From the NCBI GenBank assembly GCA_025617745.1, contig CM046863.1, positions 9,412,935-9,476,934 on the forward strand: a DNA stretch of 64,000 bases. Reading direction: 5' to 3'. Within the stretch, counting starts at the first letter, position 1. Every line of letters starts with the position of its first letter. This DNA is from Heliocidaris erythrogramma. Taxonomy: Eukaryota; Echinodermata; Echinoidea; Camarodonta; Echinometridae. The notes below the pieces were generated by a model. The model was given only the letters and a program-made list of their open reading frames with translations, was not told the DNA's origin and made no database searches. Positions 1 through 64,000 of this stretch are shown one piece after another. The position numbers and the translations under genes are program-made.

Positions 1-2999
1 TTACCCTCATTCTTTCCTCTTCCCTCTCTCTTTGCTCCCATCTTTTTTGCCAACAGAGGTGGCGCATTTGCCGACAACGCACACACCACACCACACCACA
101 CACACCACCCCCCAAAAATGTATGATTTGATATCTGCATTCCTATAGAGTTTGTAAATTTGTCTTGATGTATGATGAAAGAAATATTTGTGGATCAAGGA
201 TGGATTTACTTTCCATTTTATATTCTTATGATGAATTATTTAGGATTATTATAGGATTCCGTAGCACGGATATAGAGATTTCTGTCAGTATAAGTAATTT
301 TTTGTAGGCAGTTGTTAGTTCCTGTCTGATTTGTTTGCACATTAGTTTTACACAAGGTGTTGCTGTGTAAAGTACTAGAATATTTGTCAAAGGTACCTCT
401 ACCATCGTATAGACCAGTGCATGTAGTGTTCGCAACACTGGCATATTTCACTTTAGGACAGTTTCAATTTCAGTTCATGACAAAAAAAGTGTAATGAAAG
501 CTTGACACCTTGTTAAGAAGCACATTGGCCACAATTCACAAAGGAGGGTAAACCCATGGACTAAACCATGGTTTAAAATAAGCATAGCCTGTATTGCCAT
601 TTCATTGGACATAGGCCATGCACGTTGCTTGTACTACCCTTACAGAAGTATTATTGATGAATTCAGGCCATGGCCTTTTCACAAAAGGAAAAATGGATTT
701 CAATGAAATTGTAATTCATTTTTTTAAACTATCTGTTCTTTTATTGCAGCACTACCAAACTGTTGTGTGGCCTGATTGGATTCCCTGCCACTGTCAACTT
801 TGCTATCAAACATATTAGTTTGACGGACTGGAGGTAGTTGTCCCTACAAGTAAATTTGAATTCTTGTATATGTGGTACATTTGTGCAGAGAGGGGTACAT
901 GTAGCTCTCCTTAACTAGATTTTTAGGGAATGGTAGTTGTAAGGAGCTCCTTTTACATACATGAATAATATACCGGGTATGCCTACATGGCATTTTATTT
1001 GATTCTTCTTATATGGTGGACTTGGACTTCATACCATTGTAGTACTGTACCTCCCACATGCTGTAGAATAATACAACCATAATACAGCATCCATTTGGCA
1101 GGTTTAATCACTAAAGAGGGTATTTTTTCTCAAAAAAACTTTGCAAATGGAATGTCATGTTAAATATTTACATTGAGACCTGAGGATATTGATACATTAG
1201 AACCTCATTGTGATCAACATTCATAACGCTCATTAGGGTAAAGTTATAACAAGGTATCAGTAGAGAACAACGTTTCTGTTGGTCCCAAGGAGTTTTTTAT
1301 AACAAGATTCGAATATTTGAATTTGATTTGAATATACCCTCATTGAAAAAAAAAAATGAACTTTTTCCTTAAATTTGCATTTCCTTTTCTTGTGAAGGGT
1401 CAGAAAGGAGAGGAAATAAGAGAGATAAGGAGATATGGCGAGGTGCAAAAAAAAAACGGTAAAATCAAGCCACTGAGAGAAAGGAAGGAAAGGATGAAGA
1501 AACAAACCATGAGAGAGGATGAGGGAGAACGCAGTGATGGGGATATTGAGGGAGAGGGGAGAGTAGCGAAGAGTGAACACACAATCCCAAAGTGAATTTT
1601 GAAATATTAGTAGGCCAAGTGGCGTACCCAGGATTTGTTAAGGGGGGGGGTGTATATATCAGTATATCTCTGACAAGCCAAACAAAAAGAACAAAAGGGT
1701 AACATTATTTGGGGAGTTATTTTTACTAAAAAATTATACAACAAGTGTTTTAAAAAAAAGTTATCAGGAATTCTAATGGGGGGGGGGGAGCATTTTTAAC
1801 ATCCAAAAGATGTGTTCTAACTTACAATAACACCAAAAGGGGGGGGGTGCATGGGTAGGGCCTACCCTATTGCATTGATTCTTCATTTCATGTATTCTGC
1901 ATCTACATGTACTTATTTCCAACTAAAACGGAGTCATACAAAACTAAAAAACACTTGTGATAACTCCTTGCCTGAACCAACATCGTGATTACATGGAAGC
2001 TTGTGAACGTGTTAGAGAAAGGATTGTGTGTGTAGACAGAGAGAGAGAGAGAGAGAGAGGAGAGAGAAAGAGAGGGGAGGGCGAGGCGTTTGTTGACAGA
2101 AATTGATGTCCATGCATGTGAGCGAGTAATACCAGAGAGTTTAAATACGAACAGTGCTCAGTGCCGAAATAAAGCACGCGTATATAGGGCACACATAAGT
2201 AATTCATCCGCTCGCAATGCATGCCGGTGAGGCGGAGCAAAGATTATTTGAAATTAATTAAATAGAAATATTCATATAAAATCGATTAAATCTCCTCAGG
2301 AAATTTAAAAAGCGTAAATGGTGTTTGATAGACATACTCTTTCCAATTTGACGCCTTAGCTGAAGTTGGCTAGCCTTTTATTATTTTTAACGGATTTATT
2401 TTATCGCTGGTGCACTTCCACTGTTTCCATGTGCGAATGGGGTGAGGGGGGGGGGGGGTGATTGTTTTTTGTCTGGCAACCAGTCAGATTTGACTATTTT
2501 TGCCATATTAAATTCTGTTATTCTATCCGATGATATATAATTTTTTATTTTTTTTAATACGCTAAGAGATCTATTATACTTGGATTTACAAGTTCAAGAG
2601 GTCTTTCTCTAATTCCTATCAGTTTAAGGGAAAGAAAGAGAAAAGGAAAAGAAAAATGGGAAAGCAAAAGAAAGGAAAAGCTCCAGTCCCGCACCCGTAC
2701 CGCAGTGCGGGGATACGTCTGTCCCGTTGATGTAGAACATCAACGTCGGTGAAGTCTTGATCTTGATGGGCCGAAATTTCGGCTAGCCTTGTTTCAGCCT
2801 AAATATCTTTTTTTTATCGCCGGGAAAGTGCCCAAATAAGGTACTTCATTTGGGAGATTTTTATATTTTGTCTCTGTTCTGTGAATTTAAACGATTTCTA
2901 CCGAGCGATGTTCAAAATATGATGTTGAGACTGACTTCGTTATAACACGTAAGTGATCAGCTGATCTTCCTCCTTTGGACAGAGGTTCCCTTCCTGCAT
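1..2999. other. AT-rich intergenic DNA without a recognisable gene
   Basis: No open frame here looks like a real protein. The frames near 1,257-1,595 and 1,989-2,240 are low-complexity or lie over a GA-repeat tract at about 2,038-2,080. The stretch 528-600 (CACAAAGGAGGGTAAACCC and following) resembles one arm of the inverted-repeat element at 43,060-43,254. The text near 1,620 (GGCGTACCCAGGATTT followed by a G run) looks like the end of a dispersed repeat. Several poly-G runs (about 1,645, 1,783, 1,842 and 2,445) are present. A block of small perfect hairpins lies at 2,689-2,775. Confidence 0.6.
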
Positions 3000-4987
3000 A
3001 CTTACCATCTCCAAGTCAGTGCCCTATGGTCCAATCATGGGAAGTACTTTCTAAGCTTAAACAGTTAAAGGCGTCTAAAGCAGGAATTAATGATGATATA
3101 CCTGTTAGAGACGGTTAAGGAATTTGCTCTTGAATTGTCTGTGCCGTTGACTGATATTCTTAACACATCTTTCCAGCTTGGGGTTGTGCCAGATCAATGG
3201 AAACTATCTCAGATTACCCCAATACCTAAAGCACTGCCTGCGTCTATAGACAACATTCGCCCTATCGCTCTCACAAGTAACTTTGCTAAAATTGTTGAAT
3301 ACTTTTTGGCAAAATGGCTTTTGGAAGATATCGAAAAACATATTGACTCACGTCAGTTTGGCAATAGGTCTGGACTCTCCACAACCCATTGTTTGGTACA
3401 GTTACTGCATTGTCTTTTTGAAAACGCAGAAAAGAATAAATCGATATCTACCATTGTGTGTACAGATTTCAGTAAAGCCTTTGACAGGCTTGATCATAAT
3501 ATCCTTATCCGCAAAATGATCGATCTTGATGTACGACCGTTTCTAATTCAGTGGATTGTTAGTTTCCTAGAAGGCTGTCGACAATGTGTTAGGTATCAGG
3601 GTAAAATATCCGAAGCTATGAATAACAATGCAGGAGTACCCCAGGGTACAAAAGTAGGCCCCTTGCTATTTTTGATTATGATCAACGATGTATGTAATCA
3701 TTCCACTATCCCATATTTCAAATACGTTGATGACCTAACTCTAGCTGAGTGTAGAATAACTTCATCACCTCCCAAAATGCAAGAATGCCTTGATGAGCTA
3801 CAATAATAATAATAATCATATGAAGCTGAATCCCTCCAAATGCTTTGGTTTGAATGTAACCTTCATGAAAACACCACCTATTGGTAATGACCTATAAATC
3901 GGTGAATCTGTTTTAGCTTTCGTCTCTTCGGCTAAGATACTGGGAGTAATAATACAGTCAAACCCGAAATGGGATAAACATGTAGGTGAAATCTCAAGAA
4001 ATGTAACAGGAAATTATATATGTTCAGACTGCTCAAACAGTTTGGTATGCCTGTTGAAGACCTGAAAACTGTCTTTGTTGGATACATAGGTCCCTTACTA
4101 GAATATTGCACACCAGTCTTTAACGGAGCCGTAACCAAACAACAAATCACAGACCTTGAAAGACTACAAAAAGGGTCTGTTCAAAATAATACTAGGACGT
4201 TTGTCAAGAAGCTTGACAAACTATCAATCTGGAAACTTTGGAGTCTAGAAGGAAAAGTCTTGCCCTAAAATTTGCAAAATCTCTGACAACCAAACCAAAG
4301 TGCAAAAACTGGCTCCCTCCTCCTAAACGGCTATCTATTTCTCTAAGGAAAATACCGAGGTTTGACCAATTCAAATGTAAGACCAGCCCATTCCGAAATA
4401 GCCCCCTACCTTACCTCATAGACTTACTTAATGAGAATTAGGTGAACTCCATTTATCAAGTGGTTATTATTAGTTAGAACTGACCACCTTGAAGTTTTAT
4501 TAGTTTTATTGGTCAATTTATTTAATCTTAAGGACATACCTGCTCATTGCTTTATATTGCCTTGTTCCCACTCGGTGTATTGGCTGTTCTATATTTATTA
4601 TGTAATTTCATTGATTCTAATAGATGCAATTATTAATTTCTGAATGATTACTATTTATGACCAATTAATGTACTGTGCAATAATATCCACTTCTCCTTTC
4701 TTCCTCCACCCCTCTCTTTCTCTCTCTCTTCTACAGTTCTTGAATTTAGATCTTATTTGATTATATCTTCGTATCTCCTCTCTTGCTTCTCTTTCTCTAC
4801 TCATCCTTTCCTTCTTAATCTCACGTATTGTTCACACAAACTAGTTGGTATCTTGAGCTGCTATATTCAAACTCAAATTTCTCGCAAATTACCCATGGAA
4901 TGTCTAAGTATAGATTAATATGTATATATATAATATAATTTTGAAATATTATTTGTCAATGTATTTTATCTTCCACTTACACCTTCC

Positions 4988-5019
<32 letters not shown>

Positions 5020-5544
5020 ACCATTACTTCGTTTGTCACCATGCCTCACCCTTCTTCCTTTGTATCCCTCCTTTCACCCCCTTCTCTTTCTCCCTCTCTC
5101 TCTCTCTCTCTGTTAGTCTTCCAATGCCAGTGCTCACACTCTTTCCTATCTCATCTATTTCCACTCTATCTTTTCCTCTCACCATCTCATTACCTCATTG
5201 TCTCATAGTCATTACCTGGCTCTTTACCTCTTTTCATGAAGACATTCTTAATCTGTTATTAGATGCATGTAAGTACATTTAAAATATGTGTGACGAATAT
5301 AATTTGTGTACTTTTCGGTTTTCTTTAATGTTAAACGTATTTTAATGATGTATCTTATAATTTGCTTACTTCTTTGATTGACTTTCATTTACTGTATTTA
5401 TACCTTGTATTACACGTAGTACTTTTTTCGCTCTTGTTAATCTTTGCAATTGATAGTTTATATTGTACACATGTTTTATTCAGCTTTTGGCTGCGACACA
5501 TGTTTCTTTCAATAAACCATTTTTGAATTGAATTGAACTGAATT
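3000..5544 (+). mobile_element. 5'-truncated non-LTR (LINE) retrotransposon
   Basis: A reverse-transcriptase region is followed by about 1.1 kb of 3' untranslated DNA with long CT tracts. It ends in AATAAACC and a short tandem tail of the GAATT type at about 5,523-5,544. Such simple-repeat tails are typical of CR1/L2/jockey-group LINEs. The 5' boundary is approximate: coding similarity begins near 3,000 and no endonuclease part was recognised. The tail abuts the first base of the segmental duplication (5,545), so the element sits exactly at that boundary. Confidence 0.8.
3030..4441 (+). pseudogene. LINE reverse transcriptase, broken reading frame
   Basis: The longest intact piece (3,090-3,806, 238 residues) holds reverse-transcriptase blocks in order: an NIRPIALTSN block, DFSKAFDRLDH (catalytic Asp), GVPQGTKVGPLLF, and YVDD in place of the usual F/YADD. 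Upstream, the WEVLSKLKQLKASKAG block is read in another frame, so there is a frameshift near 3,090-3,110. A run of AAT triplets at about 3,804-3,818 creates tandem stops. The C-terminal part continues in pieces at 4,020-4,268 and 4,238-4,441 (YIGPLLEYCTPVF is the usual post-RT block). It is a dead copy. The family is jockey/CR1-like; the clade is not resolved. Confidence 0.85.
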
Positions 5545-6492
5545 GACTCGCTCCCTAGATATGAGAAAACAATGCGCACAGCCCATTGTCCCAGGGAACG
5601 GTCGTTCCCTAGCCTCCCAGGCCAGTGCAGCGGGGGGAGCTGGGCGGCCTAGTTCCCCCTAGTACTAGCGGCAAGTTCAGCAAGATCAATCTGCATGCGA
5701 CATCGAGTTCAGTGCATACCACTGAACTACTCTTACCACTGAATTCAGTGCAGTGACATGTACAGCGTTAAAAACAGCGCTGCGACCGCTGACTCAGCTC
5801 AGCACAATGTACCACATGTGTACCAGAGTTGTGAGAGCAGCTAAAATTAGAACTGCATAATACGTGCGCGCGCGTGCACATATATTTCTTGGCGATATAC
5901 AGTACACCATTTGAGTTTTAAAACAAGCTTTGGTTCCAGTGTGATTCTTTTATGACTTGAATGTAAATTGTGTCTTTTCTAAATAATTCAGATCAAATTT
6001 TCTAGCTTTGATCTTGATGCAAGAAATACACCTTAGCATTTACGAAATCAAACCAAAACATAAGATTATTTTAGTCAATTAAAACAGTCAATTAATACAC
6101 TACTTTAATAATATTAGCTTCTTAAACCCTCCAAATTCGCTCTGACCATGAACCTTTTAGTTTTAGCTCTCGACACCCTCCAAAATGGGATTTCCCAACT
6201 AATTTTTAGCTCTTCAGACCCTCAAATTTAGCTCTGCCCATAAGCCCTTTCACTCCCTAGACCCTCAAAAATGAGCTTCCTCAATTAATCATTTAGCTCC
6301 TTAGCCCCCTGTTTTGAGATTGGCAGAGGCACACCCACATGCTAAAAAAAGGTTGAGTGCCCCCCCCCCCTCCCCCCCCCCCGAGACTGAGACCCTCTCT
6401 ATTTTAGCAATGTGGAATAATAATTTTACTGATATGTTTAGATTGTTTATATTTGATTTATTACACATAACATAGAACAAGTTGTTGTATAT

Positions 6493-6935
6493 TTAAAGAC
6501 CTCAGCCTGACCCAAAACAACCATATATTGACGTAAAGCTTAGTAAACAAAGAATATCATTTCCCTGGTTATTCATAAATTTTCGTCTCCGTTTATCCAT
6601 AAAAAATAAAAAAGATAATTTTTTTGGTCCGCCCCCTCCCTATGGCGTAACACTGCAGGGGGTCGCTAGACGTGTGACGACATGTCATGTATACAGCTCC
6701 GAGTGCGTCTACACGATATGTCGTCATCAAATTTCCCCCCCCCCCCCCCCCCCGCAAAGTAGCGTTCCTCAGAGACGGGGCCCAAACCACCGGGTCTCAA
6801 CATTCGGGACGCTGTTACTCATTCCACAGGAAACGGAATCTCATGAAGTTGGTTTCAATTTGTTCAGAAAATATATAGCTCCCCATGGATGAATAAAGGG
6901 TATATTTCAAAATTCGGTCAGGCTGAGGTCTTTAA
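6493..6935. mobile_element. MITE-like element with TTAA flanks
   Basis: AGACCTCAGCCTGACC at 6,497-6,512 is repeated in perfect inverse at 6,916-6,931. Both ends are bounded by TTAA. The interior has no coding capacity and holds a poly-C run at about 6,736-6,753. TTAA target duplication is the habit of piggyBac-type transposases, so this could be a non-autonomous passenger of such a family; that is inference. The element is absent from copy B of the duplication, so it is a later insertion (or was lost there). Confidence 0.7.
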
Positions 6936-7019
6936 GTATAGTTATGTGATTTTCATACACACGTTGTATATATTGTAAATATGCCCGGTGAAGCCACTCC
7001 CCCGCAGAGGGCGACGCGT

Positions 7020-8508
7020 ATGACCGTTACCAAAAATTCAAATAACCCCCTTTCGCGGTCAATTTCAAGGACATTTTGTGAAATTTAACCCTCTTTTTTT
7101 ACGTCAAAACAAGGACAAAATGGTATTTTGAAATACGCCTATTTTTAAGATTGTACACTTTCGGAAACTTTCCCCTATTTTACCATATTTCAAGGACAAG
7201 ACATCTATACCCTTTTTTCATTAACATATAGGTGTCCAAGACCCGATTCCTCAAATTACAAGCTCACACACAATTAATATAAGGAAAATGCATTTTTTAA
7301 TGTGTTATTCATTTAAAAATATTTCGGCAATAGCTCATATAAACTCCTGGGGAAAAAACCACTCTATCATCATGTTTATTTGAAATAACCACTTTGTCTG
7401 ACCACTAACAAATAGGCAAGGTTAAATAACCTCATACCGACTTATACATGTACAAGCTTATCTGAAGATAACCTTGTACTCCAGACTAGCTTTTATGGGT
7501 GAATAGGCTTCAACAGCTTTTGTGTGTATCAACGTGCCTATTTCCAGTCTACATCATTCATACACTATGTTGCAGCAGTCACAAACAGACAACAAAATTT
7601 CTCTAAGCAAGATTTTACTTTCTTTAATTTGCTATATTACCTGATTCATCATGGACTCTTCAACTAGTCTTGCTGTGCCACAAATTTGGGGATTCAGAAT
7701 TGAAAATAAAATACTTAAATAATTATTTTCCTCTCATGACTCATGATGTATCAATTGTCTAGACTGGAAAAAGGCCCGCTGATAGTACACACAAAAGCTA
7801 TTTAAGCCTATTCACCTATAAAAGCTAGTCTGGAGTACAAGGTTATCTTTAGATAAGCTTGTACATACTACAAGCAGCAATGGCCTATGAGTGCCTCATA
7901 GCCATACGCCCATGAACTAACATGAAAGCATATGAATGGGACTGTTGTTGCTGTTAGTGTTACTTGAACTATTCATACCTGTGAAAGTCCTTTCACACGA
8001 CTTTCACGAATATCACGATTCGTGCAGTTGACTGCAGAGCAAGACGGCATCTTCCCACTTCATCTTTGAAGGGCATATGATGATTATATGAGTGAATTGT
8101 TTTAAGGGAAACAAGATTGCGCTGGCGAGCTGCCAGTGGCGTCATGTTGCCTATGGCTAATCAGCGTGCAGCGAGCGATCGAGCCCAATAGTGGGAAAAA
8201 CCACAGAGATACATACTATATTATGTATCTCTATGGGAAAAACTTACCTTCACGTCCGCCATCTTGCTGAGTGACGGCAGTTCGGGGATTTTTTTTTCTC
8301 AACGATGAACGCGCCCTCCCCGGCAGGCCCGCAGCTAGCGACTCTGCTCCGGGATTTTTCTTCATGGGTTTTCTTCCCTTTTCCTGACCCCTATTTTATC
8401 AAGTTCGAGGACACCTGCGCACCCCTATTTTCTATATTTTGAGGAATATTCTGTCCGCGGACGTTCCTTGAAATTCACCCCTATATCCGCGATTTTGGTA
8501 ACGGTCAT
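7020..8508. mobile_element. Inverted-repeat element enclosing a second fold-back element
   Basis: ATGACCGTTACCAAAA at 7,020-7,035 is mirrored at 8,493-8,508. Weaker inverted similarity extends about 50 bp inward (AATTTCAAGGA on the left, its complement on the right). No transposase frame is seen. The whole segment is missing from the corresponding place in copy B (about 48,080-48,185). It contains the separate inverted-repeat unit at 7,449-7,865, so it appears nested. A small hairpin (AGAGATACATA with its complement) lies at about 8,206-8,233. Confidence 0.55.
7449..7865. mobile_element. Fold-back MITE with ~105-bp inverted arms
   Basis: The left arm 7,449-~7,550 starts TGTACAAGCTTATCTGAAG. 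It is repeated inverted at ~7,762-7,865 with only scattered differences, leaving a loop of about 210 bp. No coding frame is seen. It lies inside the larger inverted-repeat segment 7,020-8,508. The length and structure are those of a non-autonomous DNA element; the superfamily is not assignable. Confidence 0.7.
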
Positions 8509-9668
8509 GCAGTCCCCAAGTCACATTGGTTCGAGACTGAGTCACGTCTTTCGGATGGTGACATTAAAGGTCGGTCCCCAGACGTAAATATTCATATATG
8601 ATTGATACACGTCTGTAAAAACCCAATTACACACACACACAATTAATCAATAATAAAGGAACTTCATATTTCCTTTACATTACTTAGTTCATTGAGGAAT
8701 TTTGGTTAGTGAGATAGGTTAGATGTTGAGTAGGAATGAGTGCGTGATAGAATTTACGTTTCTACTAATGCACATGTATTCATCTGTAGGCCGATAGGTG
8801 GGGAATAGATGTGAAATGATAGTTTTACATCTTGTTTAATATCTTCTTCCGCTGCGCTACTAGTCTGTTAATACCGATCCTCCCCACCCGAAAAATGCTT
8901 TTATATCATTAGATAAAAAAATCAAATCTGCAACAGAAGGTTCAAGATGAATGAGTTTCATTGATACTTCGCCTATTCATGGCAAGCCAGTCTACTGTAA
9001 AGCCCCTTTTGTTAAATTAGCTGAGTCACAAGAGATACTGAATTTAGTTTACTACCGTTACGGTACAAGCACATAATATATGTTTTGCAGAAACAGCATA
9101 CTCGCATCACGTAAGGACAGACAGAACATGTAGCCAGAATCGGATGTAATAACACTAACGACCAAGCTATGAGGCCGCACAATATCACTGAATCGGCAAC
9201 AAATGAAATACACTACAGTTATGTCGTCGAGTGCAACGCTACATAAATTCGACACCTATCTCTTTGACGACATAGGCAACGTTCTTTTAGAATAACCGTT
9301 GCATTACGTGCCTACGAAGATTTGACTACTTTGAGGAAGTGATTAATATGTGACATACATGTATTGCATATGTTAATGGATGCATGGAAAACTTGATTGT
9401 TTCAAAAGGAAACCCTACTGTAAGCGTTAATAATTCAAATTGGGAAGAAGTGATTAACTTTCAGTGCAAAAAAATCATCACGCATCGAAGGTGTCACATT
9501 GCAGTACCATCAAAAGTTGGTATAGACGACTGGATATCACAGGTTATATCCTTAGATGCCAGAATAAGAAAACAATGATCTGATTTAGTAAGATAAATAT
9601 TCAGTTGACAAAATCAAGGTAAATGACATTGCCTATCTGACTGCTAGTAATCCATAGTAATTCTAACC
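8509..9668. other. 5' flank / probable promoter and leader of gene A
   Basis: This stretch is conserved with 48,185-49,507 upstream of gene B and should hold the promoter and 5' leader. I cannot point to a convincing TATA box or start site. A 64-codon frame at 9,384-9,578 is not preserved in copy B and is probably not coding. Just before the start codon, copy A has about 40 bp (9,626-9,665) that copy B lacks. Copy B has about 170 bp at 49,296-49,468 that copy A lacks. Confidence 0.5.
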
Positions 9669-12600
9669 ATGGATATTCGTCATTTCGACGTGGCTCGTTT
9701 TTTGTTTAGAACAGAAACCGGATTTGAAAAGAGTAACAATGACAGTTGGACGCCTCTTCAAAATGCATCACATCATGGAGATCTTAACACAGTTCAATAT
9801 CTCATCAGCAGAGGAGCAGATCTGGAGAAGAGTGATGATGATGGCTGGACACCTCTCCACTTTGCTTCAAATAATGGACAGATTGATGTTGTTAAGTTTC
9901 TCATTAGTAAAGGAGCAGATCTTGAGAAGAAAGATGAAAATGGGAGCACCGCTCTTCAGATGGCATCATTTCAAGGTCATCTTGAAATAGTTCAATATCT
10001 CGTCATCAAAGGAGGAGATTTTGAGAAGGTTGATAGTTCTGGCAGGACAGCTCTCCAATATGCATCGTATAATGGTCATCTCGATGTAGTAGATTTTCTT
10101 GTGGGTAAAGGAGCAGATTTAGAGAAGATTGATAAGGACGGTTGCACATCTCTTCACAATGCATCCTTTAATGGTCATCTTGACATTGTACAGTATATCA
10201 TCAGTAAAGGAGGAGACCTTGATAAGGGTGACAAGACTGGTAGCACACCTCTTCAAAAGGCATCATTTAAAGGTCATCTTGATGTAGTATATTTTCTCGA
10301 GAGTAAAGGAGCAGATCTGAAGCAGGTTGATAGTACGGGCATGACACCTCTGCATAAAGCATCAATAAATGGCCATCTTGATGTTGCACAGTATATCGTC
10401 AGCAAAGGAGGAGACCTTGAGAAGGTTGATAGTTCTGGCAGGACACCTCTCCAATATGCATCGTATAATGGTCATCTCGATGTAGTAGATTTTCTTGTGG
10501 GTAAAGGAGCAGATTTAGAGAAGATGGATAAGGACGGTTGCACATCTCTTCACAATGCATCTTTTAATGGTCATCTTTGCATTGTACAGTATATCATCAG
10601 TAAAGGAGGAGACCTTGATAAGGGTGACAAGACTGGTAGCACACCTCTTCAAAAGGCATCGTATAATGGTCATCTCGATGTAGTAGATTTCCTTGTGAGT
10701 AAAGGAGCAGATTTAGAGAAGATTGATAAGGATGGTAGCACACCTCTTCACAAGACATCACTTAAGGGTCATCTTGATGTAGTAGCTTTTCTCGTGAGTA
10801 AAGGATCAGATCCGGAGAAGGTTGATAATGACGGTAACACATCTCTTAACAATGCATCCTTTAATGGTCATCTTGACATTGTACATTATATCATCAGTAA
10901 AGGAGGAGACCTTGATAAGGGTGACGAGACTGGTAGCACACCTCTTCACAAGGCAGCATTTAAGGGTCATCTTGATGTAGTAGATTTTCTCGTGACTAAA
11001 GGAGCAGATCTTGAGAAGGTTGATAGTACGGGCATGACACCTCTCCAATATGCATCGTATAATGGTCATCTCGATGTAGTAGATTTTCTTGTGGGTAAAG
11101 GAGCAGATTTAGAGAAGATGGATAAGGACGGTTGCACATCTCTTCACAATGCATCCTTTAATGGTCATCTTGACATTGTACAGTATATCATCAGTAAAGG
11201 AGGAGACCTTGATAAGGGTGACAAGACTGGTAGCACACCTCTTCAAAAGGCATCGCATAATGGTCATCTTGACATTGTACAGTATATCATCAGCAAAGGA
11301 GGAGACCTTGATAAGAGTGACAAGACTGGTAGCACACCTCTCCAAAAGGCATCGTATAATGGTCATCTCGATGTAGTAGAATTTCTTGTGAGTAAAGGAG
11401 CAGATTTGGAGAAGATTGATAAGGACGGTAGCACACCTCTTCACAAGGCATCACTTAAGGGTCATCTTGATGTAGTAGCTTTTCTCGTGAGTAAAGGATC
11501 AGATCTGGAGAAAGTTGATAATGTCGGTAACACATCTCTTAACAATGCATCCATTAATGGTCATCTTGACATTGTACAGTATATCATCAGTAAAGGAGGA
11601 GACCTTGATAAGGGTGACGAGACTGGTAGCACACCTCTTCACAAGGCATCATTTAAGGGTCATCTTGATGTAGTAGATTTTCTCGTGACTAAAGGAGCAG
11701 ATTTAGAGAAGGTTGATAGTACGGGCACGACACCTCTCCAATATGCTTCGCATAATGGTCATTTCGATGTAGTAGATTTTCTTGTGAGTAAAGGAGCAGA
11801 TTTAGAGAAGGTTGATCAGGATGGTTGGACATCTCTTCATAGTGCATCCTTTAATGGTCATCTTGACATTGTACAGTATATCGTCAGTAAAGGAGGAGAC
11901 CTTGATAAGGGTGACAGGACAGGTAGCACACCTCTTCAAAAGGCATCGTATAATGGTCATCTTGACGTTGTACAATATATCGCCAGTAAAGGAGGAGACT
12001 TTCATAAGGGTGACAAGACTGGTTGCACACCTCTTCACGGGGCATCATTTAAGGGTCATTTTGACATAGTACAGTATATCATCAGCAAAGGAGGAAACCT
12101 TGATAAGGGTGACAATACTGGTAGCACACCTCTTCAAAAGGCTTCGTATAATGGTCATCTTGATGTAGTAGATTTTCTTGTGAGTAAAGGAGCAGATTTA
12201 GAGAAGATTGATAAGGACGGTTGCACATCTCTTCACAAGGCCTCATTTAATGGTCATCTTGATGTAGTAACTTTTCTCGTGAGTAAAGGAGCAGAACTGG
12301 AGAAAGTTGATAATGACGGTAGCACATCTCTTAACGATGCATCGTATAATGGTCATCTTGACGTTGTAAAGTATATCGTCAGTAAAGGAGGAGACCTTCA
12401 TAAGGGTGACAAAACTGGTTGCACACCTCTTCACAATGCATCCTTCAATGGTCATCTTGAAATAGTTCAATATCTCGTAAGCAAAGGAGTAGATCTTGAG
12501 AAGGTTGATAGTACTGGCAGGACACCTCTGCATAAGGCATCAATAAATGGTCATCTTGACATTATACAGTATATCGGCAGTAAAGGAGGAGACCTTAACA

Positions 12601-12702
12601 AGTGTGACAAGACTGCTAGCACTCCTCTTTCCCTGGCTTCAGAAAATGGACATTTTGAAGTGGTTCAGTACCTCCGTAGTAAACAAGCGCTGTGTGATAA
12701 TG
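9669..12702 (+). CDS. Gene A exon 1: 30 ankyrin repeats in one exon
   Basis: This 3,034-nt exon encodes a 24-residue leader (MDIRHFDVARFL...) and then 30 uninterrupted 33-residue ankyrin repeats with the consensus G-x-TPLH-x-AS-x-NGHLD-x-V. The repeats are unusually uniform. They switch between a type ending DFLVSKGADLEK and a type ending QYIISKGGDLDKGDK, often alternating, so adjacent surfaces differ in a regular way. Repeats 8-13 and 14-20 are near copies of each other, a higher-order block of six to seven repeats. The exon ends GATAATG|GTAAGC in phase 1; without splicing the frame would stop at 12,717-12,719. Ankyrin repeats bind protein partners; no partner can be named. Confidence 0.92.
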
Positions 12703-12949
12703 GTAAGCCCAATAGTTAGTATGTTCCAACTTATTACTTTGCCCTTTTTCCCCATACTTGTTGGTGAGGTGGAGGTTGTGGTCTAGTTTATAAGTTTCCG
12801 GGGAGTGAACAACAAGATACGGGGTTCAAATCTATAAGACGTTTACACGAAACGATTGCTCCATTTGGTACAACTAGATATACTGGGCCTTTTTATGTGA
12901 AAGAAAATCAAAGCAAGCTGTGCAGCTATGTTACGACAGTGATTGCCTT

Positions 12950-13159
12950 TGAATGTCATGTATTGTCTTAAGCTTCTCTTTCCGATTTATCCCCCACCCT
13001 CTCTATTTTTCTGTCTCTTTCCCTTTCTCAATCTCCTTTTTTCTCTCTTTTCATATATACACGCTTCTGTTATTATTCTTTCTTTTCTCTATCTCTCTCT
13101 TTCTCTCAATTTAACCCTCTACTCAACTTTTCGTTCACTTTCTTTCTCTTTTCTAACCT

Positions 13160-13193
<34 letters not shown>

Positions 13194-13445
13194 CTTTTCC
13201 TCTTTCCCTTGATGACACAGAAATTTAAAATCTTTTAATTTAGAATGCAATAATTGAGAATTCTATTTAGTTTTATTATGTATGATTTATACACCTACAT
13301 CATATAAGTTTAATGATTGGATCTTCGAGTGATTGTAGGAATGAGTTTTATATGTATGGCTCTGTAAATAGAGCAATTTTAGCTATCAAGCTCCATGTTC
13401 TTTTTTTATTGCAATAAAACGATACAATTTAATTCGATTCAATTC
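12950..13445 (+). repeat. LINE 3' end in intron 1 of gene A
   Basis: A CT-rich stretch leads to TTGCAATAAAACGATAC and a tail of ATTCGATTCA type, like the 3' ends of the LINEs elsewhere in this window. The same piece lies in intron 1 of gene B (53,470-53,935) and at 25,270-25,725. It therefore inserted before these copies separated. Confidence 0.55.
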
Positions 13446-13828
13446 GATATTAAACATTTAAAATAGAAATAGTTTATTACTGAAGTCTATTAATTATATC
13501 TGGCACATAGTATATGCTACACATCAATAATGTACAGAACATTCCAGTCCAGCTTGATTTTATAATTTTGTTATGATTTTGAAGGTTCCATAACCTAACA
13601 TTACATAACGCAACTGTTCCAGTCAGTAGCTCAATATTCAAATGAATCTTCTATAGTATTCATTATTATAGCCTCTCCCTTGAAGACAGATTTGTAGTTG
13701 ATTTGAAAGATTCCAACCATGAGATTAATTTACATGTCTGTAGTTAAACAATGATGGTTTGAGCCGAAGAAAATGTGATATATTATACACCCGAACAAGA
13801 AAATCAGTCTTCACTTGTTTCTTTCTAG

Positions 13829-14301
13829 ATCAAGTCGGTGGTTCCAGAAACGAAAGTAGAAGTGCCGACGAACAGGTGGATTACGAGCACACCTCACAAC
13901 CCGAAGATGTAGAGGAACATCTACTACAGCAAGACGTGGACTCCGCACCTGCTCCTGAAGAGGTCGTAGAACAAAGTTCCGTTGATAATCGTGATTCCAT
14001 AGACAAATGCAGTGAAGAGTCGGGCGTGATTCGCCTTGAGATCACATTGAGCATCACATTGAGGTCCAGGTTCCTCCAAGTGAGCCTTGGAGGGTTAAAG
14101 ACATCACAGTGAGAGTTAACACTGAAGTTCCACCGGAATTGTTGGACCTGCTACAAGAGAACGAAGCAATCATCAGTGTTGGCCTTGAGATGTCACCATC
14201 TGATGCAAAGTTCAGCACACCACTCAAAGTGACAATGCCTCACTCCGCCATTTTTACGAGACTCGATACTGCATCAATTGGGACGTACTATCGGGAAAGC
14301 A
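13829..14301 (+). CDS. Gene A exon 2: acidic linker and ZU5-like domain (frameshifted)
   Basis: The acceptor TTTCTTTCTAG precedes DQVGGSRNESRS; the donor is AAAGCA|GTAAGA. The first ~65 residues are acidic and Ser/Glu-rich (linker). The rest matches the second half of a ZU5 domain, with LLDLLQENEAIISVGLEMSP leading to PLKVTMPHSA, the usual 'LTMPH' signature. Compared with gene B exon 2 (465 nt), this exon is 473 nt because ATCACATTGAGC stands in place of AAGC just before ATCACATTGAGG at about 14,040-14,064. The frame is lost there, and the ZU5 part is only readable in another frame. Confidence 0.85.
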
Positions 14302-14874
14302 GTAAGAATATCATGAAGATGATAATATCGCTAATTTTTATGTCACTTGTACGGAGCCCGGGAAGTGGCATGGCGATTTATTTTTAATCTCGTTCTCTTG
14401 ACTTACTATCTTGACTTATTATGTTGACCATTGATCTCGAGATATTACGTTGATGTTTCAAGGCAATATCTCTAGGGAACGAGAGAAAATAATTACCATA
14501 TCACTTCCCGGGCTCCGTATACATGTAAAGTGGGCAGTGACATCTCAATAAATCTATTACAGCAAATATTTATTATACACTATCGTATTTTTTTCTTATT
14601 AAAAAAAAAATGTGTCACAGAATCCAACTTTCAGTGAACAAAACCTGCCCCCCCCCCCCCCCCCTTAAACGTGGAACGACTTACAACCGAGGGTTGATTT
14701 ATTGTTACTGGAAATCGGTGTTTAAAGCTTGGGTACTCAACGTGAACAATGTGTCTTCTCCCCTGTCGTTTCTACGTTCCCTTGTGTATATTTTCCCAAA
14801 TATTATATTTTGTTTTGTGTCTTCAACATCAGAATAAGCTGCAATGCATGATATCTTATATTTTCTATTTAAAG

Positions 14875-15113
14875 GCTCCGACAGCTTTTCGTTGATTACT
14901 TTTGCCCGTGGTGACCCTCGATGTGTTGTAAGAGAGCGAGACCTTGATCTCTACATCGATCACTTCTCTGAATGGTGGATTATTGCCTTCATTACAAGAA
15001 CATTCTTCGGCAAACGTGTCATCTGTACACCCCATGTTCCCGTATCAACCCCAAGGAATACTGAACACCTGTTACATCTCTGCATAAGGGACGATAACCT
15101 TGGGAAAGCAGAG
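14875..15113 (+). CDS. Gene A exon 3: UPA-like region, first part
   Basis: The 239-nt exon runs from the acceptor TATTTAAAG|GCTCC to the donor GCAGAG|GTATGA. Its phase of 1 in and 0 out fits exons 2 and 4. The product includes DLYIDHFSEWWIIAFITRTF, like the 'VDHFS-x-YAL' strand that ends ZU5 and begins UPA in PIDD/UNC5/ankyrin proteins. This is followed by a hydrophilic stretch with HLLHLCIRDDNLGKAE. It is nearly identical to gene B exon 3. Assignment to UPA rests on position and weak motif similarity. Confidence 0.8.
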
Positions 15114-15608
15114 GTATGAAAGGGAAGAGGGAATCATCGCTCAACACAGTTTGTTTAAAAACGTCACCAAACACTTTCAACAATTCTGATTTATATATTC
15201 GACGTCGTTCAATATATGAATTGTCTTATTTTTGTAAAACAATGGCAAGATTTTGAGATAAGAAAATAAATTATCAGAATTTAAGACATTGATATCGGTG
15301 CAAATATTTAACATATTAGATTATGGAATGTAAGTTTCAAAAACACATTTTAGCAAGAGTGGTTTCATAGTTAGGAAGGAACCGCGGCAAATATACAGGC
15401 CTATGTGTAAGAGGTAACTTCTCAAGTTGCCTTCTTAATAAGAAATAATCCTCCATTCCCGTCTAGCCCCATCATTTTCTTATTTCAATGAACACTTTGT
15501 ATGTTTTAAATAGGCACATACATTTGCTTGACATAAACGTCTAATTTCAAGATAGCATGAGCTAGCTATAGGTCTGCTCAAAACTTTCTTCTTGTCTAAA
15601 AAAATCAG

Positions 15609-15719
15609 CCTAAATCTGGATACATGGCACCAATTGAGGGACAACAGTTTTTCATTGCATGGCGTTCTGGAGATCTTGAAGTCACTTGTATTGCAGACAA
15701 CAAGAACATAGGCACCAGG
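15609..15719 (+). CDS. Gene A exon 4: UPA-like region, middle part
   Basis: A 111-nt exon (37 codons, phase 0-0) lies between the acceptor AAAAAAATCAG|CC and the donor ACCAGG|GTAAGT. The encoded PKSGYMAPIEGQQFFIAWRS has the beta-strand character expected in a UPA fold. It is identical in gene B as far as I read. It has no independent function on its own. Confidence 0.8.
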
Positions 15720-15850
15720 GTAAGTTGATAAGTGAAAAATTGTGGTAGATTTTTATACACTTTTTTCGCGCTTATTCTCTTAGGTCCGTATTATGATAAT
15801 GCACTTAAACCCGACGCCGGTTCAGAGATCACGTTTGACAAAAGGAAGAC

Positions 15851-16388
15851 TTAAAGGGGAAGTCCACCTTGGTATTTCTTTGGTTTGAATAAAAGCAGCA
15901 AAACTTAGAGAAACAGATTAGTGAAAGTTTGAGCAAAATCTGATAAACTTGTGAATTTATGAAGTTGTAATCAATCAAACACAAATCGGCAACTCCGTGA
16001 CGTATTTTGCGAGCTCCTCCCACATTTGCTTCGTGCAGAAAATTTTCATGAATTCTCATTTTCTTAGCTGTTGATGTCTTGATGAAAAATAGGTTTGTTT
16101 CATACAGGTTCTGTTTAACAATATATGTGCACTGATTATATCTATGGTGCATGTTTGATGAAATAATTTAGAGAAATTGGAAATTTATGATTGTTGTAGT
16201 ATCCAGGGCAAATGGGAGAGGACGATACATCATGGAGTTGCAAATTTGTGTTTCATTGATTACAACTTCAGATTTTTTTTTTTTTTTTTTTGTTATCGGA
16301 TTTTGATCAAACTTTTATTCATTGGTTTCTTTAAGTTTTTTGCTTCTTTTAGATTCAACTTGATATCAGGGTGGATTTCCCCCTTTAA
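15851..16388. mobile_element. TTAA-flanked MITE in intron 4 of gene A
   Basis: The ends AGGGGAAGTCCACC and its imperfect inverse GGTGGATTTCCCCCT are bounded by TTAA. The interior is also an imperfect palindrome (GTTTGAGCAAAATC and its complement). A copy lies at the same site in gene B (56,335-56,878), so this insertion predates the duplication. A third, decayed copy is at 33,488-33,962. Confidence 0.75.
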
Positions 16389-16654
16389 GCCTGTAATTTT
16401 CTTCATCGAAATCGATTTTAGACAAAAGATTTTTAAAATGCAGGGTTGGCTTTACATCTTAATAGAATACGGGCCTTCTAGTTTTCCTCACTGTACCATA
16501 TAGTAAAAGAGACTGGGTAACCTTAGCCGAGAATCACCTTTAAATCGGCCACTACATGTACGTTTTTGTAAGTATAAGGATGTCACACTAATGTTGTATA
16601 AATATAGACAGACATAAAGATTTTCCTTCAGTTCGGTCCAACATGACTGTGTTT

Positions 16655-17000
16655 GTCAGTTTAGTTCAGTTTATTTCCACATTCAAATCCGATTACAAAT
16701 AGTAGGAACAACTAAAGCTAATTAAATACAAACAAAAAAATGCTTCAGAAAAAGCAACACAAATCAAAATGTGAAAGGTGGGGTACTAACAAAGTCCAAT
16801 CGACACATCAAAGATCAATCCGCAAAACATTGAAATATAAGTATTAAAGAGCTTCAGTACACCTATCCATCTATCTGGTACAATGCTACATCGGAATTTA
16901 ATCAGCATACATGGCATATGGTTCGCTAAAGGTTTTGTTTTGTTTTTGTTTTTGTTGTACTATCAGTAGATGTTTCATTTATATCTTCATAAATTCCCCA
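16655..17000 (-). repeat. LINE 3' remnant, reverse strand, intron 4
   Basis: Read on the minus strand, the sequence ends GGAAATAAACTGAACTAAAC, an AATAAA followed by short tandem repeats as in LINE tails. No coding part remains. The same remnant is in gene B at about 57,146-57,480. Confidence 0.4.
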
Positions 17001-17186
17001 GAATATTGTGAAATGATGGAAGCGGTGTTTGTTCTATGGGCTCCTAATATCAAAGTGGAGGGAGGTCTATAATAGACGCACTTCTGCACGCTTATAAGCG
17101 TGCAGAGGGTAAAGTACTGGCAGCAAAGATAAATTTCAGACCTCGTATCTATCTTACTTGAAGTTACTCTGTGTCTTTCTTTACAG

Positions 17187-17337
17187 AAGCGACAGGAAAG
17201 TTTGTTTCATAACTTGACTGAGACAAAAGTATCATTCGTTGTGAATACTACAGCCACTAACAAACCCAAAGTCTTCATCCAATTCAATTTGGAACAAAGA
17301 GCGACGATAGAAATCATTTGTCCAATGCATTTGTCAG
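17187..17337 (+). CDS. Gene A exon 5: UPA-like region, last part
   Basis: This 151-nt exon runs from CTTTACAG|AAGCGACAGG to TTGTCAG|GTAACG (phase 0 in, 1 out). The encoded VFIQFNLEQRATIEIICPMH resembles the final strand pair of UPA domains. Gene B differs at one residue (Arg to Ser in EQR/EQS). Confidence 0.8.
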
Positions 17338-17861
17338 GTAACGAATGGTATATCTAAAGCGTGTCTTTGTCATGCCAGTCTTCACAGCTTTATGCGAAAT
17401 TATTCTACGAGGCGTTACATCGAATAATGAGGTTATAAACGGTTACACACTCTAAAGAAATAGGTAAAATATTGCGTAGGATTTAAATTACTTTAGAGAG
17501 CATTGATAATTATCACAATTCAGTGTATATTTCTAAAAGATTTTTCAATTCTGACAAACGCCATATGTTGACAGTGGGAGTAGTAGAATAAGAGCAGGAA
17601 GAGGTAGCAGTACAAATAGTAATTGTAGTTGTAGTTGCAGACGTAGTAGCAGAAGAATGATACTTTCTTTGGTGATTACCACATGGCTAATGGTCTTCAA
17701 CTTTGTCGAGAACAATACATAAGTATGAAATAGTAAAATTGTAAAATCATAATAATTTGTTAAATTCAACACGCACTAAGCAATTTGTGTCCGAGTATCC
17801 GAGCATCTACGTCATAATAACCAAAGGGATATTGTTCATATTGTTCTTGTTGGTCAGTCAT

Positions 17862-18005
17862 GGAGCCCTTGGGGAGCGTTTCATCAAGTGTCTTGTCGGT
17901 GATGTTTACCACATTTGCTCTCAGACAATCACATGCAAGGATTTCAGTAGCTTATAACAGTTATTGCAACTTGTCATTGATGACAAGTTTTATAAAACAG
18001 GGCCC
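17862..18005. mobile_element. Degenerate short inverted-repeat element, intron 5
   Basis: The block runs from GGAGCCCTTGGGG to AAAACAGGGCCC. It has loose inverted similarity and an inner hairpin (ACTTGTCAT...ATGACAAGT). It is present in both genes (58,353-58,493 in gene B) but absent from the sister intron before exon 7, so it inserted after the exon 6/7 duplication and before the gene duplication. Confidence 0.4.
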
Positions 18006-18170
18006 TGGTCAAATAGGATTCATGTGGTTGTTTGGTCTAAAGACTTAATGATTGGTTCGGTTATATTGATAACATAATCACTCGTATATAGGTTCGTAAA
18101 AAGCATATTTCAATTTTTTATTTCCATTTTAATATTAATTAGTTTAGTTTTCGTCTTTCCGTTTTATCAG

Positions 18171-18275
18171 ACCCCATAGAAGTAATTCATCAGTCTTCTC
18201 TAGAGAGTTCTGTAAGACCACAGCCATCCCAAGAAGGAATCCCTCTAGAGACTATTTGCAGAATCGATTCCCAAG
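18171..18275 (+). CDS. Gene A exon 6: Ser-rich linker (sister of exon 7)
   Basis: A 105-nt phase 1-1 exon encodes DPIEVIHQSSLESSVRPQPS and then QEGIPLETICRIDSQ. Exon 7 encodes the same pattern (DPIEVSHESSLESPVRTRSS...). The upstream introns are also similar, so the pair arose by a tandem duplication within the gene. As a multiple of three with equal phases, the exon can be skipped or duplicated without breaking the frame. It is probably a flexible or phosphorylatable linker between UPA and the Death domain; that role is inferred. Confidence 0.8.
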
Positions 18276-19000
18276 GTAACCACCCCCTCTTGGAAAGCTG
18301 CTATGACCACGCGCACTGTTCTTTAATTCACCGTGAAAATAACTTTCCATTTTCGCATGAAACAAATTCATATTCCCAAGTTACTTCAAAGAGCACAGAG
18401 AAATATATCTTTTATTCCAAAACTAATCGTCGTTAGTGTATTTCTAAAATATCTTTCATTGCAGAGTTTCAGACAAAAGCCATTCTTTGAAAATAGGAGT
18501 AGGCCTAGTGGTATAAGAACAGGAAGATTTAGCACATAGTAATGATAGTTTTACTAGTAGCAGCAGAAGAAGTAATAGTATAATTTATGTGATGATTTCC
18601 ACTTTTCTGATCCACTTAATGGTCTAAAATTTTGCACAGAACAATAGAGTGGAGAAACATGAACGGAAATAGTTTTGGCATGATGAAGTGAAATCATAAC
18701 CATTTGTACTGTCTTTAACACAGACAAAACAAATTGTGTCCGATAAGAGCATCCACGTCATAATGATTAATTGAATAATTGTCATATTGGCTAACCTGTT
18801 GCATGGTCAGTACAAGTCTTTTGATTAAGGCCCTGGTCAAATAGGGATTTGTGTGGTTGTTTGGACTACCATCCTGATATGATTTGTTTGGCTATTTTTC
18901 AACATGATATCTCCATGAAATTGACTATATTTTTAAATTCTTATTTCCATTTTGATATTAATTGGTTTTCGTTTTCTCTTTTTACTCCATTTCAAATCAG

Positions 19001-19108
19001 ACCCCATAGAGGTAAGTCACGAGTCTTCTCTTGAGAGTCCTGTAAGAACACGATCATCCCAGGAAGATATCCCTCATGTAGAGACTATTGGCTCAATCGA
19101 TTCCTCAG
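19001..19108 (+). CDS. Gene A exon 7: Ser-rich linker (sister of exon 6)
   Basis: A 108-nt phase 1-1 exon runs from TTTCAAATCAG|ACCCC to TCCTCAG|GTAACC. It carries one codon more than exon 6. Inside it, at 19,009-19,017, lies GAG|GTAAGT, a full-strength donor consensus, also present in gene B at 61,135-61,143. Use of that site would leave an 11-nt exon and put exon 8 out of frame. Confidence 0.8.
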
Positions 19109-19334
19109 GTAACCCCCCACTCCCGTTCCTAATATTAGTCATTAATCTTGTATCTTAAGGCAACACACACCATACAACCGAACAACGACTAAATTCTGAA
19201 AAAATATTGCAATATAAAAAAATGTGATTTCTTCTTGATTGCTGTCCCAAATGTTAATAAGAGTAGTCATGTCGAAATTTCAAGGCCATATATATATATA
19301 TGCGAAGATATCCAACTTTAACATTTTGACGGCG

Positions 19335-19562
19335 TCTCGGTAAATTGTATAGCATGAGGATTGATGAGACAGGAGACAAAGGACGAAGCTGAACTTCAAC
19401 TTTATTCAAAAGTGAGGTTTCGTTGAGGGTGACTAATGTATGAGTCACCCTCAACGAAACCTTACATTCGAACCTGAAGAAGGCCGTGAAGGCCGAAAGC
19501 TTGATCCAATAAAGTTGAATTTCAGCTTCGTCCTTTGTCACCTGTCTCATCAATCCTCACGT
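19335..19562. mobile_element. Penelope-like inverted fragment in intron 7 of gene A
   Basis: The left half (GACAGGAGACAAAGGACGAAG onward) is an inverted partial copy of the right half (CTTCGTCCTTTGTCACCTGT). They meet at AGGGTGACT-AATGTATG-AGTCACCCT. The right half contains CTGAAGA-AGGCC-GTGAA-GGCC-GAAAGC, a hammerhead-like core. Head-to-head terminal fragments plus hammerhead motifs are a known feature of Penelope-like retroelements. No reverse transcriptase is present. The fragment sits in a TA-microsatellite setting. Gene B lacks this piece but has a different one in the same intron. Confidence 0.5.
19474..19498 (+). ncRNA. Hammerhead-ribozyme-like core
   Basis: CTGAAGA (matching CUGANGA) is followed by GGCC-GTGAA-GGCC, able to form stem II, and then GAAA. 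The three-way junction core is thus present. Stems I and III were not convincingly resolved by eye, so activity is uncertain. Confidence 0.35.
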
Positions 19563-20152
19563 TATATATATATATATATATGTATATATACCTTACGGGT
19601 ACATTAGCAGGACATGCAACAATACGGTTTATTCCGTCATGATAGCGCCCCCTACATTAGCAGGACATTTCGAACGTTAAGCGGACATTTGAACAAAGAA
19701 AAAGAACAATAAATGTCCTTCTAATGTACCTGATAGAGTAATATATATGTATATATATACATGTGTGTGTGTGTGCATGTGTGTGTGTACGTGCCCTACG
19801 TAACCTTTTCTGTATTATGTGTAAACATGAATAATTCACCACAATAACACGCGCGTATATACGAGTATCTGAATCAAGTTCCTACATTACATTAGAGTGT
19901 GAGTGGGCGATTGAAGGTGCGTGGGTGCATGTTTACAGATAATAGTAATAATAATAATAACAGACATTTATGGGAGATGAGATAAATGGGAGATGAGTGT
20001 GTTTCAAACGTAAACGAAATCTAGATTCCAGGAAAGTGTAATGTATTCTTCACCCTTTCATTTTTTATCAATGATATCAAAATGTTTATGAAGTATAACG
20101 TAAGTAAGTTAAGTACAGTAATGTTTTTTGTTTTTGTTTTTTTAAATTTCAG

Positions 20153-20195
20153 GGCAACCAAGCTCAAAGGCGCCTCCAGGAGATGAAGCTAAAAA
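20153..20195 (+). CDS. Gene A exon 8: short hinge exon
   Basis: A 43-nt exon lies between AAATTTCAG|GGCAACC and CTAAAAA|GTAATT. It encodes GQPSSKAPPGDEAK and part of the next codon (phase 1 in, 2 out). Without splicing, the next in-frame codon would be TAA, so the alternative is a short protein lacking the Death domain. The exon is preserved in gene B at 62,203-62,245 with minor changes. Confidence 0.7.
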
Positions 20196-20859
20196 GTAAT
20201 TCAATATCTAGCTTCCAATTTTTAATATTTTTGTATTCATTTTTTTTTCGGGGAGAAGAGGGTTAGCTTAATGTTGTGTTGATGTGTTGTTTGTGCACTA
20301 CTTTCCTGATTCTCTTGTAACTACTCACCAGGAGGGATGCCGTTTAATTCCGCCGTCAATCAATATGTAACTGTTGTCATTGTCAACAAGGTGTGTCGTT
20401 TACGTCACTTAATCGACAGTTGAAGAGAATGTCACATAAATATGACATTATTTTAGACTATATTTATAGAACCATAGACCCATCCTTCTAGGCTAGTTTC
20501 TACCACAGGTTGTGGCAGATGTATCCTCAAAGGTGGTAGCAAGTTGCTTTGAAAGACAGACGAGGAATCTGAGAAACAAATGTTAAAAAATAATGAAGAA
20601 AGTTATGAGATCTCTATTGCAAACTGGACGGTCAATTTGGCGAATTGGTAATGACCCAGATGGGATGTATTCCAAAGCCCGGTGGGTAAAGAGATGAATA
20701 GAATATGAGATTCAAAGAGATATAAGTATTTCACCTTTCATGAATTCATCATTTTTATTTTTTTGTAATATTTCTTCTTCTTCTTCTTCTTCTTCCTATT
20801 GATTAATAAGCAGCTTAAAATGCACACAGTTCAAGAAGTTACCTTTTTTTAAATCCTAG

Positions 20860-21121
20860 CCCTGTAGATTCACCGGCAGTAACAGATGCGCATTTGCTAA
20901 ATCTCTCTCAAGAACTCCTTCCGGGTCATTTCTCCGCTTTATACGTTGCTCTGGGAATTCCAGCGGGTATTGCAGAAGGTATCAGAGTTAAGAAGATGTA
21001 CGACTATCCAGAGACGTACATGCAACTACTGCAGCTTTGGAAGGCAGAATCTCATAGGACCTTGGCAGACGTGGACGAGGTTCTTCGGAAGACTAAGGCC
21101 AGAGGTCTCAGTTCCAAATAA
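20860..21121 (+). CDS. Gene A exon 9: Death domain and stop
   Basis: The acceptor TTAAATCCTAG precedes an 87-codon terminal exon ending in TAA. It contains a Death-domain pattern of six-helix type: HLLNLSQELLPGHFSALYVA, LGIPAGIAEGI, then ETYMQLLQLWKAES and a final ADVDEVLRKTKARGL. Death domains pair with other Death domains in apoptosis and NF-kB signalling. No clear AATAAA signal was seen shortly downstream. The matching exon of gene B should begin about 205 bp past the end of the window. Confidence 0.85.
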
Positions 21122-21344
21122 TATCAACTAGTGCCAAAGTAGAGATTGCATCTTCTTGGTGAATATGAACTGAATGATTTTAATTAATCTTGGAATCTTT
21201 ACTCTCTTGGATGGAAGGTAAACTATCAATTCTTGACCTAGCACCCTGTAAATAGGCCTATGCTGAATGAATCATAGGCCGAATTGATAAAGCTAGCAAA
21301 AGCCTTACAATGGTTTGTAGACTTTTGCATCCATCTTTCAGATA

Positions 21345-21515
21345 TTCCAATCGAGCAAGCTAGTATTGTAGAAGGCATGATAATTTAGATGATAAACAAC
21401 TACCCAGAGACGTACATGCAACTATACTGCAGCTTTAGAAGACAAAGGCTGGATGTCTTACATTTTAATACAAAAATAATCCCAAAGTAGAGATTTCAGG
21501 TGCACTCTATCATGT
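21345..21515 (+). pseudogene. Relic Death-domain exon just downstream of gene A
   Basis: The stretch aligns with gene A exon 9 and its 3' flank. ATTCCA...GTATTGTAGAAGGCAT matches the GIPAGIAEGI region. CCAGAGACGTACATGCAACT is followed by ACTGCAGCTTT as in the exon. After an internal deletion, AATCCCAAAGTAGAGATTTC matches the 3' flank. It has in-frame stops (TTTAGATGATAA) and an inserted base in the LLQL region. It is either a local exon duplication or the last remnant of a further gene copy. Confidence 0.75.
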
Positions 21516-22029
21516 CTATAATGAATTGGGTAAAATTTTCCCATGTTGTGTAAAAGATGGAACGTGCACGTTTCTTCAGTAAATCTCACCCAAATTTAAC
21601 ATTAGGTAAGATTTAACCCAAATTTACTCAAAGAACATGCACGTTCAATTTTTTGCCAAACTCGTTCTCGATTGAGATAGATAACCTTGTCATTTTTGGC
21701 ACAATTGCACAGCATAGAATACCATGTACACTTTCCAGTATACTCAATACATTCAATTCCTGAAGAAAGATGGGTTTTCCGTTTTGGTTATATTATTTAA
21801 CCACACGTTCTATGATTTTTTTGGTATCACTGCTCCTTCTGTGTTCCAATAACTACAATCACATTATCAATATTTGCGTCTAGTACCCTTTGTTTTTTAT
21901 TTGTATTATTACGTAAATTATGTAAAAATGATCTTTGATATAGTAAAGTGCACGCATCCACAGTCAGACGTCAGACCTCTAGATCTAAGAAACGGTTTCT
22001 AAGCTACATATATATATATACACACACAC
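21516..22029. other. Spacer with a short imperfect inverted repeat
   Basis: No gene is seen. GAACGTGCACGTTTCTTCAG at about 21,571 is mirrored by CTCAAAGAACATGCACGTTC ending at about 21,646, with AAATTTAAC/TTTAACCCAAATTT between them, a hairpin of about 75 bp. Otherwise it is AT-rich DNA ending in TA and CA repeats. Confidence 0.5.
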
Positions 22030-22856
22030 TCAACCAAAAAAGTAATCCCCAAAGCATTTTGCATATATCTTTAAAAATATTTTGCCGATTTTGATCTCGC
22101 AAACGGTAATAGATGCACAATGTGAATTGAAAATGGTTGCCATAGAATAACGTTTTCATGATCAAAAATGTATTTTCTGATATACAAAGTGCAAACCAAA
22201 AAAGCGCTTTTAGTTTTATATGGCACATCGGGTACATTTGGTATACGAGTAAACATCTCCATTGAAGATGACCCCACACACAAATCTGTTATGTCACGAA
22301 AATTCAGTACTACCGCTCCATGTCTCTTAGTGGAAACGTTTTTTCAAAAAGCATGCGTTTTTCTGAAAAAAATAGGCCTTTCAATATGAAATTGTTAGCA
22401 GGCGCGGCGGAATATCGGGCTCGGACGATGGAAGTAGGGTGGGGGTACCTTTTGTTTGGCGGACAAAGGGTGCCTCCTGCTAACAATTTCATATTGAAAG
22501 GCCATTTCAGAAAAATGCATGCTTTTCAAATATGGTTCCTCTAAAAGTAATGCAGCAGTGGTACTGAATTACATAACAGATTTGTGTGTCGGGTCATCTT
22601 CAATGAAGATGCTTACTCGTATACAAAATGTACCCGATATTCCATATAATACTCCAAGTGCCATTTTTTATGCACTTCAGAACATCCATTTTTTTTATGA
22701 TGAAAACGTAATTCTATGCTTCTATGGCAATCATTTACCATTCACGTTGTGCGTAAGAAAATTGCGCATCCACTATCGTTTTCGAGATCACAATGGGCAA
22801 AATATTTTGTTGGATAATGAAATAAATGCCGGGGGGAGGATTACTTTTTTGGTTGA
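22030..22856. mobile_element. 827-bp near-palindromic fold-back element
   Basis: The left arm begins TCAACCAAAAAAGTAATCC and the right arm ends GGATTACTTTTTTGGTTGA. Arms of roughly 390-400 bp match inverted over their whole length (for example GGTACATTTGGTATACGAGT against its complement near 22,615-22,637). A loop of some 40 bp lies around 22,440-22,475. A TA-rich microsatellite follows immediately (22,857-22,917). There is no transposase. It resembles a mariner-type hairpin MITE; the family is inferred only from the end structure. Confidence 0.75.
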
Positions 22857-22876
22857 TTGTATATATCTAATATATA

Positions 22877-22916
<40 letters not shown>

Positions 22917-22917
22917 C
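22857..22917. repeat. TA microsatellite
   Basis: Repeated TATATATCTAA and then a long TA run lie between the fold-back element and the LINE that starts at 22,921. Confidence 0.8.
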
Positions 22918-22920
22918 AAG

Positions 22921-25172
22921 GACCTCTATTTGAGATGAAGAATAGAGCAAATACTCGATTTAAATATGCTCTACGTTTTATTAAGAATAATGAAGACTCT
23001 ATGCGTGCGGACTCTACTGCTAGTAAGCTTCATAAAAAGGAAATCAGGAATTTTGGAAAGAAATCCGATTCATGAATAACAATAAATCACCTTCACCTAC
23101 CAACATTGAGGGCATCACTGGCAATGCTGAAATATGTGAGTTATGGAGGAAACATTATAGAGAATTATTTAATTGTGTCAAATGTTTAAAGTTAACAATG
23201 TTCCTTTTCACGATGACATGATTGTTGCCCCTGAGGAAATAAAAGAAGCTATTAAGCAGCTAGATGTAAATAAGTAATGTGGTCTAGACACTATAACTGC
23301 AGATCATTTAAAGTTTGCTAGTTCCAAATTTTTATCTTTACTTGCTTTGTGTTTTTCTGGGATTTTAATTCATGGAATTCTGCCTGATAATATGATATCC
23401 GTCTTTTTGGTTCCAGTGTTAAAGGACAAAGCTGGTCGCATTGCTAGCAAAGACAATTATAGACCAATAGCATTGGCTAGTGTTCTTTCTAAAGTATTAG
23501 AAAAAGTATTATTGTCTAGGTTAGAACAGTACATATCTGTCAATGACAATCAATTTGGCTTTAAAGCAAAGCATGGTACTGACATGTGTATCTTTGCTCT
23601 GAAAGAGATTATTGCTAGTTACCGTAAAAGGAGCTCCTCTGTGTTTTGGGGTTTTCTTGACGCATCCAAAGCCTTTGATAGGGTGAATCATGGAAAGCTG
23701 TTCAAAAAAATGAGTGTTAGGGGCATTCCTCAATATTTGATTCGGATATTGGTTTATTGGTATGGTCACCAAACTATGATGATTAGATGGGGTGACTGCC
23801 TCTCCGACACCTTTCATGTTGGTAATGGTGTTCGGCAAGGAGGTATACTGCCTCCATACTTATTCAATTTGTATATGGATGACCTCTCTGCTGAATTGAA
23901 TACCTCTAGAACTGGTTGCTTGGTTGGTTTTACCAAGATTAATCATTTGATGTATGCTGATGATCTTGTAATTTTTAGTCCATCAACTGCAGGCTTGCAG
24001 AGTTTGCTAAATGTCTGTACCCAGTTTGCGGTAGACAATGATGTAAAATACAATGCGAAAAAGAGTCACGTTATGATTGTAAATTGTGAAGAACATACAA
24101 AGTTAGTGTTTCCAGATTTGTATTTGTGTGGTGCAAAACTTGATGTTTGTAAAGAGATTAAGTACCTTGGTCATTTTTTTTACAGATGATCTGTGTGATG
24201 ACAGAGACATATATAGACAGTGTCGTAAGCTATATGCTCAGGGTAACATGCTGTGCAGGAAGTTTCATGTGTGCTCTCGGAAAGTTAAAGTTGAGTTATT
24301 TAGAGCTTATTGTACGCCTTTATATACTGCACATCTTTGGTGCAGATATAAAAAGAGCAGTTTGAAGAAACTCACTGTAGCCTATAATGATGCTTTGAGG
24401 ATGCTTTTACGGATACCTAGGTACTCCAGTGCAAGTAGAATGTTTGCTGAGGTGAATACACCTGCATGTCAAGCTGTAGTAAGGAATATGATGTTTAAGT
24501 TTATTCAGAGAATTGACACTTCTGTAAATAGTATTGTTAATATACTGGTTAACCCATTGTTGAGCAGTACAAGGTACACCTCAGACTTGTGGAAGTTTTG
24601 GTTTGAAAGCTTGTTGGCACAGTCGGAAGTGGTTGGCTAAAGTAGTTTAATATAATATGCATTTTTATTGTTTAATGGTTCTTTGTAAAGAAATAATTCA
24701 TCTTGCCTTTTATATATTTCCATATTGTCTCTTTTACGATTTTTTTTTCTATTCACTGCCTGTCTCTATTATCTTCGTACCATAATTTATCATGACACTT
24801 AATAAATATTTTCATATTATATCTGTTTCTTGGGTCTATTTCTCTTTCTCTTAATTATTTATTGTGCCTCCTCCAGTATATATATATTTTTTTAATGTTC
24901 TCTCTTTAGTATTCTTTGTCCATTCTTTGCCCAATATGTCCATTGTTGATAGTATGCACTTCATGTTATATTACCGCAGCTTTTATCTTTTGTATTCTGT
25001 GTCCATTGCTTAGTTCTAGTGGTATATTGGTTTTATAGTTTCTCTTAATATATGTTTATCTTTGTATTTTATGTTCCTTGATTCTTTATGTTTTGCTCTT
25101 CTCATGTAAATTTGTTATATGGACCTCTGCTTTTGCAGCTGAGTCTGGAATAAAGTCTTGAATTGAATTGAA
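22921..25172 (+). mobile_element. 5'-truncated non-LTR retrotransposon (second LINE)
   Basis: The element opens with fragments of the region before the reverse transcriptase (EMKNRANTRFKYALRFIK, then ICELWRKHYRELFNCVK in another frame). It continues through a full RT domain and the C-terminal region. It ends with 3' untranslated DNA, AATAAAGTC and a GAATT-type tail at about 25,158-25,172. It differs in sequence from the LINEs at 3.0 and 37.2 kb. It inserted directly upstream of the intron-1-like relic at 25,270. Confidence 0.85.
23220..24640 (+). pseudogene. LINE reverse transcriptase with stop and frameshift
   Basis: RT blocks are clear: DNYRPIALASVLSKVLEKVL, DASKAFDRVNH, GNGVRQGGILPPYLFNLYM, and an intact YADD in LMYADDLVIFS. 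The open piece 23,347-24,189 is preceded in frame by a TAA (near 23,275, after LDVNK) that interrupts the N-terminal block EEIKEAIKQLDVNK-CGLD. At about 24,173-24,182 a T run causes a one-base shift; the C-terminal part continues at 24,128-24,640 with RQCRKLYAQGNMLCRKFHVC. This is a jockey-superfamily-type RT, dead in this copy. Confidence 0.88.
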
Positions 25173-25269
25173 TATAACTATCATTTTTTAAGCTTGCTCA
25201 TGAAGAAGACGCTAGGAGTGTCGAAATTTTGAGATGATGAAACTTTGATTTGATTGGCTATAAATGTGT

Positions 25270-26035
25270 TAAAGGTGTGCACGTCTGTCCCCCCCCCCCT
25301 CTCTCTCTCTCTTTCTTCCCTCCTTCTCTTTCTCTTTCTCGCTTTATCTCCCTCTCTCTCTCTCTGTATTTCTCTTTCCCCTTCTCTATCTCTGTTTTTT
25401 TCTCCCTTCATGTTTCTCCCTCTTGAACTCTTCATTTCTTTTCTTTCTCCTTTTTACCATTCTATCTCATTTTCCTCTTACCCTTGATGGCAGAAGTTTG
25501 AAATCGTTTAATTATTAATATTTTGGAGAATTCTATTCAGTTTTATTATGTATCATTTTTGTACTACATAATTTTGATTGTTGAATGTTCAAGTGATTTT
25601 TGTATGTTGATTGTTTATGCATTTTATATTCTAAGTTTTACTTTGAAAATTGAAAAATTTCAGCTATCAAGCTGAACGTTTGTTTGATTTTTTACAATAA
25701 AACGAAACAATTTAATTCAATTCAATATCAAAAATTATAATAGAAATAGTTCATTTCGGGCCTATTATATCTAGTACATAATATATAGGCTACTCATCAG
25801 TAATGTACAGAACATTCCAGTCCTTCTTGATTTCATAATTATGTAATAATTTTTGAAGGTTCCAAAACCTACCATTGTACGAAGCACAACTGTTCAAGTT
25901 ATTTTGTAGACAGTGTAGCTAAAATGCATTTGAATCATCAATATTATATTCAACGTTATAGCCTTTCCCATAAGAAAGGATGGTAACTTGACTTGATAGA
26001 GTTAAACCATAAATTCAATTCACATATTTATCAAA
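25270..26035 (+). pseudogene. Relic of gene-family intron 1 (third gene copy)
   Basis: CT-rich DNA, the LINE tail (ATTGAAAAATTTCAGCTATCAAGCTGAACG...CAATAAAACGA) and, importantly, the non-LINE sequence after the tail match intron 1 of gene A (13,160-13,720). AATAATGTACAGAACATTCC corresponds to AGTAATGTACAGAACATTCC here, followed by TGAAGGTTCCA-AACCTA. Homology fades near 26,035, before the point where exon 2 would be. This is the debris of another ankyrin/Death gene, more diverged than A and B are from each other. Confidence 0.75.
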
Positions 26036-27368
26036 ATTAAAGGATTTTTTATTTTTCATATACTTCATATACAAGTTAAAGTGCATTACAGTAATCTAGG
26101 CGCAACATATAGCTTAAGAACTAATGTCATTTGTACATGTATAAGGTTTACTGGAACATTTCTTATAAAAATTTCAAATGTGTTTAGCAATGGAATTACA
26201 GTATGACACAATACAGTATAAAAACTTATTATTGCAAGCTTTCTATGCAAATTAATGATATGATTGTATATTGTTATTTCCAACATGTAATAATGCATCC
26301 TATTGCAATTATTACATTATTGTTACATATTCAAATAATTGATCATTAGAATTTCCTTACATAATTTATGACTATGTACATTGATTTTAAATGGTTTTTA
26401 ACAAAATTAGCATTGCTGCTAAAAGCTGATAGATATTGCACTGATATATTCCAGTACACTGCAGAATGAAGTCATATTGTAACAAATCAAAACACAAAAC
26501 TGAATAAAGCAAAAGTTATGTAGTTGTATTGCACTCACATAATATATATATATATATATATATACATTCAGATATTATACTAATATTTTGAGGTTTGGCA
26601 CCGGTAAACAAATGTGACAAGGTGCTACAGTTTAGGATGTCTGCAGAACTGACGTCCTTGACAATTTCACCATGCGTTAGGACTACATGCTAACATTTAT
26701 TCCCTGAATGAAGGAAAGCAACCGAGAAAACGCGATGATAATAAGGAAATAAAATGAGATAAAGCGATTTGCAAAAGTTTATATAAAATCGGATGAACAA
26801 TAACAAAGTTATAATTGTTTTTAAATATGATGACTATGATGCAAATATCAATATTGAAAGTATAACATTGTAACATTGTATAATAATTTTTCTTTCCATG
26901 GATGCATAAAATATGATACCCGTAGTAAATAATGTGTAGCAAGAATATACAGAATGTTACCCTTTTTTCAAGCAAACAATTTGAAATGTTCATGATTTTG
27001 TCTTCAAGTAATTATGATGTCTTCTATTCATCACCTGATGTGATTATATTATGGTGCATTGGTGTTTTCTATTTTTATGATATATAAAATTTAGTTTTTT
27101 GTGAACATGACAGTAAAAGTGCGCTGCACTTTATTTTTATTACATGAACGTAGTGTATGACAGAGGGAGAGAGAGAAAAAAAAATAGGAGAACCAACATT
27201 TTGATCATTACTAAATAAAACTTTCGCCTATTATGTGATCGTGTTGGATTAACCTTTCGGTAGTTTACCCTGTTTCCCTATAAACAGTACTAGTACTAGC
27301 CGTGTTACATGTTGTAAGAAATTAGCCATTTATTTAGCCATTGGTGCAAAAGTTCTATTCATTCTTCA
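26036..27368. other. AT-rich intergenic DNA
   Basis: No gene is recognised. There is a TA microsatellite at about 26,541-26,563. If the third gene copy was once complete, exon 2 should have lain near 26.1 kb, but nothing like ZU5 was found on reading. Confidence 0.55.
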
Positions 27369-27671
27369 CTACATTGTCTGCATGGCTGGGTGGTTATCCT
27401 GAAAGCATTGACAAATATTTATATAGGCTAAAGAGTCAACGTGACCGAGGAGGTAGTCTCGAAAGGCTTCTGTTACAGCCCACTTGATTGCCAATAGTTC
27501 GAGTTTGAAAGCACTGTACCGTCCACTGTGCTCAGCAGGTCGCAGAATCCTAGAGGTATATGCTGTGAAGTCCGCATAGGCTAGAATAGGTGCATTCGTG
27601 AGATATTCAATCAACTGGCGGAATGCCAGCCTTGCCGTTTCATCCAATGGCCTTCTTCGACCCTGGGGCAA
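27369..27671 (-). pseudogene. Gypsy RNase H remnant with internal deletion
   Basis: The piece LIEYLTNAPILAYADFTAYT is joined almost directly to LRPAEHSGRYSAFKLELLAI. In Gypsy elements several tens of residues, including the first catalytic Asp of RNase H, lie between these blocks. They have been deleted here. The frame starts out of phase with the RT. Confidence 0.75.
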
Positions 27672-28296
27672 TTATCTTCTTCTCTTTTCCACTCTTGTCT
27701 GGGTTGGCCTTTAGAAGTTTGAACAAGGGGAAGGCAATGGACGTATATCTTTCAACAAATCTCCTGAAGAAACCAGTGAACCCTAAGAATTCCCTGACTT
27801 CCTTGACAGTTTCTGGTTCTCGCCAATGAAGGACTGTAGAAACCTTCTCTGGATCAACAGCAACTCCAGCTGCTGAAACTCTATGTCCGAGGTATTGGAC
27901 CTCCTTCTGCGGGATGTGACATTTGGAAGACTTCAGCTTTAATCCGTATCCATTCAATCTGGAAAACACCTCATGAAGCTTCTGTAGGTGGGAGTGAAAG
28001 TCATGTGAGAATACGATTATGTCATCGAGATATATCAACACACTTGAGTAGCACATATCCCCAAGACATCCCCGCATCAGTCTCTGGAACGCTGTTGGGG
28101 CGTTGGTCAAACCAAAGGGGAGTCGTGTATAGTCAAAGAGTCCAAAGGGTACTGAGACGGCTGTCTTTGCAATATCATCTGGTTGCATATCTACCTGGTA
28201 ATATCCGCTAGTCAAATTCAACACTGTGAAGAATCGTGCTCCCCCCCCCCCCCCCCCCCCAAATGCTTGCAATGACTCTTCTATAAATACACACAT
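27640..28296 (-). pseudogene. Gypsy reverse transcriptase, truncated
   Basis: The RT core is plain: DLxSGYYQ-like block NLTSGYYQVDMQPDDIAKTA, FGLFDYTRLPFGLTNAPTAF, and catalytic YLDD in VLIYLDDIIVFSHD, followed by KCHIPQKEVQYLGHRVS and the FLGFTGFFRRFVERY thumb/connection. The N-terminal substrate strand is lost at the poly-C run. The frame ends early after the connection, before RNase H. It is dead as read. Confidence 0.88.
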
Positions 28297-28970
28297 CTAC
28301 ACACAATCTGATGCTGGAGTCCTTCTTTCTATCACTACAGGCGAAGCTCTCACGAACCTTGCAAATCAGATCCTGAATATGGTCTCGTACCGCCTGGTAC
28401 TGTGAGAGAGAGAGGGATCTGTGTCCCTCTCTGAACGGCATGACATCCCCTGTCTCAATCCGATGCATTACTTTGTCTGAAAAACCAAAAGAACGTCCAG
28501 TGTTCTTCGCTGTTGTAGTCTCTCGTGGTGAATCTGTCTCTTCTTCTGCTTCTCTTACTACAGTGGCATTATAGAGAGTGCCAAGCTGGAGCGTCTTGGG
28601 GATCACTATTACCTTCTCGATTGTCATTACACACCACAACTACAACTTTTCCCTCCTCAACACTGACAATGCAGGACTGGACTGTCAGACCAGATGGCAG
28701 GGAATCGCTAAGTGCAGGTTCTGGGAGGACTTCAAATTGCTCTATACTGGGTCCTGTCTGCCTCTGGGCGTCGAGCACAACTGCTTGACGAGCAGATAGT
28801 ACAAAACACGGCCCACGTCGTACATATGCCTTTCCAACGGCACCTTCCTTCTGAGTCCATTGCATCTGATCATCTACTGCCTGAAGAGCCTTTTGCCACA
28901 CTGGATCAGGTGTTGGCCACTGCATCCTTCTCGTTTTCGCCCCTCACCAGTTGTTACCAACAGTCCTGAA

Positions 28971-29403
28971 GAACATTCATCCCAATATTGATTGAAAAGT
29001 CAGTTATAATTGTTCCCATGGTTGAAAATTCGTCAGAGGGCAAAGTGCCCCCCCCCCCCCCCGTGGCCCTCCAACTAAGCCATCGTTTATGATTCACTTC
29101 CCCAAGAATCCAACTTCTATGCTTTCACGCCGAAAATAATTTTTTGTTAAAACTTTAATTAAAAGGGGAGAAACCTGCAGCAAAAGACAAACTTCTCTTT
29201 GTCTCTCTCTCTCACACACACACACCCATCTATGTTTTCTATTGTTCGAATTTCAACCGATGACTCCACTATTGAATTTCGTCACAAAATTCATTGACGG
29301 AATAAACCTCACCAATTGTTGACAACCGATGACCTATTGAATTACTACCGATGACCCATTGTTCTCTTTGTTCGATGTCATCGGTTTGAATGCGTATACA
29401 TGT

Positions 29404-29434
<31 letters not shown>

Positions 29435-31063
29435 CATACATGTATATATAAAATAAGTAAGCAAAACATAATATTCTTGGCTATATCTCTAAGACTGAGA
29501 AAAAAAATCCCTTGTTCAATGGGCCGAAAGCTAAAAAGACCTCAAAATACAAGGCAAAAATTGTTAATCTATGAATACAAACAGTGTGAAAAGGTAAAGT
29601 TACCGAACAAAAGTTCGAGTTGCCTATTAAATTCCCGCTATCCTCATGCCATTTCGTTTCGTCATCTTCCTTCTAGCACTCAGGCATTTTCTTTTCTCCG
29701 TCTCGGCGCCTTCCCAGACTTTGGGATATTCTGCCTGTGAGTATCAGGGGTGATGCTGTCATTTCTTCCTTGACCTCTTTCCTTTCTTCTTTGAAGGGAG
29801 CAATGTTTTCAAATTCATGACCTTCTCACCCTTTTCTCTTGTGTTCTCCTTCTACTTTTGTATCACTGATACTACTTTCTCTCTCTCCCTCTTCCCTTGT
29901 TTTTCTTTTCTGATTTCTTTTCCTTCCAATAGGTGAGGGTGGACTAACCATTGTACTTTTAATGTTTAACATTTTTTGTATATGGGATTGTGCAATATCT
30001 TTCTATCTTTCTACATGGTTACCTATGAGGGTTCGCATGCCTCTGGGTAACAGCGAAGCATTTCACTTTTGAGAACCCTGGGTTTTGTCAAATGTTCACC
30101 CCTTGTACAGGAGTAAATGTGTATGTATATGATGTCCTTACAATGCTTTACGGCAATTGATAAGGAATTCAGACTAGCAAGCAGGGCTGTTGAACCATAA
30201 ACATTAAAGCAACGTGCATGCTCCACATGCACAGGCCAATATATTTAGGACACACTCACTTAAACGTTCATTGACTCCTTTGTCAGGGGTGGTGCAAGGG
30301 TATTTTCATAGGCGGGCACGTATGTTCGTTGAATACACGACCAGTAGGCGCTTCGACGGCGCCGACATTTTGACAGAATGAGGGGCCGCTGATTATATGC
30401 CAATTCTGCTTAATAAGGCCACATGAGGGCGCAAACAACATATTTTGTATTTTTACTTTCCAATGTTTCCAAAAATGGTTTAAAATTCCAAATTAAGTAG
30501 TTGAAATGGGTTAGGCATGTTTTGGTTCAGGATGCATGTGTTTCTGTGCCCAAACCTTCAATATAATAAATTTAAATCATCCAGTCGCACATATAAGCTC
30601 ATTTCCCGATCATCACTCGTGAGGGAAGGTCATTAACATCTCTATTGTCATAATACTAATCATTAATACTCCATATTTCATGAAAGCAATTTTTTTCACA
30701 AAGGGGCAAGATATTTGATTTCTAGGGATATTCACCATACTGGGGGAGAGATTGTGCTATAGGTAAAGGATTCCTTTGGTCAGAACAGACATTTTTCATT
30801 CGGTGCACGTCTTGTGCATCATGAGTGCGCGTAATTGTAATGCCAAATGCATCGCTAATAAGAGATGAAGATGAGCCAACCATCATCAGAGATGGAGATA
30901 AACCACCCCTCATCACAGATGAAGATGAGCCAAACCTCATCAGAGATTGAGATGAGCCACCCGCCCCCCCCCCCCCCCCCCACCCTTGACGGCATCCCCC
31001 TTGCCCAAAGCCCCAAAATCATGTGGCATATATTTTTTTCTTGACTTGATTTATAAACTCAAT
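28971..31063. other. Intergenic DNA with simple repeats
   Basis: No gene is recognised. It holds poly-C (29,049-29,062), a CA microsatellite (29,402-29,429) and four scattered copies of ACCGATGAC at 29,258-29,351. At 30,866-30,961 there is a short tandem repeat around GATGAAGATGAGCCA / CATCAGAGATGGAGAT, followed by poly-C at 30,963-30,980. Frames overlapping these are low-complexity. Confidence 0.55.
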
Positions 31064-31376
31064 GGCCCGTAGTCTGAACTCCAGTTTAACTTAAACCATG
31101 GTCTAAATGTGTGGTTGAACTATGGGCAGCCAAATGTGACACAAATTTCAAACAGTAGATATTCAATTTATCAGCATTTTTGGTACTCAAGCTTTTAAAA
31201 ACTGTCTGGGAATGATAAGTAGAATATTTTTCTTGACCATTAAAGCACGAGACCAGTATCCAGAAAAACATAAGGAACATACAGTGTAAACACAGTTTTG
31301 ACATTTTTGGCTACCCATAGTTAAACCACAGATTTAAACCATGGTTTAAGTTCAACCGGAGTTCAGAATACGGGCT
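31064..31376. mobile_element. MITE with ~70-bp inverted ends
   Basis: GGCCCGTAGTCTGAACTCC at the left is mirrored by GGAGTTCAGAATACGGGCT at the right. The similarity runs about 70 bp inward through TTAAACCATGG and CTATGGGCAGCC. There is no coding frame. The ends are reminiscent of the element at 43,060. Confidence 0.75.
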
Positions 31377-33487
31377 ATTTACTCTTAATAACTTAGCATG
31401 GGCCTAGTACTAGTAGGTCCATGCTCTAGTAATACAATAAAAGTTTTTCTTCTCCTTATCAGCAAAAAATTTGGACTTCAGATTTGGGGTTTCCGTGAGG
31501 TTCTATCTAGTGTCTAAGTGAGTAGTGGATAATACTAGTAGGCCTAAAGCCTTTTTGGTCACAAGATCTAAATATTGTACATACCTGGAGTTGGAATAGA
31601 TTGGAAGCAATCATATAATACTGATTTAAGTAATACTAGTACTAGTTGTAGGGAATCTATCCCGTCCATCAAATCGACTGTACAATTAAATATGTCTGTG
31701 GTGGGTGATCTGGCAAGTCTTGTTGTAGTTGTACGATCTATTTTCTCTCTCTCTCACACTGCAATGATATATCTCTACCGTACATGTAGTTATATGTACG
31801 CTCTACGCCGCAGGTACGGAACGGTACGCAGTACCGTACCTGGCTGGATTGGTTTTGCCTTGAAAAAAAAACATGAAAGAGTCGATATCGAAATAAAAAC
31901 ATATATATTTTTAATAAACAACCTTTCTATCCAATTGTTGCTCATTTTACAACATGTAAAATACGGTATAGATATATGTAACGAACGGATACATGGTCAG
32001 CACACTTGAACTTTTCTGAAAAAAATTAACTTGTTTTCCCGTGGTGGCTACGTCAATGTCGTACTTGCCCCTCGGCTAAAAATGGTGAAAATATCTAGAT
32101 TACATATCCATCGATCACAGAAATAGGTCAATTTAGTTTTTTTAAATTGCAAAAATAAAAATATTAGCCGATGAAAATGGGCACACAATTAATTCATGAT
32201 TATTCATAAAGTTTTAAAACATTTATACATTCCAAAATTTAAGTTATTTTTGATATATTTATGTGATAAAAGTTAGATTCAATGAAAGTGCTTGATTCAT
32301 ACATTTTCATAAATATTCATACATCTATGACATTTCTGGAAAAGTGGGCAGGCATAGTGCCCCCTTGCCCACAGCTGAGATTATTCATGTTTTAGATGAA
32401 CAAATAATAATGATGATGATGATGATGATAATGATGATGATAATGAAAATCAAAGCTGGTGTGCTCCTCCATTGACCGACCCACAACTGGGTCATTCCAA
32501 AGAATTGTACATGTATATTAACATAAAATAGGGCCTATATAGATATATTCTTTTTGTTTCCTCTGGGTTTTTTTTAGGGGGAGGGTGGTCACTTGAAAAA
32601 TCATAGGGGGCAACCGCCCCTTGCCCTCCCCCCTCCCCCACCCTGTAGCGCTGGCCCAGCGCCATCCTCGAAAGATGTCTTTCAGGCATCTATAAAGGTG
32701 AGTCGGATGACAGTGCAGAATTCGTCGATATCAAGCAATTCGCTCATGACGACGGTCTCCTGTGTTCTAATTTTTGTTGTGATTAATTAATATCAATTTG
32801 CAAAATACTCACATTCAGAATTCAAATGTATATAAATGACTTGTATGTTCCAATGAATAAACAAACAAACAACGTCACCCGATGTTCGGACAGCAGAGCG
32901 AACTGCCCGAATATCAGATGTAAATACCTTATCTCGTATATTTTGGTAATAATATTTCCTCTAAAGGCTGTAAAATTAAAGTGCCAAAAATTTGCTCGCT
33001 TGCTTCGCTCGCTCGCCAGATGTAGAATCTGCAAATTGATCGGGCAATTGACGTCAGTCCTCGCAGAAATACGTATATTAATTTGTACAAGAGATAGCTG
33101 TGACGTCGAGTTTAAAATTGAGCCAGCGCAGATACAGGTACTGTACACCTATGTAATTGGTGATTGAACTTTGCAATTTTCAAATTTCCTGCCCCCCCCC
33201 CCCCCCCTATTGGGAAATCCTGGATCCGCCCCCTGCATTTGTGAGTGATTTTTTTTTAATTTTATTTCTTTTTTATTTGTGGTTATTGTTACACTTGTGG
33301 TTGACATGTTAAGACATTTGTGGGTGCAATGTTTTTACATTTGTGGTTATTTTTACATTTCTGAGCTTAACACCCCCCCCCCCCATATATATATATATAA
33401 TTGTTAGGAATATCGTTGTCTCTAAGGTATATGTTATAAATCACAAAATCGATGGTTGAGAAAATTATGATTACTTGTATTATCTAA
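31377..33487. other. Intergenic DNA, nothing recognised
   Basis: No convincing exon is seen. There is a GAT triplet repeat at about 32,407-32,445. GATCCGCCCCCTG near 33,224 and the poly-C before it look like the end of a dispersed repeat. The segment 32,665-32,700 ends in a donor-like AAAG|GTGAGT, but nothing supports it as an exon. Confidence 0.5.
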
Positions 33488-33962
33488 GGGGGAAGGGGGG
33501 GGGGTCCATCGTGGTATTTAGTTGATTTGAAGAAAAGCATAAAAGGAGAGAAACAGATTTATGAAAGTTTGAGCAAATCCGTTCAAGAAATAAGAAAGTT
33601 ATGAATATTTGAAATTGTAATCGATCAAAAACAAATTTTCAGTTGCTGTAAATATGCAGGAAGTTTCATAGATTTTCATGTTCTCACATACTGATAAAGA
33701 AATACATTTGTTTCATATAGGGTGCTTGTATGGTTATGTATTTTCTTTCTAGAAAATGGAAATTCATGAATTTTCTTTTAGAACAGGGCAAATGGGGGAC
33801 AAGCTCGCAAGATACGTCATGGAGTTGCCAGTTTGTGTTAGACTGATCACACCTTCAAAAATTCATACTTTTTTGTATTTCCTGTCGTATTTTGCTCAAA
33901 CTTTCAGTGATATATTTCTTTAACTTTTCTTCTCCTCACAGACTTTGCCAGCTGTTTAAAGG
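33488..33962. mobile_element. Degenerate copy of the TTAA-type MITE of intron 4
   Basis: Between about 33,488 and 33,962 the order GAGAAACAGATT, GAAAGTTTGAGCAAAT, GGGCAAATGGG, CATGGAGTTGCCA and TTTGCTCAAACTTTCA follows the element at 15,851-16,388. The ends are eroded; the left terminus is altered by a G run. Confidence 0.6.
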
Positions 33963-34204
33963 AGTAAAAATTTTACTCTGCATGTGCTTGATTCAGCTTC
34001 TAAAATATGTTTTAGAACTCTTAATTTTGCTTAAAACTGTCTTAAACAACCAAAATGTCGTCTGAATGTCATGTCCGTCACGATGGAATTGCATCCCGTT
34101 CCATTGCCGCAATACGACATTCAGATTATTATATTGGGTGGATAAGAATGATGAAACAGGCTGAAAGGTGATGGGTATGAAATTAAATTTTTTTGTGCGG
34201 ATTA

Positions 34205-34335
34205 TCAGGATCCTATCCAGCCAGCACCCGTACAGGTCCCAACAAGGTACCAGACTTGTACAACTACTGCAGCTTAAAAAAACAGACTTGGACCAGGTTT
34301 ATCTTAAGGCTAAGGCAGGAGGTGCTAGATCCGGG
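34205..34335 (+). pseudogene. Relic Death-domain exon, 3' part (third gene copy)
   Basis: The frame reads RLVQLLQLKKTDLDQVYLKA followed by KAGGARSG. This lines up with the end of the gene A Death domain (YMQLLQLWKAES...ADVDEVLRKTKARG), with a seven- to eight-residue deletion after LLQL-K. At DNA level, GTACAACTACTGCAGCTT is shared. The N-terminal helices are not recognisable. With the intron-1 relic at 25.3-26.0 kb, this brackets a destroyed gene copy. Confidence 0.6.
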
Positions 34336-34340
34336 GTCAT

Positions 34341-36514
34341 CCCTATAGCTAGAAGGTCCGATAGTTAGCGGGTCCGATAGACCGACACCCAATAGATAGA
34401 AGGTTCGATAGACCGAATGTACGAGAGGGTCCAGTTGACAGAAGGTTCTATAGACCGAATGACCAACGGGTCCGCTAGTCAGAAGGTCCGATAGATAGAA
34501 GGTTCGATAGTCCGAATGTACATGAGGGTCCAATAGACAGAAGGTTCTATAGACCGATCGGCAAAAGGGTCCGATAGTTCGAAGGTTCAGTAGGGGTCCG
34601 ATAGTTAGAAGGTCCGATAGACCGACAATAAATACGTAAAAAGGGTAAAAAATAAGTGGTTAAAATAATTGGGGGCGTTATGTTTTCAGATGTTTTCAAA
34701 TGTGGGCGCGGGAATTCCCTCCCCCTTCCACTTTTCATGCCTGAAAAGGGGGTTCAAACCAAAGAAAAAGCAAAAAAGGAAGAGGTTGAAAAGAAAAGAA
34801 GAAAAGAAAAGAAAGGAAAAGAAGAGAAAACGAAAAGAAGAAATCAGAAAGGAAAGAGAAGAAAACAAAAATTCAAAAACTTCGCTCACTAGCATTATTA
34901 GGGTTATTCACCAATGCCCATTATGTTTTCATTATTGATATTAGTTATTAATATAATCGTCATATGTATGTATATAAACCAATGGCAATTATATTAATAA
35001 GTCATATGCTTATGGAAGTTATTTGGTTTGCATCTTGAATCTCTAGCTAATGTTATGCTATTTTTCTACTCAAAGAATGTTGGCAACATAACTGAAAGGA
35101 ATCGAGCAGTAAGTTGACCTAAAGGGGCTAAAGAGATGAATTTTCAGAAATAATGGCCTGTGACAATAGTCTCTTCCCAATATGAGAACGGAAGATGCCG
35201 ATAACATGTTACACAGATTATGAGAACGGAATAACAATACGCTAGAACCTATTCTCAGGATACAACATTTTTCTTTTCTCTCTCTCTCTCTCTCTCTCGT
35301 TTGCTCGCTTTGATCGCTCATACAATCAAGAAACTAGGCCTAGATTCTTGCAGCAAGCACCTCTTACGTCCTGCAGCAACAAGAAGCCCGAATATCATAA
35401 TATTCGGGCAGTGAGGTATCCGACTATTCTCGAATTCTCCCACCCCCCCCCCCCCAAAAAAAAAAAAAAAAAATTGTATAATTTACCCGACAGAGTCCAC
35501 AGACTAAAATTTGCCACAATGTAGTGGTATGGGTGTAGTCGGTGAACATTCAAAAAGTATAAAAGCTGACATCATAGCTGGTAGGAAAATATCACCTGAC
35601 AACCCTAAAAAAAAATGGAAACGCCCCCCTCCCAAGAAGGTTGTAGGGCCTAATTGAAACAATTTCATTTTTATGGGTCAGAATCTTATCTTTTGTTACT
35701 TTTAATGAAAACTCAACTATAAAATGTGCACCCCATAAGATTTCTTTGTTTAAAAAATAACACTTGTGTTAGAAGGGGACGCCCTTTCCTCAGCTTGCTC
35801 CACTAGAATAAAATGCTTCGGGCATGATGGGCCTCGGGGCATCAGTATGCACCATATAATTAGATTTCCATGTTTCAAAAAATGGTCAGCGTTCCCCATT
35901 GCCAATACATCGGTTTAGTGGCAATGTTAACCGGGGGGGGGGGGGGGCTCAGCTGCATGGGTGGACCACCCCCGCCCCACGGTGATGATGATGATGCTCT
36001 GATAAAAATACTTTTAACATGTTGAAAATGTATAAAACAAAACTTTAAAATAAGTTCCCCATTCTTTTTTTTTTGGGGGGGGGGGGGGAGAGTGTGGGCC
36101 TACAGACCTAGTGCATCGGTTTATTACAATACACATAGAAGAAGATAAGGCATTACCCTTTTCCTTTTATGAAATAAAATTATTAAAAACTTACTATATA
36201 CACTTATTTTACCCTTTTTACGTTATTGTCGGTCTATCGGACCTTCTAACTATCGGACCCCTACTGAACCTTCGGACTATCGGACCCTTTTGTCGATTCG
36301 GTCTATCGAACCTTCTATCTATCGGACCTTCTGACTGTCGGACCCCATTGGACATTCGATCTATAGAACCTTCGGACTATCGGACCCTCCGCTGATTCGG
36401 TCTATAGAACCGTCTGTCTATTGGACCCTCTCGTACATTCGGTCTATCGAACCTTCTATCTATTGGGTGTCGGTCTATCGGACCCGCTAACTATTGGACC
36501 TTCTAGCTATAGGG
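34341..36514. mobile_element. Fold-back transposon with sub-repeated inverted arms
   Basis: The arms at 34,341-~34,660 and ~36,201-36,514 are inverted copies. Each is built of about 16-18-bp degenerate units such as GGTCCGATAGTTAGAA and GGTTCGATAGACCGAAT. The outer ends are CCCTATAGCTAGAAGGTCC and its complement. The 1.5-kb middle has no transposase; it holds purine-rich and poly-G tracts. Long inverted repeats made of short tandem units recall the TU fold-back elements described from sea urchin, but identity with TU is not claimed. No clear target duplication was seen. Confidence 0.8.
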
Positions 36515-37213
36515 CTGTAACCATTATGATTATAAACTTCATGTAGTACATGTACCATAATAGCGAATGTATCCATTTGGTTTCATTTTCGAACACTGGT
36601 TTACTTGGAACATTATTAATTACTGTACCCTCTTTAAAGCCACGGTGAAAAATTAGTCAATAAACCATATTTTGAGTATGACTACATAGAAGACTGTAAA
36701 TAAGCTTGTTTTTATAATGCATATATTTTAATATATTTTCCTCAAGTGCTTTTAATCAGATAATATGGATGAATGAAATGATATAAAATAAAGATGGTAT
36801 AAATAAAACGGAACAATTTTATTCTAGGAGGGACCTTATTGCATGGCAGGAGGCGGGTCATTTTTCACTACTTTAAACTAGTTACAGCATTTGTTTGCCC
36901 TGTGTATTGAATGTGACCTGTTTAAGGCATATCAGAATATATCGTTTATGGAGCATTCGAATACGATTGTCCTTCGTCGGTTGATGTAAAATGACACAAA
37001 ACTCAACCATAAATGAAGCAACTAATGACCAATGCTTTGTGTGCAGTGATCAGTGTTCTCAGACTAATGTTTTTGCCCCTGGAATTCATCATTATTTCAC
37101 TGTTTTAACAAAACAATATGCAACGTAGATATCACCTTGCGTGATGGTATTGTATACTCGTCGCACTCATCACAACCGGAGTCGAGTACGGATCCTCGTT
37201 TGTCTCAAAACTA
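36515..37213. other. AT-rich spacer, probably including the LINE 5' UTR
   Basis: No gene is seen. The last 100 bp or so may belong to the 5' untranslated part of the following LINE, whose 5' end I could not fix. Confidence 0.5.
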
Positions 37214-37318
37214 GTGAATTATCTAGCAGTATTTCGAGTCTCCAGTTATAGAAATTGCCTCTCTGGTCCCACCTGTGGAAAATTTTGTGTTGCCATCTTC
37301 CAGCTTCATTTCACTATC

Positions 37319-38217
37319 ATGCCTGAGAAGAAATCCAAGGAGAGGAATGCAGGGAAATTCCTTTCCCAAGCCGCAAAAAAACCACAAGGACACCCATCCC
37401 CCAGACGCCCATTTGTTGATAATCCAGATATCAACAACAAGGTTCTTGCCGCACAAGGCATGGCGGCTCCAGTGGATGGAAAGGAGATGGAGAAGGGGCT
37501 CTTCATTAATTTTGACATAGAGGACCACCTCCAAGATGTCAAGTCTACAGAACGTGGAGAATTCGCTGAGCTAATTTCAAAGGCTGTAAAAGCAGCCGTA
37601 GAAGCAGCAATTCCAGCTATTGTCACGGCTGTTAAAGATGTCTGCCTCTCAGCCGTCAAGCAGGAGGTAAACCCCCACCTACTCCGCCTCCAGTACAGCC
37701 AAGATGAGGTAGCACAACAACTGAGGCGGGACAATCTCCGCATCACTGGTGTAGAGGAGGGAGAGGAGACAGATGAGGGAACGAACAGAAGGAGGAAAGT
37801 GAAGAGATGCTACAAGAAAAAGTGGTCAAAGTTGCAGGGAAAGCAGGTGTCACTTTATCGAGGGAGGATATCTCAGAATGCTTCCGCGTTGGAAAGAAGA
37901 TCCAGGGGAGGTCTCGCCAGATTTTGGTGCGGTTTTCACTGAGGAGGAAGCGGGATGCAATTTATGCAGGTCGCTTCAAACTGAAAGGGAAATTGGATGG
38001 AGTATACATCAATGAGGACATCACTCCCATGAGGTTTGCTGTCCTCAAAGCTGCCAAAGGAAGTCCTTCTGTGAAGAGAGTTTCAACGCAGAATGGAAAC
38101 ATTATTTGCAAGTTGCAAGATGATAGCTTCAAAAAGATCGTCTCTCCCGATGACCTATTTGAAATAGGACTGGACACCATAGACTACCGACGGTTCAAGC
38201 TGCATTTTATGGAATGA
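37319..38217 (+). pseudogene. LINE ORF1 protein, one frameshift
   Basis: It starts MPEKKSKERNAGKFLSQAAK, a basic N-terminus, followed by a central helical region rich in Ala/Val/Glu. A frameshift lies at about 37,775-37,800. The C-terminal half is then read in the next frame (DISECFRVGKKIQGRSRQIL...VYINEDITPMRFAVLKAAKG). That block is typical of ORF1 RNA-binding proteins of animal LINEs, an RRM-like/C-terminal domain that coats the element RNA. Confidence 0.75.
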
Positions 38218-38266
38218 AAGCACATTGGCCTTTTTATAAGGCAATAAGAAATATTAATAAATATTA

Positions 38267-41218
38267 ATGATTGATACAAAATTGTCTTATGAATTGTTAC
38301 CGAATGATATTGATAATATTCTGAAGTTTGACACATCCAGTTCTTTTAAATTGACTCATGTAAATATACGCTCCTTGATGAAAAATTTTGAAGGCCTTAA
38401 ACTGGTGTATGAAGATTGTATCCATACTAAATTTGACATTATTGGTTTATCTGAAGTCTGGGATGTAACTAATACATGTACTTCTGTTTTAGGTTTACAA
38501 GGCTATACTCTTGAAGTAGACTGTCGGAAAAATGATTTGAGAGGAGGAGGGGTTGGAGCTTATATCAAATCAGACCTAAAGTACACCCGCTTAAATTGCG
38601 ATATTACCCATGCAGAATCTCTTTGGTTACAAGTTAACATCACTAATGCACTTACAATAATCGTGGCTGTACTGTATAGAAAACCTAGTACAAATGTTAA
38701 AGAGTTCCGAGACAGTTTGTTAGATACACTGGAACAACTCAAAATTGATAAACATAAATGTATACTCCTAGGAGATTTTAATGTGAATATGTTAAGTGTA
38801 GAAGAAATAGTGGATGATTTCACCTCATCTCTACAATGTGTGGGACTAGGACAATTAATTAAATCGCCGACAAGAGTAACCAAAGAATCATCTACATTAT
38901 TAGACCACATTTATACAAACATTGATATGGTTGAATGCCATTCAGGAGTCATCCAAACTGACATCTCCGATCATTTTGCCGTGTTTGTAATTTTCAAGGA
39001 CATAGCCAAGGAATGCTCGAATCCGAAAAATATTACGTATCGGTGCTATAGGAAATACAATATTGAACAATTTACAGAAGACCTTTCTATCTCGAACTGG
39101 GAGGAGGTATTCTATTGCCACGATGTGAATGTTGCATACTCTACTTTTTGTACAATTTTCTCAAATATCTGTAATAAACATGCACCACTGATAACTAAAC
39201 GAATTGGGGAAAAGAAAGATACCAAAAGGAAGCCATGGATTACGAAAGGGATAATTAAATCAATAAGAAAGAAACAAAAGTTGTATGCCAAAGTCTTACG
39301 GACAAATCATGATGAAGATGTCGTGAAAAAATTTAAGAAATATAGAAATGTTTTGACTACGGTATTAAAGAATGCAAAGAGAACATATTATAGCAATTTA
39401 TTACATGTAAACCGGTGGAATACTAGTAAGACATGGAGTATCATTAATGAATTATTAGTCGGAAAGAAAAAAATATCGCAAGTCGCTGAGATAGACAGGC
39501 TTATCAAAAAGGTCAATGGAAGAAATACACTCATTACATCTATGTATGATATTGTAAATGAATTCAATAATTTCTTTGTCAATATTGGTCCGAACTTAGC
39601 GGATACCTTACCAAATAGAAGTATGTCACATATACCTTACTTAGGGGTACAAGCTGATAATTCTTTATTTTGGAAGCCTGTTACTGAGGCTGAGGTTTTT
39701 AATCATCTCTTAAATCTAGATGTCAAAAAGGCTTGTGGTTATGACAATATACCTGGACGATTGTTAAGAGATGGTGCTGCCTACATAGCACGTGTCCTTA
39801 CATATATTTTTAATCTATCCTTAGAGTGTGGGAGGATGCCAGATGAAATGAAAATAGCAAAAGTTTCACCTATTCACAAAAAGGGACCAAAAGAGGAACC
39901 TGGAAATTACAGACCAATTTCGGTTTTACCAGTGTTAAGTAAAGTCTTTGAAAAAATAACAAATGGCCGGCTGATACAATTTTTAGAATCAAACAATACC
40001 TTTTACCATCATCAATATGGATTTAGAAAAAAATATAGTACAAAACTATCATTGATAAACTTGTCTAACACTATTTTGAAATCAATTGATGAGGGTAGAG
40101 CTACACTTGGGATTTTTATTGACTTCAAAAAAGCTTTTGATACTATAGATCATAAGGTCTTGATACATAAACTCTCTCATTATGGTATACGGGGTCTTCC
40201 GCTGAAATGGTTTGAAGACTATCTAGAAGGCAGGTATCAATATGTTCAATGTGGAGAAATAATCTCCAGCAAAATGAAAATCAGTTGCGGTGTTCCACAG
40301 GGGTCAGTTTTAGGACCAACACTGTTTTTACTTTATATCAATGACTTACCGTCAGTTTCTAACTTTTTCAATTTCAGACTATTTGCAGACGATTCTAACT
40401 TGTTTCACACATTTCCAGCAAATCAAAAGGAGATTGATGCCAATGAAATAAATATCAATATAAAGAAAATACACGAATGGTGCATTGCAAATAAGCTTAC
40501 TATCAACTCTCTGAAGACAAAATTTATGTTAATTAGCAGCAGGAGGAGAAAAGTCACATTATCAGGTGGACTAGAAATAGGTGGAGAAGTAATTGAAGAG
40601 GTTGATGAAGCAACTTTTGTAGGTATAACGATTGATAAACATTTGACTTGGCACAATCATATCCGAGCTATTAATTCATGTATACGGAAAAGAGTTGGAA
40701 TTTTATTCCGCCTGCGACATGTTGTACCCAAATATACATTGGTCTTATTATATAAGGCTTTTATAGAGCCACATCTAACCTATGGAATCGAGGTATAGGG
40801 GAGTACATACAAGAGTAGCTTAAATTGTATACTTTGCAGTCAAAAAATGGCAGTACGTGCCATCACATTTAGTCACTGGCGAGCTCATACTCGCCCATTA
40901 TTTCGAGAATTAAAGATCCTCAATGTGTTTGATATGCACTATTTATGTGTAGGAACCTTCATGTATGACCTGGGTAATAACAACTTACCCCACTCTTTAA
41001 TAGACTATTGTGATACAATACAGCACAATTATTTAACGAGACAAAAAACAGGTCGACATGTGCATTTACCAAAATTAAGGACTACCCAAGGACAATTTTC
41101 TCTTTCTTTTTTAGGAAGTGATTTATGGAATAGAATACCAACTGATATTAAATTGAAATCATCCAGAAGTAGTTTTAGGAAATCATTAAAAGAACATCTT
41201 TTAAGTAATGAAGTATAA
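38267..41218 (+). pseudogene. LINE ORF2: endonuclease-reverse transcriptase with one stop codon
   Basis: The first 843 codons are open and end at TAG (40,796-40,798). The same frame then continues to 41,218, so the full length would be 983 residues. An apurinic-type endonuclease lies at about residues 25-245: THVNIRSL, IIGLSEVWD (Glu), LLGDFNVNM and SDHFAVF (terminal Asp-His). The reverse transcriptase lies at about 500-770: GNYRPISVLPVLSKVFEKI, FIDFKKAFDTIDH, GVPQGSVLGPTLF, and catalytic FADD at residues 706-709. The part after the stop is the usual C-terminal region. The single stop is the only defect I can see. Confidence 0.92.
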
Positions 41219-41492
41219 TGTTTTACTCTCTATATCCATGTACATGTACATGTAACACCATGCTATCTATGTATGTGGTTGTAATTGTTATGTTTGTAAT
41301 GGAATTAATATCTTCTACTATGTAAATTTTGTAGAGGGGCCAGGCTCGACTAGCACTTGTGCTATTTTCTGGTCCCATTTACCAGCTATTATCATTTAAG
41401 TTTCAATCCTGTAACAATATTTACTGTGTGACAAATCTTGTACACATGTTATTGTTGGTGAATAAAATCAAATCAAATCAAATCAAAATCAA

Positions 41493-43059
41493 AAAGAAAT
41501 ATTACGAATGTTCGCCTATAGGTTTTAAAAAATAAATTTAATCATTTCCTGACGAAGCCCTATGGTCGAAAATTTGTAATATTTCATCTCTCTGACCGTT
41601 TTTTTTTTCTTCAAATTATTTTCTTGTTTTATATAATTATACATATGTCTAAAGTTGATATCTTGTTTTCATATGATTGCCACTGCTGGCCTTATATTGC
41701 ATCACTATAATACATAGACCTGTAGGTCATATCAACATTATCATACTTCAAGAATAAGAAATTACAACAGAGCCCGGTCTTATAAAGAGCTGTGATTGAT
41801 CGGAATCATTCGCAAGTCCTCAATTAAAACGTAAATTTTCAGTCTCCTATCTCTTGTTGCGGTTGATATGAATCTCAAATTAAGTTACGAAAAATGCGAT
41901 CAATCGCGACTCTTTTAAGATGGACCCATATTATAAATGTTAAATAATGAATGTCATCATAAACCATGAAGATGAAATGATTACAGATTACAATAAATAT
42001 ATGATTCCTGATTTTGTTCACAATATCAGTTTGCAAAGTTCTGGAAATGGAGGCATTGTATTGATTTTGATATGCTTTATGTTATTGAAGTCTTGTATAT
42101 AGTTGCAAAATTGATTTAGTCAGTGAAAAAAAAACGATTGGAAATTCTTTCGAAAAATTAACCTAAGGCAATTTCAATCGCCAGGTCCATCACCTTTGGA
42201 AATTTGCAAACATTACAATCAGGGGCGTATCCAGGGGGGCGCCTGTTGCGCCCCCCCCCCCCCCACTATTGGCCGTCGTAAAAAAAAAATAGCAAAAAAA
42301 AAAAAAAAAAAATCCCCATACCAATTGAAAATATTGTTCATTAAATAGGCTTCAAAATTGGTCACATATAGCACTATTTTGCATCTCAGCCACTGACAAT
42401 GGGGGCATTTCTTAATCCGAACTTATTTTATATGGGAGGTACAATAGGCTATTGAAATTGCCTTTGAGTTAAGTTTTCAAAAGTCTTTCCAATCGTGAAG
42501 CGTAGCATTTTTACCCCGATTTATGTCAACTTTGCCTCTTTTTGAATAAAATGGATGGCTAACGCAAGATTTCGTTGAAGGTCTCCATTCAAATGCACTC
42601 ACAATTAAAAATAACTCCTGAACACCATGAAACTTTTGCAAAGGCTATTATTACATCTATTATTATTTTTAATTCATTATTTATTCATTTGTTTATTTTC
42701 TTGTTTTGTTTAGTTTACTTATGCTTGTTTGTTTGCTTTTTGTTTGTTTGTTATTGGTTTTGAGGGGGGTGGAAATGGCCAGTGCTCAGTATTCCATAGT
42801 CGCATTCTAACGAGCAGCCTGTCAATGCAAGTTGAAGAACTTAAAGACATTATCAACGAAGAAAGATAATACGTACTATTAAAAGATATGTCAGTAATAT
42901 CATTTGAAGCTTGAAGTTGGGGTTGAATATGGTTTCTTTTTTCATCTATTCACACTGCGTAATTAATGTATATGTTTTTTTATACCTGATACATAGATTC
43001 TGATTGGTCAAAACTATATTACATGACACGGCGCATCTCGATCTATCATTGCGTCAGAG
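41493..43059. other. Intergenic DNA with one MITE and poly-C/poly-A runs
   Basis: A short inverted-repeat element lies at 41,771-41,927: GGTCTTATAAAGAGCTGTGA with GATCAATCGCGACTCTTTTA at the other end. GGGGCGTATCCAGG at 42,222 followed by a C run and an A run (42,250-42,312) looks like a dispersed-repeat terminus. No coding exon is seen. Confidence 0.55.
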
Positions 43060-43254
43060 GCCCGAATTCACAAAGGAGGTTTAAACCATGGGTAAGTTTT
43101 AAACCTCCGTAAGCGTACTAAAATAAGCGTAAATAAGCGCACATTGCCCATGTGCGCGCTCACAGAAAATATATGATTGGATCGGATTCTGTGCGCACAT
43201 ACACTTAAAAAACCAGGAGGGGGTTTAAACCAAACCTCCTTTGTGAATTCGGGC
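43060..43254. mobile_element. Short MITE, 195 bp
   Basis: GCCCGAATTCACAAAGGAGG at 43,060 is repeated inverted at the right end (CCTCCTTTGTGAATTCGGGC), with TTTAAACC just inside both ends. There is no coding capacity. Part of the same arm occurs near 529-560. Confidence 0.8.
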
Positions 43255-43451
43255 GATGGGGTTTTGGCGTTTTGATAGAACGCCAAAACCTGTGATAGAA
43301 CGCGTAACCCCTCCGCGACATTTGCACACACGTACGTACACCAAATTTGGTTGAGGTTTTAAGAACGCTTTCGCGAGTTGCTAGGCTACAACTACGCAGC
43401 GCGTAAGTATTCAACATGAATCAATGAATCAATATGGACTGCTCTGTAATC

Positions 43452-43528
43452 GGTGGTGTTCATACCAGCCCTTCTATCACCCCCTGGACTTCGCCTCGGT
43501 GATAAAAGGGCCGGTATGAACACCACCT
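43452..43528. repeat. 77-bp hairpin
   Basis: GTGGTGTTCATACCAGCCCT pairs with its complement AGGGCCGGTATGAACACCAC around a short centre (CCCTGGACTTCGCCT). It may be a tiny MITE or a structured repeat. Confidence 0.6.
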
Positions 43529-43739
43529 TGGGAGTGATAATTTCCACCATCATCCTCATGAGCAGTCAATATTTTGTATAATATCAAACTCTCGTAAGTC
43601 GTTATAACAAGATAGTTCTGCCGTCCCACTTGTTTTTATTCTATTATTGTTCTTAATAGTCATGAATTTACAAGGTTTCAATGCAAGGTAATTTGCTTGA
43701 ATCCAAAGAGTTTGTAAAAATTAGGTTCCACTGTACGTG

Positions 43740-44118
43740 TATATATATGCAATGCGTTATTAAATGTATCACGAGATGTATTGTCACTGTTTGTAATCAT
43801 TCTGTACTCTGACTTTTGTACTTTTGTCTTAAGGGAATTGCTCTTAGGTTTAAACTGCTAATATGTAATTCTATAACATTTTTAAAGAATATGTTATTTC
43901 ATATTGTGCTGTATTGTCATCTATTTCTTTTAATGATTTCCACAGGTAGTTTCCAGTCACTATTTTCTTTTTAAAGAGTACCTTTCGTAATTACTATTGA
44001 AAATCTATTTTTGTTCACTCTATTTACATATACTTGTATTATATATAATATTGAATGTAAACCATGTCACGACTTTCATTGTCTGTTGGAAATGAATAAA
44101 CACGAATTTGAATTTGAA
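43740..44118 (+). repeat. LINE 3' end remnant
   Basis: An AT-rich untranslated-like stretch ends GGAAATGAATAAACACG followed by tandem AATTTG units at 44,101-44,118, the tail type of the LINEs in this window. No coding part is present. Confidence 0.5.
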
Positions 44119-46371
44119 TTTAGCTATTAATTTGTTTTGTAAAGCAAACAGCATCAGCTTTCGGGTTGCATGTGGTTTTAATTACACATCATTTTTGTAC
44201 ATATACATGCATAATGCTAATACAAACTATCTAGAGACTGGGTTATGTCATTTAGTTTGTAAATCCACTTCAATGCACCAGTGAGTTAGAGTTTCACACT
44301 TTAAAAAAATAAGAAAGTACAATACTTGTGAGCTTAGAAGTTGCAATGGTTACCTGCTTAATTTGGCTGAACACGATTGAATGGAATTATGAATAGATCT
44401 TCAGCTACTGACATAATATAAAAGACTAAAATATTCAAACACTGTGATTACGTAATATTTTGTATGAACTTCAATTGTACATACATGTATGCTCATTATG
44501 CAAACTATATAGAGACTGTGTTATATCAAGAATGTAATGAAACTTGTGAACTTTTTGTAACCCAGAAATTATCAAAAAGTAGAATGTGCAACATTAACAT
44601 ATATGTATCATGATTAAATGCTTGCACTGTATTTGATGTAAGATTAATGAGAGAAAGAGAGAGAGAGAATTTGATACAGAATAAGAAAATAAGCGATAAT
44701 AAGGACATGATAAGTCCGGGGGAGGGGGAGTATGTGATTGGGGCGTGTGGGTGTGTGTGGACAGGGTTGTATGTGTGTGTGTGTGTGTTATCCAGGATAT
44801 AGGATATTACAATGAGAAAAGAGAGGCGTTTGAATATCTTTATCTCTAACATTCGATTTTTTTTTTAGTTTGATCAAGCCCTTTGAAGCATTTTGAAATA
44901 TAGGGCATGTTACAAAGGCTGTCATTCCTTTGAATAATGTTGACAACAAAAAGATAATTCTAAGTCTTACTACACTGATGGTTTCATCAAACTTTTGAAC
45001 ACGTATAATTGGTTACTAAATATTATCATAAGGTATTAATTAATATGCAAATTGAATTTGTATATGACTGACCATTATCATATAACATTACACTTCTCAG
45101 AACACCATTTATATTCACAATAAGTATATATGCAGCAATTTTTTTTCTTTCTCTAGCAACTTTTGCTTTGTTTTCTGCCGTTACTTTTTACCGCCAAGTT
45201 TCAAACGTGGAAACATGACATTTCTGTTTCAGATACATATTTCCAACATATCTAGCACAATTATAGATACTTTCAAGATGTGGACCACGGAACTCAAAAA
45301 CTAAGGAAGAAAACAGGCCTCGGCCCATGGTCAATAGAGCTACTGAAGGGAATCATTAAATTTCACACCAAGACCTTACAACTTTGATCCTACATATGAT
45401 TTTGACTGCCCTGAGGGATGTATCATTTTTCTCACTTTTTTCTTACTTTTCATATTTTGAGGAATAACCTGGGTGGAAACGAACAGACTACCGAGCAATT
45501 GAGAATTATATTTTCTGGGGCTAAACAATACCTGAAGCAAATAAATGATATCACATGTACCACAAACACAGCAATAATGATGTTGCAGGTGGAATCAAGG
45601 TATGAATAAGAGGTAAGTCTTAGAACTAAACGGCATCTATCATGCCTATACAACATTCATTTCGTACACCTCAAGAACTCTGACACCCTGTCCGGCATAG
45701 TTATGGCAACAATATTTCACGTAATATTTCATCCAGTAATATAATCCACACGGGGGTATAATTTAAAAAAAAATAATAATTAAAAAAAGAATACAAATTA
45801 ATAGAATACTAGTTTACTTATTCCCACATTACTGCCATGATTATACAATATTCAACTATTCAAAGACTGATCTTTGTAATTTGAATTAATGATAATGTAT
45901 TCAAATGTTTCAGGGAACATTGTCTTTTTAAATACCTTTATAGTCCGAACCCCCTTAACTGACAAAGTTAATTGTATTGGTATACAGTTTCATATGTACG
46001 TTTCATGAATTGCTGTTCTGTTGCTTTTCTATTCACCCGAGGTGAATAGGAACAGTCACACACTTACATATATGAATTAAATCTAATGTTCTAACATGAA
46101 TGTGTAGCCCCTCTTTGGTACTACAGTAATTTTAGTGAAAGGGGACTAACCCTGTTAATTAATACTGAAGTGCATTGTGCATGTATATAGTGCTAGGAGT
46201 GAGTCGTTGTCTATACACACACAGAGTGTATGTGGTACACACCCGGGGGGGGGGGGGCACTCGTATATAATGTCACACATGTATGCGCCGCTGTGACGTC
46301 CCCCATTTTCAACCTTCTCGGGCCGCTCCCATGATATGCGATTTTCACTAACCGCACCTCGTTTGGCTTCA
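44119..46371. other. Intergenic DNA, nothing recognised
   Basis: Only simple repeats (GT/CA at 44,750-44,790; GA at 44,652-44,668; poly-G at 46,244-46,256) and AT-rich DNA are present. Frames here are short and without family resemblance. Confidence 0.55.
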
Positions 46372-47704
46372 GACTCGCTCCCTAGATATGAGAAAACAAT
46401 GCGCACAGCCCATTGTCCGGGAACGGTCACTCCCTAGCCTCCCAGGCCAGCGCAGCGGGGGGAGCTGGGCGGTCTAGAGCCCCCTAGTGCTAGCGGCAAG
46501 CTCAGCGAGATAAATCTGCATGCGACATCGAGTTTAGTGCATACCACTGAACTACTCTTACCACTGAATTCAGTGCAGTGGCATGTACAGTGTTAAAAAG
46601 AGCGCTGCGACCGCTGACTCAGCTCAGCACATGCACCGCATGTGTATCAGAGTAGTGAGATTGGGAGCAGCTAAAATTAGAACTGCATTGTATGTGCGCG
46701 TGCACATATTTCTTGGCGATAGGGGTTAATATATGAAGATGCTTCAGCCAATGATGAATGCTTTCTTTGGTAAAACCTCCAATGGAAACTTTTGCTCTGA
46801 AAACAATGCAACCACCTTTCTATATTAGTCTGACTGAGGTGCCAAATAGTAGTTCTGATCTATACAATATTAGAAAGAAGGTTCCACTTCCATTTATACA
46901 ATTAATGTTGTATTGTGTGATGTTTCAAATTGCTGTATCTATTTTATGATCTCTATAAACTGATAAAATAGAAGATGTTGGATTAATATATGGAGATGCT
47001 ACAGCCAATGATGAATACTTGTAAAGCCAAAAGGACCTGATTAATGATGTAATCACCTGTGTATATTATCCTGACATTCTGTTTTGCAGATAAATTTTAT
47101 TCTGTAAATAGGTTTTTAGTGAAAGTGTCACAATATACAGTACACCATTTGAGTTTTAAAACAAGCTTTGGTTCCAGTATGATTCTTTTATGACTTGAAT
47201 GTAAATTGTGTATTTTCTAAATAATTCAGATCAAGTTTTCTAGCTTTGATCTTGGTGCAAGAAATACACCTTTACATTTACCAAATCAAACCAAAACATA
47301 AGATTATTTTAGTCAATTAAAACAGTCAATTAATACACTACTTTAATAATATTAGCTTCTTAGACCCTCCAAATTCGCTCTGACCATGAACCTTTTAGTT
47401 TTAGCTCCCGAGACCCTCCAAAATGGGATTTCCCAACTAATTTTTAGCTCTTCAGACCCTCAAAATTAGCCCTGCCCATAAGCCCTTTCGCTCCTTAGAC
47501 CCTCAAAAATGAGCTTCCTGAATTAACCATTTAGCTCCTTAGCCCCCTGTTTTGAGATTGGCAGAGGCACACCCACATCCTAAAAAAGGTTGAGTGCCCC
47601 CCCCCCCCCCGAGACTAAGACCCTCTCTATTTTAGCAATGTCGATTAATAATTTTACTGATATTTTTAGATTGTTTATATTTGACTTATTACACATAACA
47701 TAGA

Positions 47705-48028
47705 ACAATGGTTAGTAAACGAAGAAGCTTGATAAGAGGAATTTTAATTTGTAAACAAATTTTTAGGCATTTTACTCCCAGTGTCAGAAAAAATTGGAAC
47801 CAGCGGGATTCGAACCTGTCATCTACTGCTTACCGGGCAGCGACTTAACCACCAGGCTATTCTGGTTCACGGCCAAGTCACGATGAATTAGAATCAAATA
47901 CCCAAAATCCTCTTCTTTCTGACTCATTAATATTCAACGGTCCGCCGTAGACAATGGTTAGTAAACGAAGAAGCTTGATGGGAGGAATATTTGTAAACAA
48001 ATTTTTAGGCATTTTACTCCCAGTGTTA
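47705..48028. repeat. ~80-bp direct repeats flanking a tRNA-like insert
   Basis: ACAATGGTTAGTAAACGAAG...GCATTTTACTCCCAGTGT occurs at about 47,705-47,785 and again at about 47,952-48,026. Between them lie ~165 bp with the tRNA-like sequence. Copy A has no equivalent. It could be a SINE with a long duplicated flank, or a tandem repeat into which a SINE inserted. Confidence 0.65.
47796..47869 (-). tRNA. tRNA-like sequence (likely SINE head, not a functional tRNA)
   Basis: On the minus strand a 72-nt core starts and ends with complementary GAACCAG / CTGGTTC. It has an A-box-like TAGCCTGGTGGTTAAGTCG, a 5-bp anticodon stem (GCTGC/GCAGT) around CCGGTAA, and a textbook B box GGTTCGAATCC. The loop lacks U33, the T stem is poorly paired and spacing after the acceptor is irregular. 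It looks more like an RNA polymerase III promoter of a tRNA-derived SINE than a working tRNA. Confidence 0.5.
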
Positions 48029-48029
48029 A

Positions 48030-49507
48030 ACATCGTATGCTCGATCTGTAATGAAAAATAGTGATTTTCAGTTACGTTGTATAAATTGTAAATATGTTCT
48101 TAATAATCAATAAACTGGGCGTTGTGACGTGCGCCTGTAATCCAGCTAACAATGGAGGTTATAAACTGATTCACCGGACCCAGGTTCGAGACTGAGTAAC
48201 GTCTTTCGGATGGTGACGTTAAAGGTCGGTCCCCAGACGTAAATAATCATATCTGATTGATACACGTCTGTAAAAACCAAGTTACACACACACAATTAAT
48301 CAATAATAAAGGAACTTCATATTTCCTTTACATTACTTAGTTCATTGAGGATGTTGTTGAGTATGAATGAGTGCGTGATAGTATTTATGTTTCTATTAAT
48401 GCACATGTATTTATCTGTAGACCGATAGGTGGGGAATAGATGGGAAATGATACTCTATAGTTTTACATCTTGTTTAATATCTTCTTCCGCTGCGCTACTA
48501 GTCTGTTAATACCGATCCTCCCCCCACCCGAAAATTGCCGGTGCTACAAATAGGCATTTCAAAACGCCTAAATCAGGTTGAACACGAGGAAATGGAAAAA
48601 TATGCTTTTATATCATTCGGTAAAAAATTTCAAAACTGCTACAGAAGGTTCAAGATGAATGAGTTTCATTGATACTTCGCCTATTCATGACAAGCCAGTC
48701 TACTGTAAAGCCCCTTTTGTTAAATTAGCTGAGTCAGAAGAGATACTGAATGTAGTTATTATAACTACCATTACGGTACAAGCACATAATATATGTTTTG
48801 CCGAAACTGCATACTCGCATCACGTAAGGACAGACAGGACATGTAGCCAGAATCGGATGTAATAACACTAACGACCAAGCTATGAGGTCGCACGATATCA
48901 TTGAATCGGCAACAAATGAAATACACTACAGTTATGTCGTCGAGTGCAACGCTATTCGACACCTATCTCTCTTTGATGAAATAGGCAACGTTCTTTTAGA
49001 ATAACCGTTGCATTACGTGCCTACGAAGATTTGACTACTTTGAGGAAGTGATTAATATGTGCCATACATGTATTGGATATGTTAATGGATGCATCGAAAA
49101 CTTGATTGTTTCAAAAGGAAACCCTACAGTAAGCGTTAATAATTCAATCAAAATTAATGAGAAGAAGTGATTCACTTTCAGTGAAAAAAAAAATCATCAC
49201 GCATCGAAGGTGTCACATTGCAGTACCATCAAAAGTTAGTATAGACGACTGGATATCACAGGGTATATACTTAGATGCCAGAAGAAGAAAACAATGATAT
49301 TATTTTTATTTTCATTTCTATTTCCACAGTTATCACGAAGATCGCACGCTCAGTCTGTCTAGCTAAGCGGACAGCTTACCAACCTTATATACACCATATC
49401 TGAATCACGGAGCTAAAACAATGAAATGAAAGAGCAATAGATGAAAAGGACATTATTAGGCCTAATTCAGTAAGATAAATATTCAGTTGACAGTATAAAG
49501 GTAAATC
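48030..49507. other. 5' flank / probable promoter and leader of gene B
   Basis: Homologous to 8,509-9,668. Specific to B is a stretch at 49,296-49,468 containing an acceptor-like TTTCATTTCTATTTCCACAG at 49,310-49,329. If used, gene B would have a spliced leader that gene A lacks. No TATA box can be named with confidence. Confidence 0.5.
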
Positions 49508-52500
49508 ATGGATATTCGTCATTTCGATGTGGCTCAGCTTGTGTTTAGAACAGAAGCCGGATTTGAAAAGAGTAGGCCTAACAATGACAGCTGGACACCT
49601 CTTCAAAATGCATCACATCATGGAGATCTTAACACAGTTCAATATCTCATCAGCAGAGGAGCAGATCTGGAGAAGAGTGATGATGATGGCTGGACACCTC
49701 TCCACTTTGCTTCAAATAATGGACACATTGATGTTGTTAAGTTTCTCATTAGTAAAGGAGCAGATCCTGAGAATAAAGATGAAAATGGGAGCATAGCTCT
49801 TCAGATGGCATCATTTCAAGGTCATCTTGAAATAGTTCAATATCTCGTCAGCAAAGGAGGAGACCTTCATAAGGGTGACAATACTGGTTGCACACCTCTT
49901 CACGAGGCATCTTTTAAGGGTCATCTTGATGTAGTAGATTTTCTCGTGAGTAAAGGAGCAGATCTGGAGCAGGTTGATAGTATGGGCGTGACACCGCTGC
50001 ATAAGGCAACAATAAATGGTCATCTTGACATTGTACAGTATATCGTCAGTAAAGGAGGAGACCTTCATAAGGGTGACAATACTGGTTGCACACCTCTTCA
50101 CGAGGCATCATTTAAGGGTCATCTTGATATAGTAGGTTTTCTCGTGAGTAAAGGAGCGGATCTGGAGAAGGGTGATAATGGCGGTAGCACATCTCTTCAA
50201 AAGGCATCGTATAATGGTCATCTTGACGTTGTACAGTATATTGTCAGTAAAGGAGGAGACCTTGATATGGGTGACAAAACTGGTAGCACAGCTCTTCACA
50301 AGGCATCGTTTAAGGGTCACCTTGATGTAGTAGATTTTCTCGTGAGTAAAGGAGCAGATCTGGATAAAGTTGATAGTACGGGCATGACACCTCTCCAATA
50401 TGCATCGTATAATGGTCATCTCGATGTAGTAGATTTTCTTGTGCGTAAAGGAGCAGATTTAGAGAAGGTTGATCAGGATGGTTGCACATCTCTTCACAGG
50501 GCATCCTTTAATGGTCATCTTGACGTTGTACAGTATATCGTCAGTAAAGGAGGAGACTTTCATAAGGGTGATAAGACTGGTTGCACACCTCTTCACGGGG
50601 CATCGTTTAAGGGTCATCTTGATGTAGTAGATTTTCTCGTGAGCAAAGGAGCAGATCTGAAGCAGGTTGATAGTACGGGCATGACACCTCTGCATAAGGC
50701 ATCAATACATGGCCATCTTGATGTTGCGCAGTATATCGTCAGCAAAGGAGGAGACCTTCATAAGGGTGACAAGACTGGTAGCACACCTCTTCACAAGGCA
50801 TCATTTAATGGTCATCTTGATATAGTAGGTTTTCTCGTGAGTAAAGGAGCAGATCTGGAGAAGGTTGATAATGACGGTAACACATCACTTAACAATGCAT
50901 CCTTTAATGGTCATCTTGACATTGTACAGTATATCGTCAATAAAGGAGGAGACCTTCATAAGGGTGACAAAACTGGTAGCACAGCTCTTCACAAGGCATC
51001 GTTTAAGGGTCACCTTGATGTAGTAGATTTTCTCGTGAGTAAAGGAGCAGATTTAGAGCAGGTTGATAGTATGGGCGTGACACCGCTGCATAAGGCAACA
51101 ATAAATAGCCATCTTGATGTTGCACAGTATATCGTCAGCAAAGGAGGAGACCTTCATAAGGGTGACAAGACTGGTAGCACACCTCTTCACAAGGCATCAT
51201 TTAATGGTCATCTTGATATAGTAGGTTTTCTCGTGAGTAAAGGAGCGGATCTGGAGAAGGGTGATAATGGCGGTAGCACATCTCTTCAAAAGGCATCGTA
51301 TAATGGTCATCTTGACGTTGTACAGTATATTGTCAGTAAAGGAGGAGACCTTGATATGGGTGACAAAACTGGTAGCACAGCTCTTCACAAGGCATCGTTT
51401 AAGGGTCACCTTGATGTAGTAGATTTTCTCGTGAGTAAAGGAGCAGATCTGGATAAAGTTGATAGTACGGGCATGACACCTCTCCAATATGCATCGTATA
51501 ATGGTCATCTCGATGTAGTAGATTTTCTTGTGCGTAAATGAGCAGATTTAGAGAAGGTTGATCAGGATGGTTGCACATCTCTTCACAGGGCATCCTTTAA
51601 TGGTCATCTTGACGTTGTACAGTATATCGTCAGTAAAGGAGGAGACTTTCATAAGGGTGATAAGACTGGTTGCACACCTCTTCACGGGGCATCGTTTAAG
51701 GGTCATCTTGATGTAGTAGATTTTCTCGTGAGCAAAGGAGCAGATCTGAAGCAGGTTGATAGTACGGGCATGACACCTCTGCATAAGGCATCAATAAATG
51801 GCCATTTTGACATTGTAAAGTATATCGTCAGCAAAGAAGGAGACCTTGATAAGGGTGACAAGACTGGTAGCACACCTCTTCACAAGGCATCATTTAATGG
51901 TCATCTTGATATAGTAGGTTTTCTCGTGAGTAAAGGAGCAGATCTGGAGAAGGTTGATAATGACGGTAACACATCACTTAACAATGCATCCTTTAATGGT
52001 CATCTTGACATTGTACAGTATATCGTCAATAAAGGAGGAGACCTTCATAAGGGTGACAATACTGGTTGCACACCTATTCACGAGGCATCTTTTAAGGGTC
52101 ATCTTGATGTAGTAGATTTTCTCGTGAGTAAAGGAGCAGATCTGGAGCAGGTTGATAGTATGGGCGTGACACCGCTGCATAAGGCAACAATAAATGGCCA
52201 TCTTGATGTTGCACAGTATATCGTCAGCAAAGGAGGAGACCTTCATAAGGGTGACAAGACTGGTAGCACACCTCTTCACAAGGCATCATTTAATGGTCAT
52301 CTTGATATAGTAGGTTTTCTCGTGAGTAAAGGAGCAGATCTGGAGAAGGTTGATAATGACGGTAACACATCCCTTAACAATGCATCCTTTAATGGTCATC
52401 TTGACATTGTACAGTATATCGTCAGTAAAGGAGGAGACCTTCATAAGGGTGACAATACTGGTTGCACACCTCTTCACAAGGCATCATTTAAGGGTCATCT

Positions 52501-53240
52501 TGATATAGTAGGCTTTCTCGTGAGTAGAGGAGCAGATTTAGAGACGGTTGATCAGGACGGCTGCACATCTCTTCAGATGGCATCCTTTACTGGTCATCTT
52601 GACATTGTACAGTATATTATAAGTAAAGGAGGAGACCTTGATAAGGGTGACAAAACTGGTAGCACAGCTCTTCACATGGCATCGTATAATGGCCATCTCG
52701 AAGTAGTAGATCTTCTCGTGAGTAGAGGAGCTGATTTAGAGAAGGTTGGTCAGGATGGTTGCACATCTCTGCACAATGCATCCTATAATGGTCATCTTGA
52801 CATTGTACAGTATATCGTCAGTAAAAGAGGAGACCTTGATAAGGGTGACAAGACTGGTAGCACACCTCTTCACAAGACATCATTTAATGGTCATCTTGAC
52901 GTAGTAGATTTTCTCGTGAGTAAAGGAGCGGATCTGGAGAAGGGTGATAATGGCGGTAGCACATCTCTTCAAAAGGCATCGTATAATGGTCATCTTGACG
53001 TTGTACAGTATATCGTCAGTAAAGGAGGAGGACTTGATATGGGTGACAAGACTGGTAGCACAGCTCTTCACAAGGCATCGTTTAAGGGTCACCTTGATGT
53101 AGTAGATTTTCTCGTGAGTAAAGGAGCAGATTTGGAGAAGGGTGATAATGACGGTATCACAGCTCTTCAAACGGCATTGTATAATGGTCATCTTGAAGTA
53201 GTTCAGTACCTCCGTAGTAAGCAAGCGCTGTGTGATAATG
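49508..53240 (+). CDS. Gene B exon 1: 37 ankyrin repeats, internal TGA
   Basis: A 26-residue leader (MDIRHFDVAQLVFRTEAGFE...) is followed by 37 repeats of 33 residues. Repeats 6-16 are repeated as 17-27, an 11-repeat higher-order unit of 1,089 bp. Within it, 50,117-50,707 and 51,206-51,796 are identical by eye except for G to T at 51,539, which makes GGA into TGA (stop) in the usual SKGADLEK/RKGADLEK motif. The 5' repeats 1-3 and the last repeat (YLRSKQALCDNG) match gene A best, so the ends of the array are stable and the middle turns over. The donor is GATAATG|GTAAGC as in gene A. Confidence 0.92.
50117..51796. repeat. 11-repeat higher-order duplication in the ankyrin array
   Basis: Period 1,089 bp (11 x 99). 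The first and second units are almost identical over 591 bp and less so on either side (differences at 50,116/51,205 and 50,708/51,797). This suggests recent unequal crossing-over or a conversion tract. Confidence 0.85.
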
Positions 53241-53469
53241 GTAAGCCAATAGTTAGTATGTTCCAACTTATTACTTGCCTTTTTTTCCATACTTGTTGGT
53301 GAGATAGAGGTTGTGGTCTAGTTTATAAGTTTCCGGACTGTGAGCAACAAGATACGGGGTTCAAATCTATATAACGTTTACACGAAACTTTTGCTCCATT
53401 TGGTACAACTAGATATACTGGGCCTTTTTATGTGAAAGAAAATCAAAGCAAGCTGTGCAGCAATGTTAC

Positions 53470-53935
53470 GACAGTGATTGCCTTTGAATGTCATGTATTG
53501 TCTTAACCTTCTCTTTCCGATTTATTCCCCATCCTCTCTATTTTTCTCTCTCTTCATATATACACGCTTCTGTTCTTATTCTTTGTTTTTTCTCTCTCTC
53601 TCTTTCTCTCACTTTAACCCTCTCCTCAACTTTTCGTTCACTTTCTTTCTCTTTTCTAACCTTCTCTCTCTTTCTCTCTCTCCTTTTCCTCTTTCCCTTG
53701 ATGACATAGAAGTTTAAAATCTTTTAATTTAGATTGCACTTATTGAGAATTCTATTTAGTTTTATTATGTATGATTTATATACCTACATCATATGAGTTT
53801 AACGATTGAATCTTCGAGTGATTGTAGGAATGTGTTTTATATGTATGGCTCTGTAAATAGAACAATTTTAGCTATCAAGCTCCATGTTTTTTTTTATTGC
53901 AATAAAACGATACAATTTAATTCGAATCAATTCGA
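53470..53935 (+). repeat. LINE 3' end in intron 1 of gene B
   Basis: Counterpart of 12,950-13,445, with a shorter CT tract. The tail reads CAATAAAACGATACAATT and then ATTCGAATCAATTCGAT. Confidence 0.5.
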
Positions 53936-54317
53936 TATTAAACATTTAAAAATAGAAATAGTTTATTACTGAAGTCTATAAATTATATCTGGCATATAGT
54001 ATATGCTACACATCAATAATGTACAGAACATTCCAGTCCAGCTTGATTTTATAATTTTGTTATGATTTTGAAGGTTCCATAACCTAACATTACATAACGC
54101 AACTGTTCCAGTCAGTAGCTCAATATTCAAATGAATCTTCTATAGTATTCATTATTATAGCCTCTCCCTTGAAGACAGATTTGTAGTTGATTTGAAAGAT
54201 TCCAACCATGAGATTAATTTACATGTCTGTAGTTAAACATTGATGGTTTGAGCCGAAGAAAATGTGATATATTATACACCCGAACAAGAAAATCAGTCTT
54301 CACTTGTTTCTTTCTAG

Positions 54318-54782
54318 ATCAAGTCGGTGGTTCCAGAAACGAAAGTAGAAGTGCCGACGAACAGGTGGATTACGAGCACACCTCACAACCCGAAGATGTA
54401 GAGGAACATCTACTACAGCAAGATGTGGACTCCGCACCTGCTCTTGAAGAGGTCGTAGAACAAAGTTCCGTTGATAATCGTGATTCCATAGACAAATGCA
54501 GTGAAGAGTCGGGCGTGATTCGCCTTGAGAAGCATCACATTGAGGTCCAGGTTCCTCCAAGTGAGCCTTGGAGGGTTAAAGACATCACAGTGAGAGTTAA
54601 CACTGAAGTTCCACCGGAATTGTTGGACCTGCTACAAGAGAACGAAGCAATCATCAGTGTTGGCCTTGAGATGTCACCATCTGATGCAAAATTCAGCACA
54701 CCACTCAAAGTGACAATGCCTCACTCCGCCATTTTTACGAGACTCGATACTGCATCAATTGGGACGTACTATCGGGAAAGCA
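54318..54782 (+). CDS. Gene B exon 2: acidic linker and intact ZU5-like domain
   Basis: This 465-nt exon is open throughout. The linker (EDVEEHLLQQDVDSAPALEE) is acidic. The ZU5-like part runs from LEKHHIEVQVPPSEPWRVKD through VRVNTEVPPELL, ISVGLEMSPSD and PLKVTMPHSAIF. The donor is AAAGCA|GTAAGA. It is the reference for gene A's +8-bp defect. Confidence 0.87.
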
Positions 54783-55358
54783 GTAAGAATATCATGAAGA
54801 TGATAATATCGCTAATTTTTATGTCACTTGTACGGAGCCCGGGAAGTGGCATGGCGATTTATTTTTAATCTCGTTCTCTTGACTTACTATCTTGACTTAT
54901 TATGTTGACCATTGATCTCGAGATATTACGTTGATGTTTCAAGGTAATATCTCTAGGGAACGAGAGAAAATAATTACCATATCACTTCCCGGGCTCCGTA
55001 TACAAGTAAAGTGGGCAGTGACATCTCAATAAATTTAGGCTTTCTATTACAGCAAATATTTATTATACACTATCGTATTTTTTTCTTATTAAAAAAAAAA
55101 TGTGTCACAGAATCCAACTTTCAGTGAACAAAACCTGCCCCCCCCCCCTTAAACGTGGAACGACTTACAACCGAGGGTTGATTTATTGTTACTGGAAATC
55201 GGTGTTTAAAGCTTGGGTACTCAACGTGAACAATGTGTCTTCTCCCCTGTCGTTTCTACGTTCCCTTGTGTATATTTTCCCAAATATTATATTTTGTTTT
55301 GTGTCTTCAACATCAGAATAAGCTGCAATGCATGATATCTTTTATTTTCTATTTAAAG

Positions 55359-55597
55359 GCTCCGACAGCTTTTCGTTGATTACTTTTGCCCGTGGTGACC
55401 CTCGATGTGTTGTAAGAGAGCGAGACCTTGATCTCTACATCGATCACTTCTCTGAATGGTGGATTATTGCCTTCATTACAAGAACATTCTTCGGCAAACG
55501 TGTCATCTGTACACCCCATGTTCCCGTATCAACCCCAAGGAATACTGAACACCTGTTACATCTCTGCATAAGGGACGATAACCTTGGGAAAGCAGAG
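55359..55597 (+). CDS. Gene B exon 3: UPA-like region, first part
   Basis: 239 nt, same boundaries and phase as gene A exon 3; I saw no coding change. It contains DLYIDHFSEWWIIAF. Confidence 0.8.
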
Positions 55598-56092
55598 GTA
55601 TGAAAGGGAAGAGGGAATCATCGCTCAACACAGTTTGTTTAAAAACGTCACCAAACACTTTCAACAATTCTGATTTATATATTCGACGTCGTTCAATATA
55701 TGAATTGTCTTATTTTTGTAAAACAATGGCAAGATTTTGAGATAAGAAAATAAATTATCAGAATTTAAGACATTGATATCGGTGCAAATATTTAACATAT
55801 TAGATTATGGAATGTAAGTTTCAAAAACACATTTTAGCAAGAGTGGTTTCATAGTTAGGAAGGAACAGCGGCAAATATACAGGCCTACGTGTAAGAGGTA
55901 ACTTCTCAAGTTGCCTTCTTAATAAGAAATAATCCTCCATTCCCGTCTAGCCCCATCATTTTCTTATTTCAATGAACACTTTGTATGTTTTAAATAGGCA
56001 CATACATTTGCTTGACATAAACGTCTAATTTCATTATAGCATGAGCTAGCTATAGGTCTGCTCAAAACTTTCTTCTTGTCTAAAAAAATCAG

Positions 56093-56203
56093 CCTAAATC
56101 TGGATACATGGCACCAATTGAGGGACAACAGTTTTTCATTGCATGGCGTTCTGGAGATCTTGAAGTCACTTGTATTGCAGACAACAAGAACATAGGCACC
56201 AGG
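56093..56203 (+). CDS. Gene B exon 4: UPA-like region, middle part
   Basis: 111 nt, phase 0-0, unchanged from gene A exon 4 (GYMAPIEGQQFFIAWRSGDL). Confidence 0.8.
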
Positions 56204-56334
56204 GTAAGTTGATAAGTGAAAAATTGTGGTAGATTTTTATACACTTTTTTCGCGCTTATTCTCTTAGGTCCGTATTATGATAATGCACTTAAACCCGACG
56301 CCGGTTCAGAGATCACGTTTGACAAAAGGAAGAC

Positions 56335-56878
56335 TTAAAGGGGAAGTCCACCTTGGTATTTCTTTGGTTTGAATAAAAGCAGCAAAACTTAGAGAAACAG
56401 ATTAGTGAAAGTTTGAGCAAAATCTGACAATAAATAAACTTGTGAATTTATGAAGTTGTAATCAATCAAACACAAATCGGCAACTCCGTGACGTATTTTG
56501 CGAGCTCCTCCCACATTTGCTTCGTGCAGAAAATTTTCATGAATTCTCATTTTCTTAGCTGTTGATGTCTTGATGAAAAATAGGTTTGTTTCATACAGGT
56601 TCTGTTTAACAATATATGTGCACTGATTATATCTATGGTGCATGTTTGATGAAATAATTTAGAGAAATTGGAAATTTATGATTGTTGTAGTATACAGGGC
56701 AAATGGGAGAGGACGATACATCATGGAGTTGCAAATTTGTGTTTCATTGATTACAACTTCAGATTTTTTTTTTTTTTTTTTGTTATCGGATTTTGATCAA
56801 ACTTTTATTCATTGGTTTCTTTAAGTTGTTTGCTTCTTTTAGATTCAACTTGATATCAGGGTGGATTTGCCACTTTAA
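56335..56878. mobile_element. TTAA-flanked MITE in intron 4 of gene B
   Basis: Counterpart of 15,851-16,388 at the same site, with an eroded right end (GGTGGATTTGCCACTTTAA). It contains 8 bp more near 56,429 (CAATAAAT). Confidence 0.7.
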
Positions 56879-57145
56879 CCCTCTAATTTTCTTCATCGAA
56901 CTCGATTTTAAACAAAAGCTTTTTTAAATGCAGGGTCGGCTTTACATCTTAATAGAATACGGGCCTTCTAGTTTTCCTCACTGTACCATATAGTAAAAGA
57001 GACTGGGTAACCTTAGCCGAGAATCACCTTTAAATCGGCCACTACATGTACGTTTTTGTAAGTATAAGGATGTCACACTAATGTTGTATAAATATAGACA
57101 GACATAAAGATTTTCCTTCAGTTCGGTCCAACATGACTGTGTTTG

Positions 57146-57480
57146 TCAGTTTAGTTCAGTTTATTTCCACATTCAAATCAGATAACAATAGTAGGAACAA
57201 CTAAAACTAATTAAATACAAACAGAAAATGCTTCAGAAAAAGCAACACAAATCAAAATGTGAAAGGTGGGGTACTAACAAAGTCCAATCGACACATCAAA
57301 GATCAATCCGCAAAACATTGAAATATGATAAGTATTAAAGAGCTTCAGTACACCTATCCATCTATCTGGTACAATGCTACATCGGAATTTAATCAGCATA
57401 CATGGCATATGGTTCGCTAAAGGTTTTGTTTTGTTTTTGTTTTTGTTGTACTATCAGTAGATATTTCATTTATATCTTCA
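57146..57480 (-). repeat. LINE 3' remnant, reverse strand, intron 4 of gene B
   Basis: Same remnant as 16,655-17,000, with small indels. Confidence 0.35.
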
Positions 57481-57674
57481 TAAATTCCCCTGAATATTGT
57501 GAAATGATGGAAGCGGTCTTTGTCCTATGGGCTCCTAATATCAAAGTGGAGGGAGGTCTATAATAGACGCACTTTGCACCATTAAGCGTGCAGAGGGTAA
57601 AGTACTGGCAGCAAAGATAAATTTCAGACGTCGTATCTATCTTACTTGAAGTTACCCTGTGTCTTTCTTTACAG

Positions 57675-57825
57675 AAGCGACAGGAAAGTTTGTTTCATAA
57701 CTTGACTGAGACAAAAGTATCATTCGTTGTGAACACTACAGCCACTAACAAACCCAAAGTCTTCATCCAGTTCAATTTGGAACAAAGCGCGACGATAGAA
57801 ATCATTTGTCCAATGCATTTGTCAG
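57675..57825 (+). CDS. Gene B exon 5: UPA-like region, last part
   Basis: 151 nt from CTTTACAG|AAGCGACAGG to TTGTCAG|GTAACG. It differs from gene A by AGA to AGC (Arg/Ser) plus a few silent bases. Confidence 0.8.
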
Positions 57826-58352
57826 GTAACGAATGGTATATCTAAAGCGTGTCTTTGTCATGCCAGTCTTCACAGCTTTATGCGAAATTATTCTACGAGG
57901 CGTTACATCGAATAATGAGGTTATAAACGGTTACACACTCTAAAGAATTAGGTAAAATATTGCGTAGGATTTAACTTACTTCAGAGAGCATTGATAATTA
58001 TCACAATTCAGTGTATATTTCTAAAAGATTTTTCAATTCTGACAAACGCCATAAGACAGTGGGAGTAGTAGAATAAGAGCAGGAAGAGGTAGCAGTACAA
58101 AAAGTAATTGTAGTTGTAGTTGCAGACGTAGTAGCAGAAGAATGATACTTTCTTTGGTGATTACCACATGGCTGCTTTGCCTAATGGTCTTCAACTTTGT
58201 CGAGAACAATACATAAGTATGAAATAGTAAAATTGTAAAATCATAATAATTTGTTAAATTCAACACACACTAAGCAATTTGTGTCCGATCCGAGCATCTA
58301 CGTCATAATAACCAAAGGGATATTGTTCATATTGTTCTTGTTGGTCAGTCAT

Positions 58353-58493
58353 GGAGCCCTTGGGGAGCGTTTCATCAAGTGTCTTGGTGATGTTTACCAC
58401 ATTTGCTCTCAGCCAATCAGATGCAAGGATTTCAGTAGCTTATAACAGTTATTGCAACTTGTCATTGATGACAAGTTTTATAAAACAGGGCCC
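58353..58493. mobile_element. Degenerate short inverted-repeat element, intron 5 of gene B
   Basis: Counterpart of 17,862-18,005, three bases shorter; the inner hairpin is kept. Confidence 0.35.
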
Positions 58494-58578
58494 TGGTCAA
58501 ATCGGATTCGTGTGGTTGTTTGGTCTAAAGACTTAATGATTGGTTCGGTTATATTGTTAACATAATCACTCGTATATA

Positions 58579-60213
58579 CACTGTTGGTCATAAAGGTGGA
58601 ATAAAATATTTGTGAATAAAAATCGACAGTTTTGTTGGTATTTGAAAGGCTACGCGTAGACAAAATGGTAATTGAGTGATTACATATTGTTTCCCCATTA
58701 CACAGGTGACATTATAACATGAGAAATTTGGATTACGTAATAAATTCTTTTGTTGTAGACTATAAAAGCCCATGCATATGACATTATGTCGCTTTCCCTG
58801 ATTTAGCACTGTGTATAAGAAGGTTGCATTTTTTCGAGTTCCTTGTACCGTTTGAAATAAAAATCGGTAGAGACGTTCCCTGGACTATGCCTGGTCCAAC
58901 GGCAACAGCAACGCGAGAGAGTGGTAGCACTGCGACAGGAGGGCTACAAGCAGACTGATATCGCAGAAGTCCTAGGGATATCACAGAGTGCAGTCTCTAA
59001 GATCCTGAAACGTCAACGTGAGGCGGGGAATGTGCGGCCACGGAAATCTCCAGGACGTCCCAGATTGACCACAAGAAGAGATGATCGCCAACTGTTGAAT
59101 TTCAGCCGCAGAAACCGGAAATTGCCCACGAGCCGTCTTCGTCGCTTGTGGAGGAGATATCATGGGATCAACGTTTCCCGGTCAACCGTTAATCGCAGAT
59201 TGCTCCAACATGGTTACCGAGCACGACGGTTGACCAAATGTCCACGCCTGTCTGTTCGCCACAGAGTAGCTCGTCTTCTTTGGGCTAGGGAGCACATCCA
59301 GGACATTGACAACATGTGGTCTTCACGGACGAGAGCTGGTTCATCCTTGACCGAAAGGATGGGAGACAACGAGTTCGTCGATTAGCCGGGGGAAAACCTT
59401 CGCGGTGAATGTATCCACGAGACGACTCAAGGCGGAGGCCGGCATCCATTATGGAGGGAAAACGCCACTGGTGGTTCCGGACGGAAACGTCAACGCCGCC
59501 GCCTACAGGGATATCTTGGAGTTCCACTGTCTTCCATATGCAGACGAGTGTATGGGCACAATTTCCGACTGCAGGATGACAACGCTAGACCGCACAGGGC
59601 CGCTGCAGTAAGGGAATTCCTGGAGGCAGAGGGCGTCGTACAGTTGCCATGGCCAGCTTGTTCGCCGGATATGAACCCCATAGAGCATGCATGGGATTCC
59701 CTAGGCCGAGCCATCAACGACAGAGAGGTCATTCCTCAAAATCTGCAGGAGTTGGCAGATGCTCTGAGGGAAGAATGGGACGCTATGCCTGTTGACGTCA
59801 TCAACAAGCTAGTGGACAGCATGCCACGACGTCTACATGCGCTGGTTCGTGCCAGGGGTGGACATACCCGATACTAGTGACTGAGTAAGAAAAATGACTC
59901 AAGTTTGATGCAAATTTGTCCATGAAATCACAAGAAAGAAGTCATCTGGAAAACTGAGAGAGATTGAAAATAAATACTGTATCTCATGATCATTTAATTT
60001 ACTGTATATTGTCGTCATTGTTGTTCTATGCTCATGACATCCAACGCTTAGGACATAAACTTGTAAAATATCACTGTCAAACGTGTGTAAAAGGCAGAAT
60101 AATAAAGTAAAGTGGTTATCATGCACCATAAATGCCATATTCAAATCATGTTGTAATAATTACGCTGTGAAAATTTGGTGAAAAAAAATATTCCACCTTT
60201 ATGACCAACAGTG
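58579..60213. mobile_element. Tc1-type DNA transposon in intron 5 of gene B
   Basis: 1,635 bp with 25-bp perfect inverted ends beginning CACTGTTGGTCATAAAGG and a TA duplication on both sides (58,577-58,578 and 60,214-60,215). The matching place in gene A reads CGTATATAGGTTCG with no element, a clean empty site. The insertion is therefore younger than the segmental duplication. It encodes a broken DD34E transposase on the plus strand. Confidence 0.95.
58887..59877 (+). pseudogene. Tc1-family transposase, several frameshifts
   Basis: It starts at ATG 58,887. The N-terminal paired-type DNA-binding region (YKQTDIAEVLGISQSAVSKI and the basic GRPRLTTRRDD) is in frame from 58,921, two bases out of phase with the ATG. 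The catalytic triad is recognisable across frames: FTDESW near 59,316-59,333, DDNARPHRAA at about 59,575, and SPDMNPIEHAW at about 59,667, with 34 residues between the second Asp and Glu. Frame changes near 58,915, 59,313, 59,395 and 59,520 make it inactive as read. Confidence 0.88.
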
Positions 60214-60295
60214 TAGGTTCGTAAAAAGCATATTTCAATTTTTTATTTCCATTTCAATATTAATTAGTTTAGTTTTCGTCTTTCCGTTTTATCAG

Positions 60296-60400
60296 ACCCC
60301 ATGGAAGTAATTCATCAGCCTTCTCTAGAGAGTTCTGTAAGACCACAGCCATCCCAAGAAGGAATCCCTCTAGAGACTATTTGCAGAATCGATTCCCAAG
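60296..60400 (+). CDS. Gene B exon 6: Ser-rich linker
   Basis: 105 nt, phase 1-1: DPMEVIHQPSLESSVRPQPS and following. It differs from gene A at two residues (Ile/Met and Ser/Pro). The donor is CCCAAG|GTAAGC, slightly stronger than in gene A. Confidence 0.8.
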
Positions 60401-61126
60401 GTAAGCACTCCCTCTTGGCAAGCTGCTATGACCACGCGCACTGTTCTTTAATTCAGCGTGAAAATGACTTTCCATTTTCGCATGAAACAAATTCATATTC
60501 CCAAGTTACTTCAAAGAGCACAGAGAAAGATATCTTTTATTCCAAAACTAATCGTCGTTAATATATTTCTAAAATATCTTTCATTGCAGAGTTTCAGACA
60601 AAAGCCATTCGTTGAAAATAGGAGTAGGCCTAGTGGAATAAGAACAGGAAGATTTAGCACATAGTAAGGATAGTTTTACTAGTAGCAGCAGAAGAAGTAA
60701 TAGTATATTTTATGTGATGATTTCCACTTTTCTGATCCAAACTAATGGTCTAAAATTTTGCACAGAACAATAGAGAGGAGAAGCATGAACGGAAATGTTT
60801 TGGCATGATGAAGTGAAATCATAACAATTTGTACTGTTTTTAACACAGACAAAACAAATTGTGTCCGATCCGAGCATCCACGTCATAATGATTAATTGAA
60901 TAATTGTCATCTTGGCAAACCTGTTGCATGGTCAGTAAAAGTCTTTTGATTAAGGCCCTGGTCAAATAGGGGATTTGTGTGGTTGTTCGGACTACCATCC
61001 TGATATGATTGGTTTGGCTATTTTTTTAACATGATATCTCCGTGAAATTGAGTATAATTTAATTTCTTATTTCCATGTTGATATTAATTGGTTTTCGTTT
61101 TCTCTTTTTACTCCATTTCAAATCAG

Positions 61127-61234
61127 ACCCCATGGAGGTAAGTCATCAGTCTTTTCTTCAGAGTCCTGTAAGAACACGATCATCCCAGGAAGAAATCCCT
61201 CGTCTAGAGACTCTTGGCTCAATCGATTCCTCAG
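61127..61234 (+). CDS. Gene B exon 7: Ser-rich linker (sister exon)
   Basis: 108 nt, phase 1-1: DPMEVSHQSFLQSPVRTRSS and following. The internal GAG|GTAAGT at 61,135-61,143 is retained. It has more amino-acid changes against gene A than exons 3-5, which suggests weak constraint. Confidence 0.8.
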
Positions 61235-61568
61235 GTAACCCCCATTCCCGTTCTTAATATTAGTCATTAACCCATTAGATGAGATTACCTTTTTTGTATC
61301 TTATTAAGGCAACGCACACCATGCAACCGAACAACGACTAAATTTTGAAAAAATATTGCAATATAGAAAATGTGATTTCTTCTTGACTGAGGTCCCAAAT
61401 GTTAATAAGAGTAGTCATGTCGAAATTTCAAGCCCATATTATAGATATATATATATATATATATATGTCCAGTATACCTACATTCAAATCATGATGAACT
61501 ATAAATCGGATTATTCGTTAGCTTTACAAATGACATGGGTACAGCAGCACCGGTGCTCCAGATATAGA

Positions 61569-61843
61569 TATGCGTAAACAGAAGAAAAGTTTAGGAACTG
61601 TACTAGGACGTAGCTGGTATACATACACGTTTTAATCGAGCTTTCGGCTATTTAGGCCTTCTTCAGGATCTGAAGATAAGTCATAAAACAAAAACAAAAA
61701 CCAATACATCGTAGCGATCGTATATGACATACTATGTCATATATCATATATCGTATTACATCAATTAAGCGTGTATGTATCAATTAAACGTGTATGTATA
61801 CCAGTTACGTCCTAGTACAGTTCCTAGACTTTGCTTCTGTTTA

Positions 61844-61851
<8 letters not shown>
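61569..61851. mobile_element. Penelope-like inverted fragment in intron 7 of gene B
   Basis: Inverted ends of about 66 bp start ATGCGTAAACAGAAGAAAAG (mirrored at the right) and lead through GTCCTAGTACAG and GTGTATGTATA. On the minus strand the centre has CTGAAGA-AGGCC-TAAATA-GCC-GAAAGC, the same hammerhead-like core as in intron 7 of gene A. The surrounding sequence is different, so the two insertions are independent. A long TA run and poly-G follow (61,845-61,891). Confidence 0.5.
61642..61666 (-). ncRNA. Hammerhead-ribozyme-like core (minus strand)
   Basis: CTGAAGA, a GGC/GCC stem with the loop CTAAATA, then GAAA. Stems I and III are not resolved; it may be a decayed Penelope-element ribozyme. 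Confidence 0.35.
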
Positions 61852-61882
<31 letters not shown>

Positions 61883-62202
61883 GGGGGGGGGTGTGTGTGT
61901 ACGTGCCCTACGTAACCTTTTATGTATTATGTGTAAAAATGAATAATTCACCACTATAACACGCGCGTACACGAGTACCTTACATTAGATTACATTAGAG
62001 TGTGAGTGGGCGATTGAAGGTGCGTGGGTGCATGTTTGCAGATAAATGGGAGATGGGTGTGTTTAAAACGCAAACGAAATCTAGGATTCCAGGAAAGTGT
62101 AATGTATTCTTCACCCTTTCCTTTTTTATCATTTAGATCAAAATTTTTATGAAGTATAACGTAAAAGACAGTAATGTTTTGTTGGGTTTTTTTAAATTTC
62201 AG

Positions 62203-62245
62203 GACAACCAAGCTCAAAGACACCTCCAGGAGATGAAGCTAAAAA
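62203..62245 (+). CDS. Gene B exon 8: short hinge exon
   Basis: 43 nt encoding GQPSSKTPPGDEAK in the frame set by exon 7. One residue differs from gene A (Ala/Thr). The last exon, with the Death domain, lies outside the window. Confidence 0.7.
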
Positions 62246-62400
62246 GTAATTCAATATGTACCTTCCCATTTTTATTATTTGTGTATTATTATTTTTTCGG
62301 GGGAGAAGGGGGTTAGCTTAATGTTGTGTTGGTATGTTGTTTATGCACTACTTTCCTGATTCTCTCTTGTAACTATTCACCAGGAGGAATGCCGTTTTAT

Positions 62401-63664
62401 TTCTCGCTACCTCAAATATGCAATTTTCGACGTAGAGGGCAATATTATGCATGAAAATGGTCCGCATCTTCGTCAACTTCACTTCCGGTCCGTATTGAAA
62501 TACGGCTTATGAATAAAATGAGTGCTAAAATGCTTAATTTTTGGATCGCACGACATAAACCACTCAAATTTTGAAAATTCAACCAATTGTCTCAATAAAT
62601 TGGTTCGGTGTAAAAATGCCAGAGGTAAAAATGCCAGAGGAAAAAATGCCAGAGGTAAAAATGCCAGAGTAAAAAAATGCCAGAGGTAAAAAATGCTAGT
62701 ACCCCTCCCCCGACCCGGATATAGCATGCATGTATGTATTGTTTGCCACTAGCTTTCAGCTGACGACCCTTTTTTGTTAAACACTTCATATTATATTCTT
62801 TTTTTCACTTTTAATTCTGTTTGAATATATCTGCATCTGGTTTATAACTTAATGTGCATGAGCCCCCCCCCCCCCCCGTATTAATGTTGACGAGGCTGTA
62901 ATGCTCGATGTTTGTGTGACGACCTGTACATTTGTTGAAGAAGGGTGATGTCATTTTTGCATAGCTCCTTTCCCTTCTATAAACCTAAAATTCAGTTGCA
63001 GATTTCTTTCTCGTTCCAAATTTCATTCGGGATAATGAAATCGTACGTCGATTAAAAAGGCCGGTTCTACGATCTGGAGTCCACAGTCCAACAGTTCGAC
63101 AAGAAAAACGCGGTCAAACCAAATAGTCTAAAAGTAAAATACAAGCAGATGTCAGGTCTGCTTCTTGACCTTCTTTATGTTTCATCTCTTGATTTTTCAC
63201 CTCTATTTTCCTAGTATGCAGCTGGCATATTTTGCCTGTTTACTTTTTGTTCCTGACATCACCCATCGCGTGTTTATCTTTGTCATTTTACCTCTGGCAT
63301 TTTTTTCTCTGGCATTTTTACCTCTGGCATTTTTACCTCTGGCATTTTTTCCTCTGGCATTTTTACCTCTGGCATTTTTTCCTCTGGCATTTTTACCTCT
63401 GGCATTTTTCCTCTGGCATTTTTACCCCTGGCATTTATTCCTCTGGCATTTTTACCTCTGGCATTTTTACCTGGCACCTAATCATGATGGTATCTTTTCA
63501 AACATGTTAATTTATACTCAAACTCGAGTATTTTTGTAATACCTGTGTACATTTTCAATGCAAAAAGACAAACACCCAATCGGGATTTTGGCAGCACTGC
63601 GCATGCGTGGTTTGCATGACAAACGCCATCTGTTGGCACAATTGCGTATTTGGGGTAGCGAGAA
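62401..63664. mobile_element. Copy-B-specific TIR element with inverted minisatellite arms
   Basis: The ends TTCTCGCTACCTCAAATATG and CGTATTTGGGGTAGCGAGAA are inverted copies over about 25 bp. The element splits sequence that is continuous in gene A intron 8 (20,345-20,350). Inside, five units of AAAAATGCCAGAGGT lie at 62,609-62,697 and about twelve units of the complement ACCTCTGGCATTTTT at 63,285-63,475, so the minisatellites face each other across ~600 bp. Frames through them are artefacts. It is non-autonomous; the family is unknown to me and the target duplication is not clear. Confidence 0.8.
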
Positions 63665-64000
63665 TTCCGCCGTCAATCAATATGTAACTGTTATAATTAT
63701 CAACAAGGTCTGTGGTTTACGTCACTTAGTCGACAGTTGAAGAGAATGTTACATAAATATGACATTATTTTAGACTATATTTATAGAATCATATACCTAT
63801 ACTTCTAGGCAAGTTTTTACTAGATGTCGTGGCAGATATATGCTCAGAGGGAAATACAAAGGTGGTAGCAAGTTGTTTGGAAAGACAGACGAGGAATTTC
63901 AGAAACAAATGGAGAAAAAGATTTGAGAAAAATAAGAAAGAAAGTTAGTTATAAGATGTCTATTGCAAACTGGACAGTCAAGTTGGCGAATTGATACTTA
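63665..64000 (+). other. Intron 8 of gene B, continuing
   Basis: Matches gene A intron 8 (20,350-20,655). By that alignment, exon 9 should begin about 205 bp after base 64,000. Confidence 0.8.

Follow-up and report, generated by a model that had tools for sequence, protein, structure and literature searches.

Two genes of one family, g1 and g2, were found on the plus strand of the window (the whole stretch of DNA analysed, 64,000 nucleotides), as the preliminary description had proposed, with the last exon of g2 falling just outside it. The features, in window positions, were as follows.

5545-9586, no strand assigned: 5' flank, common with 46372-49305 in four pieces of 87-95% identity
9669-21121, plus: g1, whole gene
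9669-12702, plus: g1 exon 1, start codon and 30 ankyrin repeats, open frame, donor ATG/GTAAGC (phase 1)
13829-14301, plus: g1 exon 2, acidic linker and ZU5 (PF00791, 7.9e-6)
14875-15113, plus: g1 exon 3, end of ZU5 with DHFS (HFS codons 14961-14969), then would-be UPA start
17187-17337, plus: g1 exon 4, UPA-like position, without Pfam match
18171-18275, plus: g1 linker exon 1 (phase 1-1)
19001-19108, plus: g1 linker exon 2
20868-21121, plus: g1 Death exon, acceptor GTAG/AT
21245-21424, plus: degenerate second Death-like piece with stops, likely a relic (35% identity, E 0.009)
49508-53240, plus: g2 exon 1, start codon and 37 ankyrin repeats
54318-54782, plus: g2 exon 2, linker and ZU5 (PF00791, 5.6e-7), open
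55359-55597, plus: g2 exon 3 with DHFS (HFS codons 55445-55453)
57675-57825, plus: g2 exon 4
60296-60400, plus: g2 linker exon 1
61127-61234, plus: g2 linker exon 2
64312-64581, just outside the window: g2 Death exon

The ankyrin exon was joined in frame to the ZU5 exon with GT-AG sites. Linker exon 2 of g1 duplicates linker exon 1 (protein identity about 63%), and a second conserved AG, in a different phase, lies 8 bases upstream of the g1 Death acceptor. Lesions had been reported in both genes, and both were located: the frame of g1 exon 2 is shifted by an 8-bp net insertion near 14040, missing from the five other plus-strand copies, and g2 exon 1 is broken by an in-frame TGA at 51539-51541, whereas the next gene downstream of g2 keeps an open frame across six exons. 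The gene at C11:9499411 is an intact member of the cluster. The protein encoded by g1 exon 3 is identical in five of six plus-strand copies, and the DNA of g1 and g2 is identical over a 431-bp stretch from exon 3 on into the intron.

The window is a slice, and holds only a small part, of a two-block, head-to-head gene cluster at C11 8.99-9.60 Mb. The genome is that of an echinoderm, as judged by its mitochondrial code and mitochondrial gene order. Eleven genes were counted there, more than had been reported, all with a common N-terminal ankyrin exon followed in each by the ZU5 exon, exon 3 and the Death exon on the same strand and in the same order; the diverged minus-strand block (79-81%) has the same genes. 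Genome-wide, exon 3 lay within 5 kb of 50 of the 51 ZU5 matches tested (the best 52 of 110, less the second piece of g1), and for 33 of the 51 Death followed on the same strand no more than 25 kb downstream, compared with none when the Death strands were flipped; this test of order and strand took in 51 of 110 ZU5, 52 of 129 exon-3 and 65 of 68 Death matches. Ankyrin repeats and ZU5 were also found in a single ORF in two paralogs (C13 and C15). The cluster genes are mosaics, their nearest neighbours differing region by region, and together with duplications of internal blocks this upheld the earlier picture of a tandem array turning over. We read the locus as a cluster of recombining genes that encode ankyrin-ZU5-Death proteins. 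A Tc1 element falls within the g2-g3 match. Literature searches, mostly without subscription papers, gave no paper recognised as describing an ankyrin-ZU5-Death family; a 2006 sea urchin apoptosis survey may touch on it.

The ankyrin repeats are 33 residues long and contiguous within a single exon, numbering 24-45 in the ten arrays read and exactly 24 in one of them; the gene at 9266154 was outside these counts because its array is broken. The 30 repeats of g1 and 37 of g2 agreed with the numbers first given and were backed by Pfam (g1 exon 1 against PF12796, 1.5e-269). Repeat number was indeed found to vary between copies, and by a whole block: in the alignment of g2 with the gene at 9367843, 30 of 30 repeats pair up at 97.8%, and g2 has one further block of seven. 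An internal duplication of 11 repeats was found inside g2 exon 1. The core had been described as homogenised, and its repeats are near-alike, but the likeness extends across genes: for 111 of 270 core repeats the closest relative lies in the same gene. Amino-acid change was concentrated at repeat positions 2, 3, 5, 13, 14 and 33, whose dN was attained by 2 of 20000 sets of six positions drawn at random. At the six classic contact positions dN/dS was 1.00 (0.72-1.52) against 0.49 elsewhere in 163 nearest-neighbour repeat pairs, a ratio reached by 1352 of 20000 random position sets; the 776 close pairs taken together gave 1.30. These values do not show the positive selection on arrays that was implied when the family was called fast-evolving and devoted to recognition, as the contact-position ratio is near 1 and its interval spans 0.72-1.52; the contrast with 0.49 elsewhere thus establishes free change, not adaptive change. 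Against this variable array the tail is under purifying selection, with dN/dS of 0.13-0.45: 0.16-0.22 for exon 3, 0.26-0.45 for exon 2 (counted without L020, where the pattern was not matched), 0.13 for exon 4 (three copies, few changes) and 0.36 for the Death exon between g1 and g2.

ZU5 was correctly placed in the tail by the preliminary description. PF00791 exceeded its cut-off in g1 and g2 and was present in all 11 members of A1, and the tail put together from the recovered exons has one ZU5 stretch, whose closest PDB matches are ankyrins, without significance (best E 0.063 and 0.037). A conserved DHFS motif was found in exon 3 at the end of ZU5. Genome-wide, 59 places encode the longer form DHFS[D/E]WW (control, 0), with synonymous variety in its codons, and all 59 lie in exon-3 matches, 58 among the best 74 and one ranked lower. 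Of 16 loci examined that match exon 3, 14 have DHFS, the other two being weak (L005, with EHFS, and L008); a sister group has HCA instead of HFS. The family motif also aligns with the HFS of an UNC5-like gene on C9 (hhalign E 4.7e-6, 86%, one comparison), a ZU5-UPA gene that matches UNC5B 3g5b at 4.3e-20 and has its HFS just ahead of its UPA match. According to PMC3210808, CARD8 and NLRP1 are cleaved at SF/S at the C-terminus of ZU5, and PIDD has HFS. Judged from its sequence, the DHFS-bearing exon 3 is the new element here, and it sits where PIDD, NLRP1 and CARD8 cut themselves.

UPA, also claimed for the tail, was not recovered: Pfam, profile comparison with PDB and a genome-wide search gave none in the family, and the four exons matched by PF17217 genome-wide all lie outside it. 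The end of exon 3 aligns with ankyrin-2 near residues 332-371, without significance. Homologs of exon 4 sought in 14 other loci, and seven candidates for an exon between linker 2 and Death, were not convincing. The claim of a Death domain fared better, though in part: against the Pfam cut-off of 22.6, g2 reached 20.9 bits, the longer g1 stretch 16.6 bits and the shorter g1 stretch gave no match, but a homolog at C12:21757697, lying below a ZU5 exon and exon 3, passed with 31.3 bits (PF00531). The best Foldseek match of the Death model, without significance, was the ankyrin-G Death domain; the top Z rows were CENP-N, then ankyrin-B, FADD, 2of5_H (which we take to be PIDD), ankyrin-G and RIPK1. 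The C-terminal exon gave a weak match to Death only, with no CARD, and a Death domain in the family tail is likely on this evidence.

The known kinds closest to the family are the canonical ankyrins, UNC5CL, PIDD and the FIIND proteins. The gene had been called unusual, which was partly wrong because ankyrin repeats, ZU5, UPA and Death are the ordinary ankyrin plan, as described in PMC5135030; its unusual features are the copy number, an array contained in one exon, a lone ZU5 and the HFS motif. Canonical ankyrins (ANK1/2/3) likewise have ankyrin repeats, ZU5 and Death in that order, but with 24 repeats and ZU5-ZU5-UPA (PMC5135030), whereas the family has 24-45 repeats in one exon and one ZU5, adds the HFS motif and a tandem gene cluster, and lacks a profile match for UPA. 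NLRP1 and CARD8 (FIIND) share a cleavage-type motif at the C-terminal end of ZU5 and the division into an N-part and a death-fold C-part (PMC3210808 and PMC7483925); they have NACHT-LRR, CARD and SFS, whereas the family has an ankyrin array, Death and HFS, with putative cleavage. PIDD is alike in its repeat array, ZU5 with HFS, and Death (PMC3210808), but has LRR in place of ankyrin repeats, and a UPA where the family gave no profile match; no LRR was among the Pfam matches of exon 1. UNC5CL and the UNC5 receptors share ZU5 homology, but the family has an ankyrin array before ZU5. UNC5CL is a membrane protein without ankyrin repeats. Marine invertebrate Death-fold/TRADD-N proteins show a similar lineage-specific expansion and combine a death fold with ankyrin repeats, but in reverse domain order, and no TRADD-N match was found in the family exons scanned.

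The layout resembles that of the tripwire sensors of innate immunity. We give about equal weight for and against the family being NLRP1/PIDD-like cleavable sensors, possibly immune, with the ankyrin array as the changeable part. Self-cleavage would take place at HF/S, where ZU5 ends, and the two products, ankyrin-ZU5 on the N-terminal side and Death on the C-terminal side, would stay together. A foreign or misplaced protein that is bound by the ankyrin part, or cuts or degrades it, would free the C-terminal part, and the freed Death domain could then assemble a signalling complex, the role played by UPA-CARD in NLRP1/CARD8 and by UPA-Death in PIDD. The array would be a replaceable bait, with unequal crossing-over producing new lengths and surfaces and also dead copies such as both genes of the window. 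A broader version is tentative and somewhat unlikely: a large echinoderm family (at least 59 intact DHFS[D/E]WW exons) of self-cleaving ankyrin-ZU5-Death tripwires, NLRP1-like without NACHT or LRR, with bait made by unequal crossing-over in single-exon arrays and the HCA sister group acting as uncleavable partners or brakes.

Alternatively, the proteins could be ankyrin-like scaffolds, the array binding cellular proteins, ZU5 being structural and Death architectural or developmental, with changes in copy and repeat number as by-products of tandem repeats. The domain plan common to canonical ankyrins (PMC5135030), the non-significant ankyrin matches of ZU5 and of the Death model, and a contact-position dN/dS of about 1 and not above it all agree with such a role, but it is unlikely given one ZU5 instead of two, single-exon arrays with no fixed 24 repeats, conservation of the HF/S site in the exon-3 family, and 11 near-alike genes in one cluster. 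Quite improbable is signalling of the UNC5CL kind, in which self-cleaving ZU5-Death proteins activate NF-kB or IRAK and the ankyrin repeats are regulatory and not for recognition. UNC5CL signals to NF-kB/IRAK; a literature search gave no paper on UNC5CL cleavage. The C9 gene of the same genome, presumably of the UNC5CL kind, does match the family ZU5 and HFS by profile, but the frame read contains no ankyrin repeats and a long hydrophobic stretch lies close to the start of the gene, so that its layout is not that of the family. That two haplotypes of one region were assembled end to end, giving part of the near-alike copies, is very doubtful: where exon 1 starts, the pairs 9307/g1 and 9367/g2 are almost identical (99.5 and 99.8%), and they recur in one order, but they differ at the start of the Death exon (91.2 and 84.4%), nearest neighbours change by region, and the diverged minus-strand block has the same genes.

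If, as the cleavable-sensor reading has it, HF/S is cut, large, remade gene clusters outside the NLR family would encode sensors that couple a repeat array to a death-fold tail able to be released. The many natural pairs (HFS and HCA; arrays one block of seven repeats apart) would then allow decoy-sensor function and evolution to be tested. If HF/S is not cut, the family would still show cleanly how repeat number turns over in ankyrin genes.

At least two gene relics had also been described in the window; the degenerate Death-like piece at 21245-21424 was the only one found. A piece at 25.4-26.0 kb, tried as an exon relic, was not supported as one: no exon matched there, and it resembles intron 1. 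A dispersed repeat (C3, C4, C5, C12, C15, C18 and C19; 67-73%) covers roughly half of its length, and the rest is found again close to Death homologs at C11:34.19 and 34.72 Mb.

Two genes of one plan, g1 and g2, are present in the window, and their exons are as follows (window coordinates, negative numbers and those above 64000 being outside it).

9669-12702, g1 exon 1, 30 ankyrin repeats
13829-14301, g1 exon 2, ZU5
14875-15113, g1 exon 3
17187-17337, g1 exon 4
between exon 4 and the Death exon, g1 linkers, two like exons
20868-21121, g1 Death exon
from 49508, g2, exon series of the g1 type with 37 repeats, its Death exon just past the window end

The splice sites of g1 and g2 are GT-AG, and phases agree as far as linker 2. 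As a possible acceptor for splicing linker 2 to the Death exon, a phase-1 AG was found in g1, at 9593794 and in five minus-strand copies. Six plus-strand copies do not have it; a different AG is conserved there, but its use would require a further exon, which was looked for and not found. Both window genes carry lesions, as the preliminary description had stated: g1 is broken in exon 2, where a net 8 bp has been inserted, and g2 by a single TGA within the ankyrin array (51539-51541). This TGA replaces a glycine in the KGADLEK section of a repeat, and a second cluster gene, locus L033 (near 2690), has a stop at that glycine too. The next gene downstream, g3, reads open across six exons and 1600 codons.

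The ankyrin exon had been assigned to the same gene as the tail, and this assignment holds as far as DNA can answer, because of two open frames and of collinearity. A single 889-residue frame on C13 includes both ankyrin repeats and ZU5 (Pfam, 1e-6), as does a single 1120-residue frame on C15 (ZU5 by tblastn, 1.6e-21). Death was located downstream on the same strand for 33 of 51 ZU5 matches (51 of 110 rows tested), with none in the strand-flip control.

Of the proposed ZU5/UPA/Death tail, ZU5 was confirmed and UPA was not detected in the family by profile. The Death profile match is weak in g1 and g2, and is supported by a homolog above the cut-off and a modest structure model. The dN/dS values were 0.16-0.22 for exon 3, 0.26-0.45 for exon 2, 0.13 from few changes for exon 4, and 0.36 for Death (g1-g2). 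Exon 3 carries the motif YIDHFSEWWI. In one set of 16 loci with an exon-3 match, DHFS was found in 14, the remaining two matches being weak, and the pattern DHFS[D/E]WW gave 59 places (control 0), 58 of them within the best 74 exon-3 rows and one in a lower row. In 40 more distant exon-3 homologs, the motif place is occupied by HFS (17), HCA (11) or different letters. A sister group (L070-L082 on C6, C8, C9, C17 and C21) has HCA for HFS in 11/20 of the set, with flanking WW and CTPY-type residues kept. According to PMC3210808, CARD8 and NLRP1 are cleaved at SF/S at the end of ZU5, and PIDD has HFS. The family profile aligned HFS on HFS with a C9 UNC5-like gene (E 4.7e-6, one comparison), the alignment ending before UPA; that gene matches the solved structure of UNC5B across ZU5 and further, with a UPA match about 18 codons past HFS. 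Two UNC5-like genes form an inverted pair at C9:18.37-18.39 Mb (L002, L003); both begin with a hydrophobic stretch close to the start and contain ZU5 and HFS, and L002 has a UPA match.

Residue variety in the 320 repeats without a stop was greatest at positions 5, 10, 2, 13, 33 and 3. Positions 2, 3, 5, 13, 14 and 33 are those varied in designed ankyrin proteins, and ankyrin repeats are generally variable there. For these six, 163 nearest-neighbour pairs gave a dN/dS of 1.00 (0.72-1.52) versus 0.49 (0.39-0.61) at other repeat positions, and therefore the scaffold is constrained while the probable contact face can vary freely. Of the suggested fast-evolving recognition, free change at that face was borne out; adaptive change was not found at the contact positions in these pairs.

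Repeat number varies among copies, as first proposed, since ten arrays had 24, 30, 30, 30, 31, 36, 37, 37, 40 and 45 repeats. All 30 repeats of the gene at 9367843 align with g2 (97.8%), the difference being one 7-repeat block, and near-identical internal duplications occur in g2, g3 and the gene at 9222005 with lags of 11, 14 and 17 repeats. The near-alike copies could be explained by simple haplotype duplication. However, the nearest relative changes by region, which speaks against this and for exchange between genes: at the exon 1 start g1 pairs with the gene at 9307 (99.5%) and g2 with that at 9367 (99.8%), in exon 3 g1 and g2 are identical, and at the Death exon start g2 pairs with g3 (99.0%) and g1 with the genes at 9266 and 9367 (both 92.6%). 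By these alignments, the genes are mosaics of one another.

A DNA search with 12720-14830 gave six near-full plus-strand copies at 94-100% identity (query included) and six partial minus-strand copies at 79-81%, all in C11 8.99-9.51 Mb, as well as weaker pieces. The N-terminal exon has 11 matches in this cluster, five minus and then six plus. All 11 genes have ZU5, exon 3 and Death downstream on their own strand, and the ankyrin exon is open in nine, being broken in g2 and the gene at 9266154. At least one further gene, with a different N-terminus, adjoins the cluster (C11:9561961). Related exons are grouped on C2, C9, C10, C12, C17 and elsewhere, and exon 3 has at least 129 matches genome-wide (203 candidates, 150 scored). 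Open ankyrin frames of 3380 and 2349 residues were seen at C12:22.59-22.60 Mb, in a related cluster, and at C12:22.10 Mb.

The general plan of the cluster genes is common to ankyrins and ZU5-UPA-Death proteins, and a literature search yielded no description that we recognised of this ankyrin-ZU5-Death family. We take the genes to be putative cleavable sensors or regulators, in which the ankyrins would serve as bait and Death as output. Gene anatomy, the cluster, its turnover and the conservation of the motif are demonstrated by the sequence; cleavage, a trigger and a role in immunity are suggested by analogy with PIDD, NLRP1 and CARD8, as treated in PMC7483925.

Several other elements were noted. 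A unit of about 6.46 kb is repeated head to tail, three times in all, from -13862 to 5429 (C11:9399072-9418363), with a reverse-transcriptase frame at 3069-3806; the first two are 99.8% alike, and the third is 99.9% alike across the first 2.4 kb and 96.5% across the remainder. LINE-type reverse transcriptase frames are located at 23278-24189, 27640-28296 (minus strand) and 38261-40798, the last being open over 845 residues and including both endonuclease and RT. A Tc1-type transposase, two frames divided by a stop, lies in g2 after exon 4 and ahead of linker 1 (58861-59877); the g3 match spans the region at 97%, and g1 is without the element. Satellite-like arrays of 42/58 bp form an inverted pair (34338-34658 and 36201-36517, 89% alike), and 15-bp minisatellite arrays of opposite orientation are found near the g2 3' end (62610-62692 and 63286-63472). 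A piece like intron 1, partly overlapping a dispersed repeat, is found again on the downstream side of Death exons in several copies (25442-26025, 65473-66068, C11:34.19 and 34.72 Mb).

The assembly examined has 1.06 Gb in 26 contigs, with the window at C11:9412935-9476934. COX1 is on contig C24, where TGA stands for Trp at 13/13 aligned sites, AAG is opposite Lys at 4/4, and AAA is opposite Asn at 3/4 and never opposite Lys. COX1 is followed by tRNA-Arg, a frame read as ND4L, and COX2 (the last two named from sequence). Code and gene order on C24 fit an echinoderm.
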